Below are positions 1-64,000 of a DNA stretch of 64,000 nt, piece by piece. This stretch comes from Sinohyriopsis cumingii. Lineage: Eukaryota; Mollusca; Bivalvia; Unionida; Unionidae. The notes beneath the pieces are model-generated. The model was not told where the DNA came from. It saw nothing but the letters and a program-made list of their open reading frames with translations, and did no database searches. Position 1 is the first letter of the stretch; each line of letters opens with the position of its first letter. Both the position numbers and the translations under genes were made by a program. Location of the stretch: contig JAPYKE020000263.1 of the NCBI GenBank assembly GCA_028554795.2, positions 620,001 to 684,000 on the forward strand, read 5' to 3'.

Positions 1-2858
1 TTATTTGTTTGTCAGTTTTAAATTTTATTTATTTCTGATTTCATGCGTTTTTAGTGTAAATTTATTCACTTGAAACGATACCTTTTTCAGAAAATATTTT
101 GACCTTGACTTTTTCGTTTTGTAAACACCAGGTGTTGACCTAGATCCTGACTTCGATTCAAAATTATTAGCACCCACGTACATTGGTTTTATTTTTCTTT
201 TAAAATGATTGTTTGTTGTCGAGGTCATGATTGGACTACGTTTTCAAGATGTAAACAATTTCTTAAAATTTTGTTTCTTAGAGTAAAATGATTGGTTTTC
301 GTCAGGACCACACTGCATGTATATGAGCTTTAACAAGTAATTAATTTCCACGATGTTCTGTAACATGATCACGTCATCCCCTTTTTGCATTTTAGAATAC
401 AATATAACCTTTATTTTGGAGAGATATTCTGAGCAGTAGTTGGGCTCTTACACTGGAAATTGTATGTTGTGCTGTGTGGAATAATTTCAAATTACTTGAA
501 ATCAAAAGGATTAATTTCTTTTTCCTGGAAAATACATGTTCTGCATACGAAATTCCTGAGCAAAGCCATCTCTTTGAAAGATTTATTTGGATTTTCAAAA
601 CTAGGAGTGATAATTCTTCTTTCTATTAGGAACTGTAGACTTCAACACTATAGGTAACAGCATATGTCATCTTCCATGATGGATTCTTCTTGGTGACTCA
701 AACTTGAAATCATTACAAAATTTTATTAGTAGAACTACTAACATTTTATTCGTGGATTATTTTTGTATTTGATTCTTAAAACCGTAAATTCATACTTTTT
801 TCTCACTTTTAAAGAATTTTTCTATCAAAAGAAATGATATTTTTCAAAGCTTGTTGTTTTCACTCTTTCTTGTGTTACTGTTTATTCGAGCCTAGACAGG
901 TAACATAAGATGATCAAATCCTACCTTGGATTCTTGTCTTTTTGTACAATACTTCTATGGGAGCCACATCTCTTGAAAGAACCTATTGTGTTTCGAGATG
1001 GAGCACTCTCTCAATACAGCTTTTACCTTGTCTTCAGTTGGTTTTAGTTTTTCCCCAGCAATGTGATATTGGCATTCTTTACTATATTTTGTGTCAGTTT
1101 CTTTTGTATCCATGAAAGTATGATTTAAATCCCCATTAGGCAGTGTAATGCCAATTACCTCCAAAAAGTTTGATTTTCTTTAATCTTTCTTTGAGATTTC
1201 GCTTCCATTTAAATATTAATTTGTTCATGTATGCATCAGAATCTTAGGGTTTTGTGGATATCTGACTATTTGTAAATAATTTGAATTTTTGAAGTTGTTT
1301 CCTAATTCTATTTGAATTCATTCCCAACACTGAATACTGTCCAGAATTGTATGAAAACTTTCTGGAAGATATAGATTCATTTGCAAAATATAACTCATTT
1401 TCCTTTTAAATTCATTGAAATTTTTTTTTAAATGCAGGGGTACATACTTAAATTCATCTCAGCATGGTTGCATGGATGTATGTACATAAACATCCATACA
1501 TCCTTCATAGATACATGTATCAAAGTCTTTCACTGTCCTAGTATATCCTAAGAAGTATGCTGTAAAGTAAGATCTATAACGAAAGAGATTTAGCCATGTA
1601 TAACTTGTTGATTGTTAAGGAGGAAATTGTTTTATTGTGATGGAGGATAACTGTATTCAGCAAATGTTTTATATATTTTTAATTTTATAGCAAATGATAT
1701 TAGTATGTTCCTATTTATGATATTAATCAGTATCATATTATTGAATTCTTGTTATTTTCTTCTTTTTCATGATATCCTTCACAAAACAGGGCGTAAGTAT
1801 TCTATCTTGAACTTTTCTGTTACTTGGTCTAAACAGTAATACATTCATCTGAAAAAGAGAATAAAAAGGCAGAAAAATAACTAATCTTTCTAACAATCTT
1901 AAAAGAGAATGTAGTTTGGCAGGTCAAGTATCTAGAATGATTTGTTGTATAGACTATAAACCAGACTAAAGTACGTGTCACGAACTACCCTTTCAGTGCC
2001 AAAGGCAAGTAGGTATTTGTGTACATAGTTTGTCTTTGGAGTTAAACCATATTAACTTCGGGTGAACGAGTAACCAGCAAGTAATTATTGTTTCCCGGAT
2101 TTGATTGATATTGCTAAATGATTGGGTTGTGTTATCCTCTTTTTCCCCGATGTTAGATAAATCACATCCCACACATCAAGTCATCAGTTAAAGTTGGTGC
2201 AGTCAGTTACATCCTTTCTTTATAGAGTTCATTCCTGTATATTATCTGTAAATTACGCCACTGACTTGAGTCTCTGAGTTAATGATTTTGTTTGTGGATG
2301 TGATAGTTGTCTTTTTATTTCATTCATTTTTATATGTACAGTGTACATTTATATATATTCGAAGTTTCCCCAAAGCCTGATCAAAACCATCATTACAGCT
2401 GTTGTTACTATTGAGCACTAATAATGTTAACACCTAGAACCTTGAAAACAACGGCATAGACTCCCAGTACAAGGAGAGAATTTTAACACTGGAGAAAATC
2501 ATTATGGTAACTGAAAGAAATGAAAAAGAAACTATTTTAAAATAGCAATTTAAATGTGCAGCGAAACAATATTCAGGGTGTTAAAACGGTCAAGGAACAA
2601 ACTAGAAATGAATGTACATGTTAAGTCATTTAAATACGGCTTCAAATGTGAATGTGATTGACATTTAATGTTTGAAGTATCTATCACTTTTTGGCCATAT
2701 AATTTTGTTTTCAAAAGAATGAATACAATATTTTAACAAAAACTATTAATACTGGATCTGATATTTGTATGTAAAGTGATTGTGGTTCTTTCTCCTTCTT
2801 CAAAAGTACTTGTTATATGTATTTAATTCTATCTGATTTCATATATATTTATATCAAT
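1..2858 (+). repeat. Monomer 1 (A-like, GGC triplet)
   Basis: 2858 bp. It carries A-type markers (GACTTTTTCG near the head, short GAACGAGTAACC form at about 2062) but a G-type GGC triplet before the donor. The hydrophobic exon candidate is 1691-1792. The start codon of the longer unspliced frame is changed to CTG at 1651. The gypsy-like fragment is 955-1164 on the minus strand, and the A-type 67-codon minus frame is 25-228. About 1800-2858 shows no gene beyond the AATAAA and the micro-exon-like site. Confidence 0.9.
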
Positions 2859-5692
2859 TTATTTGTTTGTCAGTTTTAAATTTTATTTATTTCTGATTTC
2901 ATGCGTTTTTAGTGTAAATTTATTCACTTGAAACGATACCTTTTCAGAAAATATTTTGTCCTTGACTCTTCGTTTTGTAAACACCAGGTGTTGACCTAGA
3001 TCCTGACTTCGATTCAAAATTAGTAGCAACCACGTAAATTATTTCTATTTTGCTTTTAAAATGATTGCTTGTTGTCGAGGTCATGATGGGACTACGTTTT
3101 TAAGATGTAAACAATTTCTTAAAATTGTATTTCTTAGAGTAAAATGATTAGTTTTCGTCAGGACCACACTGGGTGTACATGAGCTTTAACAAGTAAATAA
3201 TTTCGACGATGTTCTGTAACATGATCACGTCACCCCCTTTTTGCATTTTAGGATACAATATAACCTTTGTTTTGGAGAGATATTCTCAGTAGTAGTTGGG
3301 CTCTTACACTGGAAATTGTATGTTGTGCTGTCTGGAATAATTTCAAATTACTTGAATTCAAAAGGATTAATTCCTTTTTCCAGGAAAATACGTGTTCTGC
3401 ATACGAAATTCCTGAGCAAAGACATCTCTTTGAAAGATTTATTTGGGTTTTCAAAACTAGGAGTGATAATTCTTCTTTCTATAAGGAACTGAAGACTTCA
3501 ACGCTATAGATCACAGCATATGTCATCTTTCGTCATGGATTCTTCGTGGTGACTCAAACTTGAAATCATTGGAAAATTTTCTTATCTGAACTGCTAAAAT
3601 TTTATTCTTGGATTATTTTTGTATTTGATTCTTAAAACCGGAAAAGAAATGATATTTTTCAAAGCTTGTTGTTTTCACTCTTTCTTGTGTTACTGTTTAT
3701 TCGAGCCTATACAAGTAACATAAGATGATCAAATCCTACCTTGGATTCTTGTCTTATTGTACAATACTTCTATGGTAGCCACATCTCTTGAGAGAACCTA
3801 TTGTGTTTCGAGATGGAGCAGTCTCTCAAGACAGCTTTTACCTTGTCTTAAGTTGGTTTTAGTTTTTCCCCAGCAATGTAATATTCGCATCCTTTATTAT
3901 ATTTTGTGTAGTTTCTCTTGTATCCATGAAATTATGATTTAAATTCCAATTGGGCAGTGTAATGCCAACTACCTCCAAAAAGTTTGATTTTCTTTAATCT
4001 TTCTTTGAGATTTCGCTTCCATTTAAATATTCATTTATTCATGTATGTATCAGAATTTTAGGGTTTTGTGGATATCTGACTATTTGTAAATAATTTGAAT
4101 TTTTGAAGTTTTTTCCTAATTCTATTTGAATTCATTCCCAAATCTGAATACTGTCCAGAATTGTATGAAAACTTTATGGAAGATATAGATTCATTTGCAA
4201 AATATAACTCATTTTCCTTTTAAACTCATTGAGAATTTTTTTAAAAATGCAGGGGTACATACTTAAATTCATCTCAACATGGTTGCATGCATATATGTAC
4301 ATAAACATTCATACATCCTTCATAGATACATGTATCAAACTCTTTCATTGTCCTAGTATATGCTAACAAGTTTGCTGTAATGCAAGATATGTAACGAAAG
4401 AGATTTAGCCATGTATAACTTGTTGATTGTTAAGGAGGAAATTGTTTTATTGTGATGGAGGATAAATGTATTTAGTAAATGTTTTATGTATTTTTAATAT
4501 TACAGGAAATGATATTAGTATGTTCCTATTTATGATATTAATCAGTATCATATTATTGAATTCTTGTTATTTTCTTCTTTTTCATCATATCCTTCACAAA
4601 ACAGTGTGTAAGTATTATATCTTGAACTTTTCTGTTACTTGGTCTAAACAGTAATACATTCATCTGAAAAAGAGAATAAAAAGGCAGAAAAATAACTAAT
4701 TTTTCTAACAATCTTGAAAGAGAATGTGGTTTGGCAGGTCAAGTATTTAGTATGATTTGTTGTATAGACTATAAACCAGACTAAAGTACGTGTCACGAAC
4801 TAACCTTTCAGTGCCAAAGGCAAGTAGGCATTTGTGTACATAGTTTGTCTTTGGAGTTAAACCATATTAACTTCGGGTGAAGGAGGTCTTTTTGCCTATT
4901 AAACCAGCAAGTAATTATTGTTTCCCGGATTCGATTGATATTGCTAAATGATTGGGTTGTGTTATCCTTTTTTTTCCGATGCTACATTAATCACATTCCA
5001 CACATCAAGTCATCAGTTAAAGTTGGTGCAGTCGGTTACATCCTTTCTTTATAGAGTTCATCCCTGTATATTATCTGTAAATTACGCCACTGATTTGAGT
5101 CTCTGAGTTAATGATTTTGTTTATGGATGTGATAGTTGTCTTTTTATTTCATTCATTTTTATATGTACAGTGTACATTTATATATATTCGAAGTTTCCCC
5201 AAAGCCTGATCAAAACCATCATTACAGCTGTTGTTACTATTGAGCACTAATAATGTTAACACCTAGAACCTTAGAAACAACGGCATAAACTCCCAGTACA
5301 AGGAGAGAATTTTAACACTGGAGAAAATCATTATGGTAACTGAAAGAAATGAAAAAGAAACTATTTTAAAATAGCAATTTAAATGTGCAGTGAAACAATA
5401 TTCAGGGTGTTAAAACGGTCAAGGAACAAACTAGAAATGAATTTACATGTTAAGTCCTTTAAATACATCTTCAAATATAAATGTGATTGACATTTAATGT
5501 TTGAAGTATCTGTCACTTTTTGGCCTTGTAATTTTGTTTTCTGAAGAATGAATACAATATTTTAACAAAAACTATGAACACTGGATCTGATATTTGTTTG
5601 TAAATCGATTGTTGTTCTTTCTCCTTCTTCAAAAGTACTTGTTATGTGTATTTGATTTAATTCTATCTGATTTCATATATATTTATATCAAT
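2859..5692 (+). repeat. Monomer 2 (V type)
   Basis: 2834 bp. It shows the V-type deletion of about 44 bp after TTAAAACCG (near 3640), the TGT triplet and the long GGAGGTCTTTTTGCC form. The exon candidate is 4506-4607 within a 62-codon frame at 4466-4654. The homologue of the gypsy-like fragment lies at about 3770-3975. The regulatory palindrome is in the TCACGTCA form. Confidence 0.9.
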
Positions 5693-8554
5693 TTTTTTGT
5701 TTGTCAGTTTTAAATTTTATTTATTTCTGAGTTCATGCGTATTTAGTGTAAATTTATTCACTTGAAATGATACCTTTTTCAGAAACTATTTTGACCTTGA
5801 CTGTTCGTTTTGTAAACACCAGGTATTGACCTAGATCCTGACTTCGATTCAAAATTAGTAGCAACCACGTAAATTAGTTTTATTTTTCTTTTAAAATGAT
5901 TGCTTGTTGTCGAGGTCATGATGGGACTACGTTTTTAAGATGTAAACAATTTCTTAAAATTGTATTTCTGAGAGTAAAATGATTGGTTTTCGTCAGGACC
6001 ACACTGCGTGTACATGAGCTTTAACAAGTAAATAATTTCGACGATGTTCTGTAACATGATGACGTCAGCCCCTTTTTGGATTTTAGAATACGATATAACC
6101 TTTGTTTTGGAGAGATATTCTCAGTAGTAGTTGGGCTCTTACACTGGAAATTGTTTGTTGTGCTGTCTGGAATAATTTCAAATTACTTGAATTCAAACGA
6201 ATTAATTCCTTTTTCCTGGAAAATACGTGTTCTGCATGTGAAATTCCTGAGCAAAGACATCTTTTTTAAAGATTTATGTGGATTTTCAAAACTAGGAGTG
6301 ATAATTCTACTTTCTGTAAGGAACTGAAGATTTCAACACTATAGATAACAGCATATGTCATCTTCCATCATGGATTCTTCGTCGGGACTCAAAGTTGAAA
6401 TTATTAGAAAATTTTATTAACAGAACTACTAAAATTTTATTCATGGATCATTTTTGTATTTGATTCTTAAAACCGTAAATTGATACTTTTTTCCTCACTT
6501 TTAAAGATTTGATTTTAGGAAATGAAATGATATTTTTCAAAGCTTGTTCTTTTCACTCTTTCTTGTGTTACTGTTTATTCGAGCCTAAGCAAGTAACATA
6601 AGATGATCAAATCCTACCTTGAATTCTTGTCTTTTTGTACAATACTTCTATGGGAGCCACATCTCTTGAGAGAACCTATTGTGTTTCGAGATGGAGCAGT
6701 CTCTCAAGACAGCTTTTTCCTTGTCTTCAGTTGGTTTTAGTTTTTTCCCAGCATTGTAATATTAGCATCCTTTACTATATTTTGTGTCAGTTTCTCTTGT
6801 ATCAATGAAATTATGATTTAAATTCCAATTGGGCAGTGTAATGCCAACTACCTCCAAAAAGGTTGATTTTCTTTAATCTTTCTTTGAGATTTCGCTTCCA
6901 TTTAAATATTCATTTATTCATGTATGCATCAGAATTTTAGGGTTTTGTGGATATCCATTTGTAAATAATTTTCATTTTTGAAGTTTTTTCCTAATTCTAT
7001 TTGGATTCATTCCCAAAACTGAATACTGTCCAGAATTGTATGATAACTTTATGGAAGATATAGATTCATTTGCAAAATATAACTCATTTTCCTTTTAAAC
7101 TCATTGAGAATTTTTTTAAAAGTGCAGGGGTACATACTTAAATTCATCTCAACATGGTTGCATGCATATATGTACATAAACATCCATACATCCTTCATAG
7201 ATACATGTATCAAAGTCTTTCATTGTTCTAGTATATGCTAACAAGTTTGCTGTAATCCAAGATATGTAACGAAAGAGATTTAGCCATGTATAACTTGTTG
7301 ATTGTTAAGGAGGAAATTGTTTTATTGTGATGGAGTATAAATGTATTCAGTAAATGTTTTATGTATTTCTAATTTTACAGCAAATGATATTAGTATGTTC
7401 CTATTTATGATATTAATCAGTATCATATTATTGAATTCTTGTTTTTTTTTTCTTCTTTTTCATGATATCCTTCACAAAACAGGGCGTAAGTATTATATCT
7501 TGAACTTTTCTGTTACTTGGTCTAAACAGTAATACGAATAAAAAGGCAGAAAAATAACTAATTTTTCTAACAATCTTGAAAGAGAATGTAGTTTGGCAGG
7601 TCAAGTATTTAGTATGATCTGTTGTATAGACTATAAACCAGACTAAAGTACGTGTCACGAACTACCCTTTCAGTGCCAAAGGCAAGCAGGTATTTGTGTA
7701 CATAGTTTGTCTTTGGAGTTAAACCATATTAACTTCGGGTGTAGGAGGTCTTTTTGCCTATTAAACCAGCAAGTAATTATTGTTTCCCGAATTCGATTGA
7801 TATTGCTAAATGATTGGGTTGTGTTATCCTTTTTCTCCCGATGTTAGATTAATCACATCCCACACATCAAGTCATCAGTTAAAGTTGGTGCAGTCGGTTA
7901 CATCCTTTCGTTATAGAGTTCATTCCTGTATATTATCTGTAAATTACGCCACTGACTTGAGTCTCTGAGTGAATGATTTTGTTTGTGGATGTGATAGTTG
8001 TCTTTTTATTTCATTCATTTTTATATGTACAGTGTACATTTATATATATTCGAAGTTTCCCCAAAGCCTGATCAAAACCATCATTACAGCTGTTGTTACT
8101 ATTGGGCACTAATAATGTTAACACCTAGAACCTTAAAAACAACAGCATAAACTCCCAGTACAAGGAGAGAATTTTAACACTGGAGAAAATCATTATGGTA
8201 ACTGAAAGAAATGAAAAAGAAACTATTTTAAAATAGCAATTTAAATGTGCAGTGAAACAATGTTCAGGGTGTTAAAAGGGTCAAGGAACAAACTAGAAAT
8301 GAATTTACATGTTAAGTCCTTTAAATACATCTTCAAATATAAATGTGATTGACATTTAATGTTTGAAGTATCTGTCACTTTTTGGCCTTGTAATTTTGTT
8401 TTCTGAAGAATGAATACAATATTTTAACAAAAACTATGAACACTGGATCTGATATTTGTTTGTAAATCGATTGTTGTTCTTTCTCCTTCTTCAAAAGTAC
8501 TTGTTATGTGTATTTGATTTAATTCTATCTGATTTCATATATATTTATATCAAT
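5693..8554 (+). repeat. Monomer 3 (G type, twin of monomer 4)
   Basis: 2862 bp. The GGC triplet is present and the exon candidate is 7381-7485, three bases longer than usual because of an in-frame T-tract expansion. The unspliced frame is 7341-7532, 63 codons, with TATAAA just before the ATG. A perfect TGACGTCA lies at 6060-6067. The gypsy-like homologue is at about 6650-6860. A 16 bp stretch between the stop codon and AATAAA is missing, as in units 4, 9 and 12. Confidence 0.9.
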
Positions 8555-11231
8555 TTTTTTGTTTGTCAGTTTTAAATTTTATTTATTTCTGAGTTCATGC
8601 GTATTTAGTGTAAATTTATTCACTTGAAATGATACCTTTTTCAGAAACTATTTTGACCTTGACTGTTCGTTTTGTAAACACCAGGTATTGACCTAGATCC
8701 TGACTTCGATTCAAAATTAGTAGCAACCACGTAAATTAGTTTTATTTTTCTTTTAAAATGATTGCTTGTTGTCGAGGTCATGATGGGACTACGTTTTTAA
8801 GATGTAAACAATTTCTTAAAATTGTATTTCTGAGAGTAAAATGATTGGTTTTCGTCAGGACCACACTGCGTGTACATGAGCTTTAACAAGTAAATAATTT
8901 CGACGATGTTCTGTAACATGATGACGTCAGCCCCTTTTTGGATTTTAGAATACGATATAACCTTTGTTTTGGAGAGATATTCTCAGTAGTAGTTGGGCTC
9001 TTACACTGGAAATTGTTTGTTGTGCTGTCTGGAATAATTTCAAATTACTTGAATTCAAACGAATTAATTCCTTTTTCCTGGAAAATACGTGTTCTGCATG
9101 TGAAATTCCTGAGCAAAGACATCTTTTTTAAAGATTTATGTGGATTTTCAAAACTAGGAGTGATAATTCTACTTTCTGTAAGGAACTGAAGATTTCAACA
9201 CTATAGATAACAGCATATGTCATCTTCCATCATGGATTCTTCGTCGGGACTCAAAGTTGAAATTATTAGAAAATTTTATTAACAGAACTACTAAAATTTT
9301 ATTCATGGATCATTTTTGTATTTGATTCTTAAAACCGTAAATTGATACTTTTTTCCTCACTTTTAAAGATTTGATTTTAGGAAATGAAATGATATTTTTC
9401 AAAGCTTGTTCTTTTCACTCTTTCTTGTGTTACTGTTTATTCGAGCCTAAGCAAGTAACATAAGATGATCAAATCCTACCTTGAATTCTTGTCTTTTTGT
9501 ACAATACTTCTATGGGAGCCACATCTCTTGAGAGAACCTATTGTGTTTCGAGATGGAGCAGTCTCTCAAGACAGCTTTTTCCTTGTCTTCAGTTGGTTTT
9601 AGTTTTTTCCCAGCATTGTAATATTAGCATCCTTTACTATATTTTGTGTCAGTTTCTCTTGTATCAATGAAATTATGATTTAAATTCCAATTGGGCAGTG
9701 TAATGCCAACTACCTCCAAAAAGGTTGATTTTCTTTAATCTTTCTTTGAGATTTCGCTTCCATTTAAATATTCATTTATTCATGTATGCATCAGAATTTT
9801 AGGGTTTTGTGGATATCCATTTGTAAATAATTTTCATTTTTGAAGTTTTTTCCTAATTCTATTTGGATTCATTCCCAAAACTGAATACTGTCCAGAATTG
9901 TATGATAACTTTATGGAAGATATAGATTCATTTGCAAAATATAACTCATTTTCCTTTTAAACTCATTGAGAATTTTTTTAAAAGTGCAGGGGTACATACT
10001 TAAATTCATCTCAACATGGTTGCATGCATATATGTACATAAACATCCATACATCCTTCATAGATACATGTATCAAAGTCTTTCATTGTTCTAGTATATGC
10101 TAACAAGTTTGCTGTAATCCAAGATATGTAACGAAAGAGATTTAGCCATGTATAACTTGTTGATTGTTAAGGAGGAAATTGTTTTATTGTGATGGAGTAT
10201 AAATGTATTCAGTAAATGTTTTATGTATTTCTAATTTTACAGCAAATGATATTAGTATGTTCCTATTTATGATATTAATCAGTATCATATTATTGAATTC
10301 TTGTTTTTTTTTTCTTCTTTTTCATGATATCCTTCACAAAACAGGGCGTAAGTATTATATCTTGAACTTTTCTGTTACTTGGTCTAAACAGTAATACGAA
10401 TAAAAAGGCAGAAAAATAACTAATTTTTCTAACAATCTTGAAAGAGAATGTAGTTTGGCAGGTCAAGTATTTAGTATGATCTGTTGTATAGACTATAAAC
10501 CAGACTAAAGTACGTGTCACGAACTACCCTTTCAGTGCCAAAGGCAAGCAGGTATTTGTGTACATAGTTTGTCTTTGGAGTTAAACCATATTAACTTCGG
10601 GTGTAGGAGGTCTTTTTGCCTATTAAACCAGCAAGTAATTATTGTTTCCCGAATTCGATTGATATTGCTAAATGATTGGGTTGTGTTATCCTTTTTCTCC
10701 CGATGTTAGATTAATCACATCCCACACATCAAGTCATCAGTTAAAGTTGGTGCAGTCGGTTACATCCTTTCGTTATAGAGTTCATTCCTGTATATTATCT
10801 GTAAATTACGCCACTGACTTGAGTCTCTGAGTGAATGATTTTGTTTGTGGATGTGATAGTTGTCTTTTTATTTATATTTTTAACTGAAAGAAATGAAAAA
10901 GAAACTATTTTAAAATAGCAATTTAAATGTGCAGTGAAACAATGTTCAGGGTGTTAAAAGGGTCAAGGAACAAACTAGAAATGAATTTACATGTTAAGTC
11001 ATTTAAATACATCTTCAAATATAAATGTGATTGACATTTAATGTTTGAAGTATCTATCACTTTTTGGCCATATAATTTTGTTTTCAAAAGAATGAATACA
11101 ATATTTTAACAAAAACTATTAATACTGGATCTGATATTTGTATGTAAAGTGATTGTGGTTCTTTCTCCTTCTTCAAAAGTACTTGTTATATGTATTTAAT
11201 TCTATCTGATTTCATATATATTTATATCAAT
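8555..11231 (+). repeat. Monomer 4 (G type, ~180 bp tail deletion)
   Basis: 2677 bp. It matches monomer 3 base for base in every line I compared up to about 10873. It then loses about 180 bp that normally hold the TGTACAGTGTACA dyad and the TTCCCCAAAGCC block, and resumes with V-type tail sequence after about 11000. The exon candidate is 10243-10347, the unspliced frame 10203-10394 and TGACGTCA 8922-8929. Confidence 0.92.
10866..10885. other. Deletion junction in monomer 4
   Basis: CTTTTTATTTATATTTTTAA joins sequence that in monomer 3 is separated by about 180 bp. A few bases at the join (TATATTTTT) match neither flank clearly, as in end-joining with filler. The lost segment holds the TGTACAGTGTACA dyad. 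Confidence 0.85.
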
Positions 11232-14065
11232 TTATTTGTTTGTCAGTTTTAAATTTTATTTATTTCTGATTTCATGCCTTTTTAGTGTAAATTTATTCAC
11301 TTGAAACGATACCTTTTCAGAAAATATTTTGACCTTGACTGTTCGTTTTGTAAACACCAGGTGTTGACCTAGATCCTGACTTCGATTCAAAATTAGTAGC
11401 AACCACGTAAATTAGTTCTATTTTGCTCTTAAGATGATTGCTTGTTGTCGAGGTCATGATGGGACTACGTTTTTAAGATGTAAACAATTTCTTAAAATTT
11501 TATTTCTTAGAGTAAAATGATTGGTTTTTGTCAGGACCACACTGCGTGTAGATGAGCTTTAACAAGTAAATAATTTCGACGATGTTCTGTAACATGATCA
11601 CGTCACCCCCATTTTGCATTTTAGGATACAATATAACCTTTGTTTTGGAGAGATATTCTCAGTAGTAGTTGGGCTCTTACACTGGAAATTGTATCTTGTG
11701 CTGTCTGGAATAATTTCAAATTACTTGAATTCAAAAGGATTAATTCCTTTTTCCTGGAAAATACGTGTTCTGCATACGAAATTCTTGAGCAAAGACATCT
11801 CTTTGAAAGATTTATTTGGATTTTCAAAACTCGGAGTGATAATTCTTCTTTCTATAAGGAACTGTATATTTCAAGACTATAGATCACAGCATATGTCATC
11901 TTTCATCATGGATTCTTCGTGGTGACTCAGACTTGAAATCATTAGAAAATTGTATGATTAGAACTACTAAAATTTTATTCATGGATTATTTTTGTATTTG
12001 ATTCTTAAAACCGGAAAAGAAATGATATGTTTCAAAGCTTGTTGTTTTCACTCTTTCTTGTGTTACTGTTTATTCGAGCCTATACAAGTAACATAAGATG
12101 ATCAAATCCTACCTTGGATTCTTGTCTTTTTGTACAATACTTCTATGGGAGCCACATCTCTTGAGAGAACCTATTGTGTTTCGAGATGGAGCAGTCTCTC
12201 AATACAGCTTTTAACTTGTCTTAAGTTGGTTTTAGTTTTTCCCCAGCAATGTAATATTAGCATCCTTTACTATATTTTGTGTAGTTTCTCTTGTATCCAT
12301 GAAATTATGATTTAAATTCCAATTGGGCAGTGTAATGCCAACTACCTCCAAAAAGTCTGATTTTCTTTAATCTTTCTTTGAGATTTCGCTTCCATTTAAA
12401 TATTAATTTATTCATGTATACATCAGAATTTTAGGGTTTTGTGGATATCTAACTGTTTGTAAATAATTTGAATTTTTGAAGTTTTTTCCTAATTCTATTT
12501 GAATTCATTCCCAAAACTGAATACTGTCCAGAATTGTATGAAAACTTTATGGAAGATATAGATTCATTTGCAAAATATAACTCATTTTCCTTTTAAACTC
12601 ATTGAGAATTTTTTTAAAAATGCAGGGGTATATACTTAAATTCATCTCAACATAGTTGCATGCATATATGTACACAAACATCCATACATCCTTCATAGAT
12701 ACATGTATCAAAGTCTTTCATTGTCCTAGCATATGCTAACAAGTTTGCTGTAATGCAAGATATGTAACGAAAGAGATTTAGCCATGTATAACTTGTTGAT
12801 TGTTAAGGAGGAAATTGTTTTATTGTGATGGAGGATAAATGTATTCAGTAAATGTTTTATGTATTTTTAATATTACAGCAAATGATATTAGTATGTTCCT
12901 ATTTATGATATTAATCAGTATCATATTATTGAATTCTTGTTATTTTCTTCTTTTTCATGATATCCTTCACAAAACAGTGTGTAAGTATTATATCTTGAAC
13001 TTTTCTGTTACTTGGTCTAAACAGTAATACATTCATCTGAAAAAGAGAATAAAAAGGCAGAAAAATAACTAATTTTTCTAACAATCTTGAAAGAGAATGT
13101 AGTTTGGCAGGTCAAGTATTTAGTATGATTTGTTGTATAGACTATAAACCAGACTAAAGTACGTGTCACGAACTAACCTTTCAGTGCCAAAGGAAAGTAG
13201 GCATTTGTGTACATAGTTTGTCTTTGGAGTTAAACCATATTAACTTCGGGTGAAGGAGGTCTTTTTGCCTATTAAACCAACAAGTAATTATTGCTTCCCG
13301 GATTCGATTGATATTGCTAAATGATTGGGTTGTGTGATCCTTTTTTTTCCGATGCTACATTAATCACATCCCACACATGAAGTCATCAGTTAAAGTTGGT
13401 GCAGTCGGTTACATCTTTTCTTTATAGAGTTAATTCCTGTATATTATCTGTAAATTACGCCACTGACTTGAGTCTCTGAGTTAACGATTTTGTTTGTGGA
13501 TGTGATAGTTGTCTTTTTATTTCATTCATTTTTATATGTACAGTGTACATTTATGTATATTCGAAGTTTCCCCAAAGCCTGATCAAAACCATCATTACAG
13601 CTGTTGTTACTATTGAGCACTAATAATGTTAGCACCTAGAACCTAAAAAACAACGGCATAAACTCCCAGTACAAGGAGAGAATTTTAACACTGGAGAAAA
13701 TCATCATTGTATCTGAAAGAAATGAAAAAGAAACTATTTTAAAATAGCAATTTAAATGTGCAGTGAAACAATATTCAGGGGTTTAAAAGGGTCAAGGAAC
13801 AAACTAGCAATGAATTTACATGTTAAGTCATTTAAATACGTCTTCAAATGTGAATGTGATTGACATTTAATGTTTGAAGTATCTATCACTTTTTGGCCAT
13901 ATAATTTTGTTTTCAAAATAATGAATACAATATTTTAACAAAAGCTATGAATACTGGATCTGATATTTGTATGTAAAGTGATTGTGGTTCTTTCTCCTTC
14001 TTCAAAAGTACGTGTTATGTGTATTTGATTTAATTCTCTGTTCTTTCAAATATATTTATATCAAT
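11232..14065 (+). repeat. Monomer 5 (V type)
   Basis: 2834 bp. TGT triplet, V-type 44 bp deletion, long GGAGGTC form. The exon candidate is 12879-12980 and the frame 12839-13027. The micro-exon-like site has GGAAAGT in place of GCAAGT. The gypsy-like homologue lies at about 12135-12350. Confidence 0.9.
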
Positions 14066-14089
14066 TTATTTGTTTGTCAGTTTTGAATT

Positions 14090-14293
14090 TTATTTATTTC
14101 TGATTTCATGCGTTTTTAATGTAAATTTATTCACTTGAAACGATACCTTTTTCAGAAAATATTTTGACCTTGACTTTTTCGTTTTGTAAACACCAGGTGT
14201 TGACCTAGATCCTGACTTCGATTCAAAATTAGTAGCACCCACGTAAATTAGTTCTATTTTTCTTTTAAAATGATTGCTTGTTGTCGAGGTCAT
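14090..14293 (-). other. A-type-specific 67-codon minus-strand frame
   Basis: A basic, unrecognised frame (begins MTSTTSNHFKRKIELIYVG, contains TPGVYKTKKSRSKYFLKK) is open from ATG to stop only in A-type or A-like monomers: 25-228, 14090-14293, 28602-28805, 37156-37389 and 48559-48804. In V, D, G and E units a small length difference at the GACTTTTTCG / GACTGTTCG site changes the frame. It has no hydrophobic segment and no known motif that I can name. Its retention in one type may reflect shared ancestry rather than selection. Confidence 0.2.
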
Positions 14294-14957
14294 GATGGGA
14301 CTAAGTTTTCAAGATGTAAACAATTTCTTAAAATTTTATTTCTTAGAGTAAAATGATTGGTTTTCGTCAGGACCACACTACATGTATAGGAGCTTTAACA
14401 AGTAAATAATTTCGACGATGTTCTGTAACATGATCACGTGATCCCCTTTTTGCATTTTAGAATACAATATAACCTTTGTTTTGGAGAGATATTCTCAGTA
14501 GTAGTTGGGCTCTTACCCTGGAAATTGTATGTTGTGCTGTCTGGAATAATTTCAAATTACTTGAATTCAAAAGGATTAAATCCTTTTTCCTGGAAAATAC
14601 ATGTTCTGCATACGAAATTCCTGAGCAAAGACATCTCTTTGAAAGATTTATTTGGATTTCCAAATCTAGGAGTGATAATTCTTCTTTATATAAGGAGTTG
14701 TAGAATTCAACATTATAGATTACAGCATATGTCATCTTCCATCATGGATTCTTCGTGGGGACTCAAACTTGAAATCATTAGAAAATTTTATTAGTAGGAC
14801 TACTAAAATTGTATTCGTGGATTATTTTTGTATTTCATTCTTAAAACCGTAAATTCATACTTTTTTCCTCACTTTAAAAGAATTTTTCTATCAAAAGAAA
14901 TGATATTTTTCAAAGCTTGTTCTTTTCACTATTTCTTGTGTTACTGTTTATTCGAGC

Positions 14958-15230
14958 CTAAACAAGTAACATAAGATGATCAAATCCTACCTTGGATTCT
15001 TGTCTTTTTGTACAATACTTCGTTGGGAGCCACATCTCTTGAGAGAACCTATTGTGTTTCGAGATGGAGCAGTCTCTCAAGACAGCTTTTACCTTGTCTT
15101 CAGATGGTTTTAGTTTTTCCCCAGCAATGTAATATTGGCATCCGTTACTGTATTTTGTGTCAGTTTCTCTTGTATCCATGAAATTATGATTTAAATCCCA
15201 ATTGGGCAGTGCAATGCCAACTACCTCCAA
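14958..15230 (-). mobile_element. Fossil Ty3/gypsy-like pol (reverse transcriptase) fragment
   Basis: The minus-strand translation contains GEKLKPSEDKVKAVL here, and GEKLKPTEDKVKAVL in most other copies. This resembles the segment of Ty3/gypsy reverse transcriptases just after the YLG motif (typically G-L-x-P-T-x-x-K-V-x-A-I). Only about 0.2-0.3 kb is recognisable. I see no LTRs, gag, protease, RNase H or integrase with confidence, and the piece is broken in every monomer. It sits at the same place in all 23 units, so it was inserted before the array was amplified and is older than the array. Other open stretches: 955-1164, 17887-18096, 20969-21289, 23840-24049, 29470-29691, 32399-32608, 38024-38296, 40868-41140, 43757-43999, 49437-49709, 52302-52574, 55192-55434, 60870-61142 and 63746-63967. 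The family call rests on a short motif and is moderate. Confidence 0.5.
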
Positions 15231-16932
15231 AAAGTATGATTTTCTTTAATCTTTCTTTGAGATTTCGCTTCCATGTAAATATTCATTTATTCATGTGTGC
15301 ATCAGAATTTTAGGGTTTTGTGGATATCTTACTATTTGTAAATGATTTGAATTTTTGAAGTTTTTTCCTAATTCTATTTGAATTCATCCCCAAAACTGAA
15401 TACTGTCTAGAATTGTATGAAAACTTTATGGAAGATATAGATTCATTTGCAAAATATAACTCATTTTCCTTTTAAATTCATTGAGATTTTTTTTAAAAAA
15501 TGCAATGGTACATACCTAAATTCATCTCAGCATCGTTGCATGGATGTATGTACATAAACACCCATACATCCTTCATAGATACATGTATCAAAGTCTTTCA
15601 CTGTCCTAGTATATGCTAAGAAGTATGCTGTAAAGCAAGATATATAACGAGAGAGATTTAGCCATGTATAACTTGTTTATTGTTAAGGATAAAATTGTTT
15701 TATTGTGATGGAGGATAAATGTATTCAGTAAATGTTTTATGTATTTTTAATTTTACAGCAAATGTTATTAGTATGTTCCTATTTATGATATTAATCAGTA
15801 TCATATTATTGAATTCTTGTTATTTTCTTCTTTTTCATGATATCCTTCACAAAACAGCACGTAAGTATTATATCTCGAACTTTTCTGTTACTTGGGCTAA
15901 ACAGTAATACATTCATCTGAAAAAGAGAATAAAAAGGCAGCAAAATAACTAATTTTTCTAACAATCTTGAAAGAGAATGTAGTTTGGCAGGTCAAGTATT
16001 TAGTATGATTTGTTGTATAGACTATAAACCAGACTAAAGTACGTGTCACGAACTACCCTTTCAGTGCCAAAGGCAAGTAGGTATTTGTGTACATAGTTTG
16101 TCTTTGGAGTTAAACCATATTAACTTCGGGTGAACGAGTAACCAGCAAGTAATTATTGTTTCCCGGATTTGATTGATATTGCTAAATGATTGGGTTGCGT
16201 GATACTTTTTTTTTCCCGGGGTTAGGTTATTCACATTCCACACATCAATTCATCAGTTAAAGTTGGTGGAGTCGGTTACATCCTTTCTTTATAGAGTTCA
16301 TCCCTGTATATTATCTGTAAATTACGCCACTGACTTGAGTCTCTGAGTTAATGATTTTGTTTGTGGATGTGATAGTTGTCTTTTTATTTCATTCATTTTT
16401 ATATGTACAGTGTACATTTATATATATTCGAAGTTTCCCCAAAGCCTGATCAAAACCATCATTACAGCTGTTGTTACTATTGAGTACTAATAATGTTAAC
16501 ACCTAGAACCTTAGAAACAACGGCATAAACTCCCAGTAGAAGGAGAGAATTTTAACACTGGAGAAAATCATTATGGTAACTGAAGGAAATGAAAAAGAAA
16601 CTATTTTAAAATAGCAATTTAAATGTGCAGTGAAACAATATTCAGGGTGTTAAAACGGTCAAGGAACAAACTAGAAATGAATTTACATGTTAAATCCTTT
16701 AAATACATCTTCAAATATAAATGTGATTGACATTTAATGTTTGAAGTATCTATCACTTTTTGGCCATATAATTTTGTTTTCTGAAGAATGAATACAATAT
16801 TTTAACAAAAACTATGAATACTGTCTCTGATATTTGTATGTAAAGTGATTGTGGTTCTTTCTCCTTCTTCAAAAGTACTTGTCATGTGTATTTGATTTAA
16901 TTCTATCTGATTTCATATATATTTATATCAAT

Positions 16933-19900
16933 TTATTTGTTTGTCAGTTTTAAATTTTATTTATTGCTGATTTCATGCCTTTTTAGTGTAAATTTATTCA
17001 TTTGAAACGATACCTTTATCAGAAAATATTTTGACCTTGACTCTTCGTTTTGTGAACACCAGGTGTTGACCTAGATCCTGACTTCGATTCAAAATTAGTA
17101 GCAACCACATAAATTAGTTCTATTTTTCTTTTAAAATGATTGCTTATTGTCGAGGTCATGATGGGACTACGTTTTTAAGATGTAAACAATTTCTTAAAAT
17201 TTTATTTCTTAGAGTAAAATGATTGGTTTTGGTCAGGACCACACCACGTGTACATGAGCTTTAACAAGTAAATAGTTTTGACGATGTTCAGTATCATGAT
17301 GACGTCAGCCCCTTTTTGCATTTTAGAATACAATATAACCTTTGTTTTGGAGAGATATTCTCAGTAGTAGTTGGGCTCTTACACTGGAAATTGTATGTTG
17401 TGCTGTCTGGAATAATTTCAAATTACTTGAATTCAAAAGGATTAATTCCTTTTTCCTGGAAAATACGTGTTCTGCATACGAAATTCCTGAGCACAGACAT
17501 CTCTTTTCAAGATTTATTTGGATTTTCAAAACTAGGAGTTATAATTTTTCTTTCCATTAGGAACTGTAGACTTCAACACTATAGATAACAGCATATGTCA
17601 TCTTCCATCATGGATTCTTCGTGGGGACTCAAACTTGAAATCATTAGAAAATTTTATTATTAGAACTACTAAAATTTTATTCATGGATTATTTTTGTATT
17701 TGATTCTTCAAACCGTAAATTCATACTTTTTTCCTCACTTTTAAAGAATTTTTCTATGAAAAGAAATGATATTTTTCAAAGCTTGTTGTTTTCACTATTT
17801 CTTGTGTTACTGTTTATTCGAGCCTAAACAAGGAACATAAGATGATCATATCCTACCTTGGATTCTTGTCTTCTTGTACAATACTTCTATGGGAGCCACA
17901 TCTCTTGAGAGAACCTATTGTGTTTCGAGATGGAGCAGTCTCTCAAGACAGCTTTTACCTTGTCTTCAGTTGGTTTAAGTTTTTTCCCAGCATTGTAATA
18001 TTGGCATCCTTTACTATATTTTGTGTCAGTTTCTCTTGTATCAATGAAATTATGATTTAAATTCCAATTGGGCAATGTAATGCCAACTACCTCCAAAAAG
18101 TTTGATTTTCTTTAATCTTTCTTTGAGATTTCGCTTCCATTTAAATATTCATTTATTCATGTATGCGTCAGAATTTTAGGGTTTTGTGGATATCTAACTA
18201 TTTGTAAATAATTCGAATTTTTGAAGTTTTTTCCTAATTCTATTTGAATTCATTCCCAAAACTGAATACTGTCCAGAATTGTATGATAACTTTATGGAAA
18301 ATATAGATTCATTTGCAAAATATAAACTCATTTTCCTTTAAAAATTCATTGAGATTTTTTTTTTAAAATGCAGGGGTACATACTTAAATTCATCTCAACA
18401 TGGTTGCATGCATATATGTACATAAACATGCATACATCCTTCATAGATACATGTATCAAAGTCTTTCATTGTCCTAGTATATGCTAACAAGTTTGCTGTA
18501 ATGCAAGATATGTAACGCAAGAGATTTAGCCATGTATAAGTTGTTGATTGTTAAGGAGGAAATTGTTTTATTGTGATGGAGTATAAATGTATTCAGTAAA
18601 TGTTTTATGTATTTTTAATATTAAAGCAAATGATATTAGAATGTTCCTATTTATGATATTAATCAGTATGATATTATTCAATTCTTGTTATTTTCTTCTT
18701 TTTCATGATATCCTTCACAAAACAGATGGTAAGTAATATATCTTGAACTTTTCTGTTACTTGGTCTAAACAGTAATACATTCATCTGAAAAAGAGAATAA
18801 AAAGGCAGAAAAAAAACTAATTTTTCTAACAATTTTGAAAGAGAATATAGTTTGGCAGGTCAAGTATTTAGTATGCTTTGTTGTATAGACTATAAACCAG
18901 ACTAAAGTACGTGTCACGTACTACCCTTTCAGTGCCAAAGGCAAGCATGTATTTGTGTACATAGTTTGTCTTTGGAGTTAAATCATATTAACTTCGGGTG
19001 AAGGAGGTCTTTTTGCCTATTAAACCAACAAGTAATTATTGTTTCCCGAATTCGATTGATATTGCTAAATGATTGGGTTGTGTTATCCTTTTTTTTCCCG
19101 ATGTTAGATAAATCACATCCCACACATCAAGTCATCAGTTAAAGTTGGTGCAGTCGGTTACATCCTTTCTTTATAGAGTTCATCCCTGTATATTATCTGT
19201 AAATTACGCCACTGACTTGTATAGACTATAAGCCAGACTAAAGTACGTGTTACTAACTACCCTTTCAGTGGGAAAGGCAAGTAGGTATTTGTGTACATAG
19301 TTTGTCTTTGGAGTTAAACCATAGTAACTTCGGGTGAACGAGTAACCAGGAAGTAATTATTGTTTCCCGGATTCGATTGATATTGCTAAATGATTGGGTT
19401 GTGTGATCCTTTTTTTCCCCGATGTTAGATTAATCACATCCCACACATCAAGTCATCAATTAAAGTTGGTGCAGTCGGTTCCATCCTTTCTTTATAGAGT
19501 ACATTCCTGTATATTATCTGTAAATTACGCCACTGACTTGAGTCTCTGAGTTAATGATTTTGTTTGTGGATGTGATAGTTTTTATTTCATTCATTTTTTT
19601 ATGTACAGTGTACATTTATATATATTCGAAGTTTCCCCAAAGCCTGATTAAAATCATTACAGCTGTTGTTACTATTGAGCACTAATAATGTTAACACCTG
19701 GAACCTTAAAAACAACGGCATAAACTCCCAGTACAAGGAGAGAATTTTAACACTGGAGAAAATCATTATGGTAACTGAAAGAAATGAAAAAGAAACTGTT
19801 TTAAAATAGCAATTTAAATGTGCAGTGAAACAATATTCAGGGTGTTAAAACGGTCAAGGAACAAGCTAGAAATGAAGTTACATGTTAAGTCCTTTAAATA

Positions 19901-20127
19901 CATCTTCAAATATGAATGTGATTGACATTTAATGTTTGATGTATCTATCACTCTTTGGCCATATAATTTTGTTTTCAGAAGAATGAATACAATATTTTAA
20001 CAAAAACTATGAATACTGGATCTGATATTTGTATGTAAAGTGATTGTTGTTCTTTCTCCTTCTTCAAAAGTACTTGTTATGTGTATTTGATTTAATTCTA
20101 TCTGATTTCATATATATTTATATCAAT
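16933..20127 (+). repeat. Monomer 7 (D-prime type, internal duplication)
   Basis: 3195 bp, the longest unit, because about 336 bp is present twice (18881-19216 and 19217-19540). ATG triplet. The exon candidate is 18627-18728, with acceptor TTAAAG rather than TTACAG. The frame stops directly after the donor because the intron-side sequence reads GTAAGTAATAT. The gypsy-like fragment is 17887-18096 and TGACGTCA is 17300-17307. Confidence 0.92.
18881..19540 (+). repeat. Internal ~336 bp tandem duplication in monomer 7
   Basis: The stretch from TTGTATAGACTATAA to GCCACTGACTTG occurs twice in a row (18881-19216, 19217-19540). The first copy has the long GAAGGAGGTCTTTTTGCC form and the second the short GAACGAGTAACC form, so the two copies come from different monomer types. 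The join falls in TTGT/CTTGT microhomology. An unequal exchange at short homology inside the array explains it. Confidence 0.9.
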
Positions 20128-22955
20128 TTATTTGTTTGTCAGTTTTAAATTTTATTTATTCTGATTTCATGCCTTTTTAGTGTAAATTTATTCACTTGAA
20201 ACGATACCTTTATCAGAAAATATTTTGACCTTGTCTCTTCGTTTTGTAAACACCAGGTGTTGACCTAGATCCTGACTTCGATTCAAAATTAGTAGCAACC
20301 ACGTAAATTAGTTCTATTCTTCTTTTAAAATGATTGCATGTTGTTGAGGTCATGATGGGACTACGTTTTTAAGATGTAAACAATTTCTTAAAATTTTATT
20401 TCTTAGAGTAAAATGATTGGATTTCGTCAGGACCACACTACGTGTACATGAGCTTTAACAAGTAAATAATTTCGACGATGTTCTGTAACATGGTGAGGTC
20501 TGCCTCTTTTTGCATTTCAAAATATGATATAACCTTTGTTTTGGAGAGATATTCTCAGTAGTAGTTGGGCTCTTACACTGGAAATTGTATGTTGTGCTGT
20601 CTGGAATAATTTCAAATTACTTGAATTCAAAAGGATTAATTCCTTTTTCCTGGAAAATACGTGTTCTGCATACGAAATTCCTGAGCAAAGACATCTCTTT
20701 TCAAGATTTATTTGGATTTTCAAAACTAAGAGTGATAATTCATCTTTGTATAAGGAACTGAAGACTTCAACACTATATATAACAGCATATGTCATCTTCC
20801 ATCATGGATTCTTCGTGGGGACTCATACTTGAAATCATTAGAAAATTGTATTATTAGAACTACTAAAATTTTAGTCATGGATTACTTTTGTATTTGATTC
20901 TTAAAACCGTAAATTCATACTTTTTTCCTCACTTTTAAAGATTTTTTATGGAAAAGAAATGATATTTTTCAAAGCTTGTTGTTTTCACTATTTCTTGTGT
21001 TACTGTTTATTCGAGCCTGAACAAGTAACATAAGATGATCAAATTCTACCTTGGATTCTTGTCTTTTTGTACAATACTTCGTTGGGAGCCACATCTCTTG
21101 AGGGAACCTATTGTGTTTCGAGATAGAGCAGTCTCTCAAGACAGCTTTTACCTTGTCTTCAGTTGGTTTTAGTTTTTCCACAGCATTGTAATATTGGTAT
21201 CCTTTGCTATATTTTGTCTCAGTTTCTCTTGTATCAATGAAATTATGATTTAAATTCCAATTGGGCAGTGTAATGCCAACTACCTCCAAAAAGTTTGATT
21301 TTCTTTAATCTTTCTTTGAGATTTCGCTTCCATTTAAATATTCATTTATTCATCTATGCATCAGAATTTTAGAGTTTTGTGGATATCTATTTGTAAATAA
21401 TTTGCATTTTTGAAGTTTGTTCCTAATTCTATTTGAATTCATTCCCAACACTGAATACTGTCCAGAATTGTATGAAACCTTTATGGAAGATATAGATTCA
21501 TTTGCAAAATATAACTCATTTTCCTTTTAAACTCATTGAGAATTTTTTTAAAAAGTGCAGGGGTACATACTTAAATTCATCTCAACATGGTTGCATGCAT
21601 ATATGTACATAAACATGCATACATCCTTCATAGATACATGTATCAGAATCTTTCATTGTCCTAGTATATGCTAACAAGTTTGCTGTAATGCAAGATATGT
21701 AACGAAAGAGATTTAGCCATGTATAACTTGTTGATTGTTAAGGAGGAAATTGTTTTATTGTGATGGAGGATAAATGTATTCAGTAAATGTTTTATGTATT
21801 TTTAATTTTACAGCAAATGATATTAGTATGTTCCTGTTTATGATATTAATCAGTGTCATATTATTGAATTCTTTTTATTTTCTTCTTTTTCATGACATCC
21901 TTCACAAAACAGATGGTAAGTATTATATCTTGAACTTTTCTGTTCCTTGGTCTAAACAGTAATACATTCATCTGAAAAAGAGAATAAAAAGGCAGAAAAA
22001 TAACTAATTTTTCTAACAATCTTGAAAGAGAATGTAGTTTGGCAGATCACGTTTTTAGTATGATTTGTTGTATAGACTATAAACCAGACTAAAATACGTC
22101 TCACTAACTACCCTTTCAGTGCCAAAGGCAAGCAGGTATTTGTTTACATAGTTTGTCTTTGGAGTTAAACCATATTAACTTCGTGTGAACGAGTACCCAG
22201 CAAGTAATTATTGTTTCCCGGATTCGATTGATATTGCTAAATGATTGGGTTGTGTGATACTTTTTTTTTCCCGATGTTAGATTCATCACATTCCACACAT
22301 CAATTCATCAGTTAAAGTTGGTGCAGTCGGTTACGTCCTTTCTTTATAGAGTTCAGCGCTGTATATTATCTGTAAATTACGCCACTGACTTGAATCTCTG
22401 AGTTAATGATATTGTTTGTGGATGTGATAGTTGTCTTTTTATTTCATTCATTTTTATATGTACAATGTACATTTATATATATTCGAAGTTTCCCCAAAGC
22501 CTGATCAAAACCATCATTACAGCTGTTGTTACTATTGAGCACTAATAATGTTAACACCTAGAACCTTAGAAACAACGGCATAAACTCCCAGTACAAGGAG
22601 AGAATTTTAACACTGGAGAAAATCATTATGGTAACTGAAAGAAATGAAAAAGAAACTATTTTAAAATAGCAATTTAAATGTGCAGTGAAACAATATTCAG
22701 GGTGTTAAAACGGTCAAGGAACAAACTAGAAATGAATTTACATGTTAAGTCATTTAAATACATCTTTAAATGTGAATGTGATTGACATTTAATGTTTGAA
22801 GTATCTATCACTTTTTGGCCATATAATTTTGTTTTCAGAAGAATGAATACAATATTTTAACAAAAGCTGTGAATACTGGATCTGATATTTGTTTGTAAAT
22901 CGATTGTTGTTCTTTCTCCTTCTTCAAAAGTACTTGTTATGTGTATTTGATTTAA
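20128..22955 (+). repeat. Monomer 8 (D type)
   Basis: About 2828 bp. ATG triplet, short GAACGAGTACCC form. The exon candidate is 21814-21915 and the frame 21774-21962. The CRE-like site is degenerate (TGAGGTCT). The gypsy-like fragment is 20969-21289, the longest open copy. The right boundary is the deletion junction with monomer 9. Confidence 0.88.
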
Positions 22956-22965
22956 TTTGAAACAA
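22945..22965. other. Deletion junction between monomers 8 and 9
   Basis: GATTTAATTTGAAACAATACC joins a monomer tail to a point about 75-80 bp into the next monomer, removing the TCATATATATTTATATC and GTTTGTCAG landmarks. Short AATT/ATTT homology is present at the join. Confidence 0.85.
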
Positions 22966-25743
22966 TACCTTTTTCAGAAACTATTTTAACCTTGACTGTT
23001 CGTTTTGTAAACACCAGGTGTTGACCTAGATCCTGACTTCGATTCAAAATTAGTAGCAACCACGTAAATTAGTTTTGTTTTTCTTTTAAAATGATTGCTT
23101 GTTGTCGAGGTCATGATGGGACTACGTTTTTAAGATGTAAACAATTTCTTAAAATTTTATTTCTTAGAGTAAAATGATTGGTTTTCGTCAGGACCACACT
23201 GCGTGTACATGAGCTTTAACAAGTAAATAATTTCGACGATGTTCTGTAACATGATGACGTCAGCCCCTTTTTGCATTTTAGAATACGATATAACCTTTGT
23301 TTTGGAGAGATATTCTCAGTAGTAGTTGGGCTCTTACTCTGGAAATTGTATGTTGTGCTGTCTGGAATAATTTCAAATTACTTGAATTCAAAAGGATTAA
23401 TTCCTTTTTCCTGGAAAATACGTGTTCTGCATACGAAATTCCTGAGCAAAGACATCTCTTTTAAAGATGTATTTGTATTTTCAAAACTAGGAGTGATAAT
23501 TCATCTTTGTATAAGGAACTGAAGACTTCAACACAATAGATAACAGCATATGTCATCTTCCATCATGGATTCTTCGTGGGAACTCAAACTTGAAATCATT
23601 AGAAAATTGTATTATTTGAACTACTAAAATTTTATTCATGGACTACTTTTGTATTTCATTCTTAAAACCGTAAATTCATACATTTTTCCTCAGTTTTAAA
23701 GATTTTTTAGGAAAAGAAATGATATTTTTCAAAGCTTGTTGTTTTCACTCTTTCTTGTGTTACTGTTTATTCGAGCCTAAACAAGTAACATAAGATGATT
23801 AAATCCTACCTTGAATTCTTGTCTTTTTGTACAATACTTCTATGGGAGCCACATCTCTTGAGAGAACCTATTGTGTTTCGAGATGGAGCAGTCTCTCAAT
23901 ACAGCTTTTACCTTGTCTTCAGTTGGTTTTAGTTTTTCCCCAGCAATGTAATATTGGCATCCTTTAGTATATTTTGTGTCAGTTTCTCTTGTATCCATGA
24001 AAGTATGATTTAAATCCCAATTGGGCAGTGTAATGCCAACTACCTCCAAAAAGTTTGATTTTCTTTAATCTTTCTTTGAGATTTCGCTTCCATTTAAATA
24101 TTCATTTTATTCATGTATGCATCAGAATTTTAGGGTTTTGTGGATATCTAACTATTTGTAAATAATTTGAATTTTTGACGTTTTTTCCTAATTCTATTTG
24201 AATTCATTCCCAAAACTGAATACTGTCCAGAATTGTATGAAAACGTTATGGAAGATATAGATCCATTTGCAAAATATAACTCATTTTCCTTTTAAACTCA
24301 TTGAGAATTTTTTTAAAAGTGCAGGGGTACATACTTAAATTCATCTCAACATGGTTGCATGCATATATGTACATAAACATCCATACATCCTTCATAGATA
24401 CATGTATCAAAGTCTTTCATTGTTCTAGTATATGCTAACAAGTTTGCTGTGATGCAAGATATGTAACGAAAGAGATTTAGCCATGTATAACTTGTTCATT
24501 GTTAAGGAGGAAATTGTTTTATTGTGATGGAGGATAAATGTATTCATTAAATGTTTTATGTATTTTTAATTTTACAGCAAATGATATTAGTATGTTCCTA
24601 TTTATGATATTAATCAGTATCATATTATTGAATTCTTGTTTTTTTCTTCTTTTTCATGATATCCTTCATAAAAATAGGGCGTAAGTATTATATCTTGAAC
24701 TTTTCTGTTACTTGGTCTAAACAGTAATACGAATAAAAAGGCAGAAAAATAACTAATTTTTCTAACAATCTTGAAAGAGAATGTAGTTTGGCAGGTCAAG
24801 TATTTAGTATGATCTGTTGTATAGACTATAAACCAGACTAAAGTACGTCTCACGAACTACCCTTTCAGTGCCAAAGGCAAGCAGGTATTTGTGTACATAG
24901 TTTGTCTTTGGAGTTAAACCATATTAACTTCGGGTGTAGGAGGTCTTTTTGCCTATTAAACCAGCAAGTAATTATTGTTTCCCGGATTCGATTGATATTG
25001 CTAAATGATTGGGTTGTGTTATCCTTTTTCTCCCGATGTTAGATTAATCACATCCCACACATCAAGTCAACAGTTAAAGTTGGTGCAGTCGGTTACATCC
25101 TTTCTTTATAGAGTTCATTCCTGTATATTATCTGTAAATTACGCCACTGACTTGAGTCTCTGAGTTAATGATTTTGTTTGTGGATGTGATAGTTGTCTTT
25201 TTATTTCATTCATTTTTATATGTACAGTGTACATTTATATATATTCGAAGTTTCCCCAAAGCCTGATCAAAACCATCATTACGGCTGTTGTTACTATTGA
25301 GCACTATTAATGTTAACACCTAGAACCTTAAAAACTACAGCATAAACTCCCAGTACAAGGAGAGAATTTTAGCACTGGAGAAAATCATTATGGTAACTGA
25401 AAGAAATGAAAAAGAAACTATTTTAAAATAGCAATTTAAATGTGCAGTGAAACAATATTCAGGGTGTTAAAACGGTCAAAGAACAAACTAGAAATGAATT
25501 TACATGTTAAGTCCTTTAAATACATCTTCAAATACAATGTGATTGACATTTAATGTTTGAAGTATCTATCACTTTTTGGCCATATAATTTTGTTTTCAAA
25601 AGAATGAATACAATATTTTAACAAAAACTATTAATACTGGATCTGATATTTGTATGCAAAGTGATTGTGGTTCTTTCTCCTTCTTCAAAAGTACTTGTTA
25701 TATGTATTTAATTCTATCTGATTTCATATATATTTATATCAAT
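22956..25743 (+). repeat. Monomer 9 (G type, head deleted)
   Basis: About 2788 bp. The first ~75-80 bp of the monomer and the last ~45 bp of monomer 8 are missing: GATTTAATT joins directly to TTGAAACAATACC near 22956. GGC triplet. The exon candidate is 24578-24680, 103 nt, one base longer than the common form, so its reading frame shifts near the donor. TGACGTCA is 23255-23262 and the gypsy-like fragment is 23840-24049. Confidence 0.88.
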
Positions 25744-28577
25744 TTATTTGTTTGTCAGTTTTAAATTTTATTTATTTCTGATTTCATGCCTTTTTAGTGT
25801 AAATTTATTCACTTGAAACGATACCTTTTTCAGAAAATATTTTGACCTTGACTGTTCGTTTTGTAAACACCAGGTGTTGACCTAGATCCTGACTTCGATT
25901 CAAAATTAGTAGCAACCACGTAAATTAGTTCTATTTTGCTTTTAAAATGATTGCTTGTTGTCGAGGTCATGATGGGACTACGTTTTTAAGATGTAAACAA
26001 TTTCTTAAAATTTTATTTCTTAGAGTAAAATGATTGGTTTTTGTCAGGACCACACTGGGTTTAGATGAGCTTTAACAAGTAAATAATTTCGACGACGTTC
26101 TGTAACATGATCACGTCACCCCCTTTTTGCATTTTAGGATACAGTATAACCTTTGTTTTGGAGAGATATTCTCAGTAGTAGTTGGGCTCTTACACTGGAA
26201 ATTGTATGTTGTGCTGTCTGGAATAATTTCAAATTACTTGAATTCAAAAGGATTAATTCCTTTTTCCTGCAAAATACGTGTTCTGCATACGAAATTCCTG
26301 AGCAAAGAGATCTCTTTGAAAGATTTATTTGGATTTTCAAAACTAGGAGTGATGATTCTTCTTTCTATAAGCAACTGTATACTTCAACACTATAGATCAC
26401 ATCATATGTCATCTTTCATCATGGATTCTTCGTGGTGACTCAAACTTGAAATCATTAGAAAATTGTATTCTTAGAACTACTGAAATTTTATTCATGGATT
26501 ATTTTTTTATTTGATTCTTAAAACCGGAAAAGAAATGATATTTTTCAAAGCTTGTTGTTTTCACTCTTTCTTGTGTTACTGTTTATTCGAGCCTAAACAA
26601 GTAACATAAGATGATCAAATCCTACCTTGGATTCTTGTCTTTTTGTACAATACTTATATGGGAGACACATCTCTTGAGAGAACCTATTGTGTTTCGAGAT
26701 GGAGCTGTCTCTCAATACAGCTTTTACCTTGTCTTAAGTTGGTTTTAGTTTTTCCCCAGCAATGTAATATTGGCATCCTTTACTATATTTTGTGTAGTTT
26801 CTCTTGTATCCATGAAATTATGATTTAAATTCCAATTGGGCAGTGTAATGCCAACTACCTCCAAAAAGTTTGATTTTCTTTGATCTTTCTTTGAGATTTC
26901 GCTTCCATTTAAATATTCATTTATTCATGTATGCATCAGAATTTTAGGGTTTTGTGGATATCTAACTATTTGTAAATAATTTGAATTTTTGAAGTTTTTT
27001 CCTAGTTCTATTTGAATTCATTCCCAAAACTGAATACTGTCCAGAATTGTATGAAAACTTTGTGGAAGATATAGATTCATTTGCAAAATATAACTCATTT
27101 TCCTTTTAAACTCATTGAGTATTTTTTTAAAAATGCAGGGGTAAATACTTAAATTCATCTCAACATGGTTGCATGCATATATGTACATAAACATCCATAC
27201 ATCCTTCATAGATACATGTATCAAAGTCTTTCATTGTCCTAGTATATGCTAACAAGTTTGCTGTAATGCAAGATATGTAACGAAAGAGATTTAGCCATGT
27301 ATAACTTGTTGATTGTTAAGGAGGAAATTGTTTTATTGTGATGGAGGATAAATGTGTTCAGTAAATGTTTTATGTATTTTTAATATTACAGGAAATGATA
27401 TTAGTATGTTCCTATTTATGATATTAATCAGTATCATATTATTGAATTCTTGTTATTTTCTTCTTTTTCATCATATCCTTCACAAAACAGTGTGTAAGTA
27501 TTATATCTTGAACTTTTCTGTTACTTGGTCAAAACAGTAATACATTCATCTGAAAAAGAGAATAAAAAGGCAGAAAAATAACTAATTTTTCTAACAATCT
27601 TGAAAGAGAATGTAGTTTGGCAGGTCAAGTATTTAGTATGATTTGTTGTATAGACTATAAACCAGACTAAAGTACGTGTCACGAACTAACCTTTCAGTGC
27701 CAAAGGCAAGTAGGCATTTGTGTACATAGTTTGTCTTTGGAGTTAAACCATATTAACTTCGGGTGAAGGAGGTCTTTTTGCCTATTAAACCAGCAAGTAA
27801 TTATTGTTTCCCGGATTCGATTGATATTGCTAAATGATTGGGTTGTGTGATCCTTTTTTTTCCGATGCTACATTAATCACATCCCACACATCAGGTCATC
27901 AGTTAAAGTTGGTACAGTCGGTTACATCCTTTCTTTATAGAGTACATTCCTGTTTATTATCTGTAAATTACGCCACTGACTTGAGTCTCTGAGTTAATGA
28001 TTTTGTTTGTGGATGTGATAGTTGTCTTTTTATTTCATTCCTTTTTATATGTACAGTGTACATTTATGTATATTCGAAGTTTCCCCAAAGCATAATCAAA
28101 GCCATCATTACAGCTGTTGTTACTATTGAGCACTAATAATGTTAACACCTAGAACCTTAAAAACAACGGCATAAACTCCCAGTACAAGGAGAGAAATTTA
28201 ACACTGGAGAAAATAATTATGGTAACTGAAAGAAATGAAAAAGAAACTATTTTAAAATAGCAATTTAAATGTGCAGTGAAACAATATTCAGGGTGTTAAA
28301 ACGGTCAAGGAACAAACTAGAAATGAATTTACATGTTAAGTCATTTAAATACATCTTCAAATGTGAATGTGATTGACTTTTAATGTTTGAAGTATCTATC
28401 ACTTTTTGGCCATATAATTTTGTTTTCAAAAGAATGAATACAATATTTTAACAAAAACTATTAATACTGATCTGATATTTGTATGTAAAGTGATTGTGGT
28501 TTTTTCTCCTTCTTCAAAAGTACTTCTTATGTGTATTTGATTTAATTCTCTGTTCTTTCAAATATATTTATATCAAT
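25744..28577 (+). repeat. Monomer 10 (V type)
   Basis: 2834 bp, exactly the common V length. TGT triplet, exon candidate 27392-27493, frame 27352-27540. The base after the acceptor is G, as in V units 2, 13 and 17. The gypsy-like homologue lies at about 26650-26865. Confidence 0.9.
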
Positions 28578-31443
28578 TTATTTGTTTGTCAGTTTTGAAT
28601 TTTATTTATTTCTGATTTCATGCGTTTTTAATGTAAATTTGTTCACTTGAAACGATACCTTTTTCAGAAAATATTTTGACCTTGACTTTTTCGTTTTGTA
28701 AACACCAGGTGTTGACCTAGATCCTGACTTCGATTCAAAATTAGTATCACCCACGTAAATTAGTTCTATTTTTCTTTTAAAATGATTGCTTGTTGTCGAG
28801 GTCATGATGGGACTACGTTTTTAAGATGTAAACAATTTCTTAAAATTTTATTTCTTAGAGTAAAATGATTGGTTTTCGTCAGAACCACACTACATGTATA
28901 TGAGCTTTAACAAGTAAATAATTTTGACGATGTTCTGTAACATGATCACGTCATCCCCTTTTTGCATTTTAGAATACAATATAACCTTTGTTTTGGAGAG
29001 ATATTCTCAGTAGTAGTTGGGCTCTTACACTGGAAATTGTATGTTGTGCTGTCTGGAAAAACTTCAAATTACTTGAATTCAAAAGGATTAAATCCTTTTT
29101 CCTGCAAAATACATGTTCTGCTTACGAAATTCCTGAGCAAAGACATCTCTTTGAAAGATTTATTTGGATTTCCAAATCTAGGAGTGATAATTCTTCTTTA
29201 TATAAGGAGCTGTAGACTTCAACACTATAGATTACAGCATATGTCATCTTCCATCATGGATTCTTCCTGGGGACTCAAACTTGAAATCATTAGAAAATTT
29301 TATTATTACGACTACTAAAATTGTATTCGTGGATTATTTTTGTATTTGATTCTTAAAACCGTAAATTCATACGTTCTTCCTCACTTTAAAAGAATTTTTC
29401 TATCAAAAGAAATGATATTTTTCAAAGCTTGTTGTTTTCACTATTTCTTGTGTTACTGTTTATTCGAGCCTATACAAGTAACATAAGATGATCAAATCCT
29501 ACCTTGGATTCTTGTCTTTTTGTACAATACTTCTTTGGGAGCCACATCTCTTGAGAGAACCTATTGTGTTTCGAGATGGAGCAGTCTCTCAAGACAGCTT
29601 TTACCTTGTCTTCAGATGGTTTTAGTTTTTCCCCAGCAATGTAATATTGGCATCCGTTACTGCATTTTTTGTCAGTTTCTCTTGTATACATGAAATTATG
29701 ATTTCAATCCCAATTGGACAGTGTAATGCCAACTACCTCCAAAAAGTATGATTTTCTTTAATCTTTCTTTGAGATTTCGCTTCCATTTAAATATTCATTT
29801 ATTCAAGTGTGCATCAGAATTTTAGGGTTTTGTGGATATCTAACTATATGTAAATGATTTGAATTTTTGAAGTGTTTTCCTAATTCTATTTGAATTCGTT
29901 CCCAAGACTGAATACTGTCTAGAATTATATGAAAACTTTATGGAAGATATAGATTCATTTGCAAAATATAACTCATTTTCCTTTTAAATTCATTGAGATT
30001 TTTTTTTTAAAATGCAGGGGTACATACCTAAATTCATCTCAACATGGTTGCATGGACGTATGTACATAAACATCCATACATCCTTCATAGATACATGTAT
30101 CAACGTCTTTCACTGTCCTAGTATATGCTAACAAGTATGCTGTAAAGCAAGATATATAACGAAAGAGATTTAGCCATGTATAACTTGTTGATTGTTAAGG
30201 AGGAAATTGTTTTATTGTGATGGAGGATAAATGTATTCAGTAAATGTTTTATGTATTTTTAATTTTACAGCAAATGATATTAGTATGTTCCTATTTATGA
30301 TATTAATCAGTATTATATTATTGAATTCTTGTTATTTTCTTCTTTTTCATGATATCCTTCACAAAACAGCACGTAAGTATTATATCTTGAACTTTTCTGT
30401 TACTTGGGCTAAACAGTAATACATTCATCTGAAAAAGAGAATAAAACTCAGAAAAATAACTAATTTTTCTAACAATCTTCAAAGAGAATGTAGTTTGGCA
30501 GGTCAAGTATTTAGTATGATTTCTTGTATAGACTATAAACCAGACTAAAGTACGTGTCACGAACTACCCTTTCAGTGCCAAAGGCAAGTAGGTATTTGTG
30601 TACATAGTTTGTCTTTGGAGTTAAACCATATTAACTTCGGGTGAACGTGTAACCAGCAAGTAATTATTGTTTCCCGGATTTGATTGATATTGCTAAATGC
30701 TTGGGTTGCGTGATCCTTTTTTTTTCCCGGGGTTAGGTTATTCACATTCCACACATCAAGTCATCAGTTAATGTTGGTGCACTCGGTTACATCCTTTCTT
30801 TATAGAGTTCATCCCTGTATATTATCTGTAAATTACGCCACTGACTTGAGTCTCTGAGTTAATGATTTTGTTTATGGATGTGATAGTTGTCTTTTTATTT
30901 CATTCATTTTTATATGTACAGTGTACATTTATATATATTCGAAGTTTCCCCAAAGCCTGATCAAAACCATCGTTACAGCTGTTGTTACTATTGAGCACTA
31001 ATAATGTTAACACCTAGAACCTTTGAAACAACGGCATAAACTCCCACAACAAGGAGAGAGTTTTAACACTGGAGAAAATCATTATGGTAACTGAAAGAAA
31101 TGAGAAAGAAACTATTTTAAAATAGCAATTTAAATGTGCAGTGAAACAATATTCAGGGTGTTAAAACGGTCAAGGAACAAACTAGAAATGAATTTACATG
31201 TTAAGTCCTTTAAATACATCTTCAAATATAAATGTGATTGACATTTAATGTTTGAAGTATCTATCACTTTTTGGCCTTGTAATTTTGTTTTCTGAAGAAT
31301 GAATACAATCATTTAACAAAAACTATGAACACTGGATCTGATATTTGTTTGTAAATCGATTGTTGTTCTTTCTCCTTCTTCAAAAGTACTTGTTATGTGT
31401 ATTTGATTTAATTCTATCTGATTTCATATATATTTATATCAAT
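28578..31443 (+). repeat. Monomer 11 (A type)
   Basis: 2866 bp. CAC triplet, short form (GAACGTGTAACC). The exon candidate is 30271-30372 and the frame 30231-30419. The A-type minus frame is 28602-28805 and the gypsy-like fragment 29470-29691. AATAAA is followed by ACTCAG in place of AAGGCAG, a marker shared with units 14 and 18. Confidence 0.9.
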
Positions 31444-33091
31444 TTATTTGTTTGTCTGTTTTAAATTTTATTTATTTCTCATTTCATGCGTTTTAAGTGT
31501 AAATTTATTCACTTGAAATGATACCTTTTTCAGAAACTATTTTGACCTTGACTGTTCGTTTTGTAAACACCAGGTGTTGACCTAGATCCTGACTTCGATT
31601 CAAAATTAGTAGCAACCACGTAAATTAGTTTTATTTTTCTTTTGAAATGAGTGCTTGTTGTCGAGGTCATGATGGGACTACATTTTTAAGATGTAAACAA
31701 TTTCTTAAAATTTTATTTCTTAGAGTAAAATGATTGGTTTTCGTCAGGACCACACTGCGTGTACATGAGCTTTAACAAGTAGAATAATTTCGACGATGTT
31801 CTGTAACATGATCACGTCATCCCCTTTTTGCATTTTAGAATACGATATAACCTTTGTTTTGGAGAGATATTCTCAGTAGTAGTTGGGCTCTTACACTGGA
31901 AATTGTATGTTGTGCTGTCTGGAATAATTTCAAATTACTTGAATTCAAAAGGATTAATTCCTTTTTCCTGGAAAACACGTGTTCTGCATATGAAATTCCT
32001 GAGCAAAGACATCTCTTTTAAAGATTTATTTGGATTTGCCAAACTAGGAGTGATAATTCTACTTTCTGTAAAAACTGAAGATTTCAACACTATAGATAAC
32101 AGCATATGTCATCTTCCATCATGGATTCTTCGTGGGGACTCAAACTTGAAATTATTAGAAAATTTTATTATCAGAACTACTAAAATTTTATTCATAGATC
32201 ATTTTTGTATTTGATTCTTAAAGCCGTAAATTCATACTTTTTTCCTCACTTTTAAAGATTTGTTTCTAGGAAAAGAAATGATATTTTTCAAAGCTTGTTG
32301 TTTTCACTCTTTCTTGTGTTACTGTTTATTCGAGCCTAAGCAAGTAACATAAGATGATCAAATCCTACCTTGGATTCTTGTCTTTTTGTACAATACTTCT
32401 ATGGGAGCCACATCTCTTGAGAAAACCTATTGTGTTTCGAGATGGAGCAGTCTCTCAAGACAGCTTTTACCTTGTCTTCAGTTGGTTTTAGTTTTTTCCC
32501 AGCATTGTAATATTGGCATCCTTTACTATATTTTGTGTCAGTTTCTCTTGTATCAATGAAATTATGATTTAAATTCCAACTGGGCAGTGTAATGCCAACT
32601 ACCTCCAAAAAGTTTGATTTTCTTTAATCTTTCTTTGAGATTTCGCTTCCATTTAAATATTCATTTATTCATGTATGCATCAGAATTTTAGGGTTTTGTG
32701 GATATCAATTTGTAAATAATTTGCATTTTTGAAGTTTTTTCCTAATTCTATTTGAATTCATTCCCAAAACTGAATACTGTCCAGAATTGTATGATAACTT
32801 TATGGAAGATATAGATTCATTTGCAAAATATAACTCATTTTCCTTTTAAACTCATTGAGAATTTTTTTAAAAGTGCAGGGGTACATACTTAAATTCATCT
32901 CAACATGGTTGCATGCATATATGTACATAAACATCCATACATCCTTCATAGTTACATGTATCAAAGTCTTTCATTGTTCTAGTATATGCTAACAAGTTTG
33001 CTGTGATGCATGATATGTAACGAAAGAGATTTAGCCATGTATAACTTGTTGATTGTTAAGGAGGAAATTGTTTTATTGTGATGGAGGATAA

Positions 33092-33280
33092 ATGTATTCA
33101 GTAAATGTTTTATGTATTTTTAATTTTACAGCAAATGATATTAGTATGTTCCTATTTATGATATTAATCAGTATCATATTATTGAATTCTTGTTATTTTC
33201 TTCTTTTTCATGATATCCTTCACAAAACAGGGCGTAAGTATTATATCTTGAACTTTTCTGTTACTTGGTCTGAAGAGTAA
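33092..33280 (+). CDS. Hydrophobic signal-peptide-like small ORF or exon (representative)
   Basis: I do not recognise this protein. It is a 62-codon frame, present in nearly every monomer at the same place. Residues 19-34 (MFLFMILISIILLNSC) and 35-43 are strongly hydrophobic, like a signal peptide or membrane segment. The tail is short and polar with one variable position at residue 47. Two readings are possible. Unspliced, it is a 62-residue membrane microprotein with its stop about 20-35 bases before AATAAA. Spliced, the acceptor AG ends at 33131 and a GTAAGT donor starts at 33234, leaving a 102 nt exon that starts with the last two bases of a codon and ends with the first base of one. Other 61-63-codon copies start at 4466, 7341, 10203, 12839, 15719, 21774, 27352, 30231, 35906, 38785, 41624, 44489, 47321, 53058, 55924 and 58752. 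Units 1, 7, 9, 18 and 22 have altered starts or frames. An in-frame three-base gain in units 3 and 4 fits coding constraint, but no transcript evidence is available. Confidence 0.35.
   Translation: MYSVNVLCIFNFTANDISMFLFMILISIILLNSCYFLLFHDILHKTGRKYYILNFSVTWSEE
33132..33233 (+). other. Candidate 102 nt exon with conserved splice sites
   Basis: A T-rich tract ending in TTTTACAG precedes this segment and GTAAGTATT follows it. Across the 22 complete copies the acceptor reads TTACAG, TATAG, TTAAAG or TTTGCAG, but always keeps AG. The donor always keeps GTAAGT. Segment length is 102 nt in 19 copies, 105 in two and 103 in one. The three last bases vary (GGC, TGT, CAC, ATG, AGT, CGC). These properties fit a retained exon, for instance a signal-peptide exon of a small secreted protein. 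They could equally be an exon captured once and then copied passively. Confidence 0.4.
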
Positions 33281-33287
33281 TACGAAT

Positions 33288-33293
33288 AAAAAG
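33288..33293 (+). terminator. Candidate polyadenylation signal AATAAA
   Basis: AATAAA (approximate position) lies just after the in-frame stop of the small hydrophobic frame. It is present in 21 of 22 complete monomers and reads CATAAA in unit 18. Units 3, 4, 9 and 12 lack the 16 bases that normally separate stop and hexamer, yet keep the hexamer itself. In AT-rich DNA a single AATAAA means little; its fixed place after the frame is what makes it worth noting. Confidence 0.3.
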
Positions 33294-34297
33294 GCAGAAA
33301 AATAACTAATTTTTCTAACAATCTTGAAAGAGAATCTAGTTTGGCAGGTCAAATATTCAGTATGATCTGTTGTATAGACTATAAACCAGACTAAAGTACG
33401 TCTCACGAATTACCCTTTCAGTGCCAATGGCAAGCAGGTATTTGTGTACATAGTTTGTCTTTGGAGTTAAACCATATTAACTTCGGGTGTAGGAGGTCTT
33501 TTTGCCTATTAAACCAGCAAGTAATTATTGTTTCCCGAACTCGATTGATCTTGCTAAATGATTGGGTTGTGTTATCGTTTTTCTCCCGATGTTAGATTAA
33601 TCACATCCCAAACATCAAGTCATCAGTTAAAGTTGGTGCAGTCGGTTGCATCCTTTCTTTATAGAGTTCATTCCTGTATATTATCTGTAAATTACGCCAC
33701 TGACTTGAGTCTCTGAGTTAATGATTTTGTTTGTGGATGTGATAGTTGTCTTTTTATTTCATTCATTTTTATATGTACAGTGTACATTTATATATATTCG
33801 AAGTTTCCCCAAAGCCTGATCAAAACCATCATTACAGCTGTTGTTACTATTGAGCACTAATAATGTTAACACCTAGAACCTTAAAAACAACGGCATAGAC
33901 TCCCAGTACAAGGAGAGAATTTTAACACTGGAGAAAATCATTATGGTAACCGAAAGAAATGAAAAAGAAACTATTTTAAAATAGCAATTTAAATGTGCAG
34001 TGAAAAAATATTCAGGGTGTTAAAACGGTCAAGGAACAAACTAGAAATGAATTTACATGTTAAGTCATTTAAATACATCTTCAAATATAAATGAGATTGA
34101 CATTTAATGTTTGAAGTATCTATCACTTTTTGGCCATATAATTTTGTTTTCAAAAGAATGAATACAATATTTTAACAAAAACTATTAATACTGGATCTGA
34201 TATTTGTATGTAAAGTGATTATGGTTCTTTCTCCTTCTTCAAAAGTACTTGTTATATGTATTTAATTCGACCTGATTTCATATATATTTATATCAAT
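33294..34297. other. Non-coding tail of the monomer (representative)
   Basis: About 1 kb after the AATAAA in each unit. It holds the micro-exon-like site, the long/short GGAGGTCTTTTTGCC indel, the TGTACAGTGTACA dyad and runs of A/T-rich sequence. Only short frames of about 60-80 codons occur and they are not kept between units, so I see no gene here. Confidence 0.6.
33775..33787. repeat. TGTACAGTGTACA dyad (representative)
   Basis: Two palindromic TGTACA hexamers separated by one base, followed by TTTATATATATTCGAAG. It is found at the same place in most monomers (TGTTCA in the second half in units 13, 17 and 21, TGTATA in unit 22), is absent from unit 4 through the tail deletion, and lies about 1 kb before the monomer end. 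Possible protein-binding site or simple AT-rich dyad; function unknown. Confidence 0.4.
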
Positions 34298-34399
34298 TTA
34301 TTTGTTTGTCAGTTTTAAATTTTATTTATTTCTGATTTCATGCCTTTTTAGTGTAAATTTATTCACTTGAAACGATACCTTTTTCAGAAAATATTTTGA

Positions 34400-34530
34400 C
34401 CTTGTCTGTTCGTTTTGTAAACACCAGGTGTTGACCTAGATCCTGACTTCGATTCAAAATTAGTAGCAACCACGTAAATTAGTTCTATTTTGCTTTTAAA
34501 ATGATTGCTTATTGTCGAGGTCATGATGGG
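34400..34530. promoter_or_regulatory. Cluster of AGGTCA-like half sites (representative)
   Basis: Within about 130 bp of the monomer head lie TGACCTTG (minus-strand CAAGGTCA, the extended half site of ERR/NR5-type nuclear receptors), the short dyad AGGTGTTGACCT, and CGAGGTCATGATGG. The last is kept in almost every unit (unit 8 has TGAGGTCATG, unit 18 CGAGGTCATCATGG). The first is changed in units 2, 9, 16 and 20. These are motif matches only. In 64 kb some would arise by chance, though the array multiplies them to more than 20 clusters. Confidence 0.2.
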
Positions 34531-36251
34531 ACTACGTTTTTAAGAAGTAAACAATTTCTTAAAATTTTATTTCTTAGAGTAATATGATTGGTTTTTGTCA
34601 GGACCACACTGGGTGTAGATGAGCTTTAACAAGTAAATAATTTCGACGATGTTCTGTAACATGATCACGTCACCCCCTTTTTGCATTTTAGGATACAATA
34701 TAACCTTTGTTTTGGAGAGATATTCTGAGTAGTAGTTGGGCTCTTACACTGGAAATTGTATGTTGTGCTGTCTGGAATAATTTCAAATTACTTGAATTCA
34801 AAAGGATTAATTCCTTTTTCCTGGAAAATACGTGTTCTGCATACGAAATTCCTGAGCAAAGACATCTCTTTGAAAGATTTATTTGGATTTTCAAAACTAG
34901 GAGTGATGATACTTCTTTCTATATGGAACTGTATACTTCAACACTATAGATCACAGCATATGTCATCTTTCATCATGGATTCTTCGTGGTGACTCAAACT
35001 TGAAATCATTAGAAAATTGTATTATTAGAACTACTGAAATTTTATTCATGGATTATTTTTGTATTTGATTCTTAAAACCGGAAAAGAAATGATATTTTGC
35101 AAAGCTTGTTGTTTTCACTCTTTCTTGTGTTACTGTTTATTCGAGCCTATACAAGTAACATAAGATGATCAAATCCTACCTTGGATTCTTGTCTTTTTGT
35201 ACAATACTTCTATGGGAGCCACATCTCTTGAGAGAATCTATTGTGTTTCGAGATGGAGCAGTCTCTCAATACAGCTTTTACCTTGTCTTAAGTTGGTTTT
35301 AGTTTTTCCCCAGCAATGTAATATTATGATCCTTTACTATATTTTGTGTAGTTTCTCTTGTATCCATGAAATTATGATTTAAATCCCAATTGGGCAGTGT
35401 AATGCCAACTACCTCCAAAAAGTTTGATTTTCTTTGATCTTTCTTTGAGATTTCGCTTCCATTTAAATATTCATTTATTCATGTATGCATCAGAATTTTA
35501 GGGTTTTGTGGATATCTAACTATTTGTAAATAATTTGAATTTTTGAAGTTTTTTCCTAATTCTATTTGAATTCATTCCCAAAACTGAATATTGTCCAGAA
35601 TTGTATGAAAACTTTGTGGAAGATATAGATTCATTTGCAAAATATAACTCATTTTCCTTTTAAACTCATTGAGAATTTTTTTCAAAATGCAGGGGTACAT
35701 ACTTAAATTCATCTCAACATGGTTGCATGCATATCTGTACATAAACATCCATACATCCTTCATAGATACATGTATCAAAGTCTTTCATTGTCTTAGTATA
35801 TGCTAACAAGTTTACTGTAATGCAAGATATGTAACGAAAGAGATTTAGCCATGTATAACTTGTTGATTGTTAAGGAGGAAATTGTTTTATTGTGATGGAG
35901 GATAAATGTATTCAGTAAATGTTTTATGTATTTTTAATATTACAGGAAATGATATTAGTATGTTCCTATTAATGATATTAATCAGTATCATATTATTGAA
36001 TTCTTGTTATTTTCTTCTTTTTCATCATGTCCTTCACAAAACAGTGTGTAAGTATTATATCTTGAACTTTTCTGTTACTTGGTCAAAACAGTAATACATT
36101 CATCTGAAAAAGAGAATAAAAAGGCAGAAAAATAACTAATTTTTCTAACAATCATGAAAGAGAATGTAGTTTGGCAGGTCAAGTATTTAGTATGATTTGT
36201 TGTATAGACTATAAACCAGACTAAAGTACGTGTCACGAACTAACCTTTCAG

Positions 36252-36259
36252 TGCCAAAG
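36252..36259 (+). other. Candidate 8 nt micro-exon TGCCAAAG
   Basis: CCTTTCAG (acceptor-like) precedes TGCCAAAG and GTAAGT follows it in units 13, 17 and 21. Most other units have GCAAGT there, which matches the minor GC-AG donor class (AG/GCAAGT), or GCAAGC followed by AGGTATTTG. It lies about 200 bp after the GTAAGT of the 102 nt exon candidate on the same strand. A micro-exon of this size is possible in animals, but this reading rests on consensus alone. Confidence 0.18.
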
Positions 36260-37131
36260 GTAAGTAGGCATTTGTGTACATAGTTTGTCTTTGGAGTTAA
36301 ACCATATTAACTTCGGGTGAAGGAGGTCGTTTTGCCTATTAAACCAGCAAGTAATTATTGTTTCCCGAATTCGATTGATATTGCTAAATGATTGGGTTGT
36401 GTGATCCTTCTTTTTTCCGATGCTACATTAATCACATCCCACACATCAAGTCATCAGTTAAAGTTGGTGCAGTCGGTTACATCCTTTTTTATAGAGTTCA
36501 TTCCTGTATATTATCTGTAAATTACGCCACTGACTTGAGTCTCTGAGTTAATGATTTTGTTTGTGGATGTGATAGTTGTCTTTTTATTTCATTCCTTTTT
36601 ATATGTACAGTGTTCATTTATGTATATTCGAAGTTTCCCCAAAGCATGATCAAAACCATCATTACAGCTGTTGTTACTATTGAGCACTAATAATGTTAAC
36701 ACCTAGAACCTTAAAAACAACGGCATAAACTCCCAGTACAAGGAGAGAATTTTAACACTGGAGAAAATCATTATGGTAACTGAAAGAAATGAAAAAGAAA
36801 CTATTTTAAAATAGCAATTTAAATGTGCAGTGAAACAATATTCAGGGTGTTAAAACGGTCAAGGAACACACTAGAAATGAATTTACATGTTAAGTCATTT
36901 AAAAACATCTTAAAATGTGAATGTGATTGACATTTAATGTTTGAAGTATCTATCACTTTTTGGCCATATAATTTTGTTTTCAAAAGAATGAATACAATAT
37001 TTTAACATAAACTATGAATACTGATCAGATATTTGTTTGTAAAGTGATTGTGGTTCTTTCTCCTTCTTCAAAAGTACTTGTTATGTGTATTTGATTTAAT
37101 TCTCTGTTCTTTCAAATATATTTATATCAAT

Positions 37132-39998
37132 TTATTTGTTTGTCAGTTTTGAATTTTATTTTTTTCTGATTTCATGCGTTTTTAATGTAAATTTATTCAC
37201 TTGAAACGATACCTTTTTTAGAAAATATTTTGACCTTGACTTTTTCGTTTTGTAAACACCAGGTGTTGACCTAGATCCTGACTTCGATTCAAAATTAGTA
37301 GCAACCACGTAAATTAGTTCTATTTTTCTTTTAAAATGATTGCTTGTTGTCGAGGTCATGATGGGACTACGTTTGCAAGATGTGAACAATTTCTTAAAAG
37401 TTTATTTCTTAGAGTAAAATGATTGGTTTTCGTCAGGACCACACTACATGTATATGAGCTTTAACAAGTAAATAATTTCGACGATGTTCTGTAACATGAT
37501 CACGTCATCCCCTTTTTGCATTTTAGAATACAATATAACCTTTGTTTTGGAGAGATATTCTCAGTAGTAGTTGGGCTCTTACACTGGAAATTGTATGTTG
37601 TGCTGTCTGGAATAATTTCAAATTACTTGAATTCAAAAGGATTAAATCCTTTTTCCTGGAAAATACATGTTCTGCATACGAAATTCCTGAGCAAAGACAT
37701 CTCTTTGAAAGATTTATTTGGATTTCCAAATCTAGGAGTGATAATTCTTCTTTATATAAGGAGCTGTAGACTTCAACACTATAGATTACAGCATATGTCA
37801 TCTTCCATCATGGATTCTTCGTGGGGACTCAAACTTGAAATCATTAGAAAATTTTATTATTAGGACTACTAAAATTGTATTCGTGGATTATTTTTGTATT
37901 TGATTCTTAAAACCGTAAATTCATACTTTTTTCCTCACTTTAAAAGAATTTTTCTATCAAAAGAAATGATATTTTTCAAAGCTTGTTGTTTTCACTATTT
38001 CTTGTGTTACTGTTTATTCGAGCCTAAACAAGTAACATAAGATGATCAAATCCTACCTTGGATTCTTGTCTTTTTGTACAATACTTCTTTGGGAGCCACA
38101 TCTCTTGAGAGAACCTATTGTGTTTCGAGATGGAGCAGTCTCTCAAGACAGCTTTTACCTTGTCTTCAGATGGTTTTAGTTTTTCCCCAGCAATGTAATA
38201 TTGGCATCCGTTACTGCATTTTTTGTCAGTTTCTCTTGTATCCATGAAATTATGATTTAAATCCCAATTAGGCAGTGTAATGGCAACTACCTCCAAAAAG
38301 TATGATTTTCTTTAATCTTTCTTTGAGATTTCGCTTCCATTTAAATATTCATTTATTCAAGTGTGCATCAGAATTTTAGGGTTTTGTGGATATCTAACTA
38401 TAGGTAAATGATTTGAATTTTTGAAGTTTTTTCCTAATTCTATTTGAATTCATTCCCAAGACTGAATACTGTCTAGAATTGTATGAAAACTTTATGGAAG
38501 ATATAGATTCATTTGCAAAATATAACTCATTTTCCTTTTAAATTCATTGAGATTTTTTTTTAAAAATGCAGGGGTACATACTTAAATTCATCTCAACATG
38601 GTTGCATGGATGTATGTACATAAACAGCCATACATCCTTCATAGATATATGTATCAACGTCTTTCACTGTCCTAGTATATGCTAACAAGTATGCTGTAAA
38701 GCAAGATATATAACGAAAGAGATTTAGCCATATATAACTTGTTGATTGTTAAGGAGAAAATTGTTTTATTGTGATGGAGGATAAATGTATTCAGTAATTG
38801 TTTTATGTATTTTTAATTTTACAGCAAATGATATTAGTATGTTCCTATTTATGATATTAATCAGTATTATATTATTGAATTCTTGTTATTTTCTTCTTTT
38901 TCATAATATCCTTCACAAAACAGCACGTAAGTATTATATCTTGAACTTTTCTGTTACTTGGGCTAAACAGTAATACATTCATCTAAAAAAGAGAATAAAA
39001 CTCAGAAAAATGACTAATTTTTCTAACAATCTTGAAAGAGAATGTAGTTTGGTAGGTCAAGTATTTACTATGATTTGTTGTATAGAGACTATAAACCAGA
39101 CTATAGTACGTGTCACGAACTACCCTTTCAGTGCTAAAGGCAAGTAGGTATTTGTGTACATAGTTTGTCTTTGGAGTTAAACCATATTAACTTCGGGTGA
39201 ACGAGTAACCAGCAAGTAATTATTGTTTCCCGGATTCGATTGATATTGCTAAATGAATGGGTTGTGTGATCCTTTTTTTTCCCGGGGTTAGGTTATTCAC
39301 ATTCCACACATCAAGTCATCAGCTAATGTTGGTGCAGTCGGTTACATCCTTTCTTTATAGAGTTCGTTCCTGTATATTATCTGTAAATTACGCCACTGAC
39401 TTGAGTCTCTGAGTTAATGATTTTGTTTATGGATGTGATAGTTGTCTTTTTATTTCATTCATTTTTATATGTACAGTGTACATTTATATATATTCGAAGT
39501 TTCCCCAAAGCCTGATCAAAACCATCATTACAGCTGTTGTTACTATTGAGCACTAATAATGTTAACACCTAGAACGTTAGAAACAACGGCATAAACGCCC
39601 AGTACAAGAAGAGAGTTTTAACACTGGAGAAAATCATTATGGTAACTGAAAGAAATGAAAAAGAAACTATTTTAAAATAGCAATTTAAATGTGCAGTGAA
39701 ACAATATTCAGGGTGTCAAAACGGTCAAGGAACAAACTAGAAATGAATTTACATGTTAAGTCATTTAAATACATCTTCAAATATAAATGTGATTGACATT
39801 TAATGTTTGAAGTATCTATCACTTTTTGGCCATATAATTTTGTTTTCTGAAGAATGAATACAATATTTTAACATAAACTATGAATACTGGATCTGATATT
39901 TGTATGTAAAGTGATTGTGGTTCTTTCTCCCTCTTCAAAAGCACTTGTTATGTGTATTTGATTTAATTCTATCTGATTTCATATATATTTATATCAAT
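37132..39998 (+). repeat. Monomer 14 (A type, HOR copy 1)
   Basis: 2867 bp. CAC triplet, exon candidate 38825-38926, frame 38785-38973. The A-type minus frame is 37156-37389, extended to 77 codons upstream. The gypsy-like fragment is 38024-38296. Confidence 0.9.
37516..37863 (+). other. Conserved block open in several frames (representative)
   Basis: About 230-340 bp found in every monomer, from CCTTTTTGCATTTTAG to beyond ATGGATTCTTCG. Three frames are open at once here: plus 37516-37863, plus 37542-37769 and minus 37523-37801. The plus frame with the most protein-like composition (several Cys and Trp, EIPEQRHLFERFIW) has a stop just upstream and no ATG near its head, and is closed in units 3, 4, 9, 12, 15, 19, 20, 22 and 23. 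The frame reading GLLHWKLYVVLSGIISNYL is closed early in units 1, 13, 17, 18 and 21. No frame is therefore kept open in all units, so I do not call a gene. TGCATTTTAG could act as a splice acceptor. It may be an old coding remnant. Confidence 0.3.
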
Positions 39999-42836
39999 TT
40001 ATTTGTTTGTCAGTTTTAAATTTTATTTATTTCTGATTTCATGCCTTTTTAGTGTAAATTTATTCACTTGAAACGATACCTTTTTCAGAAAATATTTTGA
40101 CCTTGACTGTTCGTTTTGTAAACACCAGGTGTTGACCTAGATCCTGACTTCGATTCAAAATTAGTAGGAACCACGTAAATTAGTTCTATTTCTCTTTTAA
40201 AATGATTGCTTGTTGTCGAGGTCATGATGGGACTACGTTTTTAAGATGTAAACAATTTCTTAAAATTTTATTTCTTAGAGTAAAATGATTGGTTTTTGAC
40301 AGGACCACACTACGTGTACATGAGCTTTTACAAGTAAATAATTTCGACGATGTTCTGTAACATGATGACGTCAGCCCCTTTTTGCATTTCAAAATATGAT
40401 ATAATCTTTGTTTTGGAGACTCTTACACTGGAAATTGTATGTTGTGCTGTCTGGAATAATTTCAAATTACTTGAATTCAAAAGGATTAATTCCTTTTTCC
40501 TGGAAAATACGTGTTCTGCATACGAAATTACTGAGCAAAGACATCTCTTTTAAAGATTTATTTGGATTTTCAAAACTAGGAGTGATAATTCATCTTTGTA
40601 TAAGGAACGGAAGACTTCAGCACTATAGATAACAGCATATGTCATCTTCCATCATTTATTCTTCGTGGGGACTCAAACTTGAAATCATTAGAAAATTGTA
40701 TTATTAGAACTACTAAAATTTTATTCATGGATTACTTTTGTATTTGATTCTTAAAACCGTAAATTTATACTTTTTTCCTCACTTTTAAAGATTTGTTTTT
40801 AGGAAAAGAAATGATATTTTTCAAACTTGTTGTTTTCACTATTTCTTGTGTTACTGTTTATTCGAGCCTAAACAAGTAACATAAGATGATCAAATTCTAC
40901 CTTGGATTCTTGTCTTTTTGTACAATACTTCGTTGGGAGCCACATCTCTTGAGAGAACCTATTGTGTTTCGAGATGGAGCAGTCTCTCAAGACAGCTTTT
41001 ACCTTGTCTTCAGTTGGTTTTAGTTTTTCCCCAGCATTGTAATATTGGCATCCTTTAATATATTTTGTGTCAGTTTCTCTTGTATCAATGAAATTATGAT
41101 TTAAATTCCAATTGGTCAGTGTAATGCCAACTACCTCCAAAAAGTTTGATTTTCTTTAACCTTTCTTTGAGATTTCGCTTCCATTTAAATATTCATTTAT
41201 TCATCTATGCATCAGAATTTTAGGGTTTTGTGGATATCTATTTGTAAATAATTTGCATTTTTGAAGTTTGTTCCTAATTCTATTTGAATTCATTCCCAAC
41301 ACTGAATACTGTCCAGAATTGTATGAAAACTTTATGGAAGATATAGATTCATTTGCAAAATATAACTCATTTTCCTTTTAAACTCATTGAGAATTTTTTT
41401 AAAAATGCAGGGGTACATACTTAAATTCATCTCAACATGGTTGCATGCTTATATGTACATAAACATCCATACATCCTTCATAGATACATGTATCAGAGTC
41501 TTTCATTGTCCTAATATACGCTAACAAGTTTGCTGTAATGCAAGATATGTAACGAAAGAGATTTAGCCATGTATAACTTGTTGATTGTTAAGGAGGAAAT
41601 TGTTTTATTGTGATGGAGGATAAATGTATTCAGTAAATGTTTTATGTATTTTTAATTTTACAGCAAATGATATTAGTATGTTCCTATTTATGATATTAAT
41701 CAGTATCATATTATTGAATTCTTTTTATTTTCTTCTTTTTCATGATGTCCTTCACAAAACAGATGGTAAGTATTATATCTTGAACTTTTCTGTTACTTGG
41801 TCTAAACAGTAATACATTCATCTGAAAAAGAGAATAAAAAGGCAGAAAAATAACTAATTTTTCTAACAATCTTGAAAGAGAATGTAGTTTGGCAGGTCAC
41901 GTATTTAGTATGATTTGTTGTATAGACTATAAACCAGACTAAAATACGTCTCACTAACTACCCTTTCAGTGCCAAAGGCAAGCAGGTATTTGTTTACATA
42001 GTTTGTCTTTGGAGTTAAACCACATTAACTTCGGGTGAACGAGTAACCAGCAAGTAATTATTCTTTCCCGGATTCGATTGATATTGCTAAATGATTGGGT
42101 TGTGTGATCCATTTTTTTCCCGATGTTAGATTAATCACATTCCACACATCAAGTCATCAGTTAAAGTTGGTGCAGTCGGTTACATCCTTTCTTTATAGAG
42201 TTCATTCCTGTATATTATCTGTAAATTACGCCACTGACTTGAGTCTCCGAGTTAATGATATTGTTTGTGGATGTGATAGTTGTCTTTTTATTTCATTCAT
42301 TTTTATATGTACAGTGTACATTTATATATATTCGAAGTTTCCCTAAAGCCTGATCAAAACCATCATTACAGCTGTTGTTACTATTGAGCACTAATAATGT
42401 TAACACCTAGAACCTTAGAAACAACGGCATAAACTCCCAGTACAAGGAGAGAATTTCAACACTGGAGAAAATCATTATGGTAACTGAAAGAAATGGAAAA
42501 GAAACTATTTTAAAATTGCAATTTAAATGTGCAGTGAAACAATATTCAGGGTGTTAAAACGGTCAAGGAACAAACTTGAAATGAATTTACATGTTAAGTC
42601 ATTTAAATACATCTTCAAATATAAATGTGATTGACATTTAATGTTTGAAGTATCTATCACTTTTTGGCCATATAATTTTGTTTTCAGAAGAATGAATACA
42701 ATATTTTAACAAAAGCTGTGAATACTGGATCTGATATTTGTTTGTAAATCGATTGTTGTTCTTTCTCCTTCTTCAAAAGTACTTGTTTTGTGTATTTGAT
42801 TTAATTCTATCTGATTTCATATATATTTATATCAAT
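39999..42836 (+). repeat. Monomer 15 (D type, HOR copy 1)
   Basis: 2838 bp. ATG triplet, exon candidate 41664-41765, frame 41624-41812. TGACGTCA is 40366-40373. About 24 bp of the AGAGATATTCTCAGTAGTAGTTGGG block is missing near 40419. The gypsy-like fragment is 40868-41140. Confidence 0.9.
40366..40373 (+). promoter_or_regulatory. CRE-like palindrome TGACGTCA (representative)
   Basis: A perfect 8 bp CREB/ATF consensus in the context AACATGATGACGTCAGCCCC, about 15 bp before the GCATTTTAG / GCATTTCAA element. Other perfect copies: 6060-6067, 8922-8929, 17300-17307, 23255-23262, 43204-43211, 51778-51785, 54639-54646, 57511-57518 and 60345-60352. Units 1, 2, 5, 10-14, 17, 18 and 23 have TCACGTCA. 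Unit 6 has the alternative palindrome TCACGTGA. Unit 8 is degenerate. The sequence match is direct; any promoter role is inferred. Confidence 0.3.
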
Positions 42837-45710
42837 TTATTTGTTTGTCAGTTTTAAATTTTATTTATTTCTTATTTCATGCGTTTTTAGTGTAAATTTA
42901 TTCATTTGAAACAATACCTTTTTCAGAAACTATTTTAACCTTTTCTGTTCGTTTTGTAAACACCAGGTGTTGACCTAGATCCTGACTTCGATTCAAAATT
43001 AGTAGCAACCACGTAAATTAGTTTTGTTTTTCTTTCAAAATGATTGCTTATTGTCGAGGTCATGATGGGACTACGTTTTTAAGATGTAAACAATTTCTTA
43101 AAATTTTATTTCTTAGAGTAAAATGATTGGTTTTCGTCAGGACCACACTGGGTGTACATGAGCTTTAACAAGTAAATAATTTCGACGATGTTCTGTAACA
43201 TGATGACGTCAGCCCCTTTTTGCATTTTAGAACACGATATAACCTTTGTTTTGGAGAGATATTCTCAGTAGTAGTTGGGCTCTTACACTGGAAATTGTAT
43301 GTTGTGCTGTCTGGAATAATTTCAAATTACTTGAATTCAAAAGGATTAATTCCTTTTTCCTGGAAAATACGTGTTCTGCATACGAAATTCCTGAGCAAAG
43401 ACATCTCTTTGAAAGATTTATTTGGATTTTCAAAACTAGGAGTGATAATTCATCTTTGTATAAGGGACTGAAGACTTCAACACTATAGATAACAGCATAT
43501 GTCATCTTCCATCATGGATTCTTCGTGGGGACTCAAACTTGAAATCATTAGAAAATTGTATTATTAGAACTACTAAAATTTTATTCATGGATTACTTTTG
43601 TATTTGATTCTTAAAACCGTAAGTTCATACATTTTTCCTCACTTTTAAAGATTTTTTTTAGGAAAAGAAATGATATTTTTCAAAGCTTGTTGTTTTCACT
43701 ATTTCTTGTGTTACTGTTTATTCGAGCCTAAACAAGTAACATAAGATGATCAAATCCTACCTTGGATTCTTGTCTTTTTGTACAATACTTCGATGGGAGC
43801 CACATCTCTTGAGAGAACCTATTGTGATTCGAATAGAGCAGTCTCTCAATACAGCTTTTACCTTGTCTTCAGTTGGTTTTAGTTTTTCCCCAGCAATGTA
43901 ATATTGGTATCCTTTAGTATATTTTGTGTCAGTTTCTCTTGTATGCATGAAAGTATGATTTAAATCCCAATTGGGCAGTGTAATGCCAACTACCTCCAAA
44001 AAGTTTGATTTTCTTTAATCTTTCTTTGAGATTTCGCTTCCATTTAAATATTCATTTTATTCATGTATGCATCAGAATTTTAGGGTTTTGTGGATATCTA
44101 ACTATTTGTAAATAATTTGAATTTTTGACGTTTTTTCCTAATTCTATTTGCATTCATTCCCAAAACTGAATACTGTCCAGAATTGTATGAAAACTTTATG
44201 GAAGATATAGATTCATTTGCAAAATATAACTCATTTTCCTTTTAAACTCATTGAGAATTTTTTTTAAAAATGCAGGGGTACATACTTAAATTCATCTCAA
44301 CATGGTTGCATGCATATATGTACATAAACATCCATACATCCTTCATAGATACATGTATGAAAGTCTTTCATTGTTCTAGTATATGCTAACAAGTTTGCTG
44401 TAATGCAAGATATGTAACGAAAGAGATTTAGCCATGTATAACTTGTTGATTGTTAAGGAGGAAATTGTTTTATTGTGATGGAGGATAAATGTATTCAGTA
44501 AATGTTTTATGTATTTTTAATTTTGCAGCAAATGATATTAGTATGTTCCTATTTATGATATTAATCAGTATCATATTATTGAATTTTTGTTATTTTCTTC
44601 TTTTTCATGATATCCTTCACAAAACAGAGTGTAAGTATTATATCTTGAACTTTTCTGTTACTTGGTCTAAACAGTAATACATTCATCTGAAAAAGAGAAT
44701 AAAAAGGCAGAAAAATAACTAATTTTTCTAACAATCTTGAAAGAGAATGTAGTTTGGCAGGTCAAGTATTTAGTATGATCTGTTGTATAGACTATAAACC
44801 AGACTAAAGTACGTCTCACGAACTACCCTTTCAGTTCCAATGGCAAGCAGGTATTTGTGTACATAGTTTGTCTTTGGAGTTAAACCATATTAACTTCGGG
44901 TGTAGGAGGTCTTTTTGCCTATTAAACCAGCAAGTAATTATTGTTTCCCGAACTCGATTGATCTTGCTAAATGATTGGGTTGTGTTATCGTTTTTCTCCC
45001 GATGTTAGATTAATCACATCCCAAACATCAAGTGATCAGTTAAAGTTGGTGCAGTCGGTTGCATCCTTTCTTTATAGAGTTCATTCCTGTATATTATCTG
45101 TAAATTACGCCACTGACTTGAGTCTCTGAGTTAATGATTTTGTTTGTGGATGTGATAGTTGTCTTTTTATTTCATTCATTTTTATATGTACAGTGTACAT
45201 TTATATATATTCGAAGTTTCCCCAAAGCCTGATCAAAACCATCATTACAGCTGTTGTTACTATTGAGCACTAATAATGTTAACACCTAGAACCTTAAAAA
45301 CAACGGCATAGACTCCCAGTACAAGGAGAGAATTTTAACACTGGAGAAAATCATTATGGTAACCGAAAGAAATGAAAAAGAAACTATTTTAAAATAGCAA
45401 TTTAAATGTGCAGTGAAACAATATTCAGGGTGTTAAAACGGTCAAGGAACAAACTAGAAATGAATTTACATGTTAAGTCATTTAAATACATCTTCAAATA
45501 TAAATGAGATTGACATTTAATGTTTGAAGTATCTATCACTTTTTGGCCATATAATTTTGTTTTCAAAAGAATGAATACAATATTTTAACAAAAACTATTA
45601 ATACTGGATCTGATATTTGTATGTAAAGTGATTATGGTTCTTTCTCCTTCTTCAAAAGTACTTGTTATATGTATTTAATTCGACCTGATTTCATATATAT
45701 TTATATCAAT
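42837..45710 (+). repeat. Monomer 16 (E type, HOR copy 1)
   Basis: 2874 bp. AGT triplet, the only one in the window. The exon candidate is 44529-44630 and the frame 44489-44677, with acceptor TTTTGCAG. TGACGTCA is 43204-43211 and the gypsy-like fragment 43757-43999. Confidence 0.9.
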
Positions 45711-48547
45711 TTATTTGTTTGTCAGTTTTAAATTTTATTTATTTCTGATTTCATGCCTTTTTAGTGTGAATTTATTCACTTGAAACGATACCTTTTTCAG
45801 AAAATATTTTGACCTTGTCTGTTCGTTTTGTAAACACCAGGTGTTGACCTAGATCCTGACTCCGATTCAAAATTAGTAGCAACCACGTAAATTAGTTCTA
45901 TTTTGCTTTTAAAATGATCGCTTATTGTCGAGGTCATGATGGGACTACGTTTTTAAGATGTAAACAATTTCTTAAAATTGTATTTCTTAGAGTAAAATGA
46001 TTGGTTTTCGTCAGGTCCACACTGGGTGTAGATGAGCTTTAACAAGTAAATAATTTCGACGATGTTCTGTAACATGATCACGTCACCCCCTTTTTGCATT
46101 TTAGAATACAATGTAACCTTTGTTTTGGAGAGATATTCTGAGTAGTAGTTGGGCTCTTGCACTGGAAATTGTATGTTGTGCTGTCTGGAATAATTTCAAA
46201 TTACTTGAATTCAAAAGGATTAATTCCTTTTTCCTGGAAAATACGTGTTCTGCATACGAAATTCCTGAGCAAAGACATCTCTTTGAAAGATTTATTTGGA
46301 TTTTCAAAACTAGGAGTGATGATACTTCTTTCTATAAGGAACTGTATACTTCAACACTATAGATCACAGCATATGTCATCTTTCATCATGGATTCTTCGT
46401 GGTGACTCAAACTTGAAATCATTAGAAAATTGTAATATTAGAACTACTGAAATTTTATTCATGGATTATTTTTGTATTTGATTCTTAAAACCGGAAAAGA
46501 AATGATATTTTGCAAAGCTTGTTGTTTTCACTCTTTCTTGTGTTACTGTTTATTCGAGCCTATACAAGTAACATAAGATGATCAAATCCTACCTTGGATT
46601 CTTGTCTTTTTGTACAATACTTCTATGGGAGCCACATCTCTTGAGAGAACCTATTGTGTTTCGAGATGGAGCAGTCTCTCAATACAGCTTTTACCTTGTC
46701 TTAAGTTGGTTTTAGTTTTTCCCCAGCAATGTAATATTATGATCCTTTACTATATTTTGTGTAGTTTCTCTTGTATCCATGAAATTATGATTTAAATCCC
46801 AATTGGGCAGTGTAATGCCAACTACCTCCAAAAAGTTTGATTTTCTTTGATCTTTCTTTTGAGATTTCGCTTCCATTTAAATATTCATTTATTCATGTAT
46901 GCATCAGAATTTTAGGGTTTTGTGGATATCTAACTATTTGTAAATAATTTGAATTTTTGAAGTTGTTTCCTAATTCTATTTGAATTCATTCCCAAAACTG
47001 AATACTGTCCAGAATTGTATGAAAACTTTGTGGAAGATATAGATTCATTTGCAAAATATAACTCATTTTCCTTTTAAACTCATTGAGAATTTTTTTTTAA
47101 AATGCAGGGGTACATACTTAAATTCATCTCAACATGGTTGCATGCATATCTGTACATAAACATCCATACATCCTTCATAGATACATGTATCAAAGTCTTT
47201 CATTGTCTTAGTATATGCTAACAAGTTTACTGTAATGCAAGATATGTAACGAAAGAGATTTAGCCATGTATAACTTGTTGATTGTTAAGGAGGAAATTGT
47301 TTTATTGTGATGGAGGATAAATGTATTCAGTAAATGTTTTATGTATTTTTAATATTACAGGAAATGATATTAGTATGTTCCTATTAATGATATTAATCAG
47401 TATCATATTATTGAATTCTTGTTATTTTCTTCTTTTTCATCATATCCTTCACAAAACAGTGTGTAAGTATTATATCTTGAACTTTTCTGTTACTTGGTCA
47501 AAACAGTAATACATTCATCTGAAAAAGAGAATAAAAAGGCAGAAAAATAACTAATTTTTCTAACAATCATGAAAGAGAATGTAGTTTGGCAGGTCAAGTA
47601 TTTAGTATGATTTGTTGTATAGACTATAAACCAGACTAAAGTACGTGTCACGAACTAACCTTTAAGTGCCAAAGGTAAGTAGGCATTTGTGTACATAGTT
47701 TGTCTTTGGAGTTAAACCATATTAACTTCGGGTGAAGGAGGTCTTTTTGCCTATTAAACCAGCAAGTAATTATTGTTTCCCGAATTCGATTGATATTGCT
47801 AAATGATTGGGTTGTGTGATCCTTTTTTTTTTCCGATGCTACATTAATCACATCCCATACATCAAGTCATCAGTTAAAGTTGGTGCAGTCGGTTACATCC
47901 TTTTTTATAGAGTTCATTCCTGTATATTATCTGTAAATTGCGCCACTGACTTGAGTCTCTGAGTTAATGATTTTGTTTGTGGATGTGATAGTTGTCTTTT
48001 TATTTCATTCCTTTTTATATGTACAGTGTTCATTTATGTATATTCGAAGTTTCCCCAAAGCCTGATCAAAACCATCATTACAGCTGTTGTTACTATTGAG
48101 CACTAATAATGTTAACACCTAGAACCTTAAAAACAACGGCATAAACTCCCAGTACAAGGAGAGAATTTTAACACTGGAGAAAATCATTATGGTAACTGAA
48201 AGAAATGAAAAAGAAACTATTTTAAAATAGCAATTTAAATGTGCAGTGAAACAATATTCAGGGTGTTAAAAGGGTCAAGGAACAAACTAGAAATGAATTT
48301 ACATGTTAAGTCATTTAAATACATCTTAAAATGTGAATGTGATTGACATTTAATGTTTGAAGTACCTATCACTTTTTGGCCATATAATTTTGTTTTCAAA
48401 AGAATGAATACAATATTTTAACATAAACTATGAATACTGATCAGATATTTGTATGTAAAGTGATTGTGGTTCTTTCTCCTTCTTCAAAAGTACTTGTTAT
48501 GTGTATTTGATTTAATTCTCTGTTCTTTCAAATATATTTATATCAAT
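45711..48547 (+). repeat. Monomer 17 (V type, HOR copy 2)
   Basis: 2837 bp. TGT triplet, exon candidate 47361-47462, frame 47321-47509. The micro-exon-like site has acceptor TTTAAG and a perfect GTAAGT donor at 47675. The gypsy-like homologue lies at about 46615-46835. Confidence 0.9.
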
Positions 48548-51410
48548 TTATTTGTTTGTCAGTTTTGAATTATTTTTTTTTCTGATTTCATGCGTTTTAA
48601 TGTAAATTTATTCACTTGAAACGATACCTTTTTCAGAAAATATTTTGACCTTGACTTTTTCGTTTTGTAAACACCAGGTGTTGACCTAGATCCTGACTTC
48701 GATTCAAAATTAGTAGCAACCACGTAAATTAGTTCTATTTTTCTTTTAAAATGATTGCTTGTTGTCGAGGTCATCATGGGACTACGTTTGCAAGATGTGA
48801 ACAATTTCTTAAAATTTTATTTCTTAGAGTAAAATGATTGCTTTTCGTCAGGACCACACTACATGTATATGAGCTTTAACAAGTAAATAATTTCGACGAT
48901 GTTCTGTAACATGATCACGTCATCCTCTTTTTGCATTTTAGAATACAATATAACCTTTGTTTTGGAGAGATTCTGAGTAGTAGTTGGGCTCTTACAGTGG
49001 AAATTGTATGTTGTGCTGTCTGGAATAATTTCAAATTACTTGAATTCAAAAGGATTAAATCCTTTTTCCTGGAAAATACATGTTCTGCATACGAAATTCC
49101 TGAGCAAAGACATCTCTTTGAAAGATTTATTTGGATTTCCAAATCTAGGAGTGATAATTCTTCTTTATATAAGGAGCTGTAGACTTCAACACTATAGATT
49201 ACAGCATATGTCATCTTCCATCATGGATTCTTCGTGGGGACTCAAACTTGAAATCATTAGAAAATTTTATTATTAGGACTACTAAAATTGTATTCGTGGA
49301 TTATTTTTGTATTTGATTCTTAAAACCGTAAATTCATACTTTTTTCCTCACTTTAAAAGAATTTTTCTATCAAAAGAAATGATATTTTTCAAAGCTTGTT
49401 GTTTTCACTATTTCTTGTGTTACTGTTTATTCGAGCCTAAACAAGTAACATAAGATGATCAAATCCTACCTTGGATTCTTGTCTTTTTGTACAATACTTC
49501 TTTGGGAGCCACATCTCTTGAGAGAACCTATTGTGTTTCGAGATGGAGCAGTCTCTCAAGACAGCTTTTACCTTGTCTTCAGATGGTTTTAGTTTTTCCC
49601 CAGCAATGTAATATTGGCATCCGTTACTGCATTTTTTGTCAGTTTCTCTTGTATCCATGAAATTATGATTTAAATCCCAATTAGGCAGTGTAACGGCAAC
49701 TACCTCCAAAAAGTATGATTTTCTTTAATCTTTCTTTGAGATTTCGCTTCCATTTAAATATTCATTTATTCAAGTGTGCATCAGAATTTTAGGGTTTTGT
49801 GGATATCTAACTATATGTAAATGATTTGAATTTTTGAAGTTTTTTCCTAATTCTATTTGAATTCATTCCCAAGACTGAATACTGTCTAGAATTGTATGAA
49901 AACTTTATGGAAGATATAGATTCATTTGCAAAATATAACTCATTTTCCTTTTAAATTCATTGAGATTTTTTTTTAAAATGCAGGGGTACATACCTAAATT
50001 CATCTCAACATGGTTGCATGGATGTATGTACATAAACAGCCATACATCCTTCATAGATATATGTATCAACGTCTTTCACTGTCCTAGTATATGCTAACAA
50101 GTATGCTGTAAAGCAAGATATATAACGAAAGAGATTTAGCCATATATAACTTGTTGATTGTTAAGGAGGAAATTGTTTTATTGTGATGGAGGATAAATAT
50201 ATTCAGTAATTGTTTTATGTATTTTTAATTTTACAGCAAATGATATTAGTATGTTCCTATTTATGATATTAATCAGTATTATATTATTGAATTCTTGTTA
50301 TTTTCTTCTTTTTCATGATATCCTTCACAAAACAGCACGTAAGTATTATATCTTGAACTTTTCTGTTACTTGGGCTAAACAGTAATACATTCATCTGAAA
50401 AAGAGCATAAAACTCAGAAAAATGACTAATTTTTCTAACAATCTTCAAAGAGAATGTAGTTTGGTAGGTCAAGTATTTACTATGATTTGTTGTATAGAGA
50501 CTATAAACCAGACTAAAGTACGTGTCACGAACTACCCTTTCAGTGCTAAAGGCAAGTAGGTATTTGTGTACATAGTTTGTCTTTGGAGTTAAACCATATT
50601 AACTTCGGGTGAACGAGTAACCAGCAAGTAATTATTGTTTCCCGGATTCGATTGATATTGCTAAATGAATGGGTTGTGTGATCCTTTTTTTTCCCGGGGT
50701 TAGGTTATTCACATTCCACACATCAAGTCATCAGCTAATGTTGGTGCAGTCGGTTACATCCTTTCTTTATAGAGTTCATCCCTGTATATTATCTGTAAAT
50801 TACGCCACTGACTTGAGTCTCTGAGTTAATGATTTTGTTTATGGATGTGATAGTTGTCTTTTTATTTCATTCATTTTTATATGTACAGTGTACATTTATA
50901 TATATTCGAAGTTTCCCCAAAGCCTGATCAAAACCATCATTACAGCTGTTGTTACTATTGAGCACTAATAATGTTAACACCTAGAACGTTAGAAACAACG
51001 GCATAAACGCCCAGTACAAGAAGAGAGTTTTAACACTGGAGAAAATCATTATGGTAACTGAAAGAAATGAAAAAGAAACTATTTTAAAATAGCAATTTAA
51101 ATGTGCAGTGAAACAATATTCAGGGTGTTAAAACGGTCAAGGAACAAACTAGAAATGAATGTACATGTTAAGTCATTTAAATACATCTTCAAATATAAAT
51201 GTGATTGACATTTAATGTTTGAAGTATCTATCACTTTTTGGCCATATAATTTTGTTTTCAAAAGAATGAATACAATATTTTAACATAAACTATGAATACT
51301 GGATCTGATATTTGTATGTAAAGTGATTGTGGTTCTTTCTCCTTCTTCAAAAGCACTTGTTATGTGTATTTGATTTAATTCTATCTGATTTCATATATAT
51401 TTATATCAAT
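48548..51410 (+). repeat. Monomer 18 (A type, HOR copy 2)
   Basis: 2863 bp. CAC triplet, exon candidate 50237-50338. The upstream ATG of the longer frame is ATA (50197), but the internal ATG remains. AATAAA is changed to CATAAA, the only clear loss of this signal. The A-type minus frame is 48559-48804 and the gypsy-like fragment 49437-49709. Confidence 0.9.
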
Positions 51411-54271
51411 TTATTTGTTTGTCAGTTTTAAATTTTATTTATTTCTGATTTCATGCCTTTTTAGTGTAAATTTATTCACTTGAAACGATACCTTTTTCAG
51501 AAAATATTTTGACCTTGACTGTTCGTTTTGTAAACACCAGGTGTTGACCTAGATCCTGACTTCGATTCAAAATTAGTAGGAACCACGTAAATTAGTTCTA
51601 TTTCTCTTTTAAAATGATTGCTTGTTGTCGAGGTCATGATGGGACTACGTTTTTAAGATGTAAACAATTTCTTAAAATTTTATTTCTTAGAGTAAAATGA
51701 TTGGTTTTTGACAGGACCACACTACGTGTACATGAGCTTTTACAAGTAAATAATTTCGACGATGTTCTGTAACATGATGACGTCAGCCCCTTTTTGCATT
51801 TCAAAATATGATATAATCTTTGTTTTGGAGAGATATTCTCAGTAGTAGTTGGGCTCTTACAGTGGAAATTGTATGTTGTGCTGTCTGGAATAATTTCAAA
51901 TTACCTGAATTCAAAAGGATTAATTCCTTTTTCCTGGAAAATACGTGTTCTGCATACGAAATTCCTGAGCAAAGACATCTCTTTTAAAGATTTATTTGGA
52001 TTTTCAAAACTAAGAGTGATAATTCATCTTTGTATAAGGAACTGAAGACTTCAACACTATAGATAACAGCATATGTCATCTTCCATCATTTATTCTTCGT
52101 GGGGACTCAAACTTGAAATCATTAGAAAATTGTATTATTAGAACTACTAAAATTTTATTCATGGATTACTTTTGTATTTGATTCTTAAAACCGTAAATTC
52201 ATACTTTTTTCCTCACTTTTAAAGATTTGTTTTTAGGAAAAGAAATGATATTTTTCAAACTTGTTGTTTTCACTATTTCTTGTGTTACTGTTTATTCGAG
52301 CCTAAACAAGTAACATAAGATGATCAAATTCTACCTTGGATTCTTGTCTTTTTGTACAATACTTCGTTGGGAGCCACATCTCTTGAGAGAACCTATTGTG
52401 TTTCGAGATGGAGCAGTCTCTCAAGACAGCTTTTACCTTGTCTTCAGTTGGTTTTAGTTTTTCCCCAGCATTGTAATATTGGCATCCTTTAATATATTTT
52501 GTGTCAGTTTCTCTTGTATCAATGAAATTATGATTTAAATTCCAATTGGGCAGTGTAATGCCAACTACCTCCAAAAAGTTTCATTTTCTTTAATCTTTCT
52601 TTGAGATTTCGCTTCCATTTAAATATTCATTTATTCATCTATGCATCAGAATTTTAGGGTTTTGTGGATATCTATTTGTAAATAATTTGCATTTTTGAAG
52701 TTTGTTCCTAATTCTATTTGAATTCATTCCCAACACTGAATACTGTCCAGAATTGTATGAAAACTTTATGGAAAATATAGATTCATTTGCAAAATATAAC
52801 TCATTTTCCTTTTAAACTCATTGAGAATTTTTTTAAAAATGCAGGGGTACATACTTAAATTCATCTCAACATGGTTGCATGCATATATGTACATAAACAT
52901 CCATACATCCTTCATAGATACATGTATCAGACTCTTTCATTGTCCTAATATACGCTAACAAGTTTGCTGTAATGCAAGATATGTAACGAAAGAGATTTAG
53001 CCATGTATAACTTGTTGATTGTTAAGGAGGAAATTGTTTTATTGTGACGCAGGATAAATGTATTCAGTAAATGTTTTATGTATTTTTAATTTTACAGCAA
53101 ATGATATTAGTATGTTCCTATTTATGATATTAATCAGTATCATATTATTGAATTCTTTTTATTTTCTTCTTTTTCATGATATCCTTCACAAAACAGATGG
53201 TAAGTATTATATCTTGAACTTTTCTGTTACTTGGTCTAAACAGTAATACATTCATCTGAAAAAGAGAATAAAAAGGCAGAAAAATAACTAATTTTTCTAA
53301 CAATCTTGAAAGAGAATGTAGTTTGGCAGGTCACGTATTTAGTATGATTTGTTGTATAGACTATAAACCAGACTAAAGTACGTCTCACGAAGTACCCTTT
53401 CAGTGCCAATGGCAAGCAGGTATTTGTTTACATAGTTTGTCTTTGGAGTTAAACCATATTAACTTCGGGTGAACGAGTAACCAGCAAGTAATTATTGTTT
53501 CCCGGATTCGATTGATATTGCTAAATGATTGGGTGGTGTGATCCATTTTTTTTCCCGATGTTAGATTAATCACATTCCACACATCAAGTCATCAGTTAAA
53601 GTTGGTGCAGTCGGTTACATCCTTTCTTTATAGAGTTCATCCCTGTATATTATCTGTAAATTACGCCACTGACTTGAGTCTCCGAGTTAATGATATTGTT
53701 TGTGGATGTGATAGTTGTCTTTTTATTTCATTCATTTTTATATGTACAGTGTACATTTATATATATTCGAAGTTTCCCTAAAGCCTGATCAAAACCATCA
53801 TTACAGCTGTTGTTACTATTGAGCACTAATAATGTTAACACCTAGAACCTTAGAAACAACGGCATAAACTCCCAGTACAAGGAGAGAATTTCAACACTGG
53901 AGAAAATCATTATGGTAACTGAAAGAAATGGAAAAGAAACTATTTTAAAATAGCAATTTAAATGTGCAGTGAAACAATATTCAGGGTGTTAAAACGGTCA
54001 AGGAACAAACTAGAAATGAATTTACATGTTAAGTCATTTAAATACATCTTTAAATATAAATGTGATTGACATTTAATGTTTGAAGTATCTATCACTTTTT
54101 GGCCATATAATTTTGTTTTCAGAAGAATGAATACAATATTTTAACAAAAGCTGTGAATACTGGATCTGATATTTGTTTGTAAATCGATTGTTGTTCTTTC
54201 TCCTTCTTCAAAAGTACTTGTTTTGTGTATTTGATTTAATTCTATCTGATTTCATATATATTTATATCAAT
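51411..54271 (+). repeat. Monomer 19 (D type, HOR copy 2)
   Basis: 2861 bp. ATG triplet, exon candidate 53098-53199, frame 53058-53246. TGACGTCA is 51778-51785. Unlike its partner unit 15 it keeps the AGAGATATTCTCAGTAG stretch. The gypsy-like fragment is 52302-52574. Confidence 0.9.
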
Positions 54272-57143
54272 TTATTTGTTTGTCAGTTTTAAATTTTATT
54301 TATTTCTTATTTCATGCGTTTTTAGTGTAAATTTATTCATTTGAAACAATACCTTTTTCAGAAACTATTTTAACCTTGACTGTTCGTTTTGTAAACACCA
54401 GGTGTTGACCTAGATCCTGACTTCGATTCAAAATTAGTAGCAACCACGTAAATTAGTTTTATTTTTCTTTCAAAATGATTGCTTATTGTCGAGGTCATGA
54501 TGGGACTACGTTTTTAAGATGTAAACAATTTCTTAAAATTGTATTTCTTAGAGTAAAATGATTGGTTTTCGTCAGGACCACACTACGTGTACATGAGCTT
54601 TAACAAGTAAATAATTTCGACGATGTTCTGTAACATGATGACGTCAGCCCCTTTTTGCATTTTAGAATACGATATAACCTTTGTTTTGGAGAGATATTCT
54701 CAGTAGTAGTTGGGCTCTTACACTGGAAATTGTATGTTGTGCTGTCTGGAATAATTTCAAATTACTTGAATTCAAAAGGATTAATTCCTTTTTCCTGGAA
54801 AATACGTGTTCTGCATACGAAATTCCTGAGCAAAGACATCTCTTTTAAAGATTTATTTGGATTTTCAAAACTAGGAGTGATAATTCATCTTTGTATAAGG
54901 GACTTAAGACTTCAACACTATAGATAACAGCATATGTCATCTTCCATCATGGATTCTTCGTGGGGACTCAAACTTGAAATCATTAGAAAATTGTATTATT
55001 AGAACTACTAAAATTTTATTCATGGATTACTTTTGTATTTGATTCTTAAAACCGTAAGTTCATACATTTTTCCTCACTTTTAAAGATTTTTTTTAGGAAA
55101 AGAAATGATATTTTTCAAAGCTTGTTGTTTTCACTATTTCTTGTGTTACTGTTTATTCGAGCCTAAGCAAGTAACATAAGATGATCAAATCCTACCTTGG
55201 AATCTTGTCTTTTTGTACAATACTTCGTTGGGAGCCACATCTCTTGAGAGAACCTATTGTGATTCGAATAGAGCAGTCTCTCAATACAGCTTTTACCTTG
55301 TCTTCAGTTGGTTTTAGTTTTTCCCCAGCAATGTAATATTGGTATCCTTTAGTATATTTTGTGTCAGTTTCTCTTGTATGCATGAAAGTATGATTTAAAT
55401 CCCAATTGGGCAGTGTAATGCCAACTACCTCCAAAAAGTTTGATTTTCTTTAATCTTTCTTTGAGATTTCGCTTCCATTTAAATATTCATTTTATTCATG
55501 TATGCATCAGAATTTTAGGGTTTTGTGGATATCTAACTATTTGTAAATAATTTGAATTTTTGACGTTTTTTCCTAATTCTATTTGCATTCATTCCCAAAA
55601 CTGAATACTGTCCAGAATTGTATGAAAACTTTATGGAAGATATAGATTCATTTGCAAAATATAACTCATTTTCCTTTTAAACTCATTGAGAATTTTTTTT
55701 TAAAATGCAGGGGTACATACTTAAATTCATCTCAACATGGTTGCATGCATATATGTACATAAACATCCATACATCCTTCATAGATACATGTATGAAAGTC
55801 TTTCATTGTTCTAGTATATGCTGACAAGTTTGCTGTAATGCAAGATATGTAACGAAAGAGATTTAGCCATGTATAACTTGTTGATTGTTAAGGAGGAAAT
55901 TGTTTTATTGTGATGGAGGATAAATGTATTCAGTAAATGTTTTATGTATTTTTAATTTTGCAGCAAATGATATTAGTATGTTCCTATTTATGATATTAAT
56001 CAGTATCATATTATTGAATTTTTGTTATTTTCTTCTTTTTCATGATATCCTTCACAAAACAGCGCGTAAGTATTATATCTTGAACTTTTCTGTTACTTGG
56101 TCTAAACAGTAATACATTCATCTGAAAAAGATAATAAAAAGGCAGAAAAATAACTAATTTTTCTAACAATCTTGAAAGAGAATGTAGTCTGGCAGGTCAA
56201 GTATTCAGTATGATCTGTTGTATAGACTATAAACCAGACTAAAGTACGTCTCACGAACTACCCTTTCAGTGCCAATGGCAAGCAGGTATTTGTGTACATA
56301 GTTTGTCTTTGGAGTTAAACCATATTAACTTCGGGTGTAGGAGGTCTTTTGCCTATTAAACCAGCAAGTAATTATTGTTTCCCGAACTCGATTGATCTTG
56401 CTAAATGATTGGGTTGTGTTATCCTTTTTCTCCCGATGTTAGATTAATCACATCCCAAACATCAAGTCATCAGTTAAAGTTGGTGGAGTCGGTTGCATCC
56501 TTTCTTTATAGAGTTCATTCCTGTATATTATCTGTAAATTACGCCACTGACTTGAGTCTCTGAGTTAATGATTTTGTTTGTGGATGTGATAGTTGTCTTT
56601 TTATTTCATTCATTTTTATATGTACAGTGTACATTTATATATATTCGAAGTTTCCCCAAAGCCTGATCAAAACCATCATTACAGCTGTTGTTACTATTGA
56701 GCACTAATAATGTTAACACCTAGAACCTTAAAAACAACGGCATAGACTCCCAGTACAAGGAGAGAATTTTAACACTGGAGAAAATGATTATGGTAACCGA
56801 AAGAAATGAAAAAGAAACTATTTTAAAATAGCATTTTAAATGTGCAGTGAAACAATATTCAGGGTGTTAAAACGGTCAAGGAACAAACTAGAAATGAATT
56901 TACATGTTAAGTCATTTAAATACATCTTCAAATATAAATGAGATTGACATTTAATGTTTGAAGTATCTATCACTTTTTGGCCATATAATTTTGTTTTCAA
57001 AAGAATGAATACAATATTTTAACAAAAACTATTAATACTGGATCTGATATTTGTATGTAAAGTGATTATGGTTCTTTCTCCTTCTTCAAAAGTACTGTTA
57101 TATGTATTTAATTCGACCTGATTTCATATATATTTATATCAAT
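54272..57143 (+). repeat. Monomer 20 (E type, HOR copy 2)
   Basis: 2872 bp. CGC triplet, unique in the window, against AGT in its partner unit 16. The exon candidate is 55964-56065 and the frame 55924-56112. TGACGTCA is 54639-54646 and the gypsy-like fragment 55192-55434. Confidence 0.9.
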
Positions 57144-59977
57144 TTATTTGTTTGTCAGTTTTAAATTTTATTTATTTCTGATTTCATGCCTTTTTAGTGT
57201 AAATTTATTCACTTGAAACGATACCTTTTTCAGAAAATATTTTGACCTTGTCTGTTCGTTTTGTAAACACCAGGTGTTGACCTAGATCCTGACTTCGATT
57301 CAAAATTAGTAGCAACCACGTAAATTAGTTCTATTTTGCTTTTAAAATGATCGCTTATTGTCGAGGTCATGATGGGACTACGTTTTTAAGATGTAAACAA
57401 TTTCTTAAAATTGTATTTCTCAGAGTAAAATGATTGGTTTTCGTCAGGACCACACTGGGTGTAGATGAGCTTTAACAAGTAAATAATTTCGACGATGTTC
57501 TGTAACATGATGACGTCAGCCCCTTTTTGCATTTTAGAATACAATATAACCTTTGTTTTGGAGAGATATTCTGAGTAGTAGTTGGGCTCTTACACTGGAA
57601 ATTGTATGTTGTGCTGTCTGCAATAATTTCAAATTACTTGAATTCAAAAGGATTAATTCCTTTTTCCTGGAAAATACGTGTTCTGCATACGAAATTCCTG
57701 AGCAAAGACATCTCTTTGAAAGATTTATTTGGATTTTCAAAACTAGGAGTGATGATACTTCTTTCTATAAGGAACTGTATACTTCAACACTATAGATCAC
57801 AGCATATGTCATCTTTCATCATGGATTCTTCGTGGTGACTCAAACTGGAAATCATTAGAAAATTGTATTATTAGAACTACTGAAATTTTATTCATGGGTT
57901 ATTTTTGTATTTGATTCTTAAAACCGGAAAAGAAATGATAGTTTGCAAAGCTTGTTGTTTTCACTCTTTCTTGTGTTACTGTTTATTCGAGCCTATACAA
58001 GTAACATAAGATGATCAAATCCTACCTTGGATTCTTGTCTTTTTGTACAATACTTCGTTGGGAGCCACATCTCTTGAGAGAACCTATTGTGTTTCGAGAT
58101 GGAGCAGTCTCTCAAAACAGCTTTTACCTTGTCTTAAGTTGGTTTTAGTTTTTCCCCAGCAATGTAATATTATGATCCTTTACTATATTTTGTGTAGTTT
58201 CTCTTGTATCCATGAAATTATGATTTAAATCCCAATTGGGCAGTGTAATGCCAACTACCTCCAAAAAGTTTGAATTTCTTTGATCTTTCTTTGAGATTTC
58301 GCTTCCATTTAAATATTCATTTATTCATGTATGCATCATAATTTTAGGGTTTTGTGGATATCTAACTATTTGTAAATAATTTGAATTTTTGACGTTTTTT
58401 CCTAATTCTATTTGCATTCATTCCCAAAACTGAATACTGTCCAGAATTGTATGAAAACTTTGTGGAAGATATAGATTCATTTGCAAAATATAACTCATTT
58501 TCCTTTTAAACTCATTGAGAATTTTTTAAAAAATGCAGGGGTACATACTTAAATTCATCTCAACATGGTTGCATGCATATCTGTACATAAACATCCATAC
58601 ATCCTTCATAGATACATGTATCAAAGTCTTTCATTGTCTTAGTATATGCTAACAAGTTTGCTGTAATGCAAGATATGTAACGAAAGAGATTTAGCCATGT
58701 ATAACTTGTTGATTGTTAAGGAGGAAATTGTTTTATTGTGATGGAGGATAAATGTATTCAGTAAATGTTTTATGTATTTTTAATATTACAGCAAATGATA
58801 TTAGTATGTTCCTATTAATGATATTAATCAGTATCATATTATTGAATTCTTTTTATTTTCTTCTTTTTCATCATATCCTTCACAAAACAGTGTGTAAGTA
58901 TTATATCTTGAACTTTTCTGTTACTTGGTCAAAACAGTAATACATTCATCTGAAAAAGAGAATAAAAAGGCAGAAAAATAACTAATTTTTCTAACAATCA
59001 TGAAAGAGAATGTAGTTTGGCAGGTCAAGTATTTAGTATGATTTGTTGTATAGACTATAAACCAGACTAAAGTACGTGTCACGAACTAACCTTTCAGTGC
59101 CAAAGGTAAGTAGGCATTTGTGTACATAGTTTGTCTTTGGAGTTAAACTATATTAACTTCGGGTGAAGCAGGTATTTTTGCCTATTAAACCAGCAAGTAA
59201 TTATTGTTTCCCGAATTCGATTGATATTGCTAAATGATTGGGTTGTGTGATCCTTTTTTTTTCCGATGCTACATTAATCACATCCCACACATCAAGTCAT
59301 CAGTTAAAGTTGGTGCAGTCGTTTACATCCTTTTTTATAGAGTTCATTCCTGTATATTATCTGTAAATTACGCCACTGACTTGAGTCTCTGAGTTAATGA
59401 TTTTGTTTGTGGATGTGATAGTTGTCTTTTTGTTTCATTCCTTTTTATATGTACACTGTTCATTTATGTATATTCGAAGTTTCCCCAAAGCATGATCAAA
59501 ACCATCATTACAGCTGTTGTTACTATTGAGCACTAATAATGTTAACACCTAGAACCTTAAAAACAACGGCATAAACTCCCAGTACAAGGAGAGAATTTCA
59601 ACACTGGAGAAAATCATTATGGTAACTGAAAGAAATGAAAAAGAAACTATTTTAAAATAGCAATTTAAATGTGCAGTGAAACAATATTCAGGGTGTTAAA
59701 ACGGTCAAGGAACAAACTAGAAATGAATTTACATGTTAAGTCATTTAAATACATCTTCAAATATAAATGTGATTGACATTTAATGTTTGAAGTATCTATC
59801 ACTTTTTGGCCATATAATTTTGTTTTCAAAAGAATGAATACAATATTTTAACATAAACTATGAATACTGATCAGATATTTGTATGTAAAGTGATTGTGGT
59901 TCTTTCTCCTTCTTCAAAAGTACTTGTTATGTGTATTTGATTTAATTCTCTGTTCTTTCAAATATATTTATATCAAT
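57144..59977 (+). repeat. Monomer 21 (V type, HOR copy 3)
   Basis: 2834 bp. TGT triplet, exon candidate 58792-58893, frame 58752-58940. It shows mosaic features: TGACGTCA (57511-57518) where other V units have TCACGTCA, and the E-type TTGACG/TTTGCATTC markers near 58390-58420. These suggest conversion from an E unit. A perfect GTAAGT follows the micro-exon-like site at 59098-59105. Confidence 0.9.
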
Positions 59978-62854
59978 TTATTTGTTTGTCAGTTTTAAAT
60001 TTTATTTATTTCTGATTTCATGCCTTTTTAGTGTAAATTTATTCACTTGAAACGATACCTTTTTCAGAAAATATTTTGACCTTGACTGTTCGTTTTGTAA
60101 ACACCAGGTGTTGACCTAGATCCTGACTTCGATTCAAAATTAGTAGCAACCACGTAAATTAGTTCTATTTCTCTTTTAAAATGATTGCTTGTTGTCGAGG
60201 TCATGATGGGACTACGTTTTTAAGATGTAAACAATTTCTTAAAATTTTATTTCTTAGAGTAAAATGATTGGTTTTTGACAGGACCACACTACGTGTACAT
60301 GAGCTTTTACAAGTAAATAATTTCGACGATGTTCTTTAACATGATGACGTCAGCCCCTTTTTGCATTTCAAAATATGATATAATCTTTGTTTTGGAGAGA
60401 TATTCTCAGTAGTAGTTGGGCTCTTACACTGGAAATTGTATGTTGTGCTGTCTGGAATAATTTCAAATTACTTGAATTCAAAAGGATTAATTCCTTTTTC
60501 CTGGAAAATACGTGTTCTGCATACGAAATTCCTGAGCAAAGACATCTCTTTTAAAGATTTATTTGGATTTTCAAAACTAGGAGTGATAATTCATCTTTGT
60601 ATAAGGAACTGAAGACTTCAACACTATAGATAACAGCATATGTCATCTTCCATCATTTATTCTTCGTGGGGACTCAGACTTGAAATCATTAGAAAATTGT
60701 ATTATTAGAACTACTAAAATTTTATTCATGGATTACTTTTGTATTTGATTCTTTAAAACCGTAAATTCATACTTTTTTCCTCACTTTTAAAGATTTGTTT
60801 TTAGGAAAAGAAATGATATTTTTCAAACTTGTTGTTTTCACTATTTCTTGTGTTACTGTTTATTCGAGCCTAAACAAGTAACATAAGATGATCAAATTCT
60901 ACCTTGGATTCTTGTCTTTTTGTACAATACTTCTTTGGGAGCCACATCTCTTGAGAGAACCTATTGTGTTTCGAGATGGAGCAGTCTCTCAAGACAGCTT
61001 TTACCTTGTCTTCAGTTGGTTTTAGTTTTTCCCCAGCATTGTAATATTGGCATCCTTTAATATATTTTGTGTCAGTTTCTCTTGTATCAATGAAATTATG
61101 ATTTAAATTCCAATTGGGCAGTGTAATGCCAACTACCTCCAAAAAGTTTGATTTTCTTTAATCTTTCTTTGAGATTTCGCTTCCATTTAAATATTCATTT
61201 ATTCATGTATGCATCAGAATTTTAGGGTTTTGTGGATATCTATTTGTAAATAATTTGCATTTTTGAAGTTTGTTCCTAATTCTATTTGAATTCATTCCCA
61301 ACACTGAATACTGTCCAGAATTGTATGAAAACTTTATGGAAGATATAGATTCATTTGCAAAATATAACTCATTTTCCTTTTAAACTCATTGAGAATTTTT
61401 TTTAAAAATGCAGGGGTACATACTTAAATTCATCTCAACATGGTTGCATGCATATATATACATAAACATCCATACATCCTTCATAGATACATGTATCAGA
61501 GTCTTTCATTGTCCTAGTATATGCTAACAAGTTTGCTGTAATGCAAGATATATAACGAGAGAGATTTAGCCATGTATAACTTGTTGATTGTTAAGGAGGA
61601 AATTGTTTTATTATGATAGAGGATAAATGTATAGAGTAAATGTTTTATGTATTTTTAATATTAAAGCAAATGATATTAGTATGTTCCTATTTATGATATT
61701 AATCAGTATCATATTATTGAATTCTTGTTATTTTCTTCTTTTTCATGATATCCTTCACAAAACAGATGGTAAGTAATATATCTTGAACTTTTCTGTTACT
61801 TGGTCTAAACAGTAATACATTCATCTGAAAAAGAGAATAAAAAGGCAGAAAAATAACTAATTTTTCTAACAATCTTGAAAGAGAATGTAGTTTGGCAGGT
61901 CAAGTATTTAGTATGATTTGTTGTATAGACTATGAACCAGACTAAAGTACGTGTCACGTACTACCCTTTCAGTGCCAAAGGCAAGCAGGTATTTGTGTAC
62001 ATAGTTTGTCTTTGGAGTTAAACCATATTAACTTCGAGTGAAGGAGGTCTTTTTGCCTATTAAACCAGCAAGTAATTATTGTTTCCCGAATTCGATTGAT
62101 ATTGCTAAATGATTGGGTTGTGTTATCCTTTTTTTTCCCGATGTTAGATAAATCACATCCCACACATCAAGTCATCAGTTAAAGTTGGTGCAGTCGGTTA
62201 CATCCTTTCTTTATAGAGTTCATTCCTGTATCTTATATGTAAATTACGCCACTGACTTGAGTCTCCGAGTTAATGATATTGTTTGTGGATGATATAGTTG
62301 TCTTTTTATTTCATTCATTTTTATATGTACAGTGTATATTTATATATATTCGAAGTTTCCCTAAAGCCTGATCAAAACCATCATTACAGCTGTTGTTACT
62401 ATTGAGCACTAATAATGTTAACACCTAGAACCTTAGAAACAACGGCATAAATTCCCAGTACAAAGAGAGCATTTCAACACTGGAGAAAATCATTATGGTA
62501 ACTGAAAGAAATGAAAAAGAAACTATTTTAAAATAGATATTTAAATGTGCAGTGAAACAATATTCAGGGTGTTAAAACGGTCAAGGAACAAACTAGAAAT
62601 GAATTTACATGTTAAGTCATTTAAATACATCTTCAAATATAAATGTGATTGACATTTAATGTTTGAAGCATCTATCACTTTTTGGCCATATAATTTTGTT
62701 TTCAGAAGAATGAATACAATATTTTAACAAAAGCTGTGAATACTGGATCTGATATTTGTTTGTAAATCGATTGTTGTTCTTTCTCCTTCTTCAAAAGTAC
62801 TTATTTTGTGTATTTTTTTTAATTCTATCTGATTTCATATATATTTATATCAAT
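59978..62854 (+). repeat. Monomer 22 (D type, mosaic)
   Basis: 2877 bp. ATG triplet, exon candidate 61667-61768. The left part and the far right part follow units 15/19. About 61550-62240 follows unit 7 instead (acceptor TTAAAG, GTAAGTAATAT, CACGTACTACC, long GGAGGTC form, TTAGATAAATCACATC). TGACGTCA is 60345-60352 and the gypsy-like fragment 60870-61142. Confidence 0.88.
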
Positions 62855-64000
62855 TTATTTGTTTGTCAGTTTTAAATTTTATTTATTTCTCATTTCATGC
62901 GTTTTTAGTGCAAATTTATTCATTTGAAACAATACCTTTTTCAGAAACTATTTTGACCTTGACTGTTCGTTTTGTGAACACCAGGTGTTGACCTAGATCC
63001 TGACTTCGATTCAAAATTAGTAGCAACCACGTAAATTAGTTTTATTTTTCTTTTAAAATGATTGCTTGTTGTCGAGGTCATGATGGGGCTACGTTTTTAA
63101 GATGTAAACAATTTCTTAAAATTTTATTTCTTAGGGTAAAATGATTGGTTTTCGTCAGGACCACACTGGGTGTAGATGAGCTTTAACAAGTAAATAATTT
63201 CGACGATGTTCTGTAACATGATCACGTCAGCCCCTTTTTGCATTTTAGAATACAATATAACCTTTGTTTTGGAGAGATCTTCTCAGTAGTAGTTGGGCTC
63301 TTACACTGGAAATTGTATGTTGTGCTGTCTGGAATAATTTCAAATTACTTGAATTCAAAAGGATTAATTCCTTTTTCCTGGAAAATACGTGTTCTGCATA
63401 CGAAATTCCTGAGCAAAGACATCTCTTTTAAAGATTTATTTGGATTTTCAAAACTAGGAGTGATAATTCATCTTTGTATAAGGGACTGAAGACTTCAACA
63501 CTATAGATAACAGCATATGTCATCTTCCATCATGGATTCTTCGTGGGGACTCAAACTTGAAATCATTAGAAAATTTTATTATTAGAACTACTAAAATTTT
63601 ATTCATGGATTACTTTTGTATTTGATTCTTAAAACCGTAAGTTCATACATTTTTCCTGACTTTTAAAGATTTTTTTTAGGAAAAGAAATGATATTTTTCA
63701 AAGCTTGTTGTTTTCACTATTTCTTGTGTTACTGTTTATTCGAGCCTAAACAAGTAACATAAGATGATCAAATCCTACCTTGGATTCTTGTCTTTTTGTA
63801 CAATACTTCGTTGGGAGCCACATCTCTTGAGAGAACCTATTGTGATTCGAGATAGAGCAGTCTCTCAATACAGCTTTTACCTTGTCTTCAGTTGGTTTTA
63901 GTTTTTCCCCAGCAATGTAATATTGGTATCCTTTAGTATATTTTGTGTCAGTTTCTCTTGTATGCATGAAAGTATGATTTAAATCCCAATTGGGCAGTGT
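62855..64000 (+). repeat. Monomer 23 (E type, cut by window end)
   Basis: The first 1146 bp of an E-like unit, matching units 16 and 20 in markers such as AAACAATACC, CCGTAAGTTCATACA and GTATGCATGAAAG. It ends inside the gypsy-like fragment (63746-63967 on the minus strand). The hydrophobic cassette lies beyond the window. Confidence 0.9.

Follow-up and report, generated by a model that had tools for sequence, protein, structure and literature searches.

A hypervariable triplet between splice-like signals in a bivalve tandem array: a possible single-codon micro-exon

Background

How can three adjacent bases differ from copy to copy of a tandem repeat when the bases on either side of them hardly change? 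This question is raised by an array in the bivalve Sinohyriopsis cumingii that fills the window analysed here, a stretch of 64,000 nucleotides of contig JAPYKE020000263.1. In a first-pass annotation, the triplet had been taken as the end of a 102-nt candidate exon, directly before an invariant GTAAGT, and its variation had been tentatively attributed to diversifying selection on a small secreted peptide, to a targeted mutation process or to monomer typing by chance. In the present analysis the excess of diversity over chance has stood up and the secreted peptide has not. Moreover, an exon of only 3 nt, AG-NNN-GTAAGT, was not among the options considered. Here we tentatively propose, with a probability of about 0.38, that the triplet is such a micro-exon, supplying one codon per unit and subject to diversifying selection; splicing, translation and selection are all deduced from patterns in the DNA.

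Exons of 3 nt are rare. They are described in Ncam of the mouse and in troponin T of Drosophila, and exons of a single nucleotide are spliced in the plant genes APC11 and VPS55, where the donors around the VPS55 exon have the form GTRAGT (PMC8042270, PMC8831610).

Results

Triplet states follow monomer type

The array consists of head-to-tail monomers of about 2.86 kb, with 94-99% identity from monomer to monomer (Table 1). They are ordered in a four-unit higher-order repeat, in which type A carries GGC, AGT or CGC at the triplet, type B TGT, type C CAC and type D ATG. The hallmarks of macrosatellites and higher-order repeats are all found, namely head-to-tail kilobase monomers, multi-unit periodicity and recombinant units.

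Table 1. Location of the triplets and associated features in the window
Feature	Position	Strand	State or remark
Tandem array, head-to-tail ~2.86 kb monomers	1..64000	+	22 splice-like sites; first and last monomer cut by window
Triplet, unit 1	1790..1792	+	GGC
Triplet, unit 2	4605..4607	+	TGT
Triplet, unit 3	7483..7485	+	GGC
Triplet, unit 4	10345..10347	+	GGC
Triplet, unit 5	12978..12980	+	TGT
Triplet, unit 6	15858..15860	+	CAC
Triplet, unit 7	18726..18728	+	ATG
Triplet, unit 8	21913..21915	+	ATG
Triplet, unit 9	24678..24680	+	GGC; upstream AAATAG, +1 nt
Triplet, unit 10	27491..27493	+	TGT
Triplet, unit 11	30370..30372	+	CAC
Triplet, unit 12	33231..33233	+	GGC
Triplet, unit 13	36045..36047	+	TGT
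Triplet, unit 14	38924..38926	+	CAC
Triplet, unit 15	41763..41765	+	ATG
Triplet, unit 16	44628..44630	+	AGT
Triplet, unit 17	47460..47462	+	TGT
Triplet, unit 18	50336..50338	+	CAC
Triplet, unit 19	53197..53199	+	ATG
Triplet, unit 20	56063..56065	+	CGC
Triplet, unit 21	58891..58893	+	TGT
Triplet, unit 22	61766..61768	+	ATG
Unit 12, 102-nt candidate exon of the first-pass annotation (rival model)	33132..33233	+	no coding constraint found
Unit 12, proposed 3' splice site with T-rich tract plus AAAACAG	33191..33230	+	equivalents in all units; putative function
Unit 12, GTAAGT, proposed donor	33234..33239	+	unchanged in 22/22 units; putative function
Unit 12, phase-compatible VDLDPDFDSKLVATT-stop stretch, joined to the 102 nt in the first-pass model	34428..34477	+	no coding constraint found

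The six states named by the first-pass annotation were recovered across the 22 units (GGC in five, TGT in six, CAC in four, ATG in five, AGT and CGC in one each), and so were the near-invariant flanks: all of the 22 units but one match AAACAG-NNN-GTAAGT without a change. The exception, unit 9, has one inserted nucleotide slightly upstream in addition to its altered hexamer, yet AG-GGC-GTAAGT is intact there. The residue pairs GR, VC, AR, DG, EC and AR given for the six states are likewise obtained, provided that the next exon starts with GT.

The state of the triplet tracks the monomer type and is constant within types B, C and D; thus the 22 copies amount to approximately six states and not to 22 independent draws. 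Units 16 and 20 had been said to differ exactly at the triplet, which is true of the 102-nt stretch, whereas over the whole monomer there are 35 aligned differences, 33 of them elsewhere. Within the young trio formed by units 12, 16 and 20, pairwise differences number 30, 41 and 35. Three changes fall in the triplet and likewise three in columns 3000-3001, so the trio by itself is no proof of anything special at the triplet.

The triplet is the most variable point of the monomer

Per-site diversity was computed for the monomers of the window, a comparison that the first-pass annotation had called for. The three triplet columns rank 1, 2 and 7 among 2811 scored columns, and their summed diversity of 2.05 compares with 1.29 in the next non-overlapping 3-base window. 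None of 20,000 column permutations reached this sum (largest, 1.97). By a weaker statistic, the count of extra states, the triplet has 7 against 5 in the next non-overlapping window, a count reached in 35 of 20,000 permutations. The triplet is therefore the most variable point of the monomer and exceeds the expected maximum, which makes monomer typing by chance unlikely as the sole cause.

This excess must still be weighed against an account without any exon, which takes the array for a macrosatellite and the triplet for the extreme outcome of multi-base mutation, CpG decay of a CGCGTAAGT ancestor and type-wise fixation in the four-unit repeat. We consider this unlikely, although it is the best placed of the alternatives. 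C>T changes lead from CGCG to TGTG and a G>A change to CACG, the CpG observed/expected ratio is 0.51, and extra states per column are more frequent at the 63 consensus CpG columns than over all 2776 non-triplet columns (0.349 vs 0.244). Some of the triplet changes could have come from such CpG decay. If CpG transitions are counted as free, four other changes are enough for the triplet on the most generous tree. Other 3-base windows also reach four extra states (13 of 2777) or five (two), some of which overlap the triplet, and on a tree built from the local flanks, column 1878, which lies outside those flanks, takes 14 steps compared with 13 for the triplet. The trio columns described above and the double changes elsewhere point the same way, as does the failure to find coding constraint (below). 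Against this account, ten non-CpG changes are still required at the triplet on both trees, and when the whole-monomer tree is used, 20 steps are needed at the triplet vs 11 in the next non-overlapping window. Chance would also have to explain the perfect GTAAGT adjoining the triplet and an AG preceded by a rare AG-free zone.

Alternatively, the three bases might be struck by a targeted mutation process, such as nuclease cutting and repair, retroelement-type mutagenesis or a deaminase. The confinement of the excess to three adjacent bases would suit such a process, which would have to hit exactly these bases without indels; the alignment has no gap at the triplet, and types B, C and D each keep a single state throughout. 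No machinery or structure emerged from any of the searches. No RNA family reached the gathering score, no tRNAs were found, and one stretch of unit 12, folded as RNA, was unremarkable (z -1.29, with 13 of 100 shuffles folding equally well). Among six translations searched against Pfam there were two matches, both under their curated cut-offs. We regard this explanation, also raised by the first-pass annotation, as very improbable. Exact-pattern scans of viral contigs and prokaryote genomes gave no match, as expected for a eukaryote.

The flanks of the triplet are mildly less variable than the remainder (15/103 vs 22.8%, p=0.026, for a stretch picked post hoc), and a variable-column scan with windows of 30, 45 and 60 revealed no significantly conserved windows. 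A claim that invariant runs of 25-28 bases were longer than chance was dropped, the control having counted the truncated end of unit 22 as variable. Adjacent double changes are also present elsewhere in the monomer.

Splice-like signals around the triplet

None of the 22 units has a change in the AG before the triplet or in the GTAAGT after it. Upstream of this AG lies an AG-free zone of 57-60 nt in every unit. In the 2879 bases of the consensus there are 138 AGs (about 5%), of which 7, the one at the triplet included, are preceded by an AG-free zone of at least 57 nt. Changes in the T-rich tract of this zone include TCT, TGT and TAT to TTT, as well as a TTT insertion.

Splice sites were scored with matrices entered from general knowledge. 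GTAAGT occurs once on the + strand of the consensus monomer and is absent from the - strand. Scored by its intronic bases only, the copy at the triplet is the top + strand donor (8.7), with one site on the - strand scoring higher (9.0). When exon bases are counted its score is 4.9, and four of the twelve listed + strand sites score higher, up to 7.5. As an acceptor, the AG at the triplet scores 2.9 vs 6.2 for the earlier-proposed acceptor 99 nt upstream. Two of six strand-asymmetry tests, for an excess of A>G over T>C and for one of G>T over C>A (p=0.008 each), are compatible with a transcribed + strand, as is a T-over-A skew.

Another micro-exon candidate, 12 nt between AG and GT at consensus 49-60, was set aside, its GT being lost in unit 7. 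The diversity scan, which is blind to splicing, peaks right next to the GTAAGT that ranks first among + strand donors by intronic bases.

No coding constraint is found in the 102-nt stretch

The triplet might instead be the end of a longer exon, of 102 nt or some other length, each unit then representing a small gene or exon with diversified junction residues. The stronger acceptor just described favours this arrangement, and 102 is a multiple of three. Furthermore, 21 of the 22 units have an open frame, the only indel apart from that of unit 9 is an in-frame gain of 3 nt shared by units 3 and 4, and the phase suits the subsequent VDLDPDFDSKLVATT-stop stretch. Openness of this kind is found in 84 of 2780 99-nt windows (open in at least 21 units), the window of the 102-nt stretch and its neighbours counted. 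Purifying selection, in contrast, is not seen: over 32 codons of the 102-nt stretch there are 13 nonsynonymous and 4 synonymous changes vs 17.4 and 4.3 expected, and in the VDLDPDFDSKLVATT-stop stretch 5 and 1 vs 8.5 and 3.1, small counts that in neither stretch amount to an excess of synonymous changes. Nor was coding constraint found in any frame, the best p being 0.011 among 798 overlapping open 30-codon windows with at least six changes each. A longer exon would also have the variable bases start in mid-codon, between a first codon base and a GT that do not change, would reduce the AG right at the border to coincidence, and is frameshifted in unit 9. On balance we find it doubtful, ranking it behind the account without an exon.

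For the small secreted peptide, the substitution ratio is neutral-like. T-rich DNA often yields translations that resemble signal peptides anyway. This bias, the lack of a synonymous excess, the frameshift in unit 9 and the unexplained invariant bases together leave the secreted peptide unsupported. Read as peptide, the stretch offers no reason why the codon base preceding the triplet and the GT following it never vary.

Discussion

If the triplet is a micro-exon, each 2.86-kb unit would be an intron-exon module in which the T-rich tract and AAAACAG serve as the 3' splice site, the triplet is the exon and GTAAGT the 5' splice site. Unequal crossing over would duplicate the module head to tail within a gene transcribed from the + strand. 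In phase 0, the codon offered by a unit would be Gly, Cys, His, Met, Ser or Arg; the introns would drift while selection diversifies the codon slot, and the codons might be either strung together or picked singly. A broader claim, which we hold with less confidence and think improbable as it stands, is that this is an expandable eukaryotic array, with one single-codon micro-exon per module of ~2.86 kb, in which crossing over and codon-level selection write or choose a peptide residue by residue.

Like the array described here, macrosatellites have kilobase units head to tail, unequal crossing over and no detected coding constraint; to our knowledge, a hypervariable slot exactly flanked by splice-like signals is not a feature of them. 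In Dscam-type arrays, mutually exclusive alternative exons of ordinary length stand in tandem in one gene. The tandem arrangement of alternative exons is similar, whereas the candidate exon here is a single codon. Ncam, troponin T, APC11 and VPS55 resemble the slot in having exons of codon size or below, which are described as single exons in their genes, in contrast to the hypervariable tandem array (PMC8042270, PMC8831610).

The exons in the micro-exon genes (MEGs) of schistosomes are very short and mostly have lengths divisible by three, the introns span 0.1-5 kb and the products are secreted; these genes evolve fast, and in three of them dN/dS exceeds 1 in the mature part (PMC10526429, PMC4015677, PMC4350168). 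MEGs, including MEG-4/10.3 with its tandemly repeated exons, resemble the proposed reading of our array in placing very short exons between long introns; they have 10-20 exons per gene, of 6-81 bp according to the main text and 3-81 bp according to the abstract, whereas here there is one 3-nt candidate per 2.86-kb unit and 22 in the window. A MEG would have many short symmetric exons and a signal-peptide exon; the array offers one candidate short exon per unit, with no signal-peptide exon evident and coding constraint undetected elsewhere. The polymorphic mucins of S. mansoni (SmPoMuc) likewise derive variation from tandem exons, present in 0-20 copies, but their exon is 27 bp as opposed to 3 nt (PMC4015677). 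A tandem array of 3-nt exons was not described in open-access titles and abstract openings among the matches listed.

If the triplet is indeed a micro-exon, a single codon would be the tandemly amplified unit, residues would be varied by copying exon-intron modules, and intron drift and codon change would be neatly separated. The locus would then also caution that annotation, prone to overlook exons of a few bases, may label such loci satellites. If it is not, the locus provides a measure of how well chance, CpG decay and higher-order repeats mimic selection. Under the micro-exon model, the open 102-nt frame in 21 of 22 units would be due to chance, and unit 9, broken in the peptide model, would stay intact as AG-GGC-GTAAGT.

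A variability peak in a higher-order repeat

The whole window is a single head-to-tail array of monomers of ~2.86 kb, with ~30% G+C and with T steadily exceeding A on the + strand; no gene was recognised within these 64 kb. Pairwise identity among the 22 units is 94-99% (93-95% for the cut monomer at the window start). Since units 12/16/20, 13/17, 14/18 and 15/19, spaced four units apart, are about 99% identical, the array has a higher-order period of four units; some units are recombinants. The exact motif AAACAG-NNN-GTAAGT occurs 21 times on the + strand of the window against 0.02 expected, and unit 9 holds a 22nd copy that deviates just upstream of the triplet NNN (the slot).

The first-pass annotation had singled out this triplet as a variability peak, and per-site diversity across the aligned monomers of the window bears this out. 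Columns were scored where 18 or more units had a letter; of these 2811, those of the triplet rank 1, 2 and 7 in pairwise diversity. Their sum, 2.05, is reached in none of 20,000 column permutations, and the next non-overlapping window has 1.29. Because many copies share the states that mark a type, the 22 units count as roughly six states. By the stricter count of extra states, which ignores how often each monomer type is copied, the triplet has 7 over its three columns, reached in 35 of 20,000 permutations. In a tree built from the local flanks with the triplet left out, 13 changes are required at the slot (mean for the other local columns, 0.31 per column), and in a whole-monomer tree 20 versus 11 for the next non-overlapping window; such counts are inflated by recombination, and the minimum over all trees is 7. 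Extended to the whole monomer, the local tree does not rank the triplet first: a distant place at column 1878 takes 14 changes, and another at column 2522 takes 13.

CpG decay as a source of variation

The window is depleted of CpG (observed/expected 0.51). TpG (1.20) and CpA (1.26) are raised across the whole window, a pattern as in methylated DNA. Ordinary CpG transitions would turn an ancestral CGCGTAAGT into TGTG and CACG, so that CpG decay could in part have made the triplet variation; with all CpG transitions set free, however, ten other changes are still required on both trees. On the most generous tree four suffice, and elsewhere 13 of 2777 windows have 4 extra states and 2 have 5, some overlapping the triplet. 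CpG decay combined with multi-base mutation can therefore compete as an account of how much variation there is, but leaves the location of the triplet unexplained. Mutation targeted at the triplet is very improbable.

Splice-like signals around the slot

The GTAAGT directly 3' of the slot is unique on the + strand of the consensus monomer and has the top intronic-base score among its + strand donors; one - strand donor site exceeds it, and when the exon bases, i.e. the variable triplet, are included, 4 of the 12 listed + strand sites do. On the - strand of the whole window GTAAGT is absent. AG directly precedes the slot in all 22 units, behind an AG-free zone of 57-60 bases containing a T-rich tract; a zone as long precedes 7 of 138 consensus AGs, the slot's own included. 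By a simple matrix based on general knowledge, this AG is not a strong acceptor, scoring 2.9 versus 6.2 for the acceptor 99 nt upstream proposed in the first-pass annotation.

By our estimate, the odds of a randomly placed triplet lying directly beside the best donor are between one in some hundreds and one in a few thousand, depending on how many donors would have been acceptable; for lying directly behind an AG they are about one in twenty. These odds make it probable that the slot is part of an exon, its absence from any exon being unlikely, and they are also the reason to prefer a candidate exon starting at that AG: an array of putative 3-nt micro-exons, at a probability of roughly 0.4.

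Schistosome micro-exon genes pair long introns with very short exons, and exons in tandem arrays occur in some schistosome genes (PMC10526429, PMC4015677, PMC4350168); 3-nt and even 1-nt exons are documented in single genes (PMC8042270, PMC8831610). Among the matches listed in searches of open-access literature, we saw no account of 3-nt exons repeated in tandem. We assign the array to none of these families, the micro-exon being a candidate from sequence.

The 102-nt open stretch and the direction of transcription

That the triplet instead ends a longer exon is slightly less probable than that there is no exon. The 102-nt candidate exon proposed earlier has an open frame in 21 of the 22 units, carries three additional in-frame bases in units 3 and 4, and is phase-compatible with a downstream stretch, VDLDPDFDSKLVATT-stop. 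Against it, both stretches have changed as neutral DNA does (13 nonsynonymous : 4 synonymous, expected 17.4 : 4.3; and 5 : 1, expected 8.5 : 3.1), the slot would begin mid-codon, and an open frame in 21 or more units is seen in 84 of 2780 99-nt windows, this stretch and its neighbours counted. Coding constraint was found in no frame of the monomer.

Of six strand-asymmetry tests, two reached nominal significance, A>G over T>C and G>T over C>A (p=0.008 each), both in the direction known for sense strands of transcribed DNA. Together with the matching T-rich + strand, they weakly suggest transcription of the + strand, weakly because substitution polarity was taken from the consensus.

Coordinates of further features (window positions unless stated; monomer types B and C carry TGT and CAC)
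Feature	Position	Observation
Additional + strand GTAAGT	36260, 47675, 59106, 43619, 55054, 63637	Six, at other places in some units
Variable-site cluster	1825-1884 (consensus monomer)	33/60 columns variable; permutation 95% limit 26
Recombinant monomers, including unit 3	7336-12830	Unit 3: zero differences from unit 4 up to column 1000 (200-column windows; 600-800 unscored) and from unit 2 from column 1400 onward (scored 200-column windows)
Unit 7	18579-21765	Additional 321-bp segment, by eye a repeat of monomer sequence ~300 bp upstream
Unit 21, recombinant	58744-61618	B-type start, C-type later part; C unit absent between units 20 and 22
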